DNA from: Asanoa ishikariensis | GTDB lineage: Bacteria > Actinomycetota > Actinomycetes > Mycobacteriales > Micromonosporaceae | DNA length: 64,000 nucleotides | Direction of reading: 5' to 3' | Assembly: GCF_900107455.1 (NCBI RefSeq) | Contig: NZ_FNQB01000003.1 | Coordinates: 496,001-560,000, forward strand | Shown: positions 1 to 64,000 of the stretch, in pieces | Numbering within the stretch: the first letter of the stretch is position 1 | Layout: each line of letters begins with the position of its first letter | Notes under the pieces: model-generated | What the model was told of the DNA's origin: nothing | Databases searched by the model: none | The model's input: only the letters and a program-made list of their open reading frames with translations | Program-made: the position numbers and the translations under genes

Positions 1-440
1 CGATCAGTACGCTGATCGCGCTCCTGACCGTGGCAGCGGGGTTGCTGGTCGCGGCGCCGGCGGCGAACGCGGCCGATCCCATCTACGGCTACCGCAACCA
101 GGGCACGAACAAGTGCCTCGACGACACCTCGGCCGGCTTCCGGACGTACTCCTGCAACGGGACGAACCCGCAACGCTGGCGGGTGACCGACCTGGGCGGC
201 GACAACGTCCGGCTCCAGAACGTCAACACCGGCCGCTGCATGGACGACTCCAACGTCCAGGGCCTGCGCACCGTCGACTGCAACGCGGGCAGCTACCAGA
301 AGTGGCACGTCGTCTACTGGGCCGACAACACACGCCGGTTCCAGAACCTGGCGACGGGCGCGTGCCTGGAGGACAGCATCCTCGGTCTGCGCACCCCGGA
401 CTGCGACAGCAGCACATGGGAAAGCTGGTTCCGCGTCTAG
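1..440 (+). CDS. Secreted ricin-type beta-trefoil lectin domain protein (5' end outside window)
   Basis: The reading frame is open to the left edge (in frame from base 3), so the true start lies outside the window. The visible N-terminus is a hydrophobic stretch ending in a typical ANA-A signal peptidase site, so the protein is exported. The mature part, about 115 residues, has three repeats ending in QRW, QKW and ESW, the QxW signature of the ricin B beta-trefoil, with paired cysteines near CLDD, CMDD and CLED. These domains bind sugars. A single trefoil with no attached catalytic domain suggests a small secreted carbohydrate-binding protein. The GTG at 30 lies inside the signal peptide and is not the start. 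Confidence 0.85.
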   Translation, partial: ISTLIALLTVAAGLLVAAPAANAADPIYGYRNQGTNKCLDDTSAGFRTYSCNGTNPQRWRVTDLGGDNVRLQNVNTGRCMDDSNVQGLRTVDCNAGSYQKWHVVYWADNTRRFQNLATGACLEDSILGLRTPDCDSSTWESWFRV

Positions 441-535
441 CAACACCCGATCCGGCCCGCCGCAACCGCCGGCGGGCCGGACTCATCCGTTACGACGCCA
501 AAGAGACACGCGGCGTTGCCGTAGCGTGTGCGGGC

Positions 536-1150
536 ATGGGTGCCAAGACCGCACTGCTGGTGTATGCCGACGGCGATGTGGCTCAGGCGCTGCGAGACCC
601 GGGCGAGCTGGATCGTGCGGCGACCCAGGCGCTAGTCGCGCGGGTGATGCCCGGGCTCGAGGTGGTCGCGGTCGAGGACGAGGAGCCCTACCCCCTGCCG
701 TTCCACCCGTTGGACCTCGGCGAGGACGCCTTGGCGGCATTGTGTGGGTTCGTCATCGAGGACTTGCCGCCTGAAGGGATGCCCGAGTTGGACCAGGTGC
801 CGTTGGCCGGGTTCCGGTTGGGCGCACCGAAGCTGACCCTGAAGCGATCACACGGCCGCCTGATCGCCCAGCCGTCCCCCTTCGACGTGGAGTCGCAGGT
901 CGGCCGGCTCGGCAACGGGCTTGATCACCTGATCCTCGACCTGGGTGGCGAGAACTACCTGCAAGCGGCGGCCGGGGGCCAATACGACATCCCGGCCGGC
1001 ATGTTCCAGGTCGAACGGCGCGAGGGCAGCGCAGACCTGCACTTCCGGTGCGAGGTCGATTCGCTCGAGGAAGTCGCCGAGATCTTCCGCGGCTACCTCG
1101 CGAACCAGGACGGTTGGGGCAGCCGCGAGTGGGACCAGATCTGGCTGTAG
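536..1150 (+). CDS. Conserved hypothetical protein, possibly DUF6928-like
   Basis: A 204-residue acidic soluble protein beginning MGAKTALLVYADGD. The frame is open further upstream, but the ATG at 536 follows a TAGCGT box (522-527) by 8 nt, which suggests a nearly leaderless start there. No signal peptide, membrane segment or catalytic motif is visible. The opening residues resemble the actinobacterial DUF6928 group from memory; I could not check this. The gene ends one base before the convergent gene at 1152. Function unknown. Confidence 0.6.
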   Translation: MGAKTALLVYADGDVAQALRDPGELDRAATQALVARVMPGLEVVAVEDEEPYPLPFHPLDLGEDALAALCGFVIEDLPPEGMPELDQVPLAGFRLGAPKLTLKRSHGRLIAQPSPFDVESQVGRLGNGLDHLILDLGGENYLQAAAGGQYDIPAGMFQVERREGSADLHFRCEVDSLEEVAEIFRGYLANQDGWGSREWDQIWL

Positions 1151-1151
1151 T

Positions 1152-1928
1152 TCAGCGCAGGAGGTCGTCCTCCCTGGTACGTAGCGACTGGGATGGGTCG
1201 CTGGCTTCGACGGCGCGTAGCTGGGCGGCAACGGCCTGTTGTTCGTCGGACAAGCCATCCGGCTGGTCCAGCCACCACCCGGGTCCCCAGCGCATGACCT
1301 TGCCGTAGAGCGTCAAGACCAGCCCGGCCTCGAAGTCTGGCGCGGGGCGGCGGACCGCTCGCACCAACGGATCCTCGGTCCATCGCCACTCGTAGCGGCC
1401 CGCACCCGGTACGTACTCTCCGGTTCCGTGGTCTTCAAAGCAGTCGAAGAAGAGCCAACCAGGGCCGTCGGCGCGGGCATAGCAGAGCACACGCTTCTCG
1501 ATGACGAGGCTCGGCGACCCGTAGCAGGCTTCGACCTCACTGCGACGAACGTCCTTGCCGTCGAATCGCCGCAGGAGGTCCGCGTTGAGCTGGTCCCACT
1601 CGTCCGCGTCGAGCAGCCGCGCCACCTGGAGGTAGCCCAGGCGGTGGAACTGTTCCGCGAAGACCGAGGCGACCTCGGCCACACAGGAACGGTCCTTGCC
1701 GAACATGGCAATGAAGGGACCAGCAACGCCCAGCTTCCCGTACGACCTGAGCACCAACTCGACGGCGTCCTGATCGGCCTCACGTTCGTCGAGGAAACAC
1801 AGGTCCGCGAGGAGCCCCCTGGCCATCGCGTCGAACGCCTGCCCTCTGCTCGCCCACATCCCGGGCCTCGTCACCATCGCTGGCAACCGGTCGAGCCAGC
1901 GTCGCCGAATGTCTGCCGCTGAACGCAC
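1152..1928 (-). CDS. Hypothetical protein, function unknown
   Basis: A 258-residue protein read from a GTG at 1928. It is rich in Trp, Asp and Arg, with no signal peptide, membrane helix or motif I recognise. A patch around residues 160-200 (WLFFDCFED, then EYVPGAGRYEWRWTEDP) is the most distinctive part. It is convergent with the preceding gene with a one-base gap, so the two probably share terminator space. It does not look related to the biosynthetic cluster on the right. Confidence 0.55.
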   Translation of the reverse strand: MRSAADIRRRWLDRLPAMVTRPGMWASRGQAFDAMARGLLADLCFLDEREADQDAVELVLRSYGKLGVAGPFIAMFGKDRSCVAEVASVFAEQFHRLGYLQVARLLDADEWDQLNADLLRRFDGKDVRRSEVEACYGSPSLVIEKRVLCYARADGPGWLFFDCFEDHGTGEYVPGAGRYEWRWTEDPLVRAVRRPAPDFEAGLVLTLYGKVMRWGPGWWLDQPDGLSDEQQAVAAQLRAVEASDPSQSLRTREDDLLR

Positions 1929-2084
1929 CGGCTCACGCTACCCATCCCACGCCCTGATGGGTCGACCCGACCCGTGTGCCGCCGCCAGGCGGCGCGACGG
2001 CGCACGGCCCCTTAGGTCAGCGGCGCTTTCCGGTCGGGCACGTGGATGTTGCCGGTCTGGTCGACGGTGATCGAGCTTTCGTCC

Positions 2085-2152
2085 ACGACGGTACGTAGTA
2101 GACACTGACGCGTACGCCGCGTAACGTTTGTCAACGACGGCGCGTAGTAGAC
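2085..2152 (+). repeat. Two 19-bp direct repeats upstream of qcrB
   Basis: Positions 2085-2103 and 2134-2152 match at 17 of 19 bases (core GTAGTAGAC) with starts 49 bp apart, just before the qcrB ribosome site. Placement and spacing of roughly five helical turns suggest a regulator binding pair, but no regulator is identified. Confidence 0.4.
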
Positions 2153-2172
2153 GTGGGCGGACGGAGTCAGCG

Positions 2173-3768
2173 ATGCGGCCTCGGGCGAAGTCTCTAGCGT
2201 CCCTGCCCGGCAAGGCGGGCCGGGAGGTCGAGGATCGCCTTGGTGTCGCGACGCCCCTGCGCGGGATTCTCAACAAGGTCTTCCCGGACCATTGGTCGTT
2301 CCTGCTGGGCGAGATCGCGTTGTTCTCGTTCATCGTCCTGCTGCTGACCGGCACGTTCCTGACGCTGTTCTTCGACCCTTCGATGCGGGAGGTCGTGTAC
2401 GACGGCAGCTATACGCCGCTGCGTGGCGTGCACATGTCCGCCGCGTACGCCTCCTCTCTGGACCTCTCGTTCGACGTGCGTGGCGGCCTCGTCATGCGGC
2501 AGCTTCACCACTGGTCGGCGCTGCTGTTCATGGCGGCGATCGTCGTGCACATGCTGCGGGTCTTCTTCACCGGCGCGTTCCGCAAGCCACGCGAGCTCAA
2601 CTGGATCATCGGCTCGCTGCTGTTCTGGATCGGTTTCCTCGCCGGCTTCACGGGCTACTCGCTCCCGGACGACGCGCTGTCCGGCACCGGCCTGCGCATC
2701 GCTTCGGGCATCCTGCTGTCGATTCCGGTGATCGGCACCTGGGTGACGTCGTCGCTGTTCGGTGGTGAGTTCCCCGGTGACCTCATCATCGGCCGCTTCT
2801 TCATCCTGCACGTGCTGCTGATCCCCGCCCTGCTGCTGGCGTTGATCGCGGTCCACGTCGGTCTGGTGTTCAAGCAGAAGCACACCCAATGGCCGGGACC
2901 GGGACGCACGAACTCCAATGTGGTCGGCGAGCGGATGTTCCCCCGGTACGCGATCAAACAAGCCGGCTTCTTTCTCATGGTCGCCGGCGTGATCGCGTTG
3001 CTCGCCGGGCTGCTTCAGATCAACCCCATCTGGCTTTTCGGCCCGTACGAGTCAGCGGTCGTCTCGGCGGCGACGCAGCCGGACTGGTACGTGATGCTGC
3101 TCGACGGGGCGATCCGGCTGATGCCGGCGTGGGAGATCACGATCCCGATCGGCGACGGCTACGTCATACCGCCCATGTTCTGGCCCGCCGTCGTCCTGCC
3201 CGGCCTGCTCACGACGTTGCCGATGGCCTACCCGTTCCTGGAGGCCCGACTGAACCGGGACAACCGGCTGCACAACCTGCTCCAGCGCCCGCGCGACGTC
3301 CCCGCCCGGACGGCGCTCGGCGCCATGGCCATCGCGTTCTTCCTGGTGCTGACCCTCTCCGGCGGCAACGACGTGATCGCCGACAAGTTCCACATCAGCC
3401 TCAACGCCCTCACCTGGGCCGGCCGGATCGGCATGCTGATCGTCCCGCCGATCGCCTACTACGTGACCTACCGGCTCTGCCTCGGCCTGCAACAGCACGA
3501 CCGCGAGGTGCTGGCCCACGGCGTCGAGACCGGCATCATCCGGCGCCTCCCGGACGGCAGGTTCGTCGAGGTACACCAGCCGCTGGCCAGCGATCTCGAG
3601 TACGCCGGCTGGGTCGTACCGAAGAAGATGAACCGCCTCGGCGCCCTCGGACCGGCCGTCAAGGGCTTCTTCCTGCCTCTCGAGCGGCCGGCCGAGGCCC
3701 CGGTCTCCCCCGGCCACCCACCGGTCGACGCGCCCGAGAAGCGGAAAGTAGTCTCCGGCCGTCCCTAA
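2173..3768 (+). CDS. qcrB: Cytochrome bc1 complex cytochrome b subunit (orphan copy)
   Basis: A 531-residue membrane protein that matches the actinobacterial menaquinol:cytochrome c oxidoreductase b subunit. The N-terminal bundle has paired haem-ligand histidines in helices with [11 protein letters not shown] and [13 protein letters not shown], followed by the RKPRELNW loop, the [16 protein letters not shown] Qo-site region and the PDWY segment (the actinobacterial form of PEWY). A C-terminal extension is typical of Actinobacteria. Start ATG 2173 has GGAG six bases upstream; the TTG further upstream is less likely. It stands alone: no qcrA, qcrC or ctaE beside it. Orphan qcrB copies occur in actinomycetes; whether this one replaces the housekeeping copy or acts as an insensitive target cannot be told here. 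Confidence 0.92.
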
Positions 3769-3772
3769 GGCG

Positions 3773-5131
3773 TTACTTCAGCGTGGCCGGGAGCTCGTGG
3801 TTCGCCAGGAAGAGTCGGTTGGGGTCGACGGCGTCGCGGATGTGGCACAGCCGGGTGAAGTCGTCCGGGTCGAAGCCGCGGCTCGCGTCGCCGCCGACCT
3901 CGTCGAAGTTGAGATACATCCGGCCGCGCGACCACTGCGACACGGCGTCGACCGTGCGCTCGGCGTCGGCGATCGTCTGTTTCGCGAGGTCGCCGATCAG
4001 GATGCCGGCCGCCAGCATGAGGAACTGGCCGTCGAACCGGGCGGCGGCACCGGCGTCGGGTTCGACCCGACCGAGCGCACCGCCGAGCTGGCGGATGTCG
4101 ACCACGTTCAGGATGGTGTCGGAGGCAGGTCCGGCCGCCTCGATCAACCGGTCGATGGCCTCGGGCGGCAGTGCGTCGAGCAGCGCGGAGCGGCCGCCGC
4201 CCGGGACAGGCTGCTCGGGATCCAGGTGCAGACGCGCGAGAGCCGCCACGGGAACCCGGGCGAAGGTGTCGATAGCGGGGTCGAGCGCGCGCAGCGGAGC
4301 CAGGATCTCCTGCGCCTCCGCGTCGTCGCCGAGCACGGCGCCGTCGACGACGACCAGGTGACGGCCGCGGAACACCTCGGGCACCTCGGGGATCGGCGGA
4401 AACCGCAACAGCCGAAAACAGGTGCTCGCGGCGTCGGGCGCGGTGACCGACCAGGGCGCCCAGGCGCTCAGCACCCGGTGGGCCTCCGCGAGGTCCCAGA
4501 CCATCATCCCGGCGTACGCGGTCTCGATGGGAAAGAGCCTGAACTCGATAGCGGTGACGACGCCGAAGTTGGCACCGTTGCCACCGCGCAGCGCCCAGAA
4601 CAGGTCGGGGCGGTGGTCGGCGTCGGCACGGACGATCATGCCGTCCGCGGTGACCAGTTCGACAGCGGTCACGGTGTTGGCGGCAAGGCCGTGCGCGCGG
4701 GCGTACCAACTCAGGCCGCCGCCGAGCAGGTAGCCCACGACTCCGGTGTCCGGGCTCGAGCCGTGCAGCGTGGCCAGGCCGTGTTCGGCGGCCTTCTCGA
4801 CGACCGGCAGCCAGACGTCGCCGGCGTGCACGCGGGCGGTGCGGCGGTGGATCTCGATGCCCTTGAGCTCGGACATCCGCATCAGCACGGTGCGCGACAG
4901 GTCGACACCTTCCAGCGGGTGCGCGTTGTGCCCGGTGCCGAGCGGCGCGACCCGCAGGCCCGCCCGCGCGGCGTAACGGACCACGGCGGCCACCTCCTCG
5001 ACGGTACGTGGAAAGGCCACGGCGGCAGGCCGCAGGTCGACGGCGAGCGCCCAGGTCGTCCGCGCCTGGTCATACCCCTCGTCGCCCGGCAGGTAGACGC
5101 CGCCGCTGGCCAGTCCCTTTTCGATACTCAC
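3773..5131 (-). CDS. FAD-linked oxidase, BBE type
   Basis: A 452-residue PCMH-fold flavoprotein. The FAD-binding half has the AVAFPRTVEEVAAVVRYA opening, a GTGHNAHPL loop whose His can take the covalent 8-alpha-histidyl bond, and the glycine-rich GVVGYLLGGGLSWYAR region. That region lacks the Cys of bicovalent berberine-bridge enzymes, so FAD is probably held through one bond. The C-terminus (YLNFDEVGG and then DPNRLFLANHELP) is the BBE domain. The start is a GTG after GGGGGAAA. Such enzymes oxidise alcohols, amines or sugars; the substrate is unknown. It is convergent with qcrB (4-nt gap) and divergent from the next gene, so it is not clearly part of the peptide cluster. Confidence 0.85.
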   Translation of the reverse strand: MSIEKGLASGGVYLPGDEGYDQARTTWALAVDLRPAAVAFPRTVEEVAAVVRYAARAGLRVAPLGTGHNAHPLEGVDLSRTVLMRMSELKGIEIHRRTARVHAGDVWLPVVEKAAEHGLATLHGSSPDTGVVGYLLGGGLSWYARAHGLAANTVTAVELVTADGMIVRADADHRPDLFWALRGGNGANFGVVTAIEFRLFPIETAYAGMMVWDLAEAHRVLSAWAPWSVTAPDAASTCFRLLRFPPIPEVPEVFRGRHLVVVDGAVLGDDAEAQEILAPLRALDPAIDTFARVPVAALARLHLDPEQPVPGGGRSALLDALPPEAIDRLIEAAGPASDTILNVVDIRQLGGALGRVEPDAGAAARFDGQFLMLAAGILIGDLAKQTIADAERTVDAVSQWSRGRMYLNFDEVGGDASRGFDPDDFTRLCHIRDAVDPNRLFLANHELPATLK

Positions 5132-5164
5132 GTCTGTTTCCCCCGTTTTGCTGACGTCGTTCTC

Positions 5165-5209
5165 AGTCTGAGACTAACCACGGAGCAGCCCCTGTCACGC
5201 CGTCGTGAC
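5165..5209. promoter_or_regulatory. Two dyads between FAD oxidase and Gfo/Idh genes
   Basis: The divergent intergenic space 5132-5282 has two perfect palindromes: AGTCT-G-AGACT (5165-5175), overlapping a possible TAGTCT -10 box for the minus-strand oxidase, and GTCACG-CCGT-CGTGAC (5194-5209). A TAACCT box (5248-5253) could serve the plus-strand gene. Candidate operators only. Confidence 0.4.
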
Positions 5210-5282
5210 GCGGATCTCGTGGTTGCCCTCATCGGCGGAGTTGCTTCTAACCTGAAGCTCCCCGCTGTAAGGAGAGCTCCCC

Positions 5283-6284
5283 ATGCGATTCGGACTGGTC
5301 GGCTACGGGTTCGGCGGCCGTTATTTCCACGCGCCACTGCTGGCGTCGGCCCCGGACATCGACTTTGCCGGCGTGGTGACCCGGTCACCGGAGCGCCGGG
5401 CCGAGCTAGGGAAGGACCAGCCCGGCGCCGCCGCGTACGACTCGCTGCGGGCGCTGGCCGCCGACGGTGTCCAGGCCGTCGCGATCTCCACCCCGGCCGA
5501 CACGCACATTCCGCTCGCGCTCGAGGCGATCGCGCTCGGGATGGCGGTCGTGGTGGACAAGCCGTTCGCCCTCGACGCGGCCGAGGCCCGCACCGCGGTC
5601 GACGCCGCCGAGCAGGCCGGGGTCCCGCTCAGCGTCTACCAGAACCGGCGCTGGGACTCCGACCTGCTGACCGTGCGGCACCTGATCGGCACCGGGGCGC
5701 TGGGTGACGTCAGCCGCTTCGAGTCCCGGTTCGAGCGCTTCTCACCCGACCCCGGCCCGCCCGCGGCCGGCGGCGGCAACCTGCGCGACTTCGGCGCGCA
5801 CCTGGTGGACCAGGCCCTGCTGCTGTTCGGGCCGGCGGAACACGTGTACGCGCGGATGACCGCCAAGGACGACGACTGCTTCGTCAGCATCCAGCACACG
5901 GGCGGTGTCGAGTCGCAGCTCTGGGGAAGCTGGATCCAGGGCGCTCCCGGTCCGCGGTTCCGCGTCACGGGCGCGACCGGCACGTACATCGTCGGCGGGG
6001 TCGACGGCCAGGAGGAAGCACTCATCGCCGGACGCACACCCGCGACCGAGGGCGACCGCTGGGGCACCGAGCCAGAGGACCGCTGGGGCCACGTCTACCG
6101 CGGCGGCGCGGGCGAGCCGGTGCCGACCGAACGCGGCCGCTGGGACACCTACTACCCGGCCTTCGCCGCCGCCGTCCGGGGCGAGGGTCCGCTCCCCGTC
6201 GACCCCTGGGACGTGGTCCGCAACATCGAGGTGCTGGATGCCGCTCGCGCGAGCGCATCGACGGGTGCGACGATCATGCTTTGA
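5283..6284 (+). CDS. Gfo/Idh/MocA family oxidoreductase
   Basis: A 333-residue NAD(P)-dependent dehydrogenase. The N-terminal Rossmann fold has VGYGFGGRYF at residues 6-15, the ISTPADTH segment, and the VVDKPFALD motif, the EKP-type lysine motif of the family. The C-terminal alpha/beta domain includes the GGGNLRDFGAHLVDQALLLFG region common in this group. Start ATG 5283 has a strong AAGGAGAG site. It would oxidise or reduce a sugar or inositol-like substrate in the cytoplasm. Nothing adjacent names the substrate, and the gene appears to be transcribed alone. Confidence 0.88.
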   Translation: MRFGLVGYGFGGRYFHAPLLASAPDIDFAGVVTRSPERRAELGKDQPGAAAYDSLRALAADGVQAVAISTPADTHIPLALEAIALGMAVVVDKPFALDAAEARTAVDAAEQAGVPLSVYQNRRWDSDLLTVRHLIGTGALGDVSRFESRFERFSPDPGPPAAGGGNLRDFGAHLVDQALLLFGPAEHVYARMTAKDDDCFVSIQHTGGVESQLWGSWIQGAPGPRFRVTGATGTYIVGGVDGQEEALIAGRTPATEGDRWGTEPEDRWGHVYRGGAGEPVPTERGRWDTYYPAFAAAVRGEGPLPVDPWDVVRNIEVLDAARASASTGATIML

Positions 6285-6308
6285 GCCCACAGTCCGGGGA
6301 GGACGATC

Positions 6309-7253
6309 GTGCGAGTTGGTAGGCGACTGTCGATTGTGGTCGTGACGATCCTTGCTCTGCTGGCCCTGCCGCTGAACGCGGCTCAGGCCGCCTACTACAA
6401 CACGTACACGGACATCGCCAGTACGCCCGATACGAGCTGCTGCACCGGGGTGCAGGGGTTCGCCGCCGGGTCCACGTACCTCTACTCGATCAAGAACCAC
6501 ACCAACTACGACGACGTCTCGGTCATCTACCGGGTCCACAAGACCACCGGTGCGCGGGTGCTGATGACGAACGGCACCAACAACACGTCGACCAACCCCT
6601 GGCTCGGGCACGCGAACGACATGACGATCGTCGACATCGACGCTCAGCACCACATGTTCGTCGTGACCATGAACGCGACCGGGGCGCAGCTCGTGCGGCT
6701 CCGCTACGACGGCACCACCTACTACCACGCCGGCTCGTACCAGATCCGGCTCAACGGGGCCGTGGCGGCGCCGTCCGGGATCCATCGGGTCGCGGTCACC
6801 AGCACCGCGATCACGTTCCTGTTCAAGAGCGGCAGGACCGTCTACAACGCCAGTCTCCCGCTGCGCGCCGCCTCGGGCACCATCAACCTGACGAAGGCGT
6901 TCGACCTGCAGGTCGAGGGCGCACTCGTCAACGGGGCCACGGTGCCGGACCTCGGGACCTTCCTCAACCAGGGGTTCTTCTACGACGCGCCGAAGCGGGT
7001 CCTCTACAACCCGCTGACCAAGGACAACCGCAGCATCGTGCTCGTCTACCGGAACGTGGGGCCGACGACGACCGGCACCGCGCCCGCGGCCGCCGACCTC
7101 TCGTTCCGCATCACGTCCTCGGCGTACTCGACGCTGTTCGAGATCGAAGGCGTCGGCATCAGCGACGGCAAGCTGTACTTCAGCACGAACCGGTCCGGTG
7201 CGAACGGCGCCAACGACGGAGTGCACGTGTTCAACGGCTACGTCGCCGCTTAG
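6309..7253 (+). CDS. Secreted protein of unknown function
   Basis: A 314-residue protein from GTG 6309 with a clear signal peptide (two Arg, a long hydrophobic core, cleavage near AQA-AYY). The mature part is rich in Thr, Asn and Tyr and in beta-prone repeats such as GTTYYHAGSYQIRL and GRTVYNASLPL, suggesting a beta-propeller or stacked beta structure. One CC pair lies near the mature N-terminus. No catalytic motif is evident. The ending (FEIEGVGISDGKLYFSTN) faintly recalls helveticin J-type proteins, but too weakly for a call. Its stop overlaps the convergent PPTase gene by 4 nt. Confidence 0.65.
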   Translation: MRVGRRLSIVVVTILALLALPLNAAQAAYYNTYTDIASTPDTSCCTGVQGFAAGSTYLYSIKNHTNYDDVSVIYRVHKTTGARVLMTNGTNNTSTNPWLGHANDMTIVDIDAQHHMFVVTMNATGAQLVRLRYDGTTYYHAGSYQIRLNGAVAAPSGIHRVAVTSTAITFLFKSGRTVYNASLPLRAASGTINLTKAFDLQVEGALVNGATVPDLGTFLNQGFFYDAPKRVLYNPLTKDNRSIVLVYRNVGPTTTGTAPAAADLSFRITSSAYSTLFEIEGVGISDGKLYFSTNRSGANGANDGVHVFNGYVAA

Positions 7254-7912
7254 CCCACCGCACCGCGGGCGATCGCGGTCACCAGGAGACCGTCGCGGAC
7301 GGCGAAGCGGCCATGCAGCTCGCCGTCCGCGCCGGCGACCACCTCGGCGCCCGGGGCCAGTAGCCGGGCCACGAACGACCTCGTCGGCGGGTCGAACCGC
7401 ACGTAGGCGCCGTCGAAGTCGAGAAACGTGCCCGCCAGCGGCGCCCAGCACTTGTAGACGGACTCCTTGGCGCTGAACAGCAGCCGCTCCCACGGGATGC
7501 CGGGCCAGCCGCCGGCGAGCTCGGCGAGCTCCGCCCGCTCCTGCTCCAGCGAGATCAGGTCCAGCACGCCGGCCGGCAGCGGCTCCGCGGGCTCGGCGTC
7601 GATCCCGACGACGGCCAGGTCGGCGGCGCGGGCCACGGCGGCCGCCCGGTAGCCGGCACAGTGGGTGATGCTGCCGACCACTCCGGAAGGCCACAGCGGA
7701 CCTCCCCGGGCGTCCTTGGCGATCGCGGCCGGCGGGAAGCCCAGCCGGGCCAGGGCGGTGCGGGCGCAGTGGCGGCCGGTCGTGAACTCGCGCCGGCGGG
7801 CCTCGACCGCGCGGGCCACCAGCGCCCGCTCCTGGGCGTACAGCTCGATCCCGGGTGGATCGTCGTGGACCTCGACCACGCGCACGGCCGGCGGCAGCAG
7901 CTCACCGAGCAT
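7250..7912 (-). CDS. 4'-phosphopantetheinyl transferase, EntD/Sfp-like
   Basis: A 220-residue PPTase. It transfers the phosphopantetheine arm of CoA to the Ser of carrier domains. The metal-binding GIDAEP motif (GxDxE type) and the later FSAKESVYKCW motif (the [WF]-x-x-KE-[AS]-x-x-K signature) are both present, with an N-terminal RREFTTGRHCAR segment also typical of the EntD side of the family. The ATG at 7912 overlaps the end of the phosphoesterase gene by 11 nt, so translation is probably coupled; the longer open frame upstream is only a shadow of that gene. It lies about 2 kb left of the peptide cluster and can plausibly serve its carrier proteins, though this gene pair is also common elsewhere in actinomycetes. 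Confidence 0.92.
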   Translation of the reverse strand: MLGELLPPAVRVVEVHDDPPGIELYAQERALVARAVEARRREFTTGRHCARTALARLGFPPAAIAKDARGGPLWPSGVVGSITHCAGYRAAAVARAADLAVVGIDAEPAEPLPAGVLDLISLEQERAELAELAGGWPGIPWERLLFSAKESVYKCWAPLAGTFLDFDGAYVRFDPPTRSFVARLLAPGAEVVAGADGELHGRFAVRDGLLVTAIARGAVG

Positions 7913-8765
7913 GGGCGACCGTCGGCAGGGGCAGCACACGGCACGGGCGCGGGGCCTCGCCGCCGAAGCGCTCGGACCACTCGCGGGGGTAGCCGACCGA
8001 GACCTCCATGAACGGGAGGCCGTCGTGCCAGGTCGTGCGGCGGATGTGCAGGTGCCCGTAGACGACGGCGGCGACGTTGAACCGGCGATGCCAGTCGGCG
8101 GTGCGCTCCGTGCCGCACCACAGCGCGAACTCCGGGTAGCGCAGGACCATGGTCGGCTCGCGGACCAGACAATGGTGGTTGACCAGCACCAGCGGCAGCC
8201 GGGGATCCACGGCGGAGAGCCGCCGCTCCGTCTCGGCGACGCGTGCCGCGCACCATTCGTCCAGGCTGGCGTACGGGTCGGGGTGGAGCAGCAGCTCGTC
8301 GGTGCACACGACACCGACCTCGTACGCGCGGGCCAGCGCGTCCTGCTTGGTGGCCGACCCGACCGGCAGGAAGCTGTAGTCGTAGAGCAGGAACAGCGGC
8401 GCTACCACGACCGGGCCGCCCGGACCCGACCACACGGGGTACGGATCCTCGGGCGTCACCACACCCAACGAGCGGCACATCGCGACGAGGTGCTGGTAGC
8501 GGTGCACGCCGCGGAGCGTCACCGGATCACGGGGCACGGTCCACAGCTCGTGGTTGCCGGGCGTCCAGATGACCTTCGCGAACCGCCCGGCCAGGAGCTC
8601 GAGCGCCCATTCGATGTCGGCCATCCGCTCGGCCACGTCGCCGGCGACGATCAGCCAGTCGTCCGGCGAGTCGGGCCGCAGCCGCTCCAGCAGCCGGCGG
8701 TTGGCCGGGTGACCCACGTGCAGGTCACTGGTCGCGAGCAGCGCACCTGTGCCGCTCGCGTTCAT
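7902..8765 (-). CDS. Calcineurin-like metallophosphoesterase
   Basis: A 287-residue cytoplasmic phosphoesterase with the complete metal-site set in order: SDLHVGH (residues 13-19), VAGDVAE, TPGNHELW, VNHHCLV and VYGHLHIRR. These place a di-metal centre that hydrolyses phosphomonoesters or diesters. It is the first gene of a two-gene unit with the PPTase, overlapping it by 11 nt. Phosphoesterases of this group are often next to PPTases in actinomycetes; one possible role is processing of phosphopantetheine or CoA metabolites, but that is inference. Confidence 0.88.
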   Translation of the reverse strand: MNASGTGALLATSDLHVGHPANRRLLERLRPDSPDDWLIVAGDVAERMADIEWALELLAGRFAKVIWTPGNHELWTVPRDPVTLRGVHRYQHLVAMCRSLGVVTPEDPYPVWSGPGGPVVVAPLFLLYDYSFLPVGSATKQDALARAYEVGVVCTDELLLHPDPYASLDEWCAARVAETERRLSAVDPRLPLVLVNHHCLVREPTMVLRYPEFALWCGTERTADWHRRFNVAAVVYGHLHIRRTTWHDGLPFMEVSVGYPREWSERFGGEAPRPCRVLPLPTVAHAR

Positions 8766-8829
8766 ACGAGGGACGCTACTGACCGGTCCGGCCGGGGAGG
8801 TGTCCCCGGAAGCGGGGATGTGGTCGCCG

Positions 8830-9558
8830 TCAGCCGGCCGGGGCGGGCGAGCAGAAGAGCTGGCCGGTCGGTCCGCCCGCGGGCAGCGTCGCCAGCCACA
8901 CCGGTGTCCGGGTCGAGGCGAGCGACTCGCGGGGCGGCCGCACGCAGCAGGCGTTGACCAGGATCCCGAGGCCCTCCAGCTCGGCCGAGAGCTCGGTGGT
9001 CAGCGTCTGGACGGCGGAGTGCGACACGCGGTACGCCGCCTGGCCGTCGTGCCTCCAGTGGTCGTGGTCCGCGCAGACGGTCACCACCCGGCCGTACCCC
9101 TGTGCCCGCATCATCGGCGCGACCGCCTGGGTCAGCCGCCACGGGCCGAGCAGGTTGGCGTCGAGGGTGCGGCGCACGACGTCCAGGTCGGCCCGGGCCG
9201 CGCCCCGGTCGCCGGGCAGCCGGTGGGTCGCGTCGTTGACCAGCACGTCACAGCCGCCGAGGCGCTCCCGCAGCCACGCCGCGACCCGCCGGACGCTGTC
9301 GGGATCCAGCACGTCGAGCTGCCGCACCGCGACGCGGTCGGCCAGGTCGCCCAGCGTGTCGAGCGCGCGCCGGCCGTGCTCCGCCGAGCGGCTGCCCAGC
9401 ACGACGCGCATGCCGAGCTCGGCCAGGCGCCGCACGAGCTGCGGGCCGACACCGCGGTCCCCGCCGCTGACCAGGGCGACGCGGCCGGTCAGGGCCAGGT
9501 CGGAGCCGGCGCCGTGCGGCGTGGCGGAGTGGCCGGGGTACGGGACGGCAGAGCCCAC
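8830..9558 (-). CDS. SDR-family protein with degenerate active site
   Basis: About 242 residues from a GTG at 9558, chosen because GGAGG lies just upstream and because the longer frame (to 9753) adds a basic, low-complexity N-terminus. The fold is that of a short-chain dehydrogenase: VALVSGGDRGVG nucleotide loop and the LDVLDPDSV segment. The active site is altered. NNAG is VNDAT, the catalytic Ser position (13 before Tyr) is Ala in VTVCADHDHW, and YxxxK reads YRVSH, with His for Lys. It may bind NAD(P) without normal SDR chemistry. It is transcribed toward the phosphoesterase pair and away from the cluster. Confidence 0.7.
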   Translation of the reverse strand: MGSAVPYPGHSATPHGAGSDLALTGRVALVSGGDRGVGPQLVRRLAELGMRVVLGSRSAEHGRRALDTLGDLADRVAVRQLDVLDPDSVRRVAAWLRERLGGCDVLVNDATHRLPGDRGAARADLDVVRRTLDANLLGPWRLTQAVAPMMRAQGYGRVVTVCADHDHWRHDGQAAYRVSHSAVQTLTTELSAELEGLGILVNACCVRPPRESLASTRTPVWLATLPAGGPTGQLFCSPAPAG

Positions 9559-9973
9559 GGCTCCTCCGTGACGTCGGATCGCCGATGCGGACGGATAAGG
9601 GTTCGATACGAGGAACTTCGGTAATGGCCGTCTTGCGCGCCTGCGCTCATCGTGGGTCGTCGCGCTGTCGGGTTCACGTCCCCCGATGCAGGTACCGACC
9701 GGGATCACGCGCGGTGACGGCCATCGATCGCGCGTGCGCACACCCGTAACCATGGCGCCACGCGCGGGGCTGAGTCAGGATGATTCCTTGTCGGCCTGAC
9801 CATCCCGTCCCTTGAAGCGGGGACCCGATCGTGACACGCGTACTGCTAGCTTCGATATCGCAGGCACCACAACCTTGGAAGACACTGAATGTCCTATAGG
9901 GACACTCGGGAACACGCGCGATGCGCGGGCACCAGGCCATCGACATGGTTGGAACAGCAATGCGGGGGGATTC
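9559..9973. other. Divergent intergenic region, no gene seen
   Basis: These 415 bases separate the SDR gene from the LuxR regulator. I see no convincing coding frame on either strand. It marks a likely left border of the peptide cluster and should contain both promoters. The only structured element I found is the dyad at 9890-9904. The cluster operator TGTC-N12-GACA was not found here. Confidence 0.5.
9890..9904. promoter_or_regulatory. Dyad TGTCC-TATAG-GGACA upstream of LuxR gene
   Basis: A perfect 5-bp inverted repeat with a 5-bp AT-containing spacer, 70 bp before the GTG of the LuxR regulator. Its half-sites resemble those of the cluster operator, but the spacing is 7 rather than 12, so it may be an autoregulatory variant or unrelated. 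Confidence 0.35.
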
Positions 9974-10636
9974 GTGATACGCATCGATCTCATGGTCTGC
10001 TCACCCATCTTCCTAGTCGGTCTCGCCGAGACTGTGAACAATGCGGGCATCAAGGTGCTGGCCGTGCACACCTCGCCTGACCAGGACCCGTCCTGGCTCG
10101 CCGACGCCGTCCTGATCGACGTCGACACGGTCGACGACGTGAGCCAGATCACCCGGGTCGCCACCTGCACCTCGGTGCTGGTGCTCGACAACGAACCGGT
10201 GGCCGACACCGCCTACCTGCGCGCGGGTGCGGCCGGTGTGATCAGCAAGCGGGAGAGCGCGGAACGCCTGGTCGACGCGGTGCGGGCGGTCACCTCGGGC
10301 TCCTATGTGTTGCCCGGCGACGGCGGCGCCGCACTGGTGACCGAGCGCCCGGCGGTCGACCGCCCGGTGGTCGAGCGCCCGGAGCCGTCCCGTCCCCCGC
10401 TCTCCGAGCGGGAGGAGCAGGTCCTGCGCCAGATCGCGCGGGGTCTGACCCACGGACAGATCGCCACCAGGCTGGGCATCAGCCCCCATACCGTCGACAC
10501 GTACGTCAAGCGGATCCGGGCGAAGCTCGGGGTGGGCAACAAGGCCGAGCTCACCCGGGCCGCGCTGCTCGGGCGGCTGGTCCCCGACCGGCCGCAGGAC
10601 GGGCCGGTCGACTCCATCGGCTGGTCAGCGGCCTGA
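9974..10636 (+). CDS. LuxR/NarL-type transcriptional regulator
   Basis: A 220-residue regulator starting at GTG 9974 behind a GGGGGGA site. The N-terminal half is receiver-like: the beta-3 Asp appears in VLIDVDT and the conserved Lys in [16 protein letters not shown], but the usual acidic pair after beta-1 is missing (MVCSPIFLV). Phosphorylation is therefore doubtful and this may be an atypical response regulator. The C-terminal LuxR helix-turn-helix is complete ([16 protein letters not shown], then [17 protein letters not shown]). It is the first gene of the left arm of the cluster, 8 nt before ilvE, and is a candidate for binding the repeated operator described under the regulatory entries. 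Confidence 0.88.
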
Positions 10637-10644
10637 CCGGGGCC

Positions 10645-11742
10645 GTGGTCGCGTTCGAGGTGGCGGTCAACGCTCGGCGTCTTCCCGACGCCGAGCGGGC
10701 CGCCGTGCTCACCTCGCCTCCGGGGTTCGGCCAGGTCTTCACCGACCACATGGTCACCCTGCGCTGGTCGCGGGAGCGGGGCTGGCACGACGGCCGGCTC
10801 GAGCCGTACGGCCCGTTCACGCTGGCGCCGGCCACCTCGGTGTTCCACTACGGCCAGGCCATCTTCGAGGGCATGAAGGCGTACCGGCAGGACGGCGGGT
10901 CGATCGCGCTGTTCCGGCCGGGGGCCAACGCCGAGCGGTTCAACCGGTCGGCGCGGCGGCTGGCGATGCCGGAGCTGCCGGTCGACACCTTCGTCGAGGC
11001 GATCGAATCGCTGGTCGCCCGGGATCGCGACTGGGTGCCGGAGGGCTGGGGCCGCAGCCTCTACCTGCGGCCGTTCATGATCGCCACCCAGCCCGGCCTC
11101 GGGTTCACCCAGCCGTCCAGCGACTACCTCTTCTGCGTCATCGCCTCGCCCGTGGCGCCGTACTTCGGCCCGGCCGGGCCGCGTGCGCTGACCGTCTGGC
11201 TCTGTGCCGACTATGTCCGCGCGGCACCGGGCGGCACCGGTGCCGCCAAGGCGGCCGGCAACTACGCCGCGGCGTTCGTGGCCAGCCGGCAGGCCGCCGA
11301 CGAGGGCTGCGACCAGGTCGTCTGGCTCGACGCGGCCGAGCACGCCTGGGTCGAGGAGATGGGCGGCATGAACCTCTTCTTCGTGTACGGGGGTGAGCGC
11401 CCACGCCTCGTCACGCCGGCCCTGACCGGCGCGCTGCTGCCCGGGGTGACCCGCGACAGTCTGCTCACGCTCGCCCGCGGGCTCGGCATGACGGCCGAGG
11501 AGGGCCGGGTGTCCGCCGACCAGTGGCGCGCGGACTGCGCATCCGGCGCCCTGACCGAGGTCTTCGCGTGCGGGACCGCCGCGGTGGTGGCCCCGGTGGG
11601 CGAGGTGCGCGGGCGCACCGGCGGCTGGCGGGTCGGCGACGGCCGGCCCGGCCCGGTGACGCGCCGGCTGCACCACGCACTGCTGTCCATCCAGTACGGA
11701 CGAAAACCCGATCCGTTCGACTGGGTCCACAAGGTCTGCTGA
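10645..11742 (+). CDS. ilvE: Branched-chain amino acid aminotransferase
   Basis: A 365-residue fold-type IV PLP aminotransferase. It has FHYGQAIFEGMKAY (typical of IlvE), RSLYLRPFMIAT, the PLP lysine in GTGAAKAAGNYAA, and EEMGGMNLFFVY. It interconverts Leu, Ile or Val and their 2-oxo acids with glutamate. It begins 8 nt after the LuxR gene and is likely cotranscribed. In this setting it may supply a branched or non-standard amino acid, or re-aminate an oxo acid such as the product of the MppP-like enzyme. The second idea is inference. Confidence 0.88.
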   Translation: MVAFEVAVNARRLPDAERAAVLTSPPGFGQVFTDHMVTLRWSRERGWHDGRLEPYGPFTLAPATSVFHYGQAIFEGMKAYRQDGGSIALFRPGANAERFNRSARRLAMPELPVDTFVEAIESLVARDRDWVPEGWGRSLYLRPFMIATQPGLGFTQPSSDYLFCVIASPVAPYFGPAGPRALTVWLCADYVRAAPGGTGAAKAAGNYAAAFVASRQAADEGCDQVVWLDAAEHAWVEEMGGMNLFFVYGGERPRLVTPALTGALLPGVTRDSLLTLARGLGMTAEEGRVSADQWRADCASGALTEVFACGTAAVVAPVGEVRGRTGGWRVGDGRPGPVTRRLHHALLSIQYGRKPDPFDWVHKVC

Positions 11743-11772
11743 CCGATCGACAACCTTGGTAGGTTCACCTCC

Positions 11773-12351
11773 ATGACAGACAACCGGGATATTTCCGGCC
11801 CCCCGGCGGCCGGCGACGAGGTCGCGACGCTGCTGGGCAGCCTCGAGCGCCAGCGCGCCACCTTCGCCTGGAAGGTCGGCGGGCTCGACGAGAAGGGCCT
11901 GTCCGCCAAGGTCGGCGTCTCCACCATCACGCTGGGCGGCCTCGTCAAGCACCTGGCCTTCATCGAGGACTTCAAGTTCACGACCATGCTGCTCGGCGAG
12001 GACCTGGTCGCGCCGTGGGACGCGGTCGACTGGGAGCACGACGCCGGCTGGCCCTGGCACTCGGCGGCCGACGACTCCCCGGAGGTGCTCTACGCGCTGT
12101 GGCACGGCGCCGTCGCGCGCAGCCGGGCGTCCATCGCCCAGGCGCTGGCCAAGGGCGGCCTCGACGTCCGCATCGAGTACGGCTACGGCGACGACCCCGA
12201 CGAGGCGCTGAGCCTGCGACGGCTGCTGGTCGACATCATCGAGGAGTACGCGCGCCACGCCGGCCATGCCGACCTGATCCGCGAGGCGTTCGACGGTGTC
12301 GTCGGCGAGGACCCGCCGGGTGCCGTCTACCCCTACGAACCGCCCGCCTGA
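11773..12351 (+). CDS. DinB/DUF664-family protein
   Basis: A 192-residue helical protein of the DinB/YfiT-like superfamily: LVKHLAFIEDFKF near residue 60 and EEYARHAGHADLIRE near residue 160, which supply the three-His metal site. Actinobacterial members are often mycothiol-dependent transferases or isomerases; no reaction can be assigned. A TAGGTT box (11760-11765) sits 7 nt before the ATG, so there may be a leaderless promoter here. The stop is followed after one base by the GTG of the aminotransferase, so the two are coupled. Confidence 0.75.
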   Translation: MTDNRDISGPPAAGDEVATLLGSLERQRATFAWKVGGLDEKGLSAKVGVSTITLGGLVKHLAFIEDFKFTTMLLGEDLVAPWDAVDWEHDAGWPWHSAADDSPEVLYALWHGAVARSRASIAQALAKGGLDVRIEYGYGDDPDEALSLRRLLVDIIEEYARHAGHADLIREAFDGVVGEDPPGAVYPYEPPA

Positions 12352-12352
12352 C

Positions 12353-13513
12353 GTGCGCCTCAGCGACCGGACGCTCACGCAGGTCGACTCGCCCATCACC
12401 GCGGCGTACGACCTGCTGGGCCTCCTTGACGACGACCGGGACGTGCTCGACCTCGCGCAGGCCGCGCCGACGTATCCGCCCGCTCCGCGGGTGGTCGCGC
12501 ACATCGCGCGGGTGGCCAGGGACGACGCGGGCGGCCGCTACACCGAGGTGCCCGGCATGCCGCTGCTGCGCCAGGCGTTCGCCGCCGAGGTCAGCCGCGA
12601 CTACGGCGGGGCGGTCGGTGCCGACGACGTGACCGTCACCGCCGGTTGCAACCAGGCGTTCAGCCTGGTCGCGTCGACGCTCGCCGGGCCGGGCGACGAG
12701 GTGGTGGTGCCGCTGCCCTACTACTTCAACCACGACATGTGGCTGCGGCTGAACGGCATCGTTCCCCGCTACCTCGAGCCCGGGCCGGGCCTGGTGCCGC
12801 GCGCCGCCGACGCCGAGGCGCTGATCACGTCGCGTACCCGCGCGATCGTGCTGGTCACTCCCGGCAACCCCAGCGGCGCGACGGTCGACCCGGCCGGCAT
12901 CGCCGCGTTCGCCGACCTGGCCCGCCGGCACGACATCGCGCTGATCCTCGACGAGACCTACCGCTCCTTCCGCGGCACGACCGAGCCCGCGCACCACCTG
13001 TTCGCCGATCCGCGGTGGGGTCGGACGCTGGTCAGCCTGCACTCGTTCTCGAAGGACCTCGCGATCCCGGGCTACCGGGTCGGCGCGATCGTGGCCTCAC
13101 CCGCGCTGGGCCGCGAGGTCTGCAAGCTGCTCGACTGCGTCGCGATCTGCGCGCCGCGGATCGGCCAGGAGGCGGCCTGGGCCGGGCTCACCTTCGCCGC
13201 CGACTGGCGCGCGGCCCGCGCGCGGGAGATCGCCGAGCGGCGCGCGTCGTTGGTCGCCGCGCTGGCCGACCGTCCCGGCGGCTTCGAGCTGCTCTCGTAC
13301 GGCGGCTACTTCGCGTGGCTGCGCCACCCGTTCGCCGACCGCTCCACCATGGATGTCGTCCGCGACCTGGTGGTCAAGCAGCACACCCTGGTCATGCCCG
13401 GCACCGCGTTCCTGCCCGACGACCGCGGCACGATGCGGGTCAGCGTCAGCAACCTCGACCCCGCCGGGGTCAAGCTGTTCGCCGAGCGGCTGGCGGAGGC
13501 CGGCGGTCAGTAG
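12353..13513 (+). CDS. Class I/II PLP aminotransferase
   Basis: A 386-residue fold-type I aminotransferase. It has TPGNPSGATVDP, LILDETYRSF and the PLP lysine in LHSFSKDLAIPGYRVG, and a C-terminal MRVSVSNLD with the substrate-carboxylate Arg. GTG 12353 is chosen because it lies one base after the DinB stop; the frame extends further but overlaps that gene. It probably acts on an amino acid or 2-oxo acid for the peptide. Pairing with the nearby MppP-like oxidase would resemble the MppP/MppQ pair of enduracididine biosynthesis, but I cannot show it is an MppQ orthologue. The 3' end overlaps the convergent hydroxylase by 7 nt. Confidence 0.82.
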   Translation: MRLSDRTLTQVDSPITAAYDLLGLLDDDRDVLDLAQAAPTYPPAPRVVAHIARVARDDAGGRYTEVPGMPLLRQAFAAEVSRDYGGAVGADDVTVTAGCNQAFSLVASTLAGPGDEVVVPLPYYFNHDMWLRLNGIVPRYLEPGPGLVPRAADAEALITSRTRAIVLVTPGNPSGATVDPAGIAAFADLARRHDIALILDETYRSFRGTTEPAHHLFADPRWGRTLVSLHSFSKDLAIPGYRVGAIVASPALGREVCKLLDCVAICAPRIGQEAAWAGLTFAADWRAARAREIAERRASLVAALADRPGGFELLSYGGYFAWLRHPFADRSTMDVVRDLVVKQHTLVMPGTAFLPDDRGTMRVSVSNLDPAGVKLFAERLAEAGGQ

Positions 13514-14538
13514 ATGACGCGGTTGTCCGCCGCCGGGCGCCACGCGCGGGACCCGCGCAGGTTGCGGGTGACGTTGAGCCGCTTGAGCCAGCGGTCGCTG
13601 CCGTCGTAGCGCGCCCGGAACGACTTGCGACCGTGCACCGCGCGGAAGTTGTCGACGAACACGCAGTCGCCCGGGCGCAGCCGTACGTCCTGCATGCGCG
13701 CCTCGATCTGGTCGCACAGCCCCTGGAAGGCGGCCAGTGACCGGTCGCTCCACCCGTCCATCTTCATGTGGTAAGGGTCGAGCGCCATGTACGGATCCTG
13801 CCGGTCGCCGAACAGCACCGGACGCTTGACCGGGTCGTCGTTCCACGACTGGATCAGCGCGAAGCTGCGCTGGCGCAACCGGTCGACGACCGGGTCGCCG
13901 GTGGACTCCGACGCGTTCTCGGGTCGATGCGAGTTGTCAGGCATCTGAGTGAACTCGGGCTCGAACAGCGCGTCGACGTCGAGCACCGACCAGTCGAGGT
14001 CGCCGGCGTCGCAGACCACGGTCTCCACCAGGTCGGGGTTCTTCAGGCACATCAGCGCCACGTAGTCGCCGCGACAGGGGTGGAACGCGTCCTCGGTGTG
14101 CCAGGACAGGTGCTGGAGGCTGTTGGAGCCGAGCTCGTAGTGCTCGTGCCCCTGGATCGGCAGGACATCGTGCATGATGCGCCCGTCCTGCTGGGTGGCC
14201 CAGCCGAACACGTCACCGAGCGCGGACGCGACGAGCAGGAAGAAGATCTCCTGCCGGAACGCCGGCGACTCGAACTGGCTGTCCTTCCAGTGCGGCGGCG
14301 TCGGGCCGAGCTCCTGCTCGTCGACCTCGAGACCCGAGACGAGGCAGAGCGCTGACGGCTCACCCAGGCGGAACTCCTCGAGGAACTCGAGCAGGTGGGT
14401 CGGGAGCTGCCGGGCGAGTACCGGCGCGCGCCGGATCAGCTCGCCGTCCTCGATGGTCGCGTACGCCTTCGCGAGGTCCGTCAACATGGGCTGCAGCGCC
14501 GCATTGTCCTCGGACGTCAGCGTCAGGTGATGAATCAC
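13507..14538 (-). CDS. Fe(II)/2-oxoglutarate amino acid beta-hydroxylase, VioC type
   Basis: A 343-residue member of the clavaminate synthase-like group that hydroxylates free basic amino acids (VioC on arginine, MppO on enduracididine, AsnO on asparagine). Family landmarks are GDVFGWATQQDGRI, the iron ligands His and Glu in WHTEDAF, DYVALMCLKNPD, the distal His in FRAVHGRKSF, and RWLKRLNVTR with the 2-oxoglutarate Arg. The GTG at 14538 is placed by AGGAGG seven bases upstream; the longer frame has no site. With a capreomycidine synthase in the same cluster (47154-48278), the expected substrate is L-Arg, giving 3-hydroxyarginine. Expressed from a divergent promoter shared with the MppP-like gene. 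Confidence 0.88.
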   Translation of the reverse strand: MIHHLTLTSEDNAALQPMLTDLAKAYATIEDGELIRRAPVLARQLPTHLLEFLEEFRLGEPSALCLVSGLEVDEQELGPTPPHWKDSQFESPAFRQEIFFLLVASALGDVFGWATQQDGRIMHDVLPIQGHEHYELGSNSLQHLSWHTEDAFHPCRGDYVALMCLKNPDLVETVVCDAGDLDWSVLDVDALFEPEFTQMPDNSHRPENASESTGDPVVDRLRQRSFALIQSWNDDPVKRPVLFGDRQDPYMALDPYHMKMDGWSDRSLAAFQGLCDQIEARMQDVRLRPGDCVFVDNFRAVHGRKSFRARYDGSDRWLKRLNVTRNLRGSRAWRPAADNRVIY

Positions 14539-14558
14539 GGTGCGCCTCCTGGCTTCCC

Positions 14559-14636
14559 AGTCTAAAAGCGACCGTGCGCCGGACATCGGTCCCCGTTAGT
14601 AGGGACAGGTGCGCGACTTCGTACCGACCATAGTGT
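14559..14636. promoter_or_regulatory. Divergent promoter with cluster operator (hydroxylase / MppP-like)
   Basis: Operator GGTC-N12-GACA at 14588-14607. On the plus strand a TAGTGT -10 box (14631-14636) starts 27 bp after the GACA start. On the minus strand the same element reads TGTC-N12-GACC and a TAGACT box (14559-14564) starts 27 bp downstream. One site thus appears to serve both genes. Confidence 0.6.
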
Positions 14637-14717
14637 TCTCTGCGACCGACCTGCTGCACCAGCAGATTCGCCGCCGGGGCGCGCCGCCGGTTTGACGACG
14701 TAGGCGGGGATCGACAC

Positions 14718-15848
14718 ATGAGCGAGCTTGCCAACCTGACCACGATGGAAGTCGACGCCCTGACGGACGTCGACGGTGGCCTCAACCTGACCGACGGGCA
14801 TGCCCGGCTGGACCTCTCGCCGGAGCAGGCGGCCATTGTCGCCCGGATCCCGGAGATGTTCGGCATCGCATCGCGCCAGCCGTTCCCCAGCATCGAGACC
14901 GCGGCCCACCGCGCGTTCCTGCGGGCGATCGGGCAGCACAGCGCGCCGGTCGGCACCGGCCGGATCCTGAGCTGCTACTCCTCCACGCTGGCGACCGACA
15001 TCGTGGCCCGGGCGCTGCCGGCCGGAGCCACGGTCGCCGTGCTGCACCCGACCTTCGACAACATCGCCGACCTGCTCGTCACGCGCGGGCTGCACCTCGT
15101 GCCGCTGTCCGAACAGGCGCTGCTCGACCAGGACTGGCCTGGGCCGCCGGTCGGCGCGATCGTGGTCACGCACCCGAACAACCCGACCGGCCTGGTGACG
15201 CCCGAGGGCCATCTGCGGTCGTTGGCCGAGCATGCCGTCCGCCACGGGCAGACGCTCATCATCGACGCCAGCTTCCGGGGCCAGGTGCTCGACGCGCAGT
15301 ACGACTCGTACGCCGTGCTCGACGCCGCCGGCGCGGACTGGATCACGATCGAGGACACGGGGAAGCTCTGGCCGACCCACGAGCTGAAGATCGGGCTGCT
15401 GGCGCAGAGCGAGCGGACCACGCTGCCCATCGAGCGGGCGTTCTCCGAGTCACTGCTGGCCGCGTCGCCGGTGGTGCTGCAACTCGTCGAGGCACTCGCC
15501 CTCGACTGGATCGACGGTGGCCGCGACCGCGCCCTCGAGCTCGTGGAGCGCAATCGCGCGGCGGTCCGGGAGGCGATCGAGTCGGTCGGGCTGCAGCTGG
15601 CCGACCCGGCTTCGCAGATCAGCGTCGCCCGCGTGGTGTTGCCGGACGACGGCCCCGACTCGGCGCTGCTCCACCAGGAGCTGCTCCAGCGCGGTGTCCA
15701 CGTGCTGCCCTGCGCGCCCTTCCACTGGGCCGACCCGAAGAGCGGGCTGCGCTTCATCCGGCTCTCGCTGGCCCGGCCGTTCCCCGTCGTCCAGGCCGCC
15801 GCCGCGACGCTCGCGTGCGCGTACCGCGAACTGTCCGTGACCGCCTGA
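14718..15848 (+). CDS. MppP-like PLP-dependent arginine oxidase
   Basis: A 376-residue fold-type I PLP protein that closely follows the MppP/RohP group as I remember it. Shared landmarks are NLTDGHARLDLSPEQ near the N-terminus, GRILSCYSST, VLHPTFDNIADLL, THPNNPTG, and the PLP lysine in IEDTGKLWPTHELKIGLL, then VLPCAPFHWADP. MppP uses O2 without another cofactor to turn L-arginine into 4-hydroxy-2-oxo-5-guanidinovalerate; relatives make dehydro or hydroxy 2-oxoarginine. The ATG follows GGCGGGGA. It is 10 nt from the LanB-like gene, so they form one unit. No MppR-like cyclase is in the window, so an enduracididine ending is not proven. Confidence 0.82.
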   Translation: MSELANLTTMEVDALTDVDGGLNLTDGHARLDLSPEQAAIVARIPEMFGIASRQPFPSIETAAHRAFLRAIGQHSAPVGTGRILSCYSSTLATDIVARALPAGATVAVLHPTFDNIADLLVTRGLHLVPLSEQALLDQDWPGPPVGAIVVTHPNNPTGLVTPEGHLRSLAEHAVRHGQTLIIDASFRGQVLDAQYDSYAVLDAAGADWITIEDTGKLWPTHELKIGLLAQSERTTLPIERAFSESLLAASPVVLQLVEALALDWIDGGRDRALELVERNRAAVREAIESVGLQLADPASQISVARVVLPDDGPDSALLHQELLQRGVHVLPCAPFHWADPKSGLRFIRLSLARPFPVVQAAAATLACAYRELSVTA

Positions 15849-15858
15849 GCGAGGCGAC

Positions 15859-18165
15859 GTGGACACGCGACACCACGTCGCGCTCGGCGACACCGGCTGG
15901 CTGCTGTGGCGCGACGCCGCGCTGCGCGGCACCGGCTTCCCGGCGCGGCGGTTCCTGGAGATCTGCGACGACCTGCTGGCCGCCGCCGCCGACGGGGTCG
16001 ACGGGCACGACCCGGCAACCGGGGAGAAGTACGCCGCGGTCTTCGCGGAGGCCACCGACCGGCTCTCCGCGGCCATCCGCCGGACCGCCGCCGAGAGCCG
16101 GTTCCGCGAGGCGGTGACCTGGCAGAACCCGACGCTCGTGGAGACCTGCCTGGACAAGGTCGCCACGCGGCGTCGGCGCGACGTGCGCGGACGCGGATAC
16201 GAGCTGACCATCGCGAGCTACCTGCAGCGCTTCTGCCTCAAGAACGACAGCATCGGCTTCTTCGGGCCGGTCGGCTGGGCACGGTTCGACCCCGAGGAGC
16301 CGGGCCTGGCGACGGCGCCGGGGCCGGAGCTGCTCGCCCGGCGCCGAACCTCCTTCGAGGACTGGGCGATCGACGCGGTCGCCGAGGTCGTCGCCGGCCG
16401 GGCCGAGGTGTGGCCGTGGCTGCGACCCCGGATGGTGTCCTACGCCAGCCTGGTCGGATGGACGCTGCACCTGCCGTTCACCCGGCCGGTCACGCTGCCG
16501 GCCGCCGAGGCGCGGCTGCTCCGGCGGTGCGACGGCACCCGGACCGTGCGCGACCTCGTCGGCGACCCCGCCGACCCCCGAGCCGTGGCCGCGCTGGTGC
16601 GGCTGCGCGAACGGGGTGCCGTGCAGGTCGACCTGAGCGGCGCGCCGAGCCTGGCACCGGAGCGGGACCTCGCCGCGCGGATCGACCTGATCGGCGATCC
16701 GGACGTCCGCGCGCGGGCCGCCGCGCCGCTCGAGGAGCTGGTCGCGGCCCGCGACGACGTGGCCGCGTCCGCCGGCCGGCCCGACCGGCTGTTGGCTGCG
16801 TCGGGCACGCTCTCCGCGGTCTTCGAGCGCGTCACCGGTCGCGCCTCGACGCGGTGGGCCGGCGCGACCTACGCCGGGCGGACCCTGATCTGCGAGGACA
16901 CGGTGCGGGCGATCGACGTCCGGGTCGGGCACCGCGTGGTCGACCGGCTCGCCGGGTCCCTCGGCCCGGTGCTCGACAGCGCGTCGTGGCTGGTCGACAC
17001 CATGGGCGCGCGGTACGAGGCCCGGGCGCGGGAACTGCTCGACCGGCAGACCGGCGCGGACGGCCTGCCGCTGCCGAGGTTGATGGCCGCGATCCTGCCG
17101 GAGCTGCTGGAGCCGGGTCGGGTGACCGCGGACGCGACGATCGCCGGCGAGGTGGTGGCCGACTTCCAGGACCGGTGGCACCGCGTGCTCACTCTGACGC
17201 CCGAGCTCATCGCGCACACCCGTCGCCATCACGTGACGGCCGAGGCGATCGCCGCAGCGGTCGCCGCCGAGTTCCCCACCGGGCGGCCGCGGTGGAACGG
17301 CCCGCGCTGGCACTCGCCCGACATCATGCTGGCCGCGGCCGACCCCGCCGCGCTGGCCCGTGGCGACGTCGACTTCGTGCTCGGCGAACTGCACTGCGGC
17401 GACAACACGCTGGAGGGCCGGGTGTTCGCCGCACAACATCCGGCCGTCGAACGGCTGCGCGCCGCCGCGGAAGCGAGTGGGCTCGCCGGCCGGGTGATCC
17501 TCGTGCCGGCCCGAGGGACCGAGCGCACGTCGTCGCGCGTCTGCCGGACCACCGAGGCTCTGCTGCCCAGCTACACGTACATCTGCTTCGGGCCGGAAGC
17601 GCTCGCCCCGCCTCCGGGCGCGACGATGCTCTCCGCCGTCGACCTCACCGCGCACCGGCACGACGACGCGCTCGTCGTGCGCCATCGCGGCGGTGCCGAG
17701 TATCCGTTTCTCGAAGTCCTCCGCGAGCCGCTGATCGCGTTGTTCCTCAACGGGTTCCGGCCCGTCGGCGGCGAGCGGCACCGGCCGCGGGTGACGATCG
17801 ACCGGCTCGTGCTGGCCCGCGAGGCCTGGATGTTCGCGGCGACCGAGCTCGACTGGGTGTTCGTCAAGGACGAGGCCCAGCGGTATCTCGCCGCCCGGCG
17901 GTGGCGGTCGGCACAGGGCCTGCCCGAGCGCGGCGTCTTCCGGGTGCCGGTGGAGCGCAAGCCCGTCGTGGTCGACTTCCGCAGTCTCGCGCTGGTCAAC
18001 CTGCTCGCCAAGTCGGTCCGGCGGACGGTGCGGGCGGATCAGGGAACGGTCACCCTCACCGAGATGCTGCCCGACATCGACCAGCTCTGGCTGACCGACG
18101 CCGAGGGTGCGCGGTACACCGCGGAGCTGCGCGTGGTCGCGGTCAGGGATCCCGGCGAGAGCTGA
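15859..18165 (+). CDS. LanB-like (lantibiotic dehydratase N-terminal) protein without elimination domain
   Basis: A 768-residue protein of the LanB glutamylation-domain family, recognisable from DVRGRGYELTIASYLQRF and LKNDSIGFFGPVGWARF in the first 140 residues and an Arg/His-rich core. Family members take an aminoacyl-tRNA and acylate a Ser/Thr side chain (dehydratases) or a peptide C-terminus (PEARLs). The SpaB-type elimination domain is not encoded behind it: the next gene is on the other strand. No precursor peptide gene is visible. GTG 15859 follows GCGAGG, ten bases after the MppP-like stop. A tRNA-dependent aminoacylation of a carrier-bound or free intermediate is possible, but inferred only. 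Confidence 0.75.
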   Translation: MDTRHHVALGDTGWLLWRDAALRGTGFPARRFLEICDDLLAAAADGVDGHDPATGEKYAAVFAEATDRLSAAIRRTAAESRFREAVTWQNPTLVETCLDKVATRRRRDVRGRGYELTIASYLQRFCLKNDSIGFFGPVGWARFDPEEPGLATAPGPELLARRRTSFEDWAIDAVAEVVAGRAEVWPWLRPRMVSYASLVGWTLHLPFTRPVTLPAAEARLLRRCDGTRTVRDLVGDPADPRAVAALVRLRERGAVQVDLSGAPSLAPERDLAARIDLIGDPDVRARAAAPLEELVAARDDVAASAGRPDRLLAASGTLSAVFERVTGRASTRWAGATYAGRTLICEDTVRAIDVRVGHRVVDRLAGSLGPVLDSASWLVDTMGARYEARARELLDRQTGADGLPLPRLMAAILPELLEPGRVTADATIAGEVVADFQDRWHRVLTLTPELIAHTRRHHVTAEAIAAAVAAEFPTGRPRWNGPRWHSPDIMLAAADPAALARGDVDFVLGELHCGDNTLEGRVFAAQHPAVERLRAAAEASGLAGRVILVPARGTERTSSRVCRTTEALLPSYTYICFGPEALAPPPGATMLSAVDLTAHRHDDALVVRHRGGAEYPFLEVLREPLIALFLNGFRPVGGERHRPRVTIDRLVLAREAWMFAATELDWVFVKDEAQRYLAARRWRSAQGLPERGVFRVPVERKPVVVDFRSLALVNLLAKSVRRTVRADQGTVTLTEMLPDIDQLWLTDAEGARYTAELRVVAVRDPGES

Positions 18166-18658
18166 GGCCGGTGTAGCGGCCGTCGTGGTAGAGCAGCGGG
18201 CTGCCGTCCCCGCAGTCGGCCGCCACGGGCTCGGCCAACACGATCGTGTGGTCGCCGGCCGCGATGCGGTGGGTGACCCGCCCGACCAACCAGGCCAGCA
18301 CCCCGTCGAGCACCGGGAGGCCGAACGGGCCGGGCCGCCAGCCGGTGGGCGCGAACCGGTCGGCGCCCCGCGTGGCGAAGACCCGGGCCAGGTCGGCCTG
18401 GTCGGCGCCGAGCAGGTGCACGGCCACGTGCGGTGCGGCCGTCACCGCCGGCCAGCTCGACGAGCCTCGGTCCTGGCAGAACGAGAACAGCGGTGGGCGC
18501 AGGGAGACCGAGGTGAACGACGTCGCGGTGAACCCGACCGGGCGACCGGCGCACAGCGCGGTGACGACCGTGACCGTGGTCGCGTGCCGGCGCAGCAGCC
18601 GCCGCACGTCGTCGGCCGCGACCCGCGGGCCGACGTCGGGCCGACCCGGTGCACTCAC
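18143..18658 (-). CDS. Flavin reductase (FMN-binding, two-component monooxygenase partner)
   Basis: A 171-residue flavin reductase-like protein with the domain's hallmark order: RHATTVTVVTA, GRPVGFTATSFTSVSLRPPLFSFC, and a C-terminal HRIAAGDHTIVLAEPV followed by LLYHDGRY. It would supply reduced FMN from NAD(P)H. The GTG (18658) overlaps the stop of the luciferase-like gene in a GTGA, so the two are translationally coupled and should act as a pair. Its end overlaps the convergent LanB-like gene by 23 nt. Confidence 0.88.
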   Translation of the reverse strand: MSAPGRPDVGPRVAADDVRRLLRRHATTVTVVTALCAGRPVGFTATSFTSVSLRPPLFSFCQDRGSSSWPAVTAAPHVAVHLLGADQADLARVFATRGADRFAPTGWRPGPFGLPVLDGVLAWLVGRVTHRIAAGDHTIVLAEPVAADCGDGSPLLYHDGRYTGLSSRRDP

Positions 18659-19686
18659 CCCGCGACGCGCCGGCGGAGCCGGCCGAGGTGCTCCAGCGAG
18701 CGCAGGACGTCGTCCGGCGGCACGCCGAAGTCGATCAGACAGGCGATCTCGTCGACTCCGATGGCCGCCAGCCGCTCGACCACCTCGAGGCCGTCCGACT
18801 CCGTGCCGAACAGGCTGCTGGTCTTGACGTACCGGTCGGCGGCGCGGTTGAGCAGCATCGTCTTGTGCTTGTCCGGCAGCGACGTGAGGTCGAGGCCGGG
18901 CGGGAACAGCCCGGGCGTCTTCGCGATGAGGTCTATCGAGCTGTGCAGGTAGCGGACGAACGGCTCGCGCGCCAGGTCGAGCACCGCCGCCCGGTCTTCG
19001 CCGAGGAGCGTGTGCAGCATGACGACGACGTGGCCGCGCACTCCCTCGGCCAGCTCGCTGCGGTACGCGGCGATGTTGCGCGCCAACGTGTCGTGCTCCT
19101 GGCCCAGCATGTAGGTCAGCAGGCCGGCACCGAGCCGACCGGCGACCTTGAAGGTCTCGGGCGAGCCGGAGCTCGTGATCCAGATCGGCAGCTCCGGCTG
19201 GACGGGCGCGGGAAAGATCCGCACGGCCCGCTTCTCGCCGGTGCCGTCCGGGAACTCGACCTCCTCGCCGCGCCAGAGCCGCTGGATGGTCCCGACCGCG
19301 TCGACCATGACGTTCTTGCGGTCCGCGTACGCGTCGGGACGGATGACGTAGTCGCCCGCGTGCCAGCCGGACGCGAACGACAGCCCCACCCGGCCGTGCG
19401 ACAGGTTGTCGACGACCGACCATTCCTCGGCGACCCGCACCGGATGGTGCAGCGGTGCGACGACGCTGCCGGCGCGGATGGCCACCCGGTTCGTGACGGC
19501 GGCGACGGCGGCTCCGGTGACCGCGGGGTTCGGGTAGCGGCCGCCGAACCGGTGGAAGTGGCGCTCCGGGGTCCACACGGCGGAGAGGTCGTTCGCGTCG
19601 GCGAACCGGGCGCTCTCCAACAGCAGCCGGTAGCCGTCGTCGGCCGTGCCCGAATCGTCGGCGAAGAAGAAAAGGCTCAGGTCCAT
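18655..19686 (-). CDS. Luciferase-like FMN-dependent monooxygenase, MupA/Atu3671-type
   Basis: A 343-residue TIM-barrel flavin monooxygenase. MDLSLFFFADDS at the N-terminus, VWTPERHFHRFGGRYPNP, APLHHPVRVAEEW and GRVGLSFASGWHAGDYV match the secondary-metabolite subgroup that is usually fused inside NRPS/PKS proteins and oxidises tethered intermediates. Here it is free. The ATG at 19686 is preferred over the GTG at 19701 because GGAGGGAG lies between them. It is followed by its flavin reductase (4-nt overlap) and shares a divergent promoter with the large NRPS. A likely role is hydroxylation of a carrier-bound residue; the substrate is unknown. Confidence 0.85.
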   Translation of the reverse strand: MDLSLFFFADDSGTADDGYRLLLESARFADANDLSAVWTPERHFHRFGGRYPNPAVTGAAVAAVTNRVAIRAGSVVAPLHHPVRVAEEWSVVDNLSHGRVGLSFASGWHAGDYVIRPDAYADRKNVMVDAVGTIQRLWRGEEVEFPDGTGEKRAVRIFPAPVQPELPIWITSSGSPETFKVAGRLGAGLLTYMLGQEHDTLARNIAAYRSELAEGVRGHVVVMLHTLLGEDRAAVLDLAREPFVRYLHSSIDLIAKTPGLFPPGLDLTSLPDKHKTMLLNRAADRYVKTSSLFGTESDGLEVVERLAAIGVDEIACLIDFGVPPDDVLRSLEHLGRLRRRVAG

Positions 19687-19719
19687 TGCCGCTCCCTCCA
19701 CAGACAGCCCGCATCCGCA

Positions 19720-19795
19720 ACCGTACGGGGGCGCCCGGCCAGCCCGATGTCACCTGAAGCCGGGACCGGGCCGGCGCTGCCCGGCCGCCTAGCGT
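19720..19795. promoter_or_regulatory. Divergent promoter with cluster operator (monooxygenase / NRPS)
   Basis: Operator TGTC-N12-GACC at 19748-19767. Plus-strand -10 TAGCGT (19790-19795) begins 26 bp after the GACC start and lies 6 nt before the NRPS ATG, implying a leaderless transcript. Minus-strand -10 TACGGT (19720-19725) begins 26 bp after the inverted GACA. Confidence 0.65.
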
Positions 19796-19801
19796 CGGCT
19801 C

Positions 19802-22800
19802 ATGACGCGTCCGTCGTACTCCGATGTGCAGGTGCGGGATCCGGGGCGGCCGACCCCGCCACGCACACCGTACGAAGAGGTGGTGCACGGCATCTGGCGT
19901 GACGTGTTGTCCGATGTGGTGGGTGCCGTCGACTTCGGTGTGCACGACGACTTCTTCGAGCTCGGCGGTCACTCGCTGGCCGCGCCCCGGATCGTCGCGC
20001 GGATCCGCAAGACGCTGGGTGTGCAGGTGGCGGTCCGCGACTTCTTCGGCTGTCGTACCGTCGCCGCCCTGGCCTCGGTCGTCGCCGCGCAGTCGTCCGC
20101 CGGCCCGCAGGTCATCGAACGCCGGCCGCCCGACGCCGAAGCCGTGCTCTCCTTCGACCAGCAACGCATCTGGCTCGAGAACCAGCTCCAGCCGAGCCTC
20201 GCCTACAACGTGCACGGCCGCCAACGCCTCGTCGGCCCACTCGACGTCGCCGCCCTCGAAGCCAGCATCCGCGCGGTCGTGCGGCGCCACGAAGCGCTGC
20301 GCACCCGGTTCCCGCTGGTCGACGGACGACCGGTGCAGGTCGTCGACGACCTCGGCGACGCACCGCTGATCGACGTCGAGGACCTGCGCGAGGTCGCCGA
20401 CCCCGCCGGGCGGGCGGCCGAGCTAGCGGACGCGCAGGCCAACACGGTGTTCGACCTGACTGCCGGGGGCCTGCTGCGCTGCCTGCTGCTGCGCACCGGC
20501 GACACGCGGTGGGTGCTGAGCCTGACCGCGCACCACATCATCTGCGACGACTGGTCGATCGGGCTGTTCATGCGCGAGCTGTCGGCGCTGTACGCGGCCG
20601 GCGGTGACGCGGCCAAGGCCGGCCTGCCACCCTTGCCCATCCAGTACGGCGACTACGCCGCCTGGCAGCGCGACCGGCTCACCGGCGAGACGCTCGACAC
20701 CACCGTCGCCTACTGGCGCGACCATCTCGCGGGCGCGCCGCCCGTGCTCACGATGCCGGTGACGCGGCGGCAGGACGGCGACCGGGAGCGCGGCGAGTGG
20801 ACGCGCGGACGGCTCTCGGCGGACGAGACCGCGGCGCTGCACATGCTGTGCCGCACGCACGGCGTCTCGCCGTTCATGGTCGCGATGGCCACCTTCGCCA
20901 CCGTGCTCGCCCGCTGGTCCGGCCAGCGCGACGTGGTGATCGGCGTGCCGAACGCGGGCCGCAACGACGCCGGCACGGACACCCTGATCGGGTTCCTGGT
21001 CAACACGCTGCCGATCCGCGTCGACCTGACCGGCGAACCCACCTTCGCCGACCTGCTGACCCGCGTCCGCCAGGTCTGCCTCGACGGGTACGCACACGCG
21101 GACGCGCCGCTCGACGTGCTCGTGCGCCGGCTCGACCTGACCCGCGACACCCGGCACACGCCACTGTTCCAGGTCGTGTTGAGCATGTTGAGCACGAGCG
21201 CCTCCACGGTGTCGCTGCCCGGGCTCACGGTGGAGTCGATGGACGGCGCCACGGCGCTGCCCACCAAGCTCGACCTCACGCTCAACGTCCAGGAGTCCGA
21301 CCAGCGGCTGCACTTCCAGCTCGACTACAACCCCGAGCGCTACGACCGGTCGATGGTCGAGGCACTGGCGACCCAGCTCGAAGCCCTGCTCCGGGCCGCC
21401 GTCGCCGATCCCGCGCGGAGCATCCTCGACTACCCGCTCGGCCCCGCGCCGGCCGGCGAGGCCGCGGACGCGATCGCGCTCACCGCCGACGACCGCGTCA
21501 CCGCCCTGACCGGTTCGCCGGGGCTGGCGGCGTACGCCCGCGCGACCGCAGGGGGCGCGCTGTACGAGCCGCCGCCGTTCGGCACGGCCGACGTCTCCGC
21601 GTGGCTGCGCGAGACCGGCGTCACCGCGGCGTTCCTCAGCAGCCCGGCGCTGCGCGCGCTGGCCGGTCCCCTGCCCGACCTCCGCCTCGCTGTCGTCGAG
21701 AACACCGGCGAGCTGCTCGGCCACGACCTCGACACGCTGCGGCGGCTGGCACCGCAATGCCGGATCGTCTGCGTGTACGGGGTCACCGACGGCCGTCCAC
21801 TCACGACATACGAGGCGGCGGCCGGCCCCGCATCAGCGCGGGTGCCGCTGGGCCAGGACCCCGTCCCGCTGGTGAACCCGGCGGGCCGGCCGGCCGCCGT
21901 CGGCGAGGTGGCGGTGCTGCCCACCGGTGACCTGGCGCGCCGCGGCCCGGACGGCACGCTCGAGTACGTCGCCGGCGGCCCCGACCCGGTCGAGACGGTG
22001 GCCGCCCTGCGCGAGCTCCCCGAGGTGCGCGAGGCGCTGGTCCTAGCCGAGTGCGCCTACGTCACCGTCGGCGAGCCGGCGCGGCACGGCAGCGAGCTCC
22101 GGCAGGACCTGCTGCTGCGGCTGCCCGACTACCTGACGCCACGGCACGTGGTCGTGCTCGACGCGCTGCCCCGCACGCCGGCGGGCGACTACGACCTCGC
22201 CGCGCTCCCGGAGCCGACCGGCTCCGCGCCGGCCGCGCCCGTTCCGCCGCGCACCCCGTACGAGGAGGCGGTGCACGGCATCTGGTGCGACGTGCTCGGC
22301 GAGACCGACTTCGGGGTGCACGACGACTTCTTCGAGCTCGGCGGCCACTCGCTGCTCGCGCCACGCATCGTCAACCGGATCCGGGAGACGCTCGGCGTGC
22401 AGATCGCGGTCGGCGACTTCTTCGGCTGTCGTACCGTCGCCGCCCTGGCCTCGGTCGTCGCCGCGCAGTCGTCCGCCGGCCCGCAGCTCATCGAACGCCG
22501 GCCGCCGGACGCCGAAGCCGTGCTCTCCTTCGACCAGCAACGCATCTGGCTCGAGAACCAGCTCCAGCCGAGCCTCGCCTACAACGTGCACGGCCGCCAG
22601 CGGTTGACCGGCCCCCTCGACGTCGCCGCCTTCGAAGCCAGCGTCCGGGCGATCCTGGAACGCCACGAAGCCCTCCGCACCCGCTTCCCGCTGGTCGACG
22701 GGCGGCCCGTCCAGGTCGTCGACGACCTGGACCCGGGCTGGCGGCTCGCGGTCACCGACGTCAGCGGGGATGCCGAGCCCATGGCGCGGGCGGGCCGGCT

Positions 22801-25315
22801 GGCCGACGAGCAGGCGACCACACCGTTCGAGCTCGCCGCCGGCTCGCTGTTCCGCTGCCTGCTGGTCAAGGTGGGCGACGACGCGCACGTGCTCAGCCTG
22901 ACCGCGCACCACATCGTCTGCGACGAGTGGTCGATCGGGCTGTTCGCCAGGGAGCTGTCGGCGCTCTACGCGGCCGGCGGCGACCCGGACAGGGCCGGCC
23001 TGCGACCCCTGCCCATCCAGTACGGCGACTTCGCGGCGTGGCAGCGCGACCGGCTCACCGGCGAGACGCTCGACCGCACCGTCGCCTACTGGCGCGACCA
23101 CCTCGCGGACGTCCCACCGGCGTTGACGATGCCGGTCGCGCACGAGGACGTGGCGGCCGGCACGGCCGGTGGTCGGGCCCGCGCGGTGCTCTCCGAGGCC
23201 GAGACGGCCGCGGTGGCCGACTTCTGCCGCACGCACGGCGTGTCACCGTTCATGGTCATGATGGCCGGCTACGCCACGGTGCTGTCCCGCTGGTCCGGCC
23301 AGCGCGACCTGGTCATCGGTGTGCCGATCGCCGGCCGCACGGACGCCGGCACCGACGCCCTGATCGGGTTCCTGCTCAACACGCTGCCGATCCGCGTCGA
23401 CCTGACCGGTGAGCCCACGTTCGCCGACGTGCTCGCCCGGGTCCGCCGTGCGGCGCTGGACGGGTACGCGCACTCGGACGCCCCCTTGGACGTGCTGGTC
23501 CAGCAGCTCGACGTGAACCGTGACCCGCGCCGCACTCCGTTGTTCCAGGCGGTCCTCAACGTGGTCGGTGACACCCCGACGGCCGAGCTGGCCGGGCTCG
23601 TGGTCGAGTCGTTCGACAGCCCGGCCGCGCTGCCCTCCAAGTTCGACCTGAGCCTCAACGTCCAGGAGTCCCGGCGGCGGACCTGGTTCCAGCTCGACTA
23701 CAACCCCGCGCGGTACGAGCCCGCGATGGTCGAGGCGGTGCTGGACCAGGTGGCCGGGCTGATCCGGACCGTCGTCACGGATCCGACGCGCGGCATCCTG
23801 GACTACCCGCTCGGTCCCACGGGCCAGGTGGAGACACCTTTGGCCACCGTGGTCGAACGCCCCGAGCCGGCGCCGGAACGCTCCGCTGTGGTGGATGTCG
23901 AGGGTGAGCACAGCTACGCGTGGCTCGATGGAGCGATCGCGGCCGTCGGCGAGCGCCTGGAGCCCGACGGGCACGTCGGTCTGGTGCGGCGGCCGACCGC
24001 CTGGTTCGTCGCGGCCCTCCTGCACCGCCTGCGCACCGGCGGCGCGTACTCCGTCATCGATCCCGAGCTCGCGCTGGCGCCGTCGTATCTGGGCGTCACG
24101 AGCGTGCTCGACGTCGCCGACCACCCGGCGGAGCCCGCGGCGGCGCACGGGCTCGCCCTCGACGCGATCCGCCGGCACGCGTGGGCCGTCGACCGGCACG
24201 GCCTCACCGCCGACGACCGCTTCGCCGCGCTCACCCACCACCCCGGGCACCTCGTCGCCGCCGTCACCCACGCCGTCGCGGCCGGCGGCACCCTCGTGCT
24301 GACCGCCGAGCCCGACGACGCCGTCACCGTCCTGTTCCTGAGCCCGCCCCAGCTCCGCGCCCTCCGCGAGCCGCTCCCGGCCCTCCGCTACGCGTTCGTC
24401 GCGCACGCCGGCGACCTCCTGCCCCATGACATCGCGCGGCTGCGCAAGCTGGCGCCGGCGTGCCGGGTCGTCGCCGCGTACCGGCCGGACCGCGACGGCC
24501 GCCCGCTGGCCAGCTACCTGGTGCCGGACGGGTGGGAGCCGGGGACGGCACCGCTGCGCGTCCCGCTCGGCACCGGCGCGGTCGAACTCCGGAACGCCAC
24601 CGGCCAACCGGCCGCCGTCGGCGAGGCCGCCGAGTTGCACGCCGGAGACCGGCGCACCGGCGACCTGGTCCGGCGCTGGGCGGACGGCACGCTGGAGTAC
24701 GTCGGCGAGGTCGACGCGAACCCCGCCCACGACCCGGTGCGGACCGTGCGCGCCCTGCGCGAGCTGCCCGACGTGACGGACGCCGTCGTGACCGAGTGGG
24801 CCGACACCGACGGCAACCCGGTGCTCGTCGGCTACCTGGCCGGCCCCGATCCGGAGCGGGACACGGCCACCGTGCGCCAGCTCCTGATCCCGCGCCTCCC
24901 CCGCTACCTGCTGCCGGCCCACCTCTTCGTGCTCGACGTGATCCCGCGGACGCCGGACGGCGACTACGACCTCGACGCGCTGCCCGAGCCGGACGAGGAC
25001 GACCTGGGCGGCGACCGGTACGTCGCACCCCGCACTCCGGTGGAACGCCGACTCGCGGAGATCTTCGAGGAGCTGCTGGGCCTCGGCCGGATCGGCGTCC
25101 ACGACTCGTTCTTCGAGCTGAACGGCTTCTCGCTGCTGGCAACCCAGATGACCTCCCGCGTACGTGAGGCGTTCCAGGTGGAGCTCCCGCTGCGCGAGGT
25201 CTTCGGCTCCCCCACGGTCGAGGGCGTCGCCCAGCTCATCCTCTGGAAGCAGAGCGAGCAGTCCGACGCCGCCACGCTCGAGGCGATGCTGGCGGAGATC
25301 GAGGCGGAAGAGTGA
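19802..25315 (+). CDS. NRPS: PCP-C-A*-PCP-C-A*-PCP with two vestigial A domains
   Basis: A 1837-residue synthetase. PCP1 (Ser58 in GGHSL) has no A domain before it. C1 spans about 110-540 (HHIICDD, His244-245), PCP2 carries Ser850, C2 about 905-1340 (HHIVCDE, His1036-1037), and PCP3 Ser1777 in an unusual NGFSL. Between each C and the following PCP lies an A-like remnant (about 555-800 and 1345-1730). These keep a TGDL..DGTLEYV piece and a weak A5-like stretch, but have no A3 P-loop and no A8 hinge, and the A10 Lys is Asp in GDYDL. So none of the three PCPs can be loaded in cis. Amino acids must come in trans, probably by the Cys-type transferases. The ATG lies 6 nt after a TAGCGT box. There is no TE domain. 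Confidence 0.9.
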   Translation: MTRPSYSDVQVRDPGRPTPPRTPYEEVVHGIWRDVLSDVVGAVDFGVHDDFFELGGHSLAAPRIVARIRKTLGVQVAVRDFFGCRTVAALASVVAAQSSAGPQVIERRPPDAEAVLSFDQQRIWLENQLQPSLAYNVHGRQRLVGPLDVAALEASIRAVVRRHEALRTRFPLVDGRPVQVVDDLGDAPLIDVEDLREVADPAGRAAELADAQANTVFDLTAGGLLRCLLLRTGDTRWVLSLTAHHIICDDWSIGLFMRELSALYAAGGDAAKAGLPPLPIQYGDYAAWQRDRLTGETLDTTVAYWRDHLAGAPPVLTMPVTRRQDGDRERGEWTRGRLSADETAALHMLCRTHGVSPFMVAMATFATVLARWSGQRDVVIGVPNAGRNDAGTDTLIGFLVNTLPIRVDLTGEPTFADLLTRVRQVCLDGYAHADAPLDVLVRRLDLTRDTRHTPLFQVVLSMLSTSASTVSLPGLTVESMDGATALPTKLDLTLNVQESDQRLHFQLDYNPERYDRSMVEALATQLEALLRAAVADPARSILDYPLGPAPAGEAADAIALTADDRVTALTGSPGLAAYARATAGGALYEPPPFGTADVSAWLRETGVTAAFLSSPALRALAGPLPDLRLAVVENTGELLGHDLDTLRRLAPQCRIVCVYGVTDGRPLTTYEAAAGPASARVPLGQDPVPLVNPAGRPAAVGEVAVLPTGDLARRGPDGTLEYVAGGPDPVETVAALRELPEVREALVLAECAYVTVGEPARHGSELRQDLLLRLPDYLTPRHVVVLDALPRTPAGDYDLAALPEPTGSAPAAPVPPRTPYEEAVHGIWCDVLGETDFGVHDDFFELGGHSLLAPRIVNRIRETLGVQIAVGDFFGCRTVAALASVVAAQSSAGPQLIERRPPDAEAVLSFDQQRIWLENQLQPSLAYNVHGRQRLTGPLDVAAFEASVRAILERHEALRTRFPLVDGRPVQVVDDLDPGWRLAVTDVSGDAEPMARAGRLADEQATTPFELAAGSLFRCLLVKVGDDAHVLSLTAHHIVCDEWSIGLFARELSALYAAGGDPDRAGLRPLPIQYGDFAAWQRDRLTGETLDRTVAYWRDHLADVPPALTMPVAHEDVAAGTAGGRARAVLSEAETAAVADFCRTHGVSPFMVMMAGYATVLSRWSGQRDLVIGVPIAGRTDAGTDALIGFLLNTLPIRVDLTGEPTFADVLARVRRAALDGYAHSDAPLDVLVQQLDVNRDPRRTPLFQAVLNVVGDTPTAELAGLVVESFDSPAALPSKFDLSLNVQESRRRTWFQLDYNPARYEPAMVEAVLDQVAGLIRTVVTDPTRGILDYPLGPTGQVETPLATVVERPEPAPERSAVVDVEGEHSYAWLDGAIAAVGERLEPDGHVGLVRRPTAWFVAALLHRLRTGGAYSVIDPELALAPSYLGVTSVLDVADHPAEPAAAHGLALDAIRRHAWAVDRHGLTADDRFAALTHHPGHLVAAVTHAVAAGGTLVLTAEPDDAVTVLFLSPPQLRALREPLPALRYAFVAHAGDLLPHDIARLRKLAPACRVVAAYRPDRDGRPLASYLVPDGWEPGTAPLRVPLGTGAVELRNATGQPAAVGEAAELHAGDRRTGDLVRRWADGTLEYVGEVDANPAHDPVRTVRALRELPDVTDAVVTEWADTDGNPVLVGYLAGPDPERDTATVRQLLIPRLPRYLLPAHLFVLDVIPRTPDGDYDLDALPEPDEDDLGGDRYVAPRTPVERRLAEIFEELLGLGRIGVHDSFFELNGFSLLATQMTSRVREAFQVELPLREVFGSPTVEGVAQLILWKQSEQSDAATLEAMLAEIEAEE
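20038..20222 (+). repeat. 185-bp near-identical repeat, copy 1 (PCP1/C1 junction)
   Basis: Almost identical to 22414-22598 (a few mismatches in about 185 bases), covering the end of a PCP and the start of the next C domain, from the DFFGCRT codons to the YNVHGRQ codons. Flanking sequence diverges. This suggests recent duplication or gene conversion between modules. Confidence 0.75.
22414..22598 (+). repeat. 185-bp near-identical repeat, copy 2 (PCP2/C2 junction)
   Basis: Second copy of the PCP-C junction repeat, 2376 bp downstream of the first and in the same frame. See 20038-20222. Confidence 0.75.
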
Positions 25316-26745
25316 TGCGCGACCTGTCGGGCCACCTCGCCGCCCAGCTCGCGGCCGACCGCGCCGCACCGGCCGCGGTCGGTGACGTGACGCTGACCTA
25401 CCAGGGCCTGGCCGACCGGGTCGACGCGCTCGCCGGCAGCCTCGAAGGCCACGTGACGGCCGGCGACGTGGTGGCGCTCGACATCCGCTCGCCCGTCCTG
25501 GGGCTCGTGGCGAGCCTGGCCACCGACCGGCTCGGCGCGGCGTACCTCCCGCTCGACACGGCCGCGCCGGCCGGCCGGCAGCGCTGGGTGGTCGAGAACG
25601 CGGCCGCGCGGGTGGTGGTCCACCAGACCGGGCCACTCGCGCTGGAGCCGCGGCCGGTGACCGCGACCCGACCCGCCTGGCCACTGACCGACCCGGGCTA
25701 CGTCATCTACACCTCCGGCACCACCGGGCGCCCCAAGGGCGTACACGTGCCGAAGCGGTCGCTCGTCGAACGCCTCGACGGCCTGCTCCAGCTGCCAGGC
25801 CTGCGCCGTGGCGGCTCCATCCTCGCGATGAGCCCGCTGTCGTTCGACATGTCGGTGGTCGAGCTCCACCTGCCACTGGCCGCCGGCGGGACGATGGTCA
25901 CCGTCGACCCGGCCGCGCGCCGCGACGTCGACGTGTTCGACCGCGCCGTGCGGGAGCACCGACCCGACGTGGTCCAGGCGACGCCGTCGTTCTTCCGCTT
26001 GATGATCGCCTCCGGGTGGCGGGGCAACCCCGACGTGGCGCTCTGGTGCGGCGGCGAGGCCCTCACCGACGAGTTGGCGAACGCGCTGCACGAGCGCTGC
26101 GGCACGCTCTGGAACATGTACGGGCCGACCGAGGCGACCGTGTGGGCCTCCGCCTGCCGGCTGGCGCCCGGTCAGCCGATCTCGCTCGGCACCGACCTGC
26201 CCGGCACCGCTGTCGAGCTGGTCGACCAGCGGGGCCGCGTGCTCACCGCCGCCGGCGCCGAGGGCGAGATCCGGATCAGCGGCGCCGGCATCGCCGACGG
26301 CTACCTCGACGCCACACCGACCGAGACGGCGCGGTTCGCACATACGGCGACGTCCCGGACCTACCTGACCGGCGACCGGGCGCGCCGCGCCGACGACGGC
26401 TCACTGACGTTCGTGGGCCGGCTCGACAACCAGGTGAAGGTGCGCGGGCACCGGGTCGAGCTCGGCGAGGTCGAGTCCACACTGGAGTCCCACCCGGCCG
26501 TCACCGAGGCCGTCGTCGTGCTGGTCGACCAGGGCGATCCCGACACCACCCACCTGTCGGCCGCGGTGGTGACCCGCGGCGGCGTCCGGGTGCGGGACCT
26601 GCGCGCCTGGTTGGCGGAGCGACTGCCGGCCCCGATGCTCCCGTCGACGTTCCAGGTCGCGACCGCGCTGCCGCGGACCAGTGCCGGGAAGCTCGACCGC
26701 GTGATGATCAGCAAGCGGCTGTCCGCCGGTGAGCGGCTCTCCTGA
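25315..26745 (+). CDS. Free-standing NRPS adenylation domain
   Basis: A 476-residue A domain with no carrier domain. A3 (VIYTSGTTGRPKG), A5 ([10 protein letters not shown]), A7 (TYLTGDRARR), A8 (QVKVRGHRVELGEVE) and A10 (SAGKLDR) are all present, so it should be active. A hand alignment to the GrsA pocket gives about D-M-V-Q-W-G-M-V-W-K, which I cannot assign. The ATG overlaps the NRPS stop as TGATG, so it is translated with that synthetase. Its natural role would be to load the synthetase's N-terminal PCP, which has no A domain of its own. Confidence 0.9.
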   Translation: MRDLSGHLAAQLAADRAAPAAVGDVTLTYQGLADRVDALAGSLEGHVTAGDVVALDIRSPVLGLVASLATDRLGAAYLPLDTAAPAGRQRWVVENAAARVVVHQTGPLALEPRPVTATRPAWPLTDPGYVIYTSGTTGRPKGVHVPKRSLVERLDGLLQLPGLRRGGSILAMSPLSFDMSVVELHLPLAAGGTMVTVDPAARRDVDVFDRAVREHRPDVVQATPSFFRLMIASGWRGNPDVALWCGGEALTDELANALHERCGTLWNMYGPTEATVWASACRLAPGQPISLGTDLPGTAVELVDQRGRVLTAAGAEGEIRISGAGIADGYLDATPTETARFAHTATSRTYLTGDRARRADDGSLTFVGRLDNQVKVRGHRVELGEVESTLESHPAVTEAVVVLVDQGDPDTTHLSAAVVTRGGVRVRDLRAWLAERLPAPMLPSTFQVATALPRTSAGKLDRVMISKRLSAGERLS

Positions 26746-26767
26746 CAGACCCGACGAAAGGACCGCC

Positions 26768-29700
26768 GTGGCCACCGGCAACCCCCTGACCGACAGCGTC
26801 CGGACCGTCGCGGAGCTGCTGCGCACGCGCGCGGCCGACCAGCCGGACCGGCTGGGATACACGTTCCTGGTCGACGGCGAGCACGAGGAACTGCCCCTGA
26901 CCTACGGCGAGGCGGACCGGCGGGCGCGGGTCGTCGCGCAGGCACTGCGGGAGGCCGGCGCCCGGCCGGGCATGCGCGCGTTGCTGGTGCTGCCGCCGGG
27001 ACTCGACTACGTCACCACGCTCTTCGGGTGCCTCTACGCGGGTGTGGTGGCGGTGCCCGTCTATCCACCGGACCCGTTCCAGCTCGCGCGGTCGCTGCCG
27101 CGGCTGTTGGCCATCGTCGAGGACGCCGAACCCACGGTCGCGCTGACCACCGCGCCGTTGCTCGGCTTCCTCGACGAGGTCGGCCGCCTCGCACCCGCGC
27201 TCGGCGCCCTGCGGTGGGTCGCCGTGGACGCCGTCGACGAGGCCACCTCGGACGAGCCGGTGACCGTGGCGCCGGAGGCGACCGCGTTGCTCCAGTACAC
27301 CTCGGGGTCCACGGCGGACCCGCGCGGCGTGCTGCTGTCGCATGCCAACCTGCTGCACAACTCGGCACACATCCAGCGGCTGTTCCACACCACCAGCGAC
27401 AGCCACGGGATGGTCTGGCTGCCGCCGTACCACGACATGGGTCTGATCGGTGGCCTGCTCCAGCCGCTCTACGGCGGGTTCCCGGTGACGCTGATGTCAC
27501 CGCTGCACTTCCTGGAGCAGCCCATGCGCTGGCTGCGGGCGATCGCGCGGCACGGCGCGACGGCCAGCGGCGGCCCCAACTTCGCGTACGACCTGTGCGC
27601 ACGCCGGTGCGGCCCGGACGAGGCCGCCCAGCTCGACCTGAGCTCCTGGCAGGTCGCCTTCAACGGTGCCGAGCCGATCCGGCCGGAGACGCTGGAGCGG
27701 TTCGCGGCGACGTTCGCGCCAGCGGGTTTCCGGGCGGAGGCGTTCCTGCCGTGCTACGGCCTGGCGGAGGCGACGCTGATCGTCTCGGGCCACGGCGGCA
27801 CCGGTGCCGGCCCGGCCGCGCTGCCCGTCGTGCCCGTCGACCGCGCCGCGCTCGAAGGCCACGTCGTGTCGCCGCCCACCGACGGCGCCGCCGTCACCCG
27901 GCTGACGAGCTGCGGTCCCAGCCACCCGGACCAGCGCCTCGCGATCGTCGATCCGGCGACGTCGACCGCCTGTGAGCCCGGTCGGGTGGGCGAGATCTGG
28001 GTGTCCGGCCGAAGCGTCGCCGCCGGATACTGGCGCCGGCCGGACGAGTCCGCCCGGGTCTTCGACGCGCGTCTCGCCGGCGACGCCGCCACCGCGTACC
28101 TGCGCACGGGCGACCTGGGCTTCCTCCATGATGGACAGCTCGTGGTCACCGGCCGGCTCAAGGACCTGGTCATCGTGCGCGGCCAGAACCACTACCCGCA
28201 GGACATCGAGCTCAGCGTCGAGCGGGCCGACCCGAGCCTGCGCCCCGGCTGCGGCGCGGCCTTCGTGGTCGCGGAGGACGAGGACCGGCTGGTCGTCACG
28301 TGCGAGGTGCGGCGCGGTGCGGTCGTCGTGGTCGCCGACGTGGCCACCCGGATCCGGCAGGCGGTCGCGTTGGAGCACGGCCTGGACGTGCACACGGTGG
28401 TCCTGGTCGAGGCCGGCGGCATGCCGAAGACGTCCAGCGGCAAGGTGCAGCGGCGACTGTGCCGCGCCCGCTACCTCGCCGGGGGCCTGCCCGAGATCGG
28501 TCGCGCCGAGCCGCCGGCCGCCCCCTCGAACGACGCCGCGCCGGTCGCCGCGGAGCAGGTGCGCGCCGCATCGGAGGAGACCCGGCGCGCGCTGCTGGAG
28601 CGCTACCTGGTGGCTCTGCTCGTCGAGATCACCGGCACCGCGCCCGCCGATCGGCTCGCGCCGCTGCTCGCGACCGGGCTCGACTCGCTGGCCGTCGTGC
28701 AGCTCAAGCACCGCGTCGAGAGCGAGCTTCAGGTCGACCTGTCGCTGCCCGCGCTGCTGGGCGGGGCCAGCCTGGCCGAGACCGTCGACCAGCTCGAAGA
28801 GCAGCTCGCGGCCGGTCCCGCGCCCCGACCGCCGGCTCCCGCGGCGGGATCGGCGGAGCCGATCGCGCCGATGGCGTACGGCCAGCGGTGGATGTGGTAC
28901 CTCCAGAGCCTCGAACCGGCCAGTCCGGCGTACACGATCGCGGTGGCCCTGCGGTTGCTCGATCCCGCGGACCCGGCCACCCTGCGGCGCGCGCTCGACG
29001 CGCTGGTGGCCCGCCATCCCGCGCTGCGCACGACGTTCCAGGTGAGCGACGGCGAGCCGGTGCAGGTCGTCGCGCCGACCGGCACGGCGGCCTACCGCGA
29101 GCACGCCGCGGCCCACCTCGACGACGCCACGTTGCGCGCCGTGCTGACCCGGGCCGCCCGCAGGCCGTTCGACCTGGCGACCGGGCCGCTGTTCCGCGCG
29201 GACCTCTACCGGCGCGGCACCGACGACGTCCTGCTGGTGTCGATGCACCACATCGTCACGGACTTCTGGTCGTTGACCGTCCTGGCCCGCGAGCTCGGCG
29301 AGCTGTACGCGGCGTACGCCGCCGGCCGGGAAACCTCCCTTGCCGAACCGGCGACGACGTACGCGGAGGCCGTGCAGTGGCAACAGTCCCTGTTGGACGA
29401 CCCCGTGGCCGGCGCGCGGCTCGCCTCCTATTGGGACGGTCAGGTCGGCGCGGGAATGCCCCGCCTGGCCCTGCCCGCGGTCGACGCGACCGGTGGTGAC
29501 GGCGTGCGGCAGTTCGCGCTGCCGGCCGCGCTCGCCGAGCGGCTGCGGGAGCGGGCCTCGGAGGCCAACGTCACGCTCCACATGACGCTGCTGGCGGCCT
29601 TCCAGGGCGTCCTGCACCGGTACACCGGCCAGGAGGACCTGGTGGTCGGCGCCGACGTGGCCGGTCGTGGCCAGCCCCGGTTCGCCGAGGTGGTCGGCTG

Positions 29701-30190
29701 CTTCACCAACCCGGTCATCGTTCGCAGCCGGTCGGTGGCCGGCGAGCCGTTCCGGGCCATGCTGACCCGCACCCGCGAGCGCGTCATCGGCGCGCTGGAG
29801 CACCAGGACTATCCGATGATGCTGCTCGCCTCCCGCGGGACGATTCCGCGTCGAGGGCCACTGTTCGACGTGCTGTTCACGTTCAACCGGTCACCGCGCC
29901 ACGGTGACGACCTGGCCGCCCTGGCCTACCTGGGCCGGCCCGGCGTCGTGCGCGCGCTCGGTGGGCTGCGGGTCGAGAGCTTTCCGCTGCCGCCGGCCCG
30001 GAGCGCGTTGAAGATCGAGCTGGTGATGGCGGAGGTCGACGGGGTGCCGCACGGCGTGCTGCGCTACCACGCCGACGCGCTCGACGACGCGGCCGCGCAG
30101 CGGTTGGTCGACGCGTTCGTCGGGCTGCTGGACTCGGTCGCGACCGACCCGGACCGGCCCTTGAGCGAGCCGGCGGTCAGCCCGGCCTGA
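26768..30190 (+). CDS. Lipo-initiation NRPS: FAAL-ACP-C
   Basis: A 1140-residue starter protein. Residues about 10-590 form a fatty acyl-AMP ligase: LLQYTSGSTADPRGV, WLPPYHDMGLIGGLLQPLYGGFP, ASGGPNFAYDLC and FNGAEPIRPET are typical FAAL signatures rather than amino acid A-domain ones. An ACP follows with Ser640 in GLDSL, then a C domain (HHIVTDF, His827-828). It would activate a free fatty acid as the adenylate, load the ACP, and acylate the first aminoacyl-PCP, so the product should be N-acylated. GTG 26768 has GAAAGGA upstream. It is the third gene of the synthetase operon, 22 nt after the free A domain. Confidence 0.92.
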   Translation: MATGNPLTDSVRTVAELLRTRAADQPDRLGYTFLVDGEHEELPLTYGEADRRARVVAQALREAGARPGMRALLVLPPGLDYVTTLFGCLYAGVVAVPVYPPDPFQLARSLPRLLAIVEDAEPTVALTTAPLLGFLDEVGRLAPALGALRWVAVDAVDEATSDEPVTVAPEATALLQYTSGSTADPRGVLLSHANLLHNSAHIQRLFHTTSDSHGMVWLPPYHDMGLIGGLLQPLYGGFPVTLMSPLHFLEQPMRWLRAIARHGATASGGPNFAYDLCARRCGPDEAAQLDLSSWQVAFNGAEPIRPETLERFAATFAPAGFRAEAFLPCYGLAEATLIVSGHGGTGAGPAALPVVPVDRAALEGHVVSPPTDGAAVTRLTSCGPSHPDQRLAIVDPATSTACEPGRVGEIWVSGRSVAAGYWRRPDESARVFDARLAGDAATAYLRTGDLGFLHDGQLVVTGRLKDLVIVRGQNHYPQDIELSVERADPSLRPGCGAAFVVAEDEDRLVVTCEVRRGAVVVVADVATRIRQAVALEHGLDVHTVVLVEAGGMPKTSSGKVQRRLCRARYLAGGLPEIGRAEPPAAPSNDAAPVAAEQVRAASEETRRALLERYLVALLVEITGTAPADRLAPLLATGLDSLAVVQLKHRVESELQVDLSLPALLGGASLAETVDQLEEQLAAGPAPRPPAPAAGSAEPIAPMAYGQRWMWYLQSLEPASPAYTIAVALRLLDPADPATLRRALDALVARHPALRTTFQVSDGEPVQVVAPTGTAAYREHAAAHLDDATLRAVLTRAARRPFDLATGPLFRADLYRRGTDDVLLVSMHHIVTDFWSLTVLARELGELYAAYAAGRETSLAEPATTYAEAVQWQQSLLDDPVAGARLASYWDGQVGAGMPRLALPAVDATGGDGVRQFALPAALAERLRERASEANVTLHMTLLAAFQGVLHRYTGQEDLVVGADVAGRGQPRFAEVVGCFTNPVIVRSRSVAGEPFRAMLTRTRERVIGALEHQDYPMMLLASRGTIPRRGPLFDVLFTFNRSPRHGDDLAALAYLGRPGVVRALGGLRVESFPLPPARSALKIELVMAEVDGVPHGVLRYHADALDDAAAQRLVDAFVGLLDSVATDPDRPLSEPAVSPA

Positions 30191-30944
30191 CCGCCGGGGC
30201 GAGAGCCGTGACGATCTGGCGGGCCAGCTCCACCGACCCCTCGGCCTCCAGCGCCCAGTGACCGGCGCCCAACTCGGCCGTCACGAGCGGCTCGCGGGTC
30301 TGTTCCTGCCACACGGACAGATCGGTCGTGTCGACGTTCTCGTCCTCGGCACCCCGGATCGCCAGGATCGGCACCGGCAGCGGCGGGGCCGGGCGGAAGA
30401 CGTAGCCGTCGTACAGCTCCCAGTCGGCGCGCAGCGGGCGTTCGATCATCTCGATGAAGTCCGGGTCGGCCATCAGGGACTCGTCGGTGCCGCCCATCGA
30501 CGCCGTCTGTGCGAGCAGCTCCCGGGTCGGCAACCGGCCCATGCCGGTGTCGAAGACCACCCGGGGCGGCAGGCAGCCGCAGACGACGAGCAGCCGGGGG
30601 TTCCGGCAGGGCGCGCGCACCAGGAGCTGCGCCACCTCGTACGCGACCAGCGCGCCGGAGCAGTGCCCGAGCAGGGCGTAGTCGCCCATGAAGGCCGCGT
30701 AGCCGTCGCGGCGGGCCATCGCGTCGAACTCCGCCAGCAGCGGCTCGATCCGGCGGTGCGGCGTCTCCCGCAGCCGCCGCCCGTGTCCCGGCAGCACCGC
30801 GGCGGACAGCGCGACACCGGACAGGCGCAGGTGCTCACGCAGGTCGTTGAAGACGGTGGAGGCGGCGCCGGCGTGCGGGAACGCGAACAGCTCGAGCCCG
30901 CCGGCGCCGCGGCGGTAAGGGAACCACTTCTCGACCGACGACAT
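30177..30944 (-). CDS. Thioesterase-fold protein with Cys nucleophile, putative aminoacyl transferase 1
   Basis: A 255-residue alpha/beta hydrolase of the type II thioesterase shape (LFAFPHAGAAST, VLPGHGRRLRE). The nucleophile elbow is GHCSG, with Cys95 (codon TGC) in place of Ser. The Asp (RGAEDENVD) and His (GAGHWAL) of the triad remain. Type II TEs use Ser for hydrolysis; the NRPS shuttles CmaE and SyrC use Cys to move aminoacyl groups between carriers. Given the modules lacking A domains, transfer is the better guess. It begins 6 nt after a TTGACT -10-like box, so it may be leaderless. Convergent overlap with the FAAL gene is 14 nt. Confidence 0.85.
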   Translation of the reverse strand: MSSVEKWFPYRRGAGGLELFAFPHAGAASTVFNDLREHLRLSGVALSAAVLPGHGRRLRETPHRRIEPLLAEFDAMARRDGYAAFMGDYALLGHCSGALVAYEVAQLLVRAPCRNPRLLVVCGCLPPRVVFDTGMGRLPTRELLAQTASMGGTDESLMADPDFIEMIERPLRADWELYDGYVFRPAPPLPVPILAIRGAEDENVDTTDLSVWQEQTREPLVTAELGAGHWALEAEGSVELARQIVTALAPAVRPG

Positions 30945-30950
30945 TCACCC

Positions 30951-30998
30951 AGTCAAGCGGACGCCCCCGGTCGCCTCCTGTCCTGTGTATCGGCGACA
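30951..30998 (-). promoter_or_regulatory. Cluster operator and -10 box of transferase 1
   Basis: Operator TGTC-N12-GACA at 30979-30998. A minus-strand TTGACT box (30951-30956) begins 26 bp after the right half-site and lies 6 nt before the ATG at 30944. The operator is base-for-base identical over 21 bp to the one at 63767-63787. Confidence 0.55.
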
Positions 30999-31005
30999 GC
31001 GCCCG

Positions 31006-31401
31006 TCAGCCGTCGTCGCGGCAGAGGCAGAACGGGTGGCCGGCGGGGTCGAACAGGACCCGCACGTTGTCCTGCGGCTGGTGGTCGGCGAGCTTGGCGC
31101 CCAGCCCGATCGCCTCGGCCGTCGCGTCCTCGAGGTCACCGACCTGGAAGTCGAGATGCATCATCGGGCGCTGCTCCCCCGCGACCGGTGGCCACACCGG
31201 CGGCTCGTAGCCGTCGGCCTGCTGGAAGACGAGGAAGCCCTTGCCACCGGGTGTGCCCATCACGGTCGTGCCCGGTTCCTCGTGGACGATCGGCCATTCG
31301 AGCAGTTGGTGGTAGAACCGGGCCAGGGCACCGGGATCGGGCGCTTCCAGCGCGGGTCCCCACCACATTTCAGGCATACGAGTGCGCATGACCGCCAGCA
31401 T
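31006..31401 (-). CDS. VOC-family (glyoxalase/bleomycin-resistance-like) protein
   Basis: A 131-residue protein with two beta-alpha-beta-beta-beta units. EAPDPGALARFYHQLLEWPIV opens the first and MMHLDFQVGDLEDATAEA the second, with a C-terminal FDPAGHPFCLCRDDG. Members bind metal for isomerisation or dioxygenation, or sequester drugs. It sits between transferase 1 and an A-PCP gene on the same strand, 30 nt from the latter, so it may be cotranscribed. A self-protection role is possible, but such proteins are common housekeeping genes. The start could also be the ATG at 31389. Confidence 0.8.
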   Translation of the reverse strand: MLAVMRTRMPEMWWGPALEAPDPGALARFYHQLLEWPIVHEEPGTTVMGTPGGKGFLVFQQADGYEPPVWPPVAGEQRPMMHLDFQVGDLEDATAEAIGLGAKLADHQPQDNVRVLFDPAGHPFCLCRDDG

Positions 31402-31431
31402 GCCATCGATGCCCGCCGTCCGCAGGGCCCG

Positions 31432-33189
31432 TCAGCCGGCCGGCCGGCTCTGGTCGATCACGCCGGCCAGATCCTCGACGACGCTGTTCTCGAACACGGC
31501 CTGCGGCGCCAGGCTGGCGCCCAGGTCGCGCTGGATGCGCATGCGGCTGCGGGCCGCCAGCAGCGAGTGCCCGCCGAGCCCGAAGAAGTCGTCGTGCACG
31601 CTGATGCCCTCGACCCGAAGCAGCTCCTCCCAGAGCTGCACCAGGTAGCGCTCGGTGTCGGTGCGCGGTGGGGCGAACTCGCGCCGCCGCTGCGACCGCT
31701 CAACCGCCAGGTCGCGCAGCCCCGTCCAGTCGCGCTTGCCGTGCGCGTCCAGCGGCATCGCCTCCAGGACGATGAACTCCGCCGGCACGTACGGTTCGGG
31801 AAGGCGCTCGGCCAGGAACGCCCGCAGCTTGGCCGGGGACAGCCCTTCGACCGCCGGGATCACGAAGGCCACCAGCCGCAGCTCGCCGGCCTCGCCCACC
31901 GCGGTCACGGCCACCTCGCCGACGTCCGGGTGCGCGTAGAGCGCGCCCTCCACCTCGGCCGGCTCGACCCGGTGGCCCGAGATCTTGACCTGGTTGTCCG
32001 CCCGGCCCAGGTATTCCAGGGCGCCGTCCGGGTCGGTGCGCACCTTGTCGCCGGTGGCGTACATCCGGCTGCCGTCCCCGGCGAACGGGTCGGCGACGAA
32101 CCGCACCGCCGTCTGCCCCGGCCGGTCGAGGTAGCCCCGGCCGACACCGGCGCCGGCCACGTAGAGCTCACCCGCCTGGCCGGCGGCCACCGGGCGGAGC
32201 CGTTCGTCGAGCACGTGGAGCCGGGTGTCGTGCAGGGCGGTGCCGATCGGCACCCGCGCGGAGTCGGCCGGCAGGTCGCGGATCACGTGGCCGGAACAGG
32301 CCACTGTGGCTTCGGTCGGGCCGTAGAGGTTGCGCAGATCGCCGTCGAAGCCGCCGGCCCGCAGTTCCCGGCACGTGTCGGCGAGCAGCACGTCGCCGCC
32401 GGAGCACAGCACGCGCAACGACGCGAACGCCTCGCGGTCGTGCCGGGCCAGGTGGTTGAGCGCGATCGCCGGCGCGAGCATGGCGGTGATGCGGCCGCGC
32501 CGGAGCTGGCGCATGAGGTCGGCACCGATGAGGTCCGCCATCGAGGGCATGACGACGAGCTGCGCGCCGCCCGCGATCGTCCGCAGCAGCTCGAACGTGA
32601 ACGTGTCGAACGACAGGCTCGACGCCTGCGCCATGCGGTCGCCCGGCCCGACGGCCGGGATCGCGGGGTTCAGCGCGAACGCGGCGAGCTGGCGGTGCTC
32701 GAGGACGACGCCCTTGGGCTCGCCCGTGGAGCCGGAGGTGAACAGCACGCTCGCCGCGCTCTCCGGCCGGGCCACGACCGGCGGCGGCACCGCCCCGGCG
32801 GGCGGGTCGAGGGCCACGGCGGCCACGTCCAGGTGGGCCAGCCGCTCCTCCCAGCCCGGCTCGGTGACGACCAGGCGCAGCCGTCCGGCCCGGATCATCT
32901 GGTCTCGCCGGCGCTTGGGATACCCGGTGTCGATCGGCACGAACGCGGCACCGGCCCGCAGCACGCCCAGGACGGTCACGATCGCGCCGGCGCCACGCCG
33001 CAGGAGCACGCCGACGCGGTCCTCGGGCCGGATCCCGCGGGCGATCAGCGCCGCCGCCGCGGCATCGACCCGCTGGCCCAACTCCGCGTAGGTCAGCACG
33101 GTCTGGTCGTCGGCCACGGCCGGCAGCTCCGGGTGGGTGCGGACCGCGCGGTCGAGCAGCTCCGGAACGGTGGCGGGAGATTCGGTCAC
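31432..33189 (-). CDS. A-PCP didomain (trans-loading), hydrophobic substrate likely
   Basis: A 585-residue protein: a complete A domain ([53 protein letters not shown] with the A10 Lys) followed by a PCP with GGHSL. No C domain, so it activates one amino acid and holds it on its own carrier, as in the NikP1/NovH type that presents amino acids to P450s. The hand-read pocket is about D-T-F-L-C-G-L-V-A-K, mostly hydrophobic; no confident assignment. GTG 33189 follows GGAAGGG. The Cys-type transferase gene directly precedes it (19-nt gap), a natural loading-and-transfer pair. Confidence 0.9.
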
Positions 33190-33208
33190 AGGGCTGGCCC
33201 TTCCGCTG

Positions 33209-33940
33209 TCAGAACTCGAAGTCGTCCTCGATCACGTTCCGGATGCCCGCGGGTGCGGTCAGGAACGTGAGCGGCTCGCCGGGCAGGAGGTGTGCGCGCG
33301 TCCGGCCGTACTCCTCCCACTCCGCCAGGTCGTCCTTGTCGACGTCGACGTCGCCGTCCCAACCGATCACGCTGATCGGTGTGCGCACCGGCCGGATCGG
33401 CGGCAGGTAGCCGAGGCACATCGACACGTCGGCGCGCAGCACGCGGGTGGCGAGCGCGACGAGCTCGCCCGGCAGCTCGCCGTCACCGAGGTCGCGGGAC
33501 ACCCGCTGCAGCTCGGCCGCGATCCGGCGGTCGGACATCCACGGGTGGTAGAAGCCGTAGAAGCCGCGGTAGGGCACGAGCGACGCGGAGACGAACAGCC
33601 GTTGCGGCGGCGGTGCGCCGGCCTCCTCCACCCGGGCCACGAAGGCGTGCGCGAGCAGGGCGCCCATGCAGTGACCCAGCACCGCGTACGGGCGGTCGAG
33701 GTAGGGCCGCAGCGCCTCGACCGCGTCGCGGGCGAACGTGTCGAAGTCGGTGTAGTGCGGTTCGAGGATCCGGTTCTCGCGGCCGGGCAACTGCACGGCG
33801 TGCAGCTCGATCTCCCCGATCCGGGCCGGCCAGCGGCGCAGCGACGACGCGCCCGCGCCGCCGTACGGGAAGCAGAACAGCACCGGTTGGTCGCCCGGTG
33901 ACGGCTCGCGCAGCAGCCACTTCGTTGACGCTGGGATCAC
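33209..33940 (-). CDS. Thioesterase-fold protein with Cys nucleophile and no clear catalytic His, putative transferase 2
   Basis: A 243-residue alpha/beta hydrolase ([25 protein letters not shown]). The elbow is GHCMG with Cys91 (codon TGC). The Asp region GWDGDVDVD is present, but the usual GGHFF-type His segment reads LPGEPLTFL: Pro stands where His is expected. It may be a slow acyl carrier, use another base, or bind without turnover. It heads an operon with the A-PCP didomain and is divergent from a P450, which suggests load, hydroxylate and transfer as one unit. GTG 33940 follows GGGAGGG. Confidence 0.82.
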
Positions 33941-33976
33941 GCGCCCTCCCCCGGTCTCGACCGCCGCTTCGCCGTG

Positions 33977-34038
33977 ACCGTAGGCGGGCCGGGTTAGCCG
34001 GCGGTTACGCGCGCGGCCGGCATAACCACGGGCTAACC
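33977..34038. promoter_or_regulatory. Nested inverted repeats in divergent transferase 2 / P450 promoter
   Basis: GGTTAGCC (33992-33999) pairs with GGCTAACC (34031-34038), and inside them GGTTA (34003-34007) pairs with TAACC (34023-34027). CGGTTACGCG at 34002-34011 recurs at 38811-38820 before the radical SAM gene. In both places a TACGGT or TAGCGT box on the minus strand begins 25 bp downstream of TAACCG. The TGTC-N12-GACA operator is absent here. Confidence 0.45.
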
Positions 34039-34089
34039 GATGTGGGGCACAGTGGCGCCGTCCGCGCGCCGACGGCGAAGGGGTTTCCC

Positions 34090-35361
34090 GTGGCCCACCT
34101 GCCCATCCTCGAGCCCGACCAGGCGGCGACGCTGGACCTCACGTCCGCCGCGGTGCACGCCGAGTACGACCTCTCCGCGGTCTGGCGCCACCTCCGGACG
34201 ACCGCTCCGCTCCACCGGCACCGCTCGGTCGACGGCAGTCCCGAGTTCTGGGTGGTGACCCGCCACGCCGACGTCACGGCGGTGTTCCGCGACGGCCAGC
34301 GCTTCACCTCGACCTCCGGCAACGTGCTGGAGACGCTGCTGGTCGGCAGCGACTCGGCGTCCGGCAAGATGCTGGCGGTCACCGACGGCACGCGGCACAC
34401 CGAGGTGCGCCGGATCATCGCCGGTGCGCTCACCCCGGCGCTGCTGGACCGGCTGGCCGACCGGATCCGCGCCCAGGTCCGCGGGCTCGTCGCCGACGCG
34501 GTCGAGCGGGTCGAGGGCGACTTCGGCACGGACGTGGCCGCCGCGGTGCCGCTGGCCACCATCTGCGACATGCTGGCGGTGCCCGACGAGGACCGCGCCT
34601 ACATCCACCGCCTCGGCTCGTCGTCGGTCAGCTCGCACGAGCCCGCCCACGGCACGCTCGACGCCTGGACGTCCAAGAACGATCTCCTCGCCTACTTCAT
34701 CGACCTGGCCGAACGGCGCCGGGCCGACCCGGGTGACGACCTCGTCAGCGTGCTGGCCACCGCCCGGGTCAAGGGCCGGCCGCTAGGCACCGACGAGATC
34801 GTCTTCAACTGCTACAGCCTGATCCTGGGCGGCGACGAGACGACCCGACTGGCGATGACCGGTGGCGTGCTCGCGCTGGCGGAGAACCCCGACCAGTGGC
34901 GCGCGTTCCAGCGCGGCGACGTCGGCATCGACTCCGCGGTCGAGGAGGTGCTGCGCTGGACGACGCCGTCGCGGCACCTCGGCCGGCTCGCGGTCGAGCC
35001 CGTGGAGCTCGGCGGCGGGCGGATCGCGGCCGGCGACGTCGTGACCGCCTGGCTCGCCTCGGCCAACTTCGACGAGCGCGAGTTCGCCGCACCGGACGAG
35101 TTCCGGCTGGACCGCAGCCCGAACCGGCACCTCACGTTCGCGTACGGGCGGCACTTCTGCGTCGGCGCGCGGTTGGCCCGCATCCAACTGGAGGCCACGC
35201 TGACCGCCCTGCGGGACCTGGTCGGCGACATCGCGGTGACCGGTGCGCCGCAACGGGTCTACTCGAACTTCATCGGCGGCACGTTCACGCTGCCGGTGGC
35301 GCTCAGCGCGGCGCCTGCCGGTCAAGGTAGGCCGCGAACTGCCGCAGCACCGGGTGCTTGA
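34090..35361 (+). CDS. Cytochrome P450 (P450-1)
   Basis: A 423-residue soluble class I P450. The I helix has GGDETTR (acid and Thr both present), the K helix EEVLRW, and the haem loop [14 protein letters not shown] with the Cys ligand. Start GTG 34090 has GAAGGGG upstream. The ending [14 protein letters not shown] is shared with five other P450s here, so they form one paralogous group. Its 3' end overlaps by 59 nt the convergent gene for a glutamine-type A-PCP, which makes carrier-bound glutamine or the neighbouring didomain's amino acid plausible substrates. Beta-hydroxylation of an aminoacyl-PCP is the expected reaction by analogy with NikQ and NovI. Confidence 0.9.
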
Positions 35362-37084
35362 ACACCGCGACCAGCGGGACCGGCCGGCCCAGCCGGCGCC
35401 GGAGTCGGGCCGCCAGGCCGATCGCGAGCAACGACTGGCCGCCGATGTCGAAGAAGTTGTCGTCGGCGCCGACCTCCGCGACGCCGAGCACCTCGCACCA
35501 CACCGCCGCGACCGTCTGCTCGGCCGCGGTCAGCGGCGGGCCGCCGAGCGGGTCGGCCGCCGGCCGGACGGGCGCGGGCAGCGCGGCCCGGTCGACCTTG
35601 CCGCTCGTCGTGAGTGGAAAGCGGTCCAGAGGCACCAGTGCGGCCGGCAGCATGTAGTCGGGCAGGTGCGCGGCCGCCGCCCGCCGCACCGCGTCGACGT
35701 CGAACTGGCTGGCCCGCCCGGTCCGGCAGTAGCCGACCAGGCCCGGGCCGCCCGGCGCGTCGTCGCGGAGCACCACGACCGCCTGCGCGACGCCGGGGCA
35801 GTGGCTCAGCACCGCCTCGATCTCGCCGAGCTCGATCCGGTAGCCGCGCACCTTGACCTGGTCGTCCGCGCGGCCGAGGAACTCCAGCCGGCCGTCCGGC
35901 CCGACCCGCGCCCGATCGCCCGTGCGGTACATACGGCCACCGTCGGCCGCGACGAGGTCGGCCACGAAGCGCTGGGCGGTCAGGGCCGGCCGGCCAAGAT
36001 AGCCGCGGGCTACTCCGCTGCCGGCCAGGTAGAGCTCGCCCTCCGGCGCGGGTCGCAAATCGGCGTCGAGCAGGTACACCCGGGTGCCGGGCAGTGGGCC
36101 GCCGAGGTGTGGGCCGCCCGAGTCGTCGACCGGTGTCCAGGTGGCGTCCACCGTGCACTCGGTCGGCCCGTACAGGTTGATCGGGTCCAACCGGCCGGCG
36201 GCGCGCAGGGCGGCGAGCCGGCTCCACAGACCGGGCGGGATGGCCTCGCCGCCGATCAGCAGGCGCAGCGGCCGCTCCAAGCTGAGCTGGTCGAGCAGTG
36301 ACACGAGGTGCGACGGGGTGATGTCGAGCTCGTCGAGGCCTTCCGCGTCCACGAGCGCGGCCAGCGCCGTCGGGTCGGCGCGGACGGCGTCGCCCACCAT
36401 GACGACCGTGTCGCCCCGGCAGAGCCGCAGCCATTGCTGGACCGAGGCGTCGAACGACGGGCTCGCGTTCCAGCCGACCCGGGACGGTGCCCGTTCGGCG
36501 AGCCGGCCGAGGCCGTCGAGCAGTGCGGTCAACGATCCGTGCGTGACCTCGACGGCTTTGGGCTCGCCCGTCGAGCCGGAGGTGTAGATCGCGTACGCCG
36601 TGTCGCCCGGACGGATCGCGGACGTGCCGACGCCGGACGGGGCCGACCGCGCGCACGTCTCGACCGTGAGCACACGGCGGGCGCGGGCCGGCGGCAGCCG
36701 GTGGCGGTGCGCGGCGTCGGAGAGCAGGATCGCCGGACCGGCCTGGTCACACATGTAGGCCAGCCGGTCGGCCGGCAGCGCCGGGTCGAGCGGCAGGTAC
36801 GCGGCGCCGGCGCGCAGCGTGCCCAGCAGCCCGACGACAAGGTCGATGCCGCGCGGCAGGAGCAGGCCGACCACGCTGCCCGGGCCGGCGCCGCGGGCGG
36901 TGAGACCGGCCGCGACGGCCGCGCTGCGGGCCGCGAGCTCGGCATAGGGCACGGCGATTCCCTCGTGGACCAACGCCGGACGGTCGGGATGGTCGGTGGC
37001 CACCCGCACGAACCGGTCGACCACCGAGCGCCAGGGTTGGCCTGGGGCCTCCCCCGCCGCGAGGGGCTCGGCGAGCACAGTCAT
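35303..37084 (-). CDS. A-PCP didomain predicted to activate glutamine
   Basis: A 593-residue protein from ATG 37084, placed by GGGAGGA. The A domain is complete ([59 protein letters not shown]), and the PCP has GGQSL. Reading the pocket by alignment to GrsA gives D-A-Q-D-L-G-L-V-D-K, one residue from the well-known glutamine code DAQDLGVVDK. So it most likely makes Gln-S-PCP as a free building block for oxidation and transfer. It follows the radical SAM gene in the same direction (38-nt gap). Confidence 0.9.
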
Positions 37085-37122
37085 GGTCGATCCTCCCGGT
37101 GGGCGGAGCGGCACCGGCCGCT

Positions 37123-38748
37123 TCAGAAGCTGAACCTGGCCGGAGCCACGGACAGGGCCGCCACCTCGGAGGCGAGCTGTTGCTCGAGTGCGGCCAGGTC
37201 GCGGGCGTTCCCGCCGCCGTTGCGCGCACCGATCAGCCGCTCGGTGGTGCCGAGCATCCGGATCAGGTCGGGCGTGCTGACGCCCTTGCCGTCGAGGTAG
37301 GGCAACGACCAGAAGTCGAAGTCGTAGAGCGGCAGCCACACCGACTCCGTCACGCGGGCGAACATCTCGTCGGTGAGGTTGGCGGCCTCCTTCGACGACA
37401 TGCTGAAGTGCGACCAGGTGTAGCCCTCGCCCTCGATGCCGAGCAGCTCCTTCTGCTGGTAGACGGGCGAGCGCGGGTTGGCCCACCAGGCCTGGGCCCG
37501 CCAGAGGTCCGGCGCGGTCTCGTTGAGGAAGTCGATCGTGTTGCCCACGGTCTTCTCGGTCTCGCCGGGGAAGCCCACGATCATCGACGCGAACGTCGTG
37601 ATGCTCCGCTCCTTGAGCCGGGCGATGCCCGTGCGGTACTGGCTGTCCTGCGCGAGCTTGTGCATGTTGGCCAGCACGTCGCTGTCGCCGGACTCGATGC
37701 CCAGGAAGACACCCGCGCAGCCGCTGCGCGCGGCCAGGTCGAACGACTCCTCGTCGCGGGCGTTGGAGCAGCGGAAGTAGGAGTACCAGTGCAGGCCGAG
37801 GTCCTCTTCGATCATCATCTGGCAGAGCTGCTTGAACCGCTTGGGCGGCACGTTGAACGTGTCGTCGACGAAGACCACGTTGCGGACGCCGAGGGCGGCC
37901 AGGGCACGCAGCTCGGTGCGCACGGTGTCCACCGAGGCCGAGGCCAGCGCGCCCGCGCGGGTGGGGTAGTCGCAGAAGCTGCACTTGAACGCGCAGCTAC
38001 GCGCGGTGCGGACCTGGGCCGTGGCGCCGATCAGCTCGGGGCTGAAGCCGGTCCAGTCGATCGAGCAATGGTCGAGGTCGTTGTTCTCCGGGCGGCGCCG
38101 GGTCCGTACCCACCGGTCGTCCGGGCAGTGGACCAGGTTGTCGACCGCGCCGAGGTCACCGCCCGCGCGCACCGCGTGGCAGAGCTGGGCGAGGCTGTGC
38201 TCGCCCTGGGACTCCTGGATGTACGAGTCGGCGCCCATGGCGTAGAAGAAGTCCTCGACGGCCGGTGTCAGGCCGGACAACAGCAGGTTGTCGACCAGCG
38301 GGCCGCCGACGACGATGTGGCTCTCGGGCGACAGCTCGCGCACGAGCTCGACGACCGGGCCGACGGGCAGGATGTTGACGTAGAACGTGGTGGTGATCGC
38401 GATGACGGCCGGCTTCTCGCTCAGCAGCGCGCTGAGCCGGTCGCGCTCGCCGGAGAACAGCGAGACGGGCTCGGCCCGCAACCCCTGCCGGCGCAGATAG
38501 CTGGTCAGGTAGAGCGCGGCGAGGTTGAAGACCTCGCCGACATGGTAGCGGTCGGTGCCGCCGGTGCTGCGGTTGCGCAGCCGGCTGAAGGCGTCGAGCC
38601 ACGGCATCGCGTCACCGTCGACCACCAGGTGCTCGGAGCGCATGATCTGGTACTCCGGTGTGCCCGGACCGGCGCGCTCACACATGACCTGGTAGTCGCC
38701 GAAGTCACCCTCGTTGTAACCGATCACCACGCAGTCGAGACGATCCAT
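37123..38748 (-). CDS. Cobalamin-binding radical SAM enzyme, possibly PhpK-like
   Basis: A 541-residue protein. Residues about 1-200 carry a B12-binding-like Rossmann region ([25 protein letters not shown]). The radical SAM core has the cluster motif CAFKCSFC (CxxxCxxC), then [15 protein letters not shown] and [13 protein letters not shown]12 radical SAM enzymes usually methylate unactivated carbon or phosphorus; the opening residues recall the PhpK group, from memory. In a peptide cluster, C-methylation of an amino acid or of a tethered intermediate is the likely role. ATG 38748 has GGGAGG upstream; the longer frame does not. First gene of a unit with the Gln didomain. Confidence 0.82.
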
Positions 38749-38785
38749 CGAGTCGGCCTCCCGGGGCGCGTCAGTGCAGACCGGC

Positions 38786-38882
38786 ACGCTAGCGCCGCGC
38801 GGTTGGGATCCGGTTACGCGGACGGCAGCGGCCTATCCCTCCTTCCGGTGACATCACCGCCGCACGGGGCCGCCGGTAGGTT
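38786..38882. promoter_or_regulatory. Divergent promoters of radical SAM and SARP genes
   Basis: Plus strand: operator variant TATC-N12-GACA (38834-38853) with a TAGGTT -10 (38877-38882) beginning 27 bp after GACA. The perfect dyad GGTGA-CA-TCACC (38847-38858) overlaps it. Minus strand: CGCGTAACCG (38811-38820) and TAGCGT (38786-38791), spaced exactly as before transferase 2. Confidence 0.5.
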
Positions 38883-38937
38883 CGGAACCGGAAGGGAAAG
38901 GTGCGACGGGACGGCGGCCATTGTGGATGGAGCACCG

Positions 38938-39786
38938 GTGATTGTGGTCCGCACGTTGGGCGCCTTCGAGCTCTCCTTCGGCGATCGGCCGGTGGAGCGC
39001 TGGAAAGCCGGCAAGGCCCGCAGCCTCCTTCAGTTTCTGCTGTTGCGACCCGGCCGCACCGTGCCACGCGACGTGCTCTACGAGGCCCTGTGGCCGGACG
39101 CGCCGTGGTCGAAGAACTCGAGCTCGCTCAAGGTGGCCGCGCACATGCTGCGCTCGATCCTGGAGCAGAGCCAGGGTGACCTGCCGGCGTCCGGGCCCGC
39201 GCTGCGGCTGCTGACCCGCGAGTCCGGCTACGTGCTCGAAGCCGACCGGGTCGCGGTGGACTTCGAGGCGTTCGTGCGGTTGGCCGACGAGGCGCACGCC
39301 GCGGAGCGCGCCGGCGACCGGGTCACCGCGGCGCGGCTCTACCGCCACGCGGTCGGCCACTACGAGGGCGACTTCCTGCCGGACGTCCCGTACGACTGGG
39401 CCGGTGTCGAGCGCGAGTGGCTGCGCAGCCGCTTCCTGTGCGCGTTGACCGTGCTGACGGAGGCGGACATCGAGCACGGCGACCACGTCGGCGTGATCCG
39501 CTGGTGCCGGCGCATGCTCGACGCCGAACCGCTGCACGAGGGCACCTACCGCGCGCTCATCCTCGTGCACGCGCACCTCGGGCAGCTCACCCAGGTGCAC
39601 CGCTGGTATCGGCTCTGTGCCGGCCTGCTCCGCGACCACCTCCAGATGACGCCGGACCTGGCGACGCAGCGGCTCTACGGCCGGGCGGTCCGCGGTGAGT
39701 TCAACGGCCGCCCGGTCGACCTGGGCGCCTGGCGGCACGAGCTGGCGCCGGTCGGGGCCGCGACGCTGCTGCGCACGCCGGCCTGA
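38938..39786 (+). CDS. SARP-family transcriptional activator
   Basis: About 282 residues. The N-terminal OmpR-like winged helix (VVRTLGAFELSFGDRPVERWKAGKARSLLQFLLL, split here into LGAFELSF and KARSLLQFLLL motifs) is followed by the bacterial transcriptional activation domain (AARLYRHAVGHYEGDFLPD, YDWAGVEREWLR, LDAEPLHEGTYRALI). There is no ATPase or TPR extension, so it is a short pathway-specific SARP like DnrI or RedD. GTG 38938 is chosen for GGAG five bases upstream; GTGs at 38923 and 38944 are alternatives. It probably activates the cluster. Its own promoter carries a weak copy of the cluster operator, suggesting autoregulation or control by the LuxR protein. Confidence 0.88.
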   Translation: MIVVRTLGAFELSFGDRPVERWKAGKARSLLQFLLLRPGRTVPRDVLYEALWPDAPWSKNSSSLKVAAHMLRSILEQSQGDLPASGPALRLLTRESGYVLEADRVAVDFEAFVRLADEAHAAERAGDRVTAARLYRHAVGHYEGDFLPDVPYDWAGVEREWLRSRFLCALTVLTEADIEHGDHVGVIRWCRRMLDAEPLHEGTYRALILVHAHLGQLTQVHRWYRLCAGLLRDHLQMTPDLATQRLYGRAVRGEFNGRPVDLGAWRHELAPVGAATLLRTPA

Positions 39787-39796
39787 CCGGCGGCGG

Positions 39797-41002
39797 TCAG
39801 ACCAGCGCGACCGGCAGGTGCTTGATGCCGAGCATGAAGTTCGACGCCAACCGCTCGACCGGGCCGGCCGGCGCGAACCGGAGTCCCCGGTTGACCAGCT
39901 CGGTCATCAGCAGCGAGATCTCCATCCGCGCCGCGGGCAGCCCGATGCAGCGGTGGTTGGCCACGCCGAAGGCCACGTGGTGGTTCGGGGTGCGGCCGAG
40001 ATCGAGCCGGTCGGGATCGGGGAACTGGTCACCGTCGCGGTTCGCCGACGCGTTCCAGAGCGTCAACGTGTCGCCGGCCTGGATCGGCACCCCGCGGATC
40101 GTCACGTCGCGGGTCGCGGTGCGGCAGACGTACGCGTTGGTCGAGGTCCAGCGGAACAGCTCGTCGACCGCGGTCGGCAGCAGCTCGGGCTGGGCGTTGA
40201 GGCGGGCCGCCTCGGCCGGATGCCGGATCAGCGTCTCGACGATCGCCGACGCCGTGAACGGTGTGGTCTCGTTGCCGCCGACCGCGACGTTCAGCGCGTT
40301 GTAGAGGATCTGGCTCTCCGTGAGCTCGCGCCCGTTGGTGCGGGCCGCGACCAGGATGCTGACCAGGTCGTCACCCGGCTCCCGCCGGCGCTGGTCGAGC
40401 AGCTCGGCCAGCACCTCGAAGATCTCCACCTGGGCCGCCACCAGCGTCATCGAGGTCGCGGTGTCGCCGGCGTACTCGCCGTCGCGGTAGCCGATCATCG
40501 TGCGGGTCAGGCGCAGCAGGTGCATGGCCTCGTCGCGCCCGATGCCGAACATCGCGGCCAGGAGCCCGGCCGGCAGCAGCGGCGCGATGTCCACGGCGAA
40601 GTCGCCGCCGCCGTCCGCCGTCATCTTGTCCAGCGCCGCGCCGACGTACTGGCGCACGAACCCGCCGGCCCGCTCCATCATCGGGGCGCTGAACGCCTTG
40701 TGCACGTGCTGGCGCAGCAGCCGGTGCTCGGGCGGGTCGGAGCAGATCAGCATCTGGCCGGACGCGGTGTCGGTGGCGCTGCGATAGGAACCGCCGAGCA
40801 CCGTCCCGTTCTTCGACGAGTAGGTCGCCGGGTCGCGGTACACGGCGGTGACGTCGTCGTAGCGCGTGAGCGCCCAGTAGCCACCGGTCGCGGTCGCGTT
40901 CCAGTAGACCGGGGCGTTCGCGCGTAACCACGCCCACGCGGCATACGGATCGCCCGTGACGAACAGGTCGAGGTCGTCCAGATCGATGACGGTCGTCGAC
41001 AT
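39797..41002 (-). CDS. Cytochrome P450 (P450-2)
   Basis: A 401-residue P450 with the I helix GGNETTPF, K helix DELFRW and haem loop FGVANHRCIG, in which Ala replaces the usual Gly of FGxGxH. The ending SNFMLGIKHLPVAL links it to the P450-1 group. Start ATG 41002 follows GGGAGGG. It is convergent with the SARP gene (10-nt gap) and shares a divergent promoter with the second NRPS, so the two are probably induced together. Substrate unknown; a carrier-bound residue is likely. Confidence 0.9.
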   Translation of the reverse strand: MSTTVIDLDDLDLFVTGDPYAAWAWLRANAPVYWNATATGGYWALTRYDDVTAVYRDPATYSSKNGTVLGGSYRSATDTASGQMLICSDPPEHRLLRQHVHKAFSAPMMERAGGFVRQYVGAALDKMTADGGGDFAVDIAPLLPAGLLAAMFGIGRDEAMHLLRLTRTMIGYRDGEYAGDTATSMTLVAAQVEIFEVLAELLDQRRREPGDDLVSILVAARTNGRELTESQILYNALNVAVGGNETTPFTASAIVETLIRHPAEAARLNAQPELLPTAVDELFRWTSTNAYVCRTATRDVTIRGVPIQAGDTLTLWNASANRDGDQFPDPDRLDLGRTPNHHVAFGVANHRCIGLPAARMEISLLMTELVNRGLRFAPAGPVERLASNFMLGIKHLPVALV

Positions 41003-41034
41003 GCGTCACCCTCCCGCAGATACGGCCTCCGCAG

Positions 41035-41111
41035 AGCCTAGGGCCGGCCCGTCCGCCGGTCGTGTCACCTGAACCAGGGCCAGGCACACGGGGTACGAGC
41101 GCCGATAGCGT
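41035..41111. promoter_or_regulatory. Divergent promoter with cluster operator (P450-2 / second NRPS)
   Basis: Operator TGTC-N12-GCCA at 41063-41082. Plus -10 TAGCGT (41106-41111) begins 27 bp after the right half. Minus -10 TAGGCT (41035-41040) begins 26 bp after the inverted GACA. Confidence 0.6.
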
Positions 41112-41145
41112 CGCTGGCGCGCAGACCAACAGGTGGGGAGCAGTC

Positions 41146-44100
41146 ATGACCGACTTGCAGAGCCGGATCGCAGCTCTCAGCCCCGAGCAGCGTGCCCGGT
41201 TCGAGTCGCGTCTCGCCGCCGATCGTCCCCGGGCCGTAGTCGAGCGGATTCCGCGGCGGGAGAAGGACCGGCCGACACCCCTGTCCTTCGCGCAGCAGCG
41301 GGAGTGGGCTGTCGAGCAGTTCCGGCCGTCGAACAACGTCACGGCCGCCCTCCGCCTCGACGGCGAGGTCGACCTGCGCGTGCTCAGCGACGTGCTGACC
41401 GAGATCGTCTCGCGGCACGAGGTGCTGCGATCGACGGTCGAGATCGTGGACCGCCGCCCGACCCAGGTCGTGCGCCCGGTCACGGCGGTGCCCGTGCCCG
41501 TCGAGGACCTCCGCGCGCTCGACGGCGACGGGCAGCGCGACGCGATCCGGGAGCGGTGCGACGCCGAGGTGGTGCGCCCGTTCCCGGCGGACCAGGCCCA
41601 CCGGCTGCGGGCCACCGCCCTGCGGCTCGACTCCGAGAGCTACGTCGTGCTGGTCACGCTCGATCACGCGGCGGCCGACGCCTGGTCGATGATCATCCTG
41701 TTGCGCGAGGTGATCGCGCTCTACCCGGCCCTGCGCGGCGGAGCCGAGGGAGGGCTGCCGCCGCTGCCGATCCAGTACGGCGACTTCGCGGTCTGGGAAC
41801 GGGAGTGGCTGGACGAGGAACGGATGGCCGCGGAGCTCGGGCACTGGAAGCAGGTGCTGGCCGACCTCCCGCCCCGCCTCGCCCTGCCGGCCGACCGCTC
41901 GTCCGCCCTGCGCCGCACCTTCGCCGGCGACCACCACACGCTCACCGTGGCCGGCGAGCGGACCGCGGCGTTGCAGCGCTTCGCCGAGCGCGAGGGCGTG
42001 TCGCTGTCGATGGTCATGCTGGCCGCCTGCTCGGTCGTGCTGCACCGCTACACCCACCAGGACGACCTGGTGTTCGGCTCGGCGGTCGGTGGCCGACTCA
42101 GGCCGGAGACCGAGCAGCTCATCGGCTGCTTCGCCAACGCGTTGCCGCTGCGGATGCGGCTGTCGCCGGGGCAGACGCTGCGCGACGTGCTGCACGCGGC
42201 CCGCGACGTGGTGTCCACGGCGTTCGACCACCAGAGCGTCCCGTTCGACCGGCTGATCGAGGAGCTGGCGCCCGACGAGGCCGCGCAGACGCCGCTGATC
42301 CAAATGATGATCAACGTGCTGTCCACGCCGGGCGCCGTGCTGCGCCCCGACCGCGCGCTGGAGCTGCCGGGCCTGGCGGTCAGCTACGTGCCGATGGATC
42401 CGGGGCCGATCACGATCGACCTGATCCTGGTCGTCCAGGCGGCACCCGAGACGCTGCACTTCGACTGGCACTACAGCACGGAGCTGTTCGACCGCGGCAC
42501 GATCGAACGCCTCGCGGCCCAGCTCCCGCACGTCCTGGAACAGCTTGTCGACGAACCGGACCGACGGATCGGCGAGGTGCGCCTGCTGGACACCGGCGTG
42601 CGTCGTCCGGCGACCCGCCCCGCCGGACCGGAGCTCGGCTTCCTCGAGCTGTTCGCGCGCCAGGTGGCCCGCACACCCGACGCTCCGGCCGTCGTGTGCG
42701 ACAGCGTCCCGCTCAGCTTCGCCGAGCTCGACCGCGCGGCCAACCGGCTCGCCCACCATCTGCGCGGCCTCGGCGTCGGCGCCGAGACACCCGTCGGGGT
42801 CCTGGTCGACCGGTCCCCCGCGCTGACCGTGGCCGTGCTGGGCATCCTGAAGGCCGGCGGAGCGTTCCTGCCCCTCGACCCGGCCTATCCGGTCGACCGG
42901 ATCGCCTACGTGCTCGCCGACGCCGGCGCCCCCGTGCTGGTCAGCACCGAGAAGCTCGCCGACCTGGCCGAGACCGCCGGCGTCGCGGACCTCGTGCTGC
43001 TCGACGGGCCGGACCGGTTCGCCGACGGGCCGGACGGCGACCCCGGCGACCTGACCCACCCGACGTCGGCGGCCTACGTGATCTACACGTCCGGCTCGAC
43101 CGGGCAACCCAAGGGCGTGGTGATCGAGCACCGGTCGCTCGCGGCGTTCGCCACCGAGACGGCCGAGCGCCTCGGGCTCGGCGCCGGCGACCGGTTCCTC
43201 CAGTTCGCCTCGCCGGGCTTCGACGTGCTGGTCGAGGAGCTGTTCCCGATCTGGGCGGTCGGCGGCGCCGTGGTCGTCCCGCCGGAGCGGATGGCCGGGG
43301 TCAACCTCGACCTCGTCGCACTGACCCGGCAGGACCGGATCACGGTCATGGAGCTACCCGCCGCCTACTGGCACGAGTGGGTACGCGACCTCGACCGCGC
43401 CGGCGGCGCCCTGCCGCCGTGTCTGCGCCTGGTGATCGTGGGCGCCGAACGCGTGCTGCCGGAGCGGCTGGCGACCTGGCAGACCTTCGGGGTCCCGCTG
43501 TCGCACGTCTACGGCATCACCGAGACGACCGTCAGCTCCACCTTCTTCGACCTGCCGGCCGACGCGCCGGAGACCGACCTGCGGCACCTGCCGATCGGCA
43601 CGGAGCTGCCCTTCGCGGAGCTGCACGTCCTCGACCCCGAGCTGCGGCCGGTGCCGGCCGGCGCCGTGGGCGAGCTCTACATCGGCGGGATCAGCGTCGG
43701 CCGGGGCTACCTGCGGCGCCCGGGGTTGACCGCACAGCGCTTCGTCGCCTCGCCGGACCCCGAGCGGCCCGGGCAACGGGTCTACCGCACCGGGGACCTC
43801 GTGCGGCGGCGGCCCGACGGCAACGTCGAGTTCCTGTCCAGAGTGGACAGCCAGATCAAGATCCGGGGCTACCGGGTCGAGCCCGCCGAGATCGAGTCGG
43901 CGATCTGCCGGCACCCGGCGATCGCGCAGGCCGTCGTCGGCGTCCACGAGCCCGAACCCGGCGACCGACGGCTGGTGGCCCACCTGGTGACCCGCGACGG
44001 CACCGCGGTGGGCAGCGCCGACCTGCGCCGCTTCCTCGCCCGCGAGCTGCCGCCGTACCTCGTGCCGTCGGCGTTCGTGCCGGTCGAGGAGATCCCGCTG

Positions 44101-46374
44101 ACCGAGAACGGCAAGGTCGACTTCGCGCGCCTGCCCCAGCCCGGCGGCGAGCGGCCCGACCTGGTCGAGGCGCTCGTGCTGCCGGAATCGCCGCTGGAGC
44201 GCCAAATCGCGCAGCTCGTCGCCGCCGTGCTCGGTGTCGACACGGTCGGCGCCAACGACGACTTCTTCGAGCTCGGCGGCGACTCGATCCTGGCCATCAT
44301 GGTCGTCTCGCGGGCGCAGGAGGAGGGCATCAGCCTCACGCCGCTGGACATCTTCCAGCACCGCACCGTGGCGCAGCTCGCCCGGACGGTGGCCGGCACC
44401 GAGGCGGCCCGGGTCATCGCGCCCCGGTCACCGGACGCCGCGCCGGTGCTCTCCTTCGACCAGGAGCGGCTCTGGCTGGAGGACCAGCTCGTGCCCGGGC
44501 CGGCGTACAACGTCGGCTGGCAGCAGCGGCTGATCGGGCCGCTGGACCTGGCCCTCGTGGACCGCTGCCTCCGCACGATCCTCGCCCGCCACGAGTCGCT
44601 GCGGTCGCGCTTCCCGATCGCGGACGGCCGGCCGATCCAGGTCGTCGACCCGCTCGACGACGGCTGGCGGCCACGGTTCGAGGACTTCAGCGCGCTGGCA
44701 GACGGCGTGGCGCGGGCCAAGGCGCTGATGGGCGAGCAGGTGGCCACCGGCTTCGACCTGGCCAACGGTCCGCTGGTCCGCTGCCTGGTGGTCAAGCTCG
44801 GCGAGAACGACCACCTGATCAGCATGATCTCCCACCACGTCGTCGCCGACGTGGTCTCGGTCGGCCTGTTCGTGCGTGAGCTGGGCATGCTCTACCAGGC
44901 GGGCGGCGACCCGGTGGCGGGCGGCCTGCCGGAGCTGCCGATCCAGTACCTGGACTACGCGGTGTGGCAGCGCGAGCGGCTCGCCGGAGCGGAGCTCGAC
45001 CGGCAGGTCGACTACTGGCGCGACCATCTCGACGGCGCGCCCCGCGCCCTGACGATGCCGGCCCAGGCGCACGTCGCCGCGGAGCCCCGCGGCGACCGGG
45101 TCTTCTCGCGGTTGTCGGCGGCGGACACCGCGGCGTTGAAGGAGTTGTGCCGCGCGCGCGACGTGACGCCGTTCATGGTCGTGCTCGGGGCCTTCGGCAC
45201 CGTGCTGGGCCGCTGGTCCGGCCAGCGCGAGGTGGTGGTCGGCGTGTCCATCAGCAACCGGACCGACCACGGCACGGAAAGCCTCATCGGGTCGTTCATC
45301 AACACGCTCCCGCTGCGCGTCGACTTCTCCGGCGAGCCCACCTTCGCGGAACTGCTCGACCGCGTACGCCAGGTCGCCCTCGGCGGTTATGCCCACGCCG
45401 ACGCCCCGCTGGACGTCATCATGAAACGGCTGGGTGTGACCCGTGACCCGCGCCGCACACCACTGTTCCAGGTGATGCTCAACGTCGTCGACGTGCCGCC
45501 CATCGAGCGTTTCGGCGACATCGTGGTGGCAGACGTCGAGGCGCCCCCGCTGCCGCCGAGCTTCGACCTCGTGCTCACCACCAACGAGATCAAGGGCGAG
45601 CTCCACTACTTCCTCGAGTACGACGCGACTAGGTTCCCCGACGACCTCATGCGCGACCTCGCGGCCCACCTGGGCCGGTTCCTCAGCGCGGTCGCCGCCG
45701 ACCCGACGCGGGGCGTCCTCGACTACGCGCTGGGGGACGCGGAGGCGCCCGACGAGGCGGCGGTGGACCAGCACTGGGCCGTCGAGCGGTTCGGCCTGAC
45801 CTCGGCCGACCGCTTCGTCGTGCTGTCCGGCCCGCCCGCACAGGCGCTCGCGGCGGCGTCCGCGGCCCGACACGCCGGTGGCACGCTGGTGACCACCGAC
45901 CGGCCGCCGAACAACGACCCCGGCGCGCTCGCGCGGTGGCTGCGGGCACAACGGATCAGCGTCGTCCACGCCACTCCGCCTTTGCTGCGGGCGCTCGCCG
46001 CCAAGGGACCGCTGCACGCGCTGCGCTACGTCTTCGTGGAGAACTCCGGCGCGCTCACCGCGCACGACATCGCGGTCATCCGGAGCCTGGCGCCGGCGGG
46101 CCGCGTGGTCGCGACCTACCGCACCGGCGCCGACGGGGTGCCGGTCGCGGCCTACCAGGTGCCGGAGGACTGGCGCCAGGAAGCGGCGCCGCTGAGGGTG
46201 CCGCTCGGCACCGGGCTGCCCGGCCGCCCGGTGCGGCTGCTGCACCCGGGCGGCCAGGCGGCGGCGGTCGGCGAGGTCGCCGCGATCTGGCGGGGCGCCG
46301 ATCCCACTGGCGACCTGGGCCGCCGGTGGCCCGACGGCACGCTCGAGTTCGTGGGCAAGCTAACCGAGCACTGA
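41146..46374 (+). CDS. NRPS: C-A-PCP-C-A*N (split at the A-domain hinge)
   Basis: A 1742-residue synthetase from ATG 41146 (GTGGGGA upstream). C1 (about 45-480) has DHAAADA, with His174 and Asp178 kept and the first His as Asp. The A domain is complete (YTSGSTGQPKG, VYGITETTVS, VYRTGDLVRR, QIKIRGYRVEPAEIE, ENGKVDF with Lys990). Its pocket reads about D-V-E-E-I-G-V-V-S-K; the two Glu suggest a cationic residue such as capreomycidine, Arg, Orn or Dab. PCP Ser1047 is in GGDSI. C2 has HHVVADV (His1230-1231). After it comes only the N-terminal part of a vestigial A domain, ending DGTLEFVG just before the stop. The rest is encoded by the next gene. This is the only active in-line A domain in the window. 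Confidence 0.9.
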   Translation: MTDLQSRIAALSPEQRARFESRLAADRPRAVVERIPRREKDRPTPLSFAQQREWAVEQFRPSNNVTAALRLDGEVDLRVLSDVLTEIVSRHEVLRSTVEIVDRRPTQVVRPVTAVPVPVEDLRALDGDGQRDAIRERCDAEVVRPFPADQAHRLRATALRLDSESYVVLVTLDHAAADAWSMIILLREVIALYPALRGGAEGGLPPLPIQYGDFAVWEREWLDEERMAAELGHWKQVLADLPPRLALPADRSSALRRTFAGDHHTLTVAGERTAALQRFAEREGVSLSMVMLAACSVVLHRYTHQDDLVFGSAVGGRLRPETEQLIGCFANALPLRMRLSPGQTLRDVLHAARDVVSTAFDHQSVPFDRLIEELAPDEAAQTPLIQMMINVLSTPGAVLRPDRALELPGLAVSYVPMDPGPITIDLILVVQAAPETLHFDWHYSTELFDRGTIERLAAQLPHVLEQLVDEPDRRIGEVRLLDTGVRRPATRPAGPELGFLELFARQVARTPDAPAVVCDSVPLSFAELDRAANRLAHHLRGLGVGAETPVGVLVDRSPALTVAVLGILKAGGAFLPLDPAYPVDRIAYVLADAGAPVLVSTEKLADLAETAGVADLVLLDGPDRFADGPDGDPGDLTHPTSAAYVIYTSGSTGQPKGVVIEHRSLAAFATETAERLGLGAGDRFLQFASPGFDVLVEELFPIWAVGGAVVVPPERMAGVNLDLVALTRQDRITVMELPAAYWHEWVRDLDRAGGALPPCLRLVIVGAERVLPERLATWQTFGVPLSHVYGITETTVSSTFFDLPADAPETDLRHLPIGTELPFAELHVLDPELRPVPAGAVGELYIGGISVGRGYLRRPGLTAQRFVASPDPERPGQRVYRTGDLVRRRPDGNVEFLSRVDSQIKIRGYRVEPAEIESAICRHPAIAQAVVGVHEPEPGDRRLVAHLVTRDGTAVGSADLRRFLARELPPYLVPSAFVPVEEIPLTENGKVDFARLPQPGGERPDLVEALVLPESPLERQIAQLVAAVLGVDTVGANDDFFELGGDSILAIMVVSRAQEEGISLTPLDIFQHRTVAQLARTVAGTEAARVIAPRSPDAAPVLSFDQERLWLEDQLVPGPAYNVGWQQRLIGPLDLALVDRCLRTILARHESLRSRFPIADGRPIQVVDPLDDGWRPRFEDFSALADGVARAKALMGEQVATGFDLANGPLVRCLVVKLGENDHLISMISHHVVADVVSVGLFVRELGMLYQAGGDPVAGGLPELPIQYLDYAVWQRERLAGAELDRQVDYWRDHLDGAPRALTMPAQAHVAAEPRGDRVFSRLSAADTAALKELCRARDVTPFMVVLGAFGTVLGRWSGQREVVVGVSISNRTDHGTESLIGSFINTLPLRVDFSGEPTFAELLDRVRQVALGGYAHADAPLDVIMKRLGVTRDPRRTPLFQVMLNVVDVPPIERFGDIVVADVEAPPLPPSFDLVLTTNEIKGELHYFLEYDATRFPDDLMRDLAAHLGRFLSAVAADPTRGVLDYALGDAEAPDEAAVDQHWAVERFGLTSADRFVVLSGPPAQALAAASAARHAGGTLVTTDRPPNNDPGALARWLRAQRISVVHATPPLLRALAAKGPLHALRYVFVENSGALTAHDIAVIRSLAPAGRVVATYRTGADGVPVAAYQVPEDWRQEAAPLRVPLGTGLPGRPVRLLHPGGQAAAVGEVAAIWRGADPTGDLGRRWPDGTLEFVGKLTEH

Positions 46375-46393
46375 CGAGAGAATCGAGGACGTC

Positions 46394-47152
46394 ATGGCGA
46401 GCCGTGCCGAGCAGGGCAGCCGCGGCGCGGCTGTGGATCCGGTGGAGACCGTCGCCGCGCTGCGCGACATCGAACAGGTCAGCGACGCGCTGGTCACCGA
46501 ACGGACCGGCCCGGACGGCGCGCCGGTCCTGGTCGCCTACGTGGCCGGCCCGGATCCCGCGCTGGGCACCGGACCGATCCGCCAGCAGTTGCTGAGCCAG
46601 CTACCCCGGGACATGGTGCCGGAGCACTTCGTCGTGCTCGACGAGCTTCCGTTGACCGCCGACGGCGACTACGACCTGGCCGCGCTGCCGGACCCGGACC
46701 CGGCGGAGACCCCCGCCCGCGGTTTCGTCGCTCCCACCAGCCCGATGGAGCAGCGGCTGGCGGCGCTGTTCAAGCAGATCCTCGGCGTCGACCAGGTCGG
46801 CGTCCACGACAGCTTCTTCGCGCTGGGCGGGTCGTCGCTCCAGGCGACCGTCGTCACGAGCCGCATCTACGACGACTTCGACATCAACCTGTCGTTGCAG
46901 GACATGTTCGCCAACGCGACGGTCGACGAGTTGTCGCAGATCATCGTCCGGACACTCGGCGAACGGGCGAGCGTCGCGACGATCAAGGAGAACAAGCGCA
47001 GCCTCAAGGGCATCGGCCTGGCCATCCACGGCAAGCTGCCGCTCCCGATCCGCCGGATCGTCCCGCCGGGCGTGCCGTGCGGCGGCTCGCCCGGCGACGG
47101 CAAGCGCCGGATCCGGTTCGGCAAAGCGAAGAAGGACGACGCGGCGAGCTGA
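46394..47152 (+). CDS. NRPS fragment: A*C-PCP with basic tail
   Basis: A 252-residue protein that completes the module left open by the previous synthetase. Residues 15-95 match the C-terminal part of the vestigial A domains (DPVETVAALRDIE, then DGDYDLAALP with Asp for the A10 Lys). A PCP follows (FFALGGSSLQ, Ser148), then a basic, Pro/Gly-rich tail of about 60 residues (KENKRSLKGIGLAIHGKLP and on). The break lies exactly where the A-domain hinge would be. ATG 46394 has GAGG upstream and the gap is 19 nt, so this looks like a real gene split rather than a sequencing frameshift. There is no TE, so release needs another protein. Confidence 0.85.
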   Translation: MASRAEQGSRGAAVDPVETVAALRDIEQVSDALVTERTGPDGAPVLVAYVAGPDPALGTGPIRQQLLSQLPRDMVPEHFVVLDELPLTADGDYDLAALPDPDPAETPARGFVAPTSPMEQRLAALFKQILGVDQVGVHDSFFALGGSSLQATVVTSRIYDDFDINLSLQDMFANATVDELSQIIVRTLGERASVATIKENKRSLKGIGLAIHGKLPLPIRRIVPPGVPCGGSPGDGKRRIRFGKAKKDDAAS

Positions 47153-47153
47153 G

Positions 47154-48278
47154 TCACCGCACGCGGGCGTCCTCGCGGAGCACCTGCTCCACGAGGGACA
47201 GTCCTGCGGTGAGCTCGGCGGTCGTGCCGCCGAAACCGAGCCGGGCATGGTCGCGGTAGTCGTCGCCGAAGCACCATCCGGGCACGAGCAGCGTCTTGTG
47301 CTCCTCGGCCAGGCGGCGACACGACCGCACCACGTCGGGCTGGCCGAGGAACTCGACGAACGTGGTCACGCCGCCGGCGGGCGCGGTGAACCGGACGTGC
47401 TCCGGGAGCCGGTCCGCCCACTCCTGGACCAGGCGCAGGTTCTCGGTGGCGTGCGCCCGCTGGAGCGCCACGATCCGGTCGGCGTTGCGGACCGCCTGCT
47501 CGGCGAAGAACTCCAGCACGGGCGAGACGTACAGCGCGATGTAGTCACGCAGCAGCGCCATCCGGGCGAGCAGCTCGGGCGGGGCCACGCACCAACCCAC
47601 CCGCAGCCCGGCGAGGCCGTAGCTCTTCGAGAACGTGCCCCACGCGATGCATCTCTCGTACCACGTGGGCAGCGGCAGCGGCTCGGTCCCGTACGTCAGC
47701 TCGCCGAACGCGTGGTCCCAGACCAGCCAGGAGCCCGCCGCCTCGGCGATCGCCACCAGCTCCTTCTGCTCGGCCGGGGTGATCGAGGCGCCGGTCGGGT
47801 TGTGCGGGAAGTTCACCACGATCATCTTCGGCCGCGTCGCGGCCAGCTCGCGCAGCCGGGCCAGGTCGGCGGCGAAGCCGTCGCGCGCGTCCAACTGCCA
47901 GCGCGTGATCCGGCAACCGCGCCACGCGGCGACGTCGTGGAGCTGCTGGTAGGCCGGATCCACGACGACGATCTCGTCACCGGGCTCGACCGCGAGGTGC
48001 ATGACGAGGTAGATGGCCTCGCTGGAGCCGTGGGTGACCATCATCCGGTCGACGTCGCCGTCGGTCCAGCGGTCGGCCAGCGCGGCCCGCAGGCGGGTTC
48101 CGCCGTAGCTCTCGCTGTCGTGGAACACCATCGGGTCGAGCTCCGCGAGGTCGAAGCCGCACAGCTCCCGGAGCTCGCCCATCGACAGGTCGCGGACGCC
48201 GCTGCTGCCGATGTCGTGTGCGACGGCGTGGTAGTAGTCCCGCATCCAGGCTTCGAGCCGAGCGACGGCGATGTCCAT
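47154..48278 (-). CDS. Capreomycidine synthase-like PLP enzyme (VioD/OrfR type)
   Basis: A 374-residue fold-type I PLP enzyme matching the viomycin VioD / streptothricin OrfR group: LEAWMRDYYHAVAHDIGSSG, MVTHGSSEAIYLVMHL, VVDPAYQQLH, VNFPHNPTGASI, and the PLP lysine in GTFSKSYGLAGLRVGWC, ending ARLGFGGTTAEL. These enzymes remove the 3-OH of hydroxyarginine and cyclise the guanidine onto the beta-carbon, giving capreomycidine. Together with the VioC-like hydroxylase this makes a complete two-step route. ATG 48278 lies 6 nt after a TACGGT -10 box and fits the family start, so it is preferred to the GTG at 48299. It ends one base from the convergent PCP gene. Confidence 0.88.
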   Translation of the reverse strand: MDIAVARLEAWMRDYYHAVAHDIGSSGVRDLSMGELRELCGFDLAELDPMVFHDSESYGGTRLRAALADRWTDGDVDRMMVTHGSSEAIYLVMHLAVEPGDEIVVVDPAYQQLHDVAAWRGCRITRWQLDARDGFAADLARLRELAATRPKMIVVNFPHNPTGASITPAEQKELVAIAEAAGSWLVWDHAFGELTYGTEPLPLPTWYERCIAWGTFSKSYGLAGLRVGWCVAPPELLARMALLRDYIALYVSPVLEFFAEQAVRNADRIVALQRAHATENLRLVQEWADRLPEHVRFTAPAGGVTTFVEFLGQPDVVRSCRRLAEEHKTLLVPGWCFGDDYRDHARLGFGGTTAELTAGLSLVEQVLREDARVR

Positions 48279-48284
48279 CCGCGC

Positions 48285-48361
48285 ACCGTACGCGGCCACC
48301 GCACGCCGCGCGTTGTCGCGTGAAGTCGGGACGGCCGGCCGGGAAGCGGCCTTGCTAGCTT
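48285..48361. promoter_or_regulatory. Divergent promoter with cluster operator (capreomycidine synthase / transferase 3)
   Basis: Operator TGTC-N12-GACG at 48314-48333. Plus -10 TAGCTT (48356-48361) begins 26 bp after the right half. Minus -10 TACGGT (48285-48290) begins 27 bp after the inverted GACA and 6 nt before the synthase ATG. Confidence 0.62.
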
Positions 48362-48397
48362 GCCGGAGAGGTCGCCGGTCACGACGGAAGGCCGTTC

Positions 48398-49171
48398 ATG
48401 CCGCCCACACCGAAGCAGCGCAACAAGTGGCTGCCACACAGGCCGTCGGCCACCGCGGCCGGCCGGGTGTTCCTGGTTCCCTACTCGGGCTGCGGCGCCA
48501 GCATGTACCGCGGGTGGCCGCGCCGGCTGGGCGGGATCGAGTTCCTGCCACTGGAGCTGCCCGGGCGGGAGACGCGGTTCGCCGAGCCGACCTTCCAGAC
48601 CTACCAGGAGCTGGCGGCGGCCATGGCGCCCGCCATCGAGCGCTACCTGGACGTGCCGTTCGGCTTCTTCGGGCACTGCGCGTCGGCGCTCGCGGGATAC
48701 GAGGTCGCCGCGGAGCTGGTCCGCACCGGCCGGCCGGCCCCCGCGCGCCTGTTCGTCTCCTCGCAGATCGCGCCGCAGGACGGTCCGGCCGGCCGGTTCC
48801 TGGACATGGACGACATCGCGCTGCGCGGCGAGCTGGAGAAGCTGATCGCCGAGCTTGGCGGCGTGCCACATCCGGAGCTGCTCGACCTCTACCTGTCCGT
48901 GATGCGGGCGGACGTCGAGGCCAACAAGCGCTACGTCATGCCCGATCCCACGCGGCTGCCGTGCCCGATCACCGCGATCGGCTGGAGCACGGACCACGAC
49001 GTGCCGTACGCGACGATGGACGGCTGGGACCGGTGCGGCGACACGACGTCGGTGCTGCTGGAGGGCGGGCACCACCGGTTCACCGAGGCACCCGCCGAGC
49101 TGCTCGACCTGCTGGCCGCGGGCGTGGCCCCCGGTTCCGGTGACAGGACAGCCGGCCGGCCCGCCTCATAG
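48398..49171 (+). CDS. Thioesterase-fold protein with Cys nucleophile, putative aminoacyl transferase 3
   Basis: A 257-residue alpha/beta hydrolase (FLVPYSGCGASMYRGWP, ELPGRETRF). The elbow reads GHCAS: Cys94 (codon TGC) replaces Ser and the last Gly is Ser. Asp (GWSTDHDV) and His (EGGHHRF) are present. It is the first gene of a long same-direction run (transferases, A-PCP, P450s, PCP, ferredoxin), the unit most likely to prepare oxidised aminoacyl-carriers. Transfer to a module without A domain is inferred from the Cys and the context; hydrolytic editing is the alternative. Confidence 0.85.
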   Translation: MPPTPKQRNKWLPHRPSATAAGRVFLVPYSGCGASMYRGWPRRLGGIEFLPLELPGRETRFAEPTFQTYQELAAAMAPAIERYLDVPFGFFGHCASALAGYEVAAELVRTGRPAPARLFVSSQIAPQDGPAGRFLDMDDIALRGELEKLIAELGGVPHPELLDLYLSVMRADVEANKRYVMPDPTRLPCPITAIGWSTDHDVPYATMDGWDRCGDTTSVLLEGGHHRFTEAPAELLDLLAAGVAPGSGDRTAGRPAS

Positions 49172-49174
49172 ATT
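49126..49174 (+). promoter_or_regulatory. Weak cluster operator and -10 before transferase 4
   Basis: GGCC-N12-GACA at 49126-49145, with the extended right half TTCCGGTGACA conserved. TAGATT (49169-49174) begins 27 bp after GACA. The left half is poor, and the site lies in the end of the preceding gene. Confidence 0.4.
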
Positions 49175-49207
49175 CGGGCCAGCCGCACTCGAACAAAGAG
49201 GACGGGA

Positions 49208-50005
49208 ATGACTGCAGGCGCCGCACCGATCAGCCGCTGGTTCATGCCGCCGCCCGCATCCGACGGCCGGCTGCTGTTCTGCTTCCCGTACGCGGGCGTC
49301 GGCGCCTCCTCCTACCGGCAATGGCCAAAGTGGATCGACGACGTGCAGGTCTGCGCGCTCCAACCGCCCGGGCGCGAGAACCGCACCCGCGAGGAGCCGC
49401 ACCGCGACCACGCCGCCTTCGCCGCGGACCTGGTCGACGCCCTGACACCGTACGTCGAGCGGGACTACGCGTTCGCCGGCCACTGTGGAGCCGTCCCGTA
49501 CGCCCTGGACACCATCGCCGAGCTCGCCCGCCGCGGACTGCCCCTGCCGACGCGGTTGATCGCCTCGTCCTGGGGCGCGCCGCAGCGTGGCCTCTACGGC
49601 CGGCTGAACTTCGTCGACCTCGCGATGGCCGACCTGGTCGCCGAGGTGAAGGCGCTGTTCGGGCGGGCCGGCGCGCCGATCCGCGACGACTTCGCCGAGA
49701 TCGGCGCCCGCGTGCTCCGCCTCGACCTCGAGGTGCAGCGGGGCTACCGGTTCGCCGCCGACCGGCGCGTGCCGGTCCCGGTCACCCTGGTGGGCTGGAC
49801 GGGCGACGAGGTCGTCCCGCCGGCCGTGGTGGAGGCGGGCTGGTCGCAGTGCGCGGACGCGACCTACCACCTGCTCGACGGTGAGCACCTGGACTTCCTG
49901 CACTGTCCCGACGTCCTCCACGACGCACTGCGCCGCTGGCTGACCGCTCCGCCGGCATCCGCCGGCGACCGCGACGACCTCGAGATCCGAGTTGGTGGTG
50001 ATTGA
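49208..50005 (+). CDS. Thioesterase-fold protein with Cys nucleophile, putative aminoacyl transferase 4
   Basis: A 265-residue alpha/beta hydrolase (LLFCFPYAGVGASSYRQWP, QPPGRENRTRE). The elbow is GHCGA with Cys93 (codon TGT) and Ala for the final Gly. The Asp (GWTGDEVV) and a His (DGEHLDFL) are kept. Similar in sequence to transferase 2, whose His region is altered. Its end overlaps the start of the A-PCP gene, so the two are probably made together and act on the same aminoacyl-carrier. Confidence 0.85.
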   Translation: MTAGAAPISRWFMPPPASDGRLLFCFPYAGVGASSYRQWPKWIDDVQVCALQPPGRENRTREEPHRDHAAFAADLVDALTPYVERDYAFAGHCGAVPYALDTIAELARRGLPLPTRLIASSWGAPQRGLYGRLNFVDLAMADLVAEVKALFGRAGAPIRDDFAEIGARVLRLDLEVQRGYRFAADRRVPVPVTLVGWTGDEVVPPAVVEAGWSQCADATYHLLDGEHLDFLHCPDVLHDALRRWLTAPPASAGDRDDLEIRVGGD

Positions 50006-51788
50006 CGTGGCCGAAGGGTCCCCTGGGCAGGACACGATCCACGCGCTGGTCGCACGGCAGGGCCTGATCCGGCCGGAGGCACCGGCGATCACCGTGGGAG
50101 ACAAGACCGTCACCTACGCCGAGCTCGACGCGCGCGCCGACCGGTTGGCCGCCGCGCTCCACGAGCGGGGCGTGGGTCGGGAGACCCGGGTCGCGGTGGC
50201 GCTACCCCGCGGCGCCGACATGCTGGTGGCGTTCCTCGCCGTGCTCAAGGCCGGCGCCGCCTACGTGCCGCTGGACCCGCACTATCCCGAGCAGCGCCGG
50301 GCCTTCATCCTCGCCGACGCCGACGTGCGGCTCGTGCTCACCGATCGGGCCGGGCCGGGGGTGACCGGGCCGGGCGTCGAGCCGCTGTGCGTCGACGACC
50401 TGGAGGAGCGTCCGCTCAACGGCTTCCGCCCCGCCTCCGGGGATCCGGCGGGCGCCGCGTACGTCGTCTACACCTCGGGGTCGACCGGCGTGCCCAAGGG
50501 CGTGGTGGTCGAGCACGCGAGCGTGCTGAACCTGATCGAGGACGAGTCGCGGATCGCCGTCCAGCCGGGACAGACGGTCGCCCACCTCGCCCCGGCGGCG
50601 TTCGACGCGTCGATCTACGAGCTGTGGGGCACGCTCTGCCGGGGCGGCCGGGTCGTCGTGCTCGATCCGCAGGTCAGCATCGCCGAGCTGGGCGCCCAGC
50701 TGCGCCGCTTCCGGCCGGACTGGCTGTTCCTCACCACCGGCCTGTTCCACCTGCTCGCGCAGCACGACCTGGCGGCGCTCGACTCGGTCGGTTGCCTGCT
50801 GACCGGCGGCGACGTGCTCTCACCCGCACACATCCGCAACGCGGCCGCGACCAGCTGCCGCGTGTACGCCGCGTACGGCCCGACGGAGAACACGGTCTAC
50901 TCCTCGCTACACCGGATCACGGCGCCCGACGAGCCGCTCTCCGCCGTCCCGATCGGCACGGCCCTGGCCGGCCGGGCCATGTACGTGCTCGGCCCGGACC
51001 TGCGCCCGCTGCCGGCCGGCGAGGTGGGCGAGCTGTACCTCGGCGGCCTCGGTGTCGCGCGGGGCTACCACGGGCGAGCCGGGCTCACCGCCGAGCGCTT
51101 CGTGGCGGATCCCTTCAGCCCGGTCGCCGGCCGGCGGATGTACCGCACCGGCGACCTCGGTCTGGTGCGGCCGGACGGCGCCGTAGACTTCCGCGGCCGG
51201 GTCGACCGGCAGGTCAAGGTGCGTGGCTTCCGGGTCGAGCTCGGCGAGATCGAGAGCACGCTGCAGAGCAACGCCGACGTCGGGAGCGCGGTCGTGGTCG
51301 CGGTCGGTGACGGCGGCGCCGAGAAGCGGCTGGCCGCCTACGTCGTGCCCGGGCCGGACCGGAAGGTGACCGTCACCGCGCTGCGCGACTGGCTCGGAGA
51401 GCGGGTGCCCGCCTACCTGGTCCCGGCGACCTTCGTGGTGCTCAAGGAGCTCCCGCTGGACCCCAACGGGAAGCCCGACCGGAACCTGCTCCCCGAGCCG
51501 TTCCTGGCCCGCGCGGAGCTCGGCTTCCTGCCGCCGTTCGAGGCGGCGACCACCGAGACGGAGCAGATCCTGGCCGACGCGTGGGCCGACGTGCTCGAGC
51601 TCGACCGGGTCGGCCTCGACGACGACTTCTTCCTGCTCGGCGGCGACTCCCTGCGCAGCGTCTCGATGCTGGAGCGCCTCCGGCGCTACGGCATCGAGCT
51701 GGACGCCGGGCAGTTCTTCGCCCATCCCACCGTCCGCGAGTTGGCGGAGGCCGTCGACGCCGCTCCGGTCCCGACGCGGATCGGCTGA
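49992..51788 (+). CDS. A-PCP didomain (trans-loading), aliphatic substrate likely
   Basis: About 598 residues. The A domain is complete (VVYTSGSTGVPKG, AYGPTENTVY, MYRTGDLGLV, QVKVRGFRVELGEIE, PNGKPDR with the A10 Lys) and the PCP has GGDSL. The hand-read pocket is about D-A-Y-F-L-G-A-V-Y-K, near codes of Leu/Ile/Val-type residues, not conclusive. Start is one of TTG 49992, GTG 49995 or GTG 49998, all overlapping transferase 4. Two P450 genes follow with 4- and 10-nt gaps, which supports oxidation of the bound amino acid. Confidence 0.9.
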   Translation: MVVIDVAEGSPGQDTIHALVARQGLIRPEAPAITVGDKTVTYAELDARADRLAAALHERGVGRETRVAVALPRGADMLVAFLAVLKAGAAYVPLDPHYPEQRRAFILADADVRLVLTDRAGPGVTGPGVEPLCVDDLEERPLNGFRPASGDPAGAAYVVYTSGSTGVPKGVVVEHASVLNLIEDESRIAVQPGQTVAHLAPAAFDASIYELWGTLCRGGRVVVLDPQVSIAELGAQLRRFRPDWLFLTTGLFHLLAQHDLAALDSVGCLLTGGDVLSPAHIRNAAATSCRVYAAYGPTENTVYSSLHRITAPDEPLSAVPIGTALAGRAMYVLGPDLRPLPAGEVGELYLGGLGVARGYHGRAGLTAERFVADPFSPVAGRRMYRTGDLGLVRPDGAVDFRGRVDRQVKVRGFRVELGEIESTLQSNADVGSAVVVAVGDGGAEKRLAAYVVPGPDRKVTVTALRDWLGERVPAYLVPATFVVLKELPLDPNGKPDRNLLPEPFLARAELGFLPPFEAATTETEQILADAWADVLELDRVGLDDDFFLLGGDSLRSVSMLERLRRYGIELDAGQFFAHPTVRELAEAVDAAPVPTRIG

Positions 51789-51792
51789 CTCC

Positions 51793-53034
51793 GTGGAACT
51801 GACCGCGCCGCCGGACGAAACGCTGGTGGACCTGGCCGACATCGACCTCTACGGTGCGCGCGGGTTCACCGTCCGGGACCTCCATCCCACCTGGCGCACG
51901 CTGCGGGTGAACGCGCCCGTCTGGTGGCACGACCGCCCCGGCGAGACGGGGTTCTGGTGCGTGACCAAGCATGCCGACTGCGAGCGGGTGGTGAAGGACC
52001 ACCGCACGTTCAGCTCCGAGGAGGGCACCATCCTGGCCTCGGTCGGTGTCGGTGACTCCGCCGGCGGCCAGACGATCACGTTGACCGACCCACCGGAGCA
52101 CGCGCTGATCCGCGTCCCGGCCATGCGGACGCTCGGGCACGCGATGGTGCAGCGCCGCGCACCGGCGATCCGCGAGCGGTTGGTGGAGCTGCTCCGGCCG
52201 TGCGCGGCCGGCGAGGTCGACTTCGCCCACCTGATGCGCCGCCTGCCGATGGTGCTGGCCGGAGAGTTCATGGACATCCCGGAGCGGCATTGGGACGACA
52301 TCGCCCTGTGGGCCGGCGCCTGCGTCGCTCCCGAGGACCCCGCGTACGCCCTGGGCAACTCACCGGCACAGACCCTGCGCCTGGCGCACCACCACCTGTT
52401 CGCCGTCTTCCGCGAGCTGGTGCGGCAGCGCCGCGCCAAGCCGGGCGACGACCTCGTCTCCGTGCTGATCGGGGTGACGGACGGCCTGACCGGAGAGGGC
52501 AAACCGCTCGACGACTGGCGGGTCCTGCTCAACTGCTACAGCTTCATCCTGGGCGCGAACACGACCACGCCGAACGTCGCGAGCCACACGCTGCTGGCGC
52601 TGACGGAGCGACCGGGCCTGTGGGCCCAGCTCGACGAGCGGGCGCTGCCCGGCCTGGTGGAGGAGGGCATCCGGTGGACCTCGCCCACCCATCACCTGGT
52701 GCGCCGGGCGACCGTGGACACCCGGATCGGCGCCGCCGAGATCAAGGCGGGCGACTGGATCGCGGCGTGGGTCGCCTCGGCCAACCGCGACGAGGACGTG
52801 TTCGACGACCCGTTCACGTTCGACATCCGGCGCAGCCCGAACAAGCATCTCGGGTTCGGCGGCGGCCCGCACTACTGCATCGGCGCGCCCATGTCGCGGC
52901 TGGTGCTGACCATGCTCTTCGAGGAGCTACTGCGACGGTACGCGGTGATCGAGCTGACCGGTCCGCTCGTACACCTGCATTCGAACTGGATCAACGGGCT
53001 GGTCTCGATGCCGGTCAAGGCCATACCCCGATAG
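51793..53034 (+). CDS. Cytochrome P450 (P450-3), I-helix acid missing
   Basis: A 413-residue P450: K helix EEGIRW, haem loop FGGGPHYCIGAPMS. The I helix reads LGANTTTPN: the Asp/Glu normally before the oxygen-activating Thr is Thr. Ending SNWINGLVSMPVKA. GTG 51793 is 4 nt after the A-PCP stop, so the two are cotranslated. The likely substrate is the amino acid on that PCP or on the free PCP two genes on. Confidence 0.9.
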   Translation: MELTAPPDETLVDLADIDLYGARGFTVRDLHPTWRTLRVNAPVWWHDRPGETGFWCVTKHADCERVVKDHRTFSSEEGTILASVGVGDSAGGQTITLTDPPEHALIRVPAMRTLGHAMVQRRAPAIRERLVELLRPCAAGEVDFAHLMRRLPMVLAGEFMDIPERHWDDIALWAGACVAPEDPAYALGNSPAQTLRLAHHHLFAVFRELVRQRRAKPGDDLVSVLIGVTDGLTGEGKPLDDWRVLLNCYSFILGANTTTPNVASHTLLALTERPGLWAQLDERALPGLVEEGIRWTSPTHHLVRRATVDTRIGAAEIKAGDWIAAWVASANRDEDVFDDPFTFDIRRSPNKHLGFGGGPHYCIGAPMSRLVLTMLFEELLRRYAVIELTGPLVHLHSNWINGLVSMPVKAIPR

Positions 53035-53044
53035 GAGCGCGGCC

Positions 53045-54310
53045 ATGAGGATGGACGGTCCCACCAGCGACGAGTTCGCGGAACCGTTGGAGACGATCGA
53101 CCTTTACGATCCGACCCGGTACGAGACCGGCGCACAACACCGGGCCTGGCACCGGTTGCGCCGCGACGCGCCCGTCTGGCCGCAGGAGACCCCGGACGGC
53201 CACCGGTTCTGGTCCGTGACGCGCTACCGCGACGTGGCCGCCGTGCTGATGGACGACAAGAGCTTCAGCTCGGCGCACGGCACGATCCTCGCGGTGGCCG
53301 CGGGCGACAGCGCCGGGGGCCGCACGATCAACCTGATGGACCAGCCGCGCCACGCGGACGTCCGGTTGCCGACCATGCGGCTGATGTCCACCCACGCCGC
53401 GCGGCAGCGCGCCCCGCAGGTACGCGAGCACGTGCGCCGCCTGGTCGGCGAGCGGTTCGACGCCGGCGGCGTCATCGACATCGCGGAGCTCATGCTGCAC
53501 CTCCCGATGGCCGCGGTCGGCGAGACCATCGGCCTGCCGCCGGACGTCTGGACCGCGCTGCCCCGCTGGGCGATGGCCGGCGTGGCGCCCGAGGACCCGC
53601 ACTTCGCCGAGGGCTCCGCGGCCGACACGCTCAAGAAGGCGCACCACCGGCTCATCGCGGTCTTCTCCGAGCTGATCAAGGAGCGCCGGGCCCGGCCGAC
53701 CGACGACGTCATCTCGGTGCTGCTCGGGCTCGACTTCGGCGGCCGGCCGATGGACCAGCGCGAGATCCTGCTCAACTGCTACAGCTTCGTGATGGGCTCC
53801 GTGACCACCACCGCCCAGGTCGCGTCCCATCTGGTGCAGGCGCTGGCCGAGCGACCCGCCGCCTGGGCTGCGCTGCGCGAGTCGCCCGACCTCGTGCCGA
53901 CCGCGGTCGAGGAGAGCCTGCGCTGGGCCTCGCCGACCAACCACCTGCTGCGCCGCGTCCTGCGGCCCGTGGAGGTCGCCGGCACCCGCATCGAACCCGG
54001 CGAGCTGGTCGCCGCCTGGGTGGGGTCGGCCAACCGCGACGAGACCGTCTTCCCCAGACCGTACGAGTTCGACCCGGCCCGGTCCGCCAACCCGCACCTG
54101 GCGTTCGGCGTCGGCGCCCACCGCTGCATCGGCGGCCCACCCGCACAGGTGGTGCTCGGACTGCTGCTCGAGGAGTTGCTCGCCCGGGTCGAGTCGCTGG
54201 AGGTCGCCGGGCCGGTCACCCACCTGCGGTCGAACTTCATCAACGGGATCACCGCCCTGCCGGTCGCCGTCGCGCCCGTGCGCACCCGCCGACCGGTGGT
54301 GATCTCATGA
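53045..54310 (+). CDS. Cytochrome P450 (P450-4), I-helix acid missing
   Basis: A 421-residue P450: K helix EESLRW, haem loop FGVGAHRCIGGPPA, I helix MGSVTTTAQ with Thr for the acid. The C-terminus SNFINGITALPVAV places it with P450-1, -2, -3, -5 and -6. Its stop overlaps the ATG of the free PCP by 4 nt (ATGA), so stoichiometric production with that carrier is expected. Confidence 0.9.
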   Translation: MRMDGPTSDEFAEPLETIDLYDPTRYETGAQHRAWHRLRRDAPVWPQETPDGHRFWSVTRYRDVAAVLMDDKSFSSAHGTILAVAAGDSAGGRTINLMDQPRHADVRLPTMRLMSTHAARQRAPQVREHVRRLVGERFDAGGVIDIAELMLHLPMAAVGETIGLPPDVWTALPRWAMAGVAPEDPHFAEGSAADTLKKAHHRLIAVFSELIKERRARPTDDVISVLLGLDFGGRPMDQREILLNCYSFVMGSVTTTAQVASHLVQALAERPAAWAALRESPDLVPTAVEESLRWASPTNHLLRRVLRPVEVAGTRIEPGELVAAWVGSANRDETVFPRPYEFDPARSANPHLAFGVGAHRCIGGPPAQVVLGLLLEELLARVESLEVAGPVTHLRSNFINGITALPVAVAPVRTRRPVVIS

Positions 54311-54618
54311 CCGACACACCGACGACCGTCGTCGCGCGTGGCGAGAAGGAGCTGTCCAGCGACTACCGGGCTCCCGACAGCGCGTTGGAGCGCCGGCTGA
54401 TAGAGATGTGGCGGCAGCACCTCAAGGTCGAGCCGATCGGCGTCGACGACGACTTCTTCGAGCTCGGCGGGCATTCCCTGCTCGCCGCCGACCTGCTGGT
54501 GGCCACCGAGCGTGAGGTCGGCGTACACGTGCCGGCCTCGACGCTGTTCCTCTCGCCGACGATCGCCGAGCTCGCCGAGGCGATCGAGGGGCTCCGCGGC
54601 GAGGGGACCGACGCATGA
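54307..54618 (+). CDS. Free-standing peptidyl carrier protein
   Basis: A 103-residue PCP with [17 protein letters not shown]; the Ser is the phosphopantetheine site. It overlaps P450-4 and P450-5 by 4 nt each. Being wedged between P450 genes suggests it presents an aminoacyl group to them. It has no partner A domain in the same protein; the free A domain at 61573-63012, or transfer from the A-PCP at 49992-51788, could load it. Confidence 0.92.
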   Translation: MTDTPTTVVARGEKELSSDYRAPDSALERRLIEMWRQHLKVEPIGVDDDFFELGGHSLLAADLLVATEREVGVHVPASTLFLSPTIAELAEAIEGLRGEGTDA

Positions 54619-55829
54619 GGCCGCGTGAGGCCGACCTGACCGACCCGCATCTGTACGCCGACGGCGACCCGCACGCGGTGTGGGAGCGGCTGCGCAGCCA
54701 GGATCCCGTCTCCTGGCAGCTCGCCGGCGGGAAGACCGGGTACTGGTCGGTCACCCGGCATGCCGACGTCGACCGCGTGCTGCGCGACCACGCCACGTTC
54801 ACGTCGACCCGCGGCACGTTCCTCAACGTCCTGGGCAAGGACGACCCGGCGAGCGGCAAGCAGCTCGCGGTCACCGACCCGCCCCGGCACACCGCGATGC
54901 GCAGCCCGCTCCAGCGCACCTTGTCGATCCGCTCGACGGCCGAGCAGATCGAGATGATCCGCGACCGGGTCCGCGCCGCGTTGCGCCCCGGACTCGAGCA
55001 CGGCTCCATGGACCTGGCCGAGGCGATGAGCGGGCTGCCGGTGGCGGTCCTCGGCACGATGATCGGGCTGCCCGAGGCGGACTGGCCCCACGTGACCGAG
55101 CTCGCCCTGATGGCGGTCGCGCCGCACGAGTGGACGCTGCCGCGCGGCCCGGTGGTCACCTTGCGGCGCGCCCATCGCGGACTGTTCGCCTACTTCCAGG
55201 ACCAGACCCACGCGCGGCAGGGCAGCACCGGCACCGACCTGATGAGCGCGCTGCTGGAGATGGGCATCGAGGGCTGTCCTGATCCCGGGACGGTGGTGGC
55301 CAACTGCTACAGCCTCATCGTGGGAGCGGCGACCTGGCCGCACGCGCCGACCTCCGCGCTGATCGAGCTCGTCCGGACCGGCCGCTACCAGGAGCTGGCG
55401 GGCCGTCCCGAGCTGCTCGACCCGCTGGTGGAGGAGTCGCTGCGCTGGGCCTCACCGGCCAACCACTTCCTGCGGCACACCACGCGCGACGTCGAGCTGG
55501 GCGGCGTCCCGCTGCCCGCCGGCGCGCCCGTGGTCGTCTGGCTCGGCTCGGCCAACCGCGACGAGTCGGTCTTCGCCGATCCCTGGACGTTCGACCCCGC
55601 TCGCCAGCCGAACCGGCATCTCGCCTTCGGCAGCGGCCCGCACAACTGCCTCGGTGCGGCGCTGGCGCGACGGATGATCCGCGTCGTCTTCGAAGAGCTG
55701 TTCGCCACCGTCGACGACATCACCCTCGACGCGGAGCCCGGGCACATCGCCTCGAACTTCGTCGCCGGCCACCGCCACGTGCCGGTGACCCTCCGGGTGC
55801 GCTCCCCCGCCGGAAGGAACGCGACATGA
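54615..55829 (+). CDS. Cytochrome P450 (P450-5), both I-helix acid and Thr missing
   Basis: A 404-residue P450: K helix EESLRW, haem loop FGSGPHNCLGAALA, both intact. The I helix reads VGAATWPHA, so the acidic residue is Thr and the oxygen-activating Thr is Trp, a strong departure from normal P450 proton delivery. It may rely on a substrate hydroxyl or do unusual chemistry such as C-C or C-O coupling. Coupled by 4-nt overlaps to the PCP before it and the ferredoxin after it. Confidence 0.9.
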   Translation: MRPREADLTDPHLYADGDPHAVWERLRSQDPVSWQLAGGKTGYWSVTRHADVDRVLRDHATFTSTRGTFLNVLGKDDPASGKQLAVTDPPRHTAMRSPLQRTLSIRSTAEQIEMIRDRVRAALRPGLEHGSMDLAEAMSGLPVAVLGTMIGLPEADWPHVTELALMAVAPHEWTLPRGPVVTLRRAHRGLFAYFQDQTHARQGSTGTDLMSALLEMGIEGCPDPGTVVANCYSLIVGAATWPHAPTSALIELVRTGRYQELAGRPELLDPLVEESLRWASPANHFLRHTTRDVELGGVPLPAGAPVVVWLGSANRDESVFADPWTFDPARQPNRHLAFGSGPHNCLGAALARRMIRVVFEELFATVDDITLDAEPGHIASNFVAGHRHVPVTLRVRSPAGRNAT

Positions 55830-56026
55830 CCACTGTGGACATAACGGTCGACAAGGACCGGTGCGTCGGTTCGGCGACCTGCGTCGTGGTCGCCGCGGGC
55901 AGCTTCGTCCTCGACGAGCACGACCGCTCCGAGCCCACGTCTCAAGCGGGCTCCGACCTCGACGGCGTCGAGCAGGCCGAGCAGCTCTGCCCGACCGCGG
56001 CGATCCGCGTCGTCCGCTCGGGCTGA
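55826..56026 (+). CDS. 3Fe-4S ferredoxin
   Basis: A 66-residue ferredoxin with DKDRCVGSATC (CxxxxxC) and a third cysteine in LCPTAAI, the single-cluster 3Fe-4S type used as P450 redox partner in actinomycetes. It overlaps P450-5 by 4 nt. As the only ferredoxin seen for eight P450s, it may serve several of them together with a chromosomal reductase. Confidence 0.93.
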   Translation: MTTVDITVDKDRCVGSATCVVVAAGSFVLDEHDRSEPTSQAGSDLDGVEQAEQLCPTAAIRVVRSG

Positions 56027-56029
56027 CGC

Positions 56030-56077
56030 TGTCGTGGAATCACGTGACATCCGGCCGCACCGCCGGCGCCGTAGCGT
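56030..56077 (+). promoter_or_regulatory. Cluster operator and leaderless promoter of MbtH gene
   Basis: Operator TGTC-N12-GACA at 56030-56049, containing TCACGTGA. -10 TAGCGT (56072-56077) begins 26 bp after GACA and lies 6 nt before the MbtH ATG, so the transcript is probably leaderless. Confidence 0.62.
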
Positions 56078-56083
56078 CGGGCC

Positions 56084-56296
56084 ATGAACCCTTTCGACGA
56101 TCCTGACGGCACCTTCCTGGTGCTCGTCAACGACGAGGAGCAGCACTCGCTCTGGCCCGAGCAGATCGACGTGCCGGCCGGCTGGCGCGTGGTGCACGGT
56201 GCCGACACCCGGCCGGCGTGCCTCGACTACATCGAGGAGCACTGGACGGATCTGCGGCCCCGCAGCGCCCGCCAGGAAACCGCGCTCACCTCCTGA
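56084..56296 (+). CDS. MbtH-like protein
   Basis: A 70-residue MbtH-family chaperone: [35 protein letters not shown] and [14 protein letters not shown]. These bind A domains and raise their solubility and activity. With five or six active A domains in the window and a single MbtH, it probably serves several in trans. It heads a new unit with P450-6 to P450-8. Confidence 0.95.
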
Positions 56297-56315
56297 ACCC
56301 GGCGGACGACCGGCA

Positions 56316-57539
56316 GTGGAGGCACAGACGCGGCGCTGCCCCGTCGGGCGCGGGCTTTCCGACCCGCTGCTCTACAGCGGCCTCGACTTCCGCGCGCAAT
56401 GGGCGCGGCTGCGCGACCGCGACGACCTCGCCTGGACCCAGGTCGACGAGCGCGACGGGTTCTGGTCCGTCGTGCGCTACGCCGACGTGGACCACGTGCT
56501 GCGTGACGCGCAGGTCTTCACCTCGGAGCGCGGCACGCTGCTGAACCTGCTCGGCATGGACGACCCGGCCGGTGGCAGCCAGATCGCCGCGACGGACCCG
56601 CCCAGGCACACGACGATGCGAGCCCGCCTGCAGAAGGCCCTCGGCATCCGGGCGATCGAGCGGCAGCACGACCTGATCGCCGGGCTGGTCCGCGAGATCC
56701 TCGCACCGCTCGAGGACGGCGAGGTCTTCGACTTCGGCGCGGCCATGCTGGCGTTGCCGGTGGCGGTGGGCGGCGCGGCGATGGGCCTGCCCCGCGCCGA
56801 CTGGCCACGGCTCGCCATCCTGCTCACCACCTCGATCGCCGCTGAGGACCCGGAGTACCGCTCGCCGCGCGGCACCCGGCCCACCCTCAACCGGGCACAC
56901 CGCGAGCTGTTCGCCTATCTCCAGGACATCTGCGCGCACCGGCGCGAGCACCTCGGCGACGACCTGGTCAGCGTGCTCATCACCAGCGAGGTGGACGGCC
57001 GGGTGATGACGCCGGGCGAGGTCGTCTCCAACTGCTACAGCGTGTTGCTGGGCGCCACGGTCACCACCGCACATCCACCGACCTACCTGCTGGCCGAGCA
57101 CATCGCCGACGGCGTGCTGGAGCGCTGGGCGGCCGACCTGAGCGTCACACCGACGGCGGTCGAGGAGGTGCTGCGCCTGTCCTCCCCCGCGAGCCACTTC
57201 ATGCGGTACGCCACGACCGACACGCAGATCCGCGGCACCCGGATCGCCGCCGGGCAGGCCGTGGTCTGCTGGCTCGGCTCGGCCAACCGGGACGCGGCCG
57301 TCTTCGCCGACCCCGAGCGCCTCGACCTGCGACGCAGGCCCAACAAGCACGTCGCCTTCGGGGTCGGCCCGCACTACTGCGTCGGCCACACCGTCGCGCG
57401 CGCGACGCTGCGCGTCCTCTTCGACGAGCTGCTGTCCCGGTTCCGCGACTTCCGGCCCGCCGCACCGCCCACCCGGCTGCACTCGAACCTCATCTCCGGT
57501 TACAAGCACGTGCCGATCACGGCGCGCCGGGCCGGCTGA
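56316..57539 (+). CDS. Cytochrome P450 (P450-6), I-helix acid replaced by Val
   Basis: A 407-residue P450: K helix EEVLRL, haem loop FGVGPHYCVGHTVA. The I helix reads LGATVTTAH, keeping Thr but with Val for the acid. The ending SNLISGYKHVPITA resembles P450-5. GTG 56316 is taken as start because it is 19 nt after the MbtH stop; the frame is open further upstream inside mbtH. Confidence 0.88.
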   Translation: MEAQTRRCPVGRGLSDPLLYSGLDFRAQWARLRDRDDLAWTQVDERDGFWSVVRYADVDHVLRDAQVFTSERGTLLNLLGMDDPAGGSQIAATDPPRHTTMRARLQKALGIRAIERQHDLIAGLVREILAPLEDGEVFDFGAAMLALPVAVGGAAMGLPRADWPRLAILLTTSIAAEDPEYRSPRGTRPTLNRAHRELFAYLQDICAHRREHLGDDLVSVLITSEVDGRVMTPGEVVSNCYSVLLGATVTTAHPPTYLLAEHIADGVLERWAADLSVTPTAVEEVLRLSSPASHFMRYATTDTQIRGTRIAAGQAVVCWLGSANRDAAVFADPERLDLRRRPNKHVAFGVGPHYCVGHTVARATLRVLFDELLSRFRDFRPAAPPTRLHSNLISGYKHVPITARRAG

Positions 57540-57559
57540 GCCGACACAGGAGCGCTTCG

Positions 57560-58747
57560 ATGCCACCCGCTTACGATCCGTTCGCGTACGCGATCCACGA
57601 GGACCCCTACCCGACGTACGCGTGGATGCGCGAGCACCAGCCGCTCTATCGCAACGACGAGCTCGACTTCTGGGCACTGTCCCGCCACGCCGACGTGCTG
57701 TGGGCGCTGCGCGACCCGGCGCTGTTCTCCAACCGCAACGGCATCTCGCTGGAACCCGACCTGTGGGGTCCGGACGCCGTCAAGACCAGCTTCTTCCTCG
57801 CCATGGATCCGCCCGACCACGGTGCGATGCGCCGGCTGACGGGCTCGGTGTTCAAACCGGGCTGGGTCGCGTCCATGGAGCCCAGGATCCGCGAGCTGGC
57901 CCGCGCCCGGCTCGCACCCCTGCGCGACGGCGCGCCCATGGACCTGGCCGCCGACTACGCCGCCGCGCTGCCGAACGACGTGATGTGCGAGCTGGTCGGC
58001 ATTCCCGCCGCCGACCGCGACCGGATCCGCGCCGACAACGACCTGCTCAACGAGTGCGAGGACGGCGCGCCGGTGCGGTCGGACGCGACCCGGGACGCGG
58101 GCATGCGGCTCGCCTGGTACTACGTGTCGCTCGTCAACGACCGGCGCAAGCGGCCGCGTGACGACCTGACGTCCACGATGACCCAGGCCCGGGTCGCCGA
58201 CCGGCCGTTGACCGACCAGCAGCTCGTCGCCTTCCTCTTCCTGATGGTGAGCGCCACGAACGAGTCGACCGGCAAGCTGATCAGCAACGCCCTCTACCAC
58301 GGCTGGCGCCTGCCGGACGTGCGGCGGGCGGGGCTCGACGGTCAGGCCGCGGCCTGGGGCCGAGAGGCGCTGCGCTACGACTCCCCGAGCCAGATGATGG
58401 CCCGCACGCTGACCGCCGACACCGCCATCCACGGCACCTCCGTGCCGGCCGGCGCGCGGATCGCCCTGCTGCCCGCCTCCGCCAACCGGGATTCCCGGGT
58501 CTTCGCCGAGCCCGACGTGTTCGACCTCGACCGCGACACCAGCAAGGAGCTCAGCTTCGGCCACGGGCCGCACTTCTGCCTCGGCGCACCGCTTGCCCGG
58601 CTGGAGATCACGGTCGCCCTCGAAGAGCTCGGTGCCCTGGTCGACGACTACGAAGTGGACGAGGCGCGGACCCGCCGGATCCACTCGCCGCACCAACGGG
58701 GCTTCGCGGCCCTCCCGTGCACGGTGACCCGCCGGGCCGGCTCCTGA
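57560..58747 (+). CDS. Cytochrome P450 (P450-7)
   Basis: A 395-residue P450 of a different subgroup from P450-1 to -6. The I helix is ATNESTGK (Glu kept, Ser for Thr), the K helix EALRYDSPSQ, the haem loop FGHGPHFCLGAPLARLE. The start ATG 57560 follows AGGAG. Highly similar to the next gene along its whole length, so the two are a tandem duplication. The stop overlaps the next ATG as TGATG. Confidence 0.9.
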   Translation: MPPAYDPFAYAIHEDPYPTYAWMREHQPLYRNDELDFWALSRHADVLWALRDPALFSNRNGISLEPDLWGPDAVKTSFFLAMDPPDHGAMRRLTGSVFKPGWVASMEPRIRELARARLAPLRDGAPMDLAADYAAALPNDVMCELVGIPAADRDRIRADNDLLNECEDGAPVRSDATRDAGMRLAWYYVSLVNDRRKRPRDDLTSTMTQARVADRPLTDQQLVAFLFLMVSATNESTGKLISNALYHGWRLPDVRRAGLDGQAAAWGREALRYDSPSQMMARTLTADTAIHGTSVPAGARIALLPASANRDSRVFAEPDVFDLDRDTSKELSFGHGPHFCLGAPLARLEITVALEELGALVDDYEVDEARTRRIHSPHQRGFAALPCTVTRRAGS

Positions 58748-59928
58748 TGGATCCCGTCTACGACCCGTTCGACTTCGCCGTCCAGGAGGACCCGCATCCG
58801 GTGTACGCCTGGATGCGCGAGCACGCCCCGCTCTACCGCAACGAGGAGCGCGACTTCTGGGCGCTGTCCCGGCACGCGGACGTGGCCGCGGCGCTCAAGG
58901 ACCCGGCCCGCTTCTCCAGCCGCAACGGCATCTCGCTGGAGCCGGAGCTGTGGGGTCCGGACGCGAAGAACACCAACTTCTTCCTCGCGATGGATCCGCC
59001 CGAGCACGCCGCGTACCGCAGTCTCGTCTCGTCCGCGTTCACCCCGCGCAAGGTCGCCGCGCTCGAACCGCGGATCCGCGAGCTGACCCTGGCGCGCCTG
59101 GCCCCGTTGCGGGAGCGGGACACGTTCGACTTCGCCGACGACTTCGCCGCCGACCTGCCCAACGACGTGCTCTGCGAGATCCTCGGCATCCCCGCCGCGG
59201 ACTGGCGCCGGGTGCGCGGCGACGTCGACGACCTCGTCCTGCGTGACGACGGCTCCGACGGCCGCGGCCCGGTCTCCGTGGCCGCCGTGCTCCGGCTCGC
59301 CGCGTTCCTCCTCGACCTCGTCACGGTGCTGCGGCGCCGCCCCGGTGACGACCTGACCTCACGGCTGACGCAGGCACGGATCGACGGTGCCAAGCTCACG
59401 GACCGGCAGGTCGTCGGGTTCCTGTTCATCATGCTCGGCGGCGGCAACGAGTCGACGGGCAAGACGATCGGCAACGCCTGGCACGAGGGCCACCTCCAGC
59501 GCGACGTCCAGCGGGCCGGGCTCAACGGCCGTGCCGAGGAATGGGCGACCGAGACCCTGCGGTACGACTCGGCCAGCCAGATGGTGGCCCGCATGCTCAC
59601 GACCGACACGGTCATCCACGGCACCCGGGTGCCGGCCGGCGCCCGCATCGCGATCCTCCAGGCCTCGGCCAACCGGGACCATCGGGTGTTCCCCGACCCG
59701 GACCGGTTCGACCTCGACCGGGACACCGGCCGGCTGCTCAGCTTCGGGCTCGGCCCTCACCACTGTCTCGGCGCCGCGCTGGCCCGGCTGGAGATGCGGG
59801 TCGCGCTCACGGAGCTCGGCGCACTGGTCAGCGAGTACGACGTCGACCTGGCCAGGAGCCGGCGCTGCCACTCACCGCACCAGCACGGCTTCCTTCGACT
59901 GCCGACCACGGTGCGCTGGCGGGGCTGA
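58747..59928 (+). CDS. Cytochrome P450 (P450-8), paralogue of P450-7
   Basis: A 393-residue P450 sharing long identical stretches with P450-7 (FFLAMDPP, RNGISLEP, PHCLG-type haem loop FGLGPHHCLGAALARLE). The I helix is GGNESTGK, the K helix ETLRYDSASQ. The ATG lies in the TGATG overlap, so the upstream extension of the frame is not used. Divergence is greatest in the middle (about residues 160-200), where substrate-recognition loops lie, so the pair may act on different substrates or positions. Confidence 0.9.
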   Translation: MDPVYDPFDFAVQEDPHPVYAWMREHAPLYRNEERDFWALSRHADVAAALKDPARFSSRNGISLEPELWGPDAKNTNFFLAMDPPEHAAYRSLVSSAFTPRKVAALEPRIRELTLARLAPLRERDTFDFADDFAADLPNDVLCEILGIPAADWRRVRGDVDDLVLRDDGSDGRGPVSVAAVLRLAAFLLDLVTVLRRRPGDDLTSRLTQARIDGAKLTDRQVVGFLFIMLGGGNESTGKTIGNAWHEGHLQRDVQRAGLNGRAEEWATETLRYDSASQMVARMLTTDTVIHGTRVPAGARIAILQASANRDHRVFPDPDRFDLDRDTGRLLSFGLGPHHCLGAALARLEMRVALTELGALVSEYDVDLARSRRCHSPHQHGFLRLPTTVRWRG

Positions 59929-59932
59929 CTCT

Positions 59933-59979
59933 TGTCGTCGTTTCACGTGACAGCGGTGGCGTGGCCACGTTGATAGCTT
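59933..59979 (+). promoter_or_regulatory. Cluster operator and promoter of MFS exporter
   Basis: Operator TGTC-N12-GACA at 59933-59952 with TTTCACGTGACA as right half. -10 TAGCTT (59974-59979) begins 25 bp after GACA. The leader is about 55 nt and ends in GAAGGAG before the ATG at 60041. Confidence 0.62.
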
Positions 59980-60040
59980 GCGAACAGGGGCGCCGGCCCG
60001 CCGGCGACCACAATGGACATCCGATGAAGGAGTCGACGCG

Positions 60041-61459
60041 ATGACCGACGTGGTGCAGGAGTCGGCAGCGCCGGCGAACGGGTTCCGCTCGTACCTGACG
60101 ATCTGGGTCGGGCAGTTCGCCTCGATGATCGGCTCGAACCTCACGAGCTTCGCCCTCGGCGTCTACGTCTACCAGCTCACGGACTCCGCGACGACGCTCG
60201 GCATCATCCTGGCCCTCGGCCTGCTCCCGGCGACGCTGGCCTCCCCGTTCGCGGGGTCCCTCGTCGACCGCTGGGGCACCCGACGCACCCTGATGATCAG
60301 CAGCATCGGCAGCATGCTCGTCACGTTGACGCTGGCCCCGCTCGTCGCCACCGACAGCTTCCGGGTCTGGCAGGTCTACGTCATCGTCATCGTCACCTCG
60401 CTGCTCACCTCGTTGCAGATCCCCGCGCTGGGAGCGTTGACGCCGCAGTTGGTGCCGAAGGAACAGCTCGGCCAGGCCAACGGCCTGCGCATGGTCGCGA
60501 TCGCCGTGAGCCAGGTGCTGGCACCGGTCACGGCCGGCTTCCTGCTCGTGTCGATCGACCTGACCGGCATCATCGTCATCGACGTCATCTCGTACACCGC
60601 CGCCATCGCCACGCTCTATCTCGTGCGCGTGCCCCGCGTGCGCTCCGGGGCGACCACCGCCGGCACACCCGCGACCCTGCTGCGCGAGTTCGGTGAGGCG
60701 TGGCGCTACGTGGCCGAGCGCCGTGGGCTGCTGACCCTGCTGTTCTTCCTCGCCTCGCTGAACTTCAGCGCCGGCTTCGTCGAGTTGCTCATCAGCCCGC
60801 TCGTGCTCTCCTTCACCTCGTCGGAGGGGCTGGGCGTGGTGCTGTCGATCGGCGGCCTCGGCATGATCATCGCGGGCGTCGTGGTCAGTGTGACCGGCGG
60901 ACCGAGCCGGCGCGTGCGGGCGGTGTTCGCCTTCGCCCTGCTGTTCGGCATCGCGACCATCGTCGGCTCGCTGCGGCCCAGCATCCCGCTGGTGGCCTGC
61001 GCCGCGTTCGTCGCGATGGGCGCCCTCGTACTCATCAACACGACGCACCAGCCCATCTGGCAGACCAAGGTGGACATGCGCCTGATGGGCCGCGTGATGG
61101 CGTTGCTGACGATGGTCGGCCTCATCCCCCAGCTCATCGCGAACGTCCTGGCCGGCGTCGCCGTCGACCAAGTCTTCGAACCACTGGTCGGCCGCGACGA
61201 GGTCCGCTCCGAGAGCCTGACGACCCTGATCGGCGACGGCCCGGGCCGCGGCATCGCGCTGCTGATGCTGCTCGTCGGCCTGCTGGTCGTGGTCACGGTG
61301 GCGGTCGGCTCGCTGTTCGGCCGCCTGCGCCGGCTCGAGGAGGAGCTCCCGGACCGCGCGGCCCCGGCCGTGGACGAAGAGCCGACGTCGGGCGACGGCG
61401 TCGAGGAGCCGATCGGCGACGAGCGCCCGGTGACCGACAGCGCGACCAGCGCCCGGTAA
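60041..61459 (+). CDS. MFS exporter (EntS/MFS_3-like)
   Basis: A 472-residue membrane protein with about 12 hydrophobic helices, the first after a short N-terminus (YLTIWVGQFASMIGSNLTSFALG) and the family's SLVDRWGTRRTLM loop between helices 2 and 3. A long central loop and an acidic C-terminal tail follow. The EntS-type branch exports peptides and siderophores, so this is the probable exporter of the cluster product and a likely part of self-protection. ATG 60041 has GAAGGAG upstream. It has its own operator-promoter. Confidence 0.88.
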   Translation: MTDVVQESAAPANGFRSYLTIWVGQFASMIGSNLTSFALGVYVYQLTDSATTLGIILALGLLPATLASPFAGSLVDRWGTRRTLMISSIGSMLVTLTLAPLVATDSFRVWQVYVIVIVTSLLTSLQIPALGALTPQLVPKEQLGQANGLRMVAIAVSQVLAPVTAGFLLVSIDLTGIIVIDVISYTAAIATLYLVRVPRVRSGATTAGTPATLLREFGEAWRYVAERRGLLTLLFFLASLNFSAGFVELLISPLVLSFTSSEGLGVVLSIGGLGMIIAGVVVSVTGGPSRRVRAVFAFALLFGIATIVGSLRPSIPLVACAAFVAMGALVLINTTHQPIWQTKVDMRLMGRVMALLTMVGLIPQLIANVLAGVAVDQVFEPLVGRDEVRSESLTTLIGDGPGRGIALLMLLVGLLVVVTVAVGSLFGRLRRLEEELPDRAAPAVDEEPTSGDGVEEPIGDERPVTDSATSAR

Positions 61460-61490
61460 CTGCCGGCACGACGAGCGCGATCGGTGTGGC

Positions 61491-61556
61491 TTTGCTCTGC
61501 ACCCAAATACGCACCGCAGGTCAACGCGGGTGTTGCGGATATGGGTGCAGAGCAAA
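61491..61556. terminator. Long bidirectional hairpin between MFS and free A domain genes
   Basis: Two 23-base arms, 61491-61513 and 61534-61556, are inverted copies at 21 of 23 positions around a 20-base loop. They lie between convergent genes, as expected for a two-way transcription terminator. No poly-U tract is seen, as is usual in GC-rich actinomycetes. Confidence 0.8.
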
Positions 61557-61572
61557 CGCACGACCAGTGCCG

Positions 61573-63012
<1,440 letters not shown>

Positions 63013-63063
63013 GCGCCGATCGTCGCCGATCCGCGGGCGGCGGAGGCGTCCCTGGATCGTGGG

Positions 63064-63681
63064 TCAGAAGTCGACGCGCATGACCGCGCGGCGCACCGAC
63101 GGCCGGGAGACCTCGGTGAAGCCGGCGGCGGCGAACGTGCCTTCGGTGCCGACATGCAGCTCGTCGGCGACGGCGTTCCTAGTCGTCAGCGGGTATCCCT
63201 CGATCGCGCTGGCGCCGTTGTCACGTGCGAAGTCGACGGCGGCGCGGGCCAGCGCCCGGCTGATCCCCCGGCGGCGGAACCCCGCCCGCGTGACGAAGCA
63301 CATGACCGCCCAGACGCTCGGGTCGTGGCGGTCCTCGTCGCGACCGGTCCAGGCCACCCGGCCGCCGCGCACGAGGCTGATGTAGGCCGTCCGCGGCTCG
63401 ACCGCGCACCAGCCGACCGGCTCGTCATCGAGGTAGGCGACCAGGCCCGTCGTCGTCACGGCGTCGTCGGCGCCCGGGTCGGTCTGGATCCGCAACCGGT
63501 CGGCGCGCTCCTCGGCCGGGAACGAGACGAGGCACTCCTTGGGTCGCATCTTGTAGCGCTGGCACTGGCAGTTGGCCGGTGCGGTGGCACTGAGGATCTT
63601 CTGGAGGTCGTCCCACGTCGCCTCGTTGGCGGGTCGGATGGTGAGCGTGGCGTCCGCCAGCAACCTGGCCCTGGGAGCCAT
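63064..63681 (-). CDS. GNAT-family N-acetyltransferase
   Basis: A 205-residue acetyltransferase: LTIRPANEATWDDLQ at the N-terminus, VWAVMCFVTRAGFRRRGISRAL with the acetyl-CoA pyrophosphate loop (RRRGIS), and a C-terminal GYPLTTRNA. The ATG at 63681 is used. It lies 51 nt upstream of the free A domain on the same strand. Capreomycin and streptothricin producers acetylate an amino group of their product for self-protection, so this enzyme could do likewise or act as a tailoring step. That is inference from position only. Confidence 0.8.
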   Translation of the reverse strand: MAPRARLLADATLTIRPANEATWDDLQKILSATAPANCQCQRYKMRPKECLVSFPAEERADRLRIQTDPGADDAVTTTGLVAYLDDEPVGWCAVEPRTAYISLVRGGRVAWTGRDEDRHDPSVWAVMCFVTRAGFRRRGISRALARAAVDFARDNGASAIEGYPLTTRNAVADELHVGTEGTFAAAGFTEVSRPSVRRAVMRVDF

Positions 63682-63766
63682 GCCGTGACACCGTCCCTTC
63701 GCTCCGCGCGACCTCCGGATCGAGGGAAATCGTACCGTGCCGGGTCGATCTCCCGCCCCGCGTGGC

Positions 63767-63814
63767 TGTCCTGTGTATCGGCGACAGTCCCTATTGCCTG
63801 CCGCTACCTAGCCT
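63767..63814 (+). promoter_or_regulatory. Cluster operator and leaderless promoter of right-edge NRPS
   Basis: Operator TGTC-N12-GACA at 63767-63786; 21 bp (63767-63787) are identical to 30979-30999. -10 TAGCCT (63809-63814) begins 26 bp after GACA and 6 nt before the ATG at 63821. Confidence 0.62.
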
Positions 63815-63820
63815 TCCGGT

Positions 63821-64000
63821 ATGGCACACCCTGCCCGGGCCGAGACCGCGAGCGAACCGGACGGTGCCGGGCTCGGCGCGCTGGCCCGCCGAGCGAGCCC
63901 GCCCGTCCCGCCGCGCACGCCCCACGAAGAGGCCATGGTCACCATCTGGCGCGAGATCCTGGAGCGCCCGGACATCGGTGTGCTGGACGACTTCTTCGAC
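63821..64000 (+). CDS. NRPS beginning with a PCP (3' end outside window)
   Basis: Sixty residues are visible from ATG 63821. After a short linker, PPRTPHEEAMVTIWREIL and IGVLDDFFD match the start of a PCP and resemble the N-terminus of the NRPS at 19802 (PPRTPYEEVVHGIWRDVL). The frame is open to the edge. It is a second synthetase that opens with a carrier domain and no A domain, so it too would need loading in trans. It shows that the cluster continues to the right. Confidence 0.8.
   Translation, partial: MAHPARAETASEPDGAGLGALARRASPPVPPRTPHEEAMVTIWREILERPDIGVLDDFFD

Follow-up and report, generated by a model that had tools for sequence, protein, structure and literature searches.

What keeps an adenylation (A) domain in a nonribosomal peptide synthetase (NRPS) once its catalytic motifs are gone? 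The question is raised by a locus of Asanoa ishikariensis (contig NZ_FNQB01000003.1, positions 496,001 to 560,000), analysed here as one window of 64,000 nucleotides whose first letter is position 1. A first-pass annotation had claimed three A-like remnants in it, lying in the intervals between condensation (C) and carrier (T, or PCP) domains, the third crossing two open reading frames (ORFs). We recovered all three between C and T, in 19802-25315 (twice) and across 41062-46374/46394-47152, and call them A*1, A*2 and A*3. The NRPS proteins that carry them are laid out as follows:

19802..25315, + strand: NRPS T-C-A*1-T-C-A*2-T, 1837 aa
21449..22213, + strand: A*1, a remnant of about 255 aa with GDYDL, lacking the N-terminal part, A3, A4, A6 and A8
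22268..22453, + strand: T domain behind A*1 (LGGHSLLAP)
23828..24988, + strand: A*2, a remnant of 387 aa with an A2-like N-terminal part and GDYDL, lacking A3, A4, A6 and A8
25034..25246 (limits approximate), + strand: T domain behind A*2, with Phe preceding the pantetheine Ser (ELNGFSLLAT)
41062..46374, + strand: NRPS C-A-T-C-A*3(core); the first GTG is at 41062, and an ATG at 41146 is an equally likely start
45745..46371, + strand: A*3 core half; the protein stops at the hinge (DGTLEFVGKLTEH)
46394..47152, + strand: separate A*3(sub)-T protein with a C-terminal tail; ATG after a GAGGAC ribosome-binding-like site
46394..46693, + strand: A*3 subdomain half, carrying GDYDL
46751..46942, + strand: T domain of the split module (ALGGSSLQAT)

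A domain search with Pfam AMP-binding gave the 19802-25315 protein 20.9 bits, under the cut-off of 29.9, its best stretch covering profile positions 226-378. We aligned the remnants with the window's six intact A domains, all of which carry the A3 P-loop, the A4 Asp, the A8 hinge and the A10 Lys. The loss of A3 and A8 that the annotation had reported was borne out and extends to A4 and A6, and the A10 Lys is an Asp, within GDYDL, in all three. A5 is degraded (YGVTD, YRPDRD and YRTGAD), while A7 (TGDL) and A9 are still present. The residues said to be shared by the three are there too: TGDL..DGTLEYVG/EFVG, RVPLG and GQ/R-P/A-AAVGE. A misreading of motifs that are in fact present, which the annotation had named as a refutation, is ruled out by the alignment with these six domains and four intact A domains from other genomes.

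The same picture holds beyond the window. The proposed search for such modules elsewhere brought the family to at least 27 A* in 16 genomes, all of them without a P-loop; since the larger genome searches scored only the top 4-5 candidates of each genome, the true number may be higher. A3, A4, A6 and A8 are missing in 26/26 aligned A*, and the A10 Lys in all 25 that reach A10 (14 D, 4 E, 3 G, 2 T, 2 A), which places them outside functional NRPS adenylation domains. The YDL following the A10 position is retained in 23/25 and the TGD of A7 in 19/26; six of the 26 have also lost the N-terminal part (profile match beginning at 90 or later). The 27th A* (G1342), the latest found, shows the same motifs when read by eye and stands outside the alignment, the tree and the Fisher counts. 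A residual activation of amino acids by A* through some unusual route, as the surviving TGD might hint, is barely conceivable given the joint loss of P-loop, A4, A8 hinge and A10 Lys and the availability of intact A domains in trans. A* are best read as non-catalytic, i.e. as apparently dead A domains.

Membership was assigned with an A* profile, against which A* domains and split core halves scored E-values below 1e-60 and split subdomain halves 1e-28 to 1e-31. Ordinary A domains reached about 1e-22 at best in the three fully scored genomes; four intact ones from other genomes scored 1e-31 to 1e-35, their motifs setting them apart from A*. These weakest matches (G567, G633, G801 and G887) were counted as intact A domains because they possess the P-loop and NGK, and were reused as canonical rows in the tree, three of them as outgroup. 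Against 34 canonical A domains (30 picked randomly from 124, plus these four), 25 A* formed one clade (SH-aLRT 100), with support of 100/100 in the tree with three outgroup rows; G534_b, whose frame stops before A10, was kept out of the trees and of the A10 count. The annotation had proposed that the remnants decayed before being duplicated and are retained, and both proposals are supported: the tree argues for descent from a single decayed ancestor, later copied, and the substitution rates for constraint. The dN/dS of A* ranged from 0.21 to 0.63 in 11 pairs (which have members in common and are not independent), the highest upper 95% bound being 0.85, and none of the 1000 bootstraps of any pair reached 1. 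Among the pairs that include the window, A*2 gave 0.63 and A*3 0.43.

Could A* be a relic on its way to being lost, with trans loading alone mattering? The missing N-terminal part of six A* would fit such a course, as would a dN/dS above that of the adjacent C domain in all six comparable pairs (the C part of WIN_2/G534_a was excluded for the G534 frame break, its A* value of 0.63 being kept), and G616, in which no T was seen within 900 bases of the end of A*b. We nevertheless consider it quite unlikely: one clade has been retained in 16 genomes, dN/dS is below 1 in 11/11 pairs, conserved motifs such as GxYDL persist, and the segments lost are identical in all. Since relatives of A* are kept in other bacteria, A* probably now holds a carrier loaded by separate enzymes.

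The third remnant gives a clue to how this might work. A*3 is divided between core and subdomain, at the hinge, so the subdomain and its carrier form a separate protein. The annotation had noted that A*3 crosses two ORFs; conservation of the break is new here, since it falls at the same point in six genomes, the window and five others, all with the T domain on the second ORF. The second gene has a candidate start in every one of them (ATG in four, GTG in two), and A3, A8 and the A10 Lys are missing from all six. A sequencing error was discarded as the source of the break on account of the shared position, the candidate starts and the differing stop/overlap layouts of the six assemblies. The weakest case is G534, whose cluster has other frame breaks. 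A double origin of the split was also set aside: the tree separating the six split rows (p-AU 0.074) had included residues upstream of A*, and once limited to homologous columns the rows group together, weakly (65/32).

The carriers behind A* bear a mark of their own. Phe precedes the pantetheine Ser in 15/23 T domains after A*, one per cluster in 15 clusters, and a 16th cluster likewise has one such carrier behind A*, so that each of the 16 clusters has this signature on one A*-linked carrier, an observation new here. The residue was found at that position in 0/120 readable other T domains of the A* regions and 0/38 readable control T domains; unreadable motifs numbered 8/128, 1/39 and, after A*, 1/23 (G933), and the T behind the window's A*1 (GGHS) was counted among the 128, A*1 having been labelled A. 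Ser at that position, as in the split module, also occurs in 5/158 other readable T domains. A* does not always stand before a carrier on the same protein, as follows from the G616 case and from G201, where a separate ORF encodes the T behind A*b.

If A* do not activate amino acids, other enzymes would have to. The suppliers that the annotation had pointed to in the window, three A-T didomains, two free A domains and one free T, are all present. They are listed here with further genes of the window:

25312..26745, + strand: free-standing A domain, core motifs intact
26729..30190, + strand: FAAL-like ligase-T-C, acyl starter
30177..30944, - strand: stand-alone thioesterase-fold protein with a Cys nucleophile (GHCSG)
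31432..33189, - strand: A-T didomain, core motifs intact; cassette X
33209..33940, - strand: stand-alone thioesterase-fold protein with a Cys nucleophile (GHCMG); cassette X
35303..37084, - strand: A-T didomain, core motifs intact; cassette X
37123..38787, - strand: B12-binding radical SAM enzyme, PhpK family; cassette X
39797..41002, - strand: P450; cassette X
48398..49171, + strand: stand-alone thioesterase-fold protein with a Cys nucleophile (GHCAS); close homologues in 10 other A* clusters
49208..50005, + strand: stand-alone thioesterase-fold protein with a Cys nucleophile (GHCGA); travels with A-T 49992
49992..51788, + strand: A-T didomain, core motifs intact
54307..54618, + strand: free T (PCP) protein
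56199..57539, + strand: P450; close homologues in 9 other A* clusters
61573..63012, - strand: free-standing A domain, core motifs intact
63821..64000, + strand: 5' part of a T-C protein that runs on to 65515 (window coordinates)

VioC- and VioD-type genes also lie within the window. A capreomycidine peptide is described in PMC8399532, and our literature search found no paper matching the product of the window's cluster.

The four thioesterase-fold proteins match Pfam Thioesterase (alpha/beta-hydrolase fold), and Cys replaces the Ser nucleophile in 4/4. Such a replacement is the hallmark of aminoacyltransferases of the SyrC/CmaE type, which possess an active-site Cys. Stand-alone Cys transferases above 200 bits occur in 14/16 A* clusters (13/15, plus G1342) vs 1/11 control NRPS loci, with a cut chosen after the scores were seen and a profile built from the window's own four proteins. 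The exceptions are G716 (best 56 bits) and G933, which has a single A-T ORF vs two A*. Controls came from three genomes (nine loci of 40 kb and two of 20 kb); four of these loci carry NRPS-internal TE domains of the Cys type (40-49 bits). One control ORF, c10, drew a partial A* label and was taken as an ordinary A domain. At least one A-T ORF is found in each of the 16 A* regions, and an A-T didomain lies within 20 kb of A* in 10/15 clusters vs 2/11 controls (p 0.02). MUM 2J and G1342, the two clusters on the Streptomyces side with one A* each, have one A-T adjoining a P450 and a GHCGS transferase.

Cassette X consists of two A-T didomains, a Cys-type transferase, a B12 radical SAM enzyme and a P450. 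All five genes have counterparts with 67-86% identity in each of the other five split clusters and in no further A* cluster; in the ten unsplit clusters the best matches do not exceed 47%, and none was found for the radical SAM gene (6/6 vs 0/9 clusters, p 2e-4). This coincidence with the six split modules, and not with the other ten clusters, is new here. The query rows for P450 34100 and SARP, translated in a wrong frame, were left out of one comparison. Two A-T didomains in the cassette stand against one split A*.

The assignment of a whole cassette (A-T 49992, P450 56199 and transferase 48398) to A*2 was dropped because A-T 49992, only about 40% identical to the A-T beside the 48398-type transferase in other clusters, is not its orthologue; it travels with transferase 49208 in the window, G534, G401 and G554. 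Transferase 48398-49171 would be the first choice for the T with Phe that follows A*2. Its type is missing from five clusters that still have a Phe carrier (G201, G401, G616, G716 and G933).

A LanB-like protein adjoining the NRPS could instead charge some A* carriers from aminoacyl-tRNA, leaving the A-T didomains aside. A gene 55-58% identical to 15859-18165 occurs in 10/16 A* clusters, the window included, and in seven it adjoins the T-C-A*-T gene. It is unmatched in G201, G616 and G933, and its matches in G401, G554 and G1342 are distant (33-36%); LanB-type enzymes act on peptides and are not known to act on carrier thiols, and the route through A-T and transferase has precedents. We therefore hold this source to be very unlikely. 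Loading in trans by A-T and transferase is what we infer from the anatomy of the locus, namely its three A-T didomains, its four Cys thioesterase-fold proteins and the co-inheritance of cassette X.

What would A* contribute to such a system? It might serve for docking, as the annotation had suggested for the transferases, and so bring in the transferase or the A-T didomain, with a C-T geometry independent of A*. Conserved motifs devoid of a catalytic role, and clusters that combine A* with A-T didomains and Cys transferases, are what one would expect from docking, and we regard it as possible, if clearly the less probable option. Recruitment alone leaves unexplained why the split of A*3 puts the subdomain with T and the core with C, a division that fits A* as a link from C to T within its module at least as well as docking of a transferase.

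We thus favour, as probable on the gene and motif evidence, a reading in which A* is non-catalytic and kept as a joint between C and carrier, the carriers being loaded in trans by an A-T didomain and a Cys transferase. A stand-alone A-T didomain would activate the amino acid, which may be tailored while bound to it by P450s and, in one cassette, by the B12 radical SAM enzyme; a Cys-nucleophile, thioesterase-fold aminoacyltransferase would then move it to the T behind A*. Cassette X would most likely serve the split A*3 carrier. A* would act as a structural joint that holds T at, or presents it to, the neighbouring C domain. The A*3 core remains on the C-domain protein and sub-T is separate, so contact between core and subdomain probably re-joins the two. 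A bolder version, which we rate as rather unlikely in full, makes A* a new non-catalytic carrier-joint domain of NRPSs: A*3sub-T would be a detachable cartridge, charged and tailored off line by A-T, P450, B12 radical SAM enzyme and Cys transferase and clicking onto C-A*core at the former contact of core and subdomain; A*1 and A*2 would be fused forms, each matched to its own transferase by the residue that precedes the pantetheine Ser. In any case, what looks like a dead A domain is inherited here and kept though its catalytic motifs are lost, with its halves on different proteins in six genomes. Were A* the joint for trans-loaded carriers, it would amount to a natural way of supplying a module with modified amino acids, and the GxYDL remnant, the GFS carrier and the split core/sub genes would be a sequence handle to find such modules and predict their transferase.

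Parts of this arrangement have precedents. Our search of the literature on inactive, truncated and split A domains, with most subscription journals outside its coverage, returned these precedents and no description of the A* family. Dead A domains complemented in trans are already known from albicidin, and also from ramoplanin and enduracidin (PMC8949500). As there, the window has an in-line A domain without core motifs and a stand-alone A-T in the cluster, the residue in albicidin coming from such a separately encoded A-T. Unlike the albicidin domain, compared here by description, A* form a clade with shared deletions in 16 genomes; a cluster has as many as three, and a carrier signature and transferases of the Cys type accompany them. 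The truncated dA of SidD is likewise inactive, its T being loaded by another A domain (PMC10192304); by its description it lacks about 290 N-terminal residues, whereas the deletions of A* are internal and its A10 is altered. In the CmnI/VioI modules of capreomycin and viomycin (PMC12400406) the A domain also comes from elsewhere, and the window has VioC-/VioD-type genes, but CmnI has no A domain of its own and is loaded by that of another module. The syringomycin SyrE/SyrB1/SyrC and coronamic acid CmaA/CmaE/CmaD systems (PMC8949500, PMC8748450) resemble our proposal in their A-T didomain, their tailoring on the carrier and their dedicated transferase to another T; the last module of SyrE is without any A domain, whereas here a remnant is kept. 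Finally, a split and working A domain is known from corallorazine Crz1/Crz2, active when both proteins are mixed (PMC11342130). Its break separates the core from the subdomain as in A*3, each half having its own ORF and T being part of the second protein; unlike it, A*3 has lost the catalytic motifs.

The 64-kb window covers a portion of a large NRPS cluster; the genome measures 9.1 Mb and, judging from its G+C and gene content, is probably actinobacterial. The domain layout of the window's NRPS genes, established from Pfam matches and alignment, includes three adenylation-like remnants lying between C and T domains (A*1, A*2 and A*3):

19802-25315: NRPS, T-C-A*1-T-C-A*2-T
25312-26745: free A domain
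26729-30190: FAAL-like ligase-T-C
41062 or 41146 to 46374: NRPS, C-A-T-C-A*3 core
46394-47152: A*3 subdomain-T protein
54307-54618: free T protein
61573-63012: free A domain
31432-33189, 35303-37084 and 49992-51788: the window's three A-T didomains
right window edge: T-C protein spanning it

Alignment to the window's six intact A domains showed that all three A* lack A3, A4, A6 and A8 and carry Asp for the A10 lysine, giving GDYDL. A*1 and the A*3 core are also missing most of the N-terminal part, which A*2 retains. HHxxxD is retained in the preceding C domains (HHIICDD, HHIVCDE, and HHVVADV), as is the pantetheine serine in the T domains of the A* modules. In the second NRPS, the opening C domain (41062-42600) has DHAAADA instead of the usual HHxxxDG, with Asp in place of the first His. 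Within the first NRPS (19856-23827), overall identity between the two T-C units is 71%, rising to as much as 98% in individual DNA windows, while A*1 and A*2 share 57%; this patchiness looks as it would after gene conversion.

We searched whole genomes with a profile built from A*1, A*2 and the A* of Streptomyces sp. MUM 2J, accepting E up to 1e-30. Matches were found in 1/6 genomes of the genus (the window's own genome), 3/394 of the class, 10/354 of the window's family, 8/341 of the family of genome G220, 2/394 of the MUM 2J family, and 1/396 of a phylum sample (again the window's own), these sets overlapping one another. Four matches (G567, G633, G801, and G887) were rejected, the A domains there being intact. 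This left 16 genomes (eight from the window's family, six from the G220 family, MUM 2J and G1342) with at least 27 A*: three each in the window's genome, G201 and G534; two each in G220, G616, G863, G902 and G933; and one each in MUM 2J, G401, G554, G569, G716, G1012, G1013 and G1342. Motif loss was uniform: all 26 aligned A* lacked A3, A4, A6 and A8, and the A10 Lys was substituted in each of the 25 that reach A10 (D 14, E 4, G 3, T 2, A 2), with YDL retained in 23/25 and the TGD of A7 in 19/26. The G1342 copy, read by eye outside this alignment, has GAYDL and no P-loop.

The 25 A* placed in a tree separated cleanly from 34 canonical A domains (SH-aLRT 100), as they did on homologous columns with three outgroup rows (100/100). 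Because of this separation, decay would most simply have occurred once, ahead of the multiplication of copies. Nei-Gojobori dN/dS for 11 A* pairs ranged from 0.21 to 0.63 (0.63 and 0.43 for the pairs with the window's A*2 and A*3), and none of 1000 bootstrap replicates reached 1 in any pair. The adjacent C domain gave 0.17-0.39, below A* in all six comparable pairs; A* is hence under constraint, though looser than that on the C domain.

The carriers following A* bear a signature. Of the 23 T domains called after A*, 15 (one per cluster in 15 clusters) have Phe before the pantetheine Ser, and the 16th cluster also has it; Phe was absent at this position from the 120 readable other T domains of the A* regions (128 called) and from the 38 readable ones (39 called) of 11 control NRPS loci (p 7e-17, computed on called T numbers). 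The six split-module T domains have Ser there, a residue seen in 3/120 other T domains of the A* regions and 2/38 control ones. The window's T after A*1 reads GGHS.

These six split modules include A*3, whose core protein terminates at DGTLEFVGKLTEH, the ATG of the subdomain-T protein lying 19 bases further. The same break, at the site of the lost A8 hinge, occurs in G201, G220, G534, G863 and G902. All six second genes have a candidate start, ATG four times and GTG twice; it overlaps the first stop (ATGA) in G201 and G863. The split A* cluster together with no fused copy among them, with weak support (65/32, homologous-column tree), and G933, on another branch, has C-A-T-C-A*-T fused. By eye we saw no docking extension at the break, so an interaction of the two A* halves, or of subdomain-T with C, should return the carrier to the line. 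By eye, too, the copy A*b closes a C-A-T-C-A* protein in two genomes: in G201 (near 2762100) a separate ORF encoding T follows, and G616 (near 872150) has an oxygenase-like ORF next, with no T seen within 900 bases of the end of A*b. G534 shows multiple frame breaks within its A* cluster (LanB, C-A, A*), probably assembly errors.

Candidate suppliers in trans accompany A*. Four stand-alone thioesterase-fold proteins of the window have Cys at the nucleophile: GHCSG (30177-30944), GHCMG (33209-33940), GHCAS (48398-49171), and GHCGA (49208-50005). At least one A-T didomain ORF was present in 16/16 A* regions (71-120 kb) vs 2/11 control loci (20-40 kb). Stand-alone Cys transferases scoring over 200 bits occurred in 14/16 (all but G716 and G933) vs 1/11. 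Within 20 kb of A*, A-T was found in 10/15 clusters (p 0.02) and the transferase in 11/15 (p 0.002). The tightest link is that between split A* and a cassette comprising A-T 31432, A-T 35303, the GHCMG transferase, a PhpK-type radical SAM gene and P450 39797: counterparts 67-86% identical occur in precisely the other five split clusters, while best matches in the ten non-split clusters are at most 47% identical, with none for the radical SAM gene (6/6 against 0/9, p 2e-4; genome relatedness makes all these supplier p-values too small). Genes that may serve A*1 and A*2 are spread more widely: close homologues of transferase 48398 (64-77% identity) occur in ten other clusters and of P450 56199 (65-78%) in nine, but the A-T adjoining them elsewhere is only ~40% identical to A-T 49992. 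The latter travels with transferase 49208 (69-75% in G534, G401, and G554). A Cys-type transferase that stands alone (220 bits), with a P450 and a T as neighbours, also occurs in control NRPS locus c8 of MUM 2J, where no A* was called.

Several other genes lie nearby:

13507-14586, minus strand: VioC-type arginine beta-hydroxylase
14718-15848, plus strand: MppP-like PLP enzyme
15859-18165, plus strand: LanB-like protein (Pfam Lant_dehydr_N only)
37123-38787, minus strand: radical SAM protein (720 bits against the PhpK-family P-methyltransferase model, whose cut-off is 600)
47154-48299, minus strand: VioD-type capreomycidine synthase

The VioC- and VioD-type proteins pass their models and the MppP-like enzyme falls under its cut-off; the set suggests a capreomycidine-type residue. 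The LanB-like protein, for which a tRNA-dependent step is possible, has homologues in nine other A* clusters (55-58%), distant ones in three (33-36%) and none in three; its gene adjoins the T-C-A*-T gene in seven clusters. The radical SAM gene co-occurs exactly with split A*, and despite its PhpK-family match no phosphonate genes were seen among those scanned.

The function of A* itself is inferred, and related arrangements are known. In albicidin, ramoplanin and enduracidin, a stand-alone A-T complements an inactive A domain in trans (PMC8949500); SidD has a truncated A domain (PMC10192304), and CmnI is a module without one (PMC12400406). CmaE and LgnA transfer between carriers, LgnA using Ser (PMC8748450). 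The split A domain of corallorazine is active once both proteins are mixed (PMC11342130), whereas A*3 is split without activity motifs. As far as our literature searches show, four things are new: a clade of A* passed on by descent, the form of A* divided over two genes, the signature in the carriers, and the association with the cassette.
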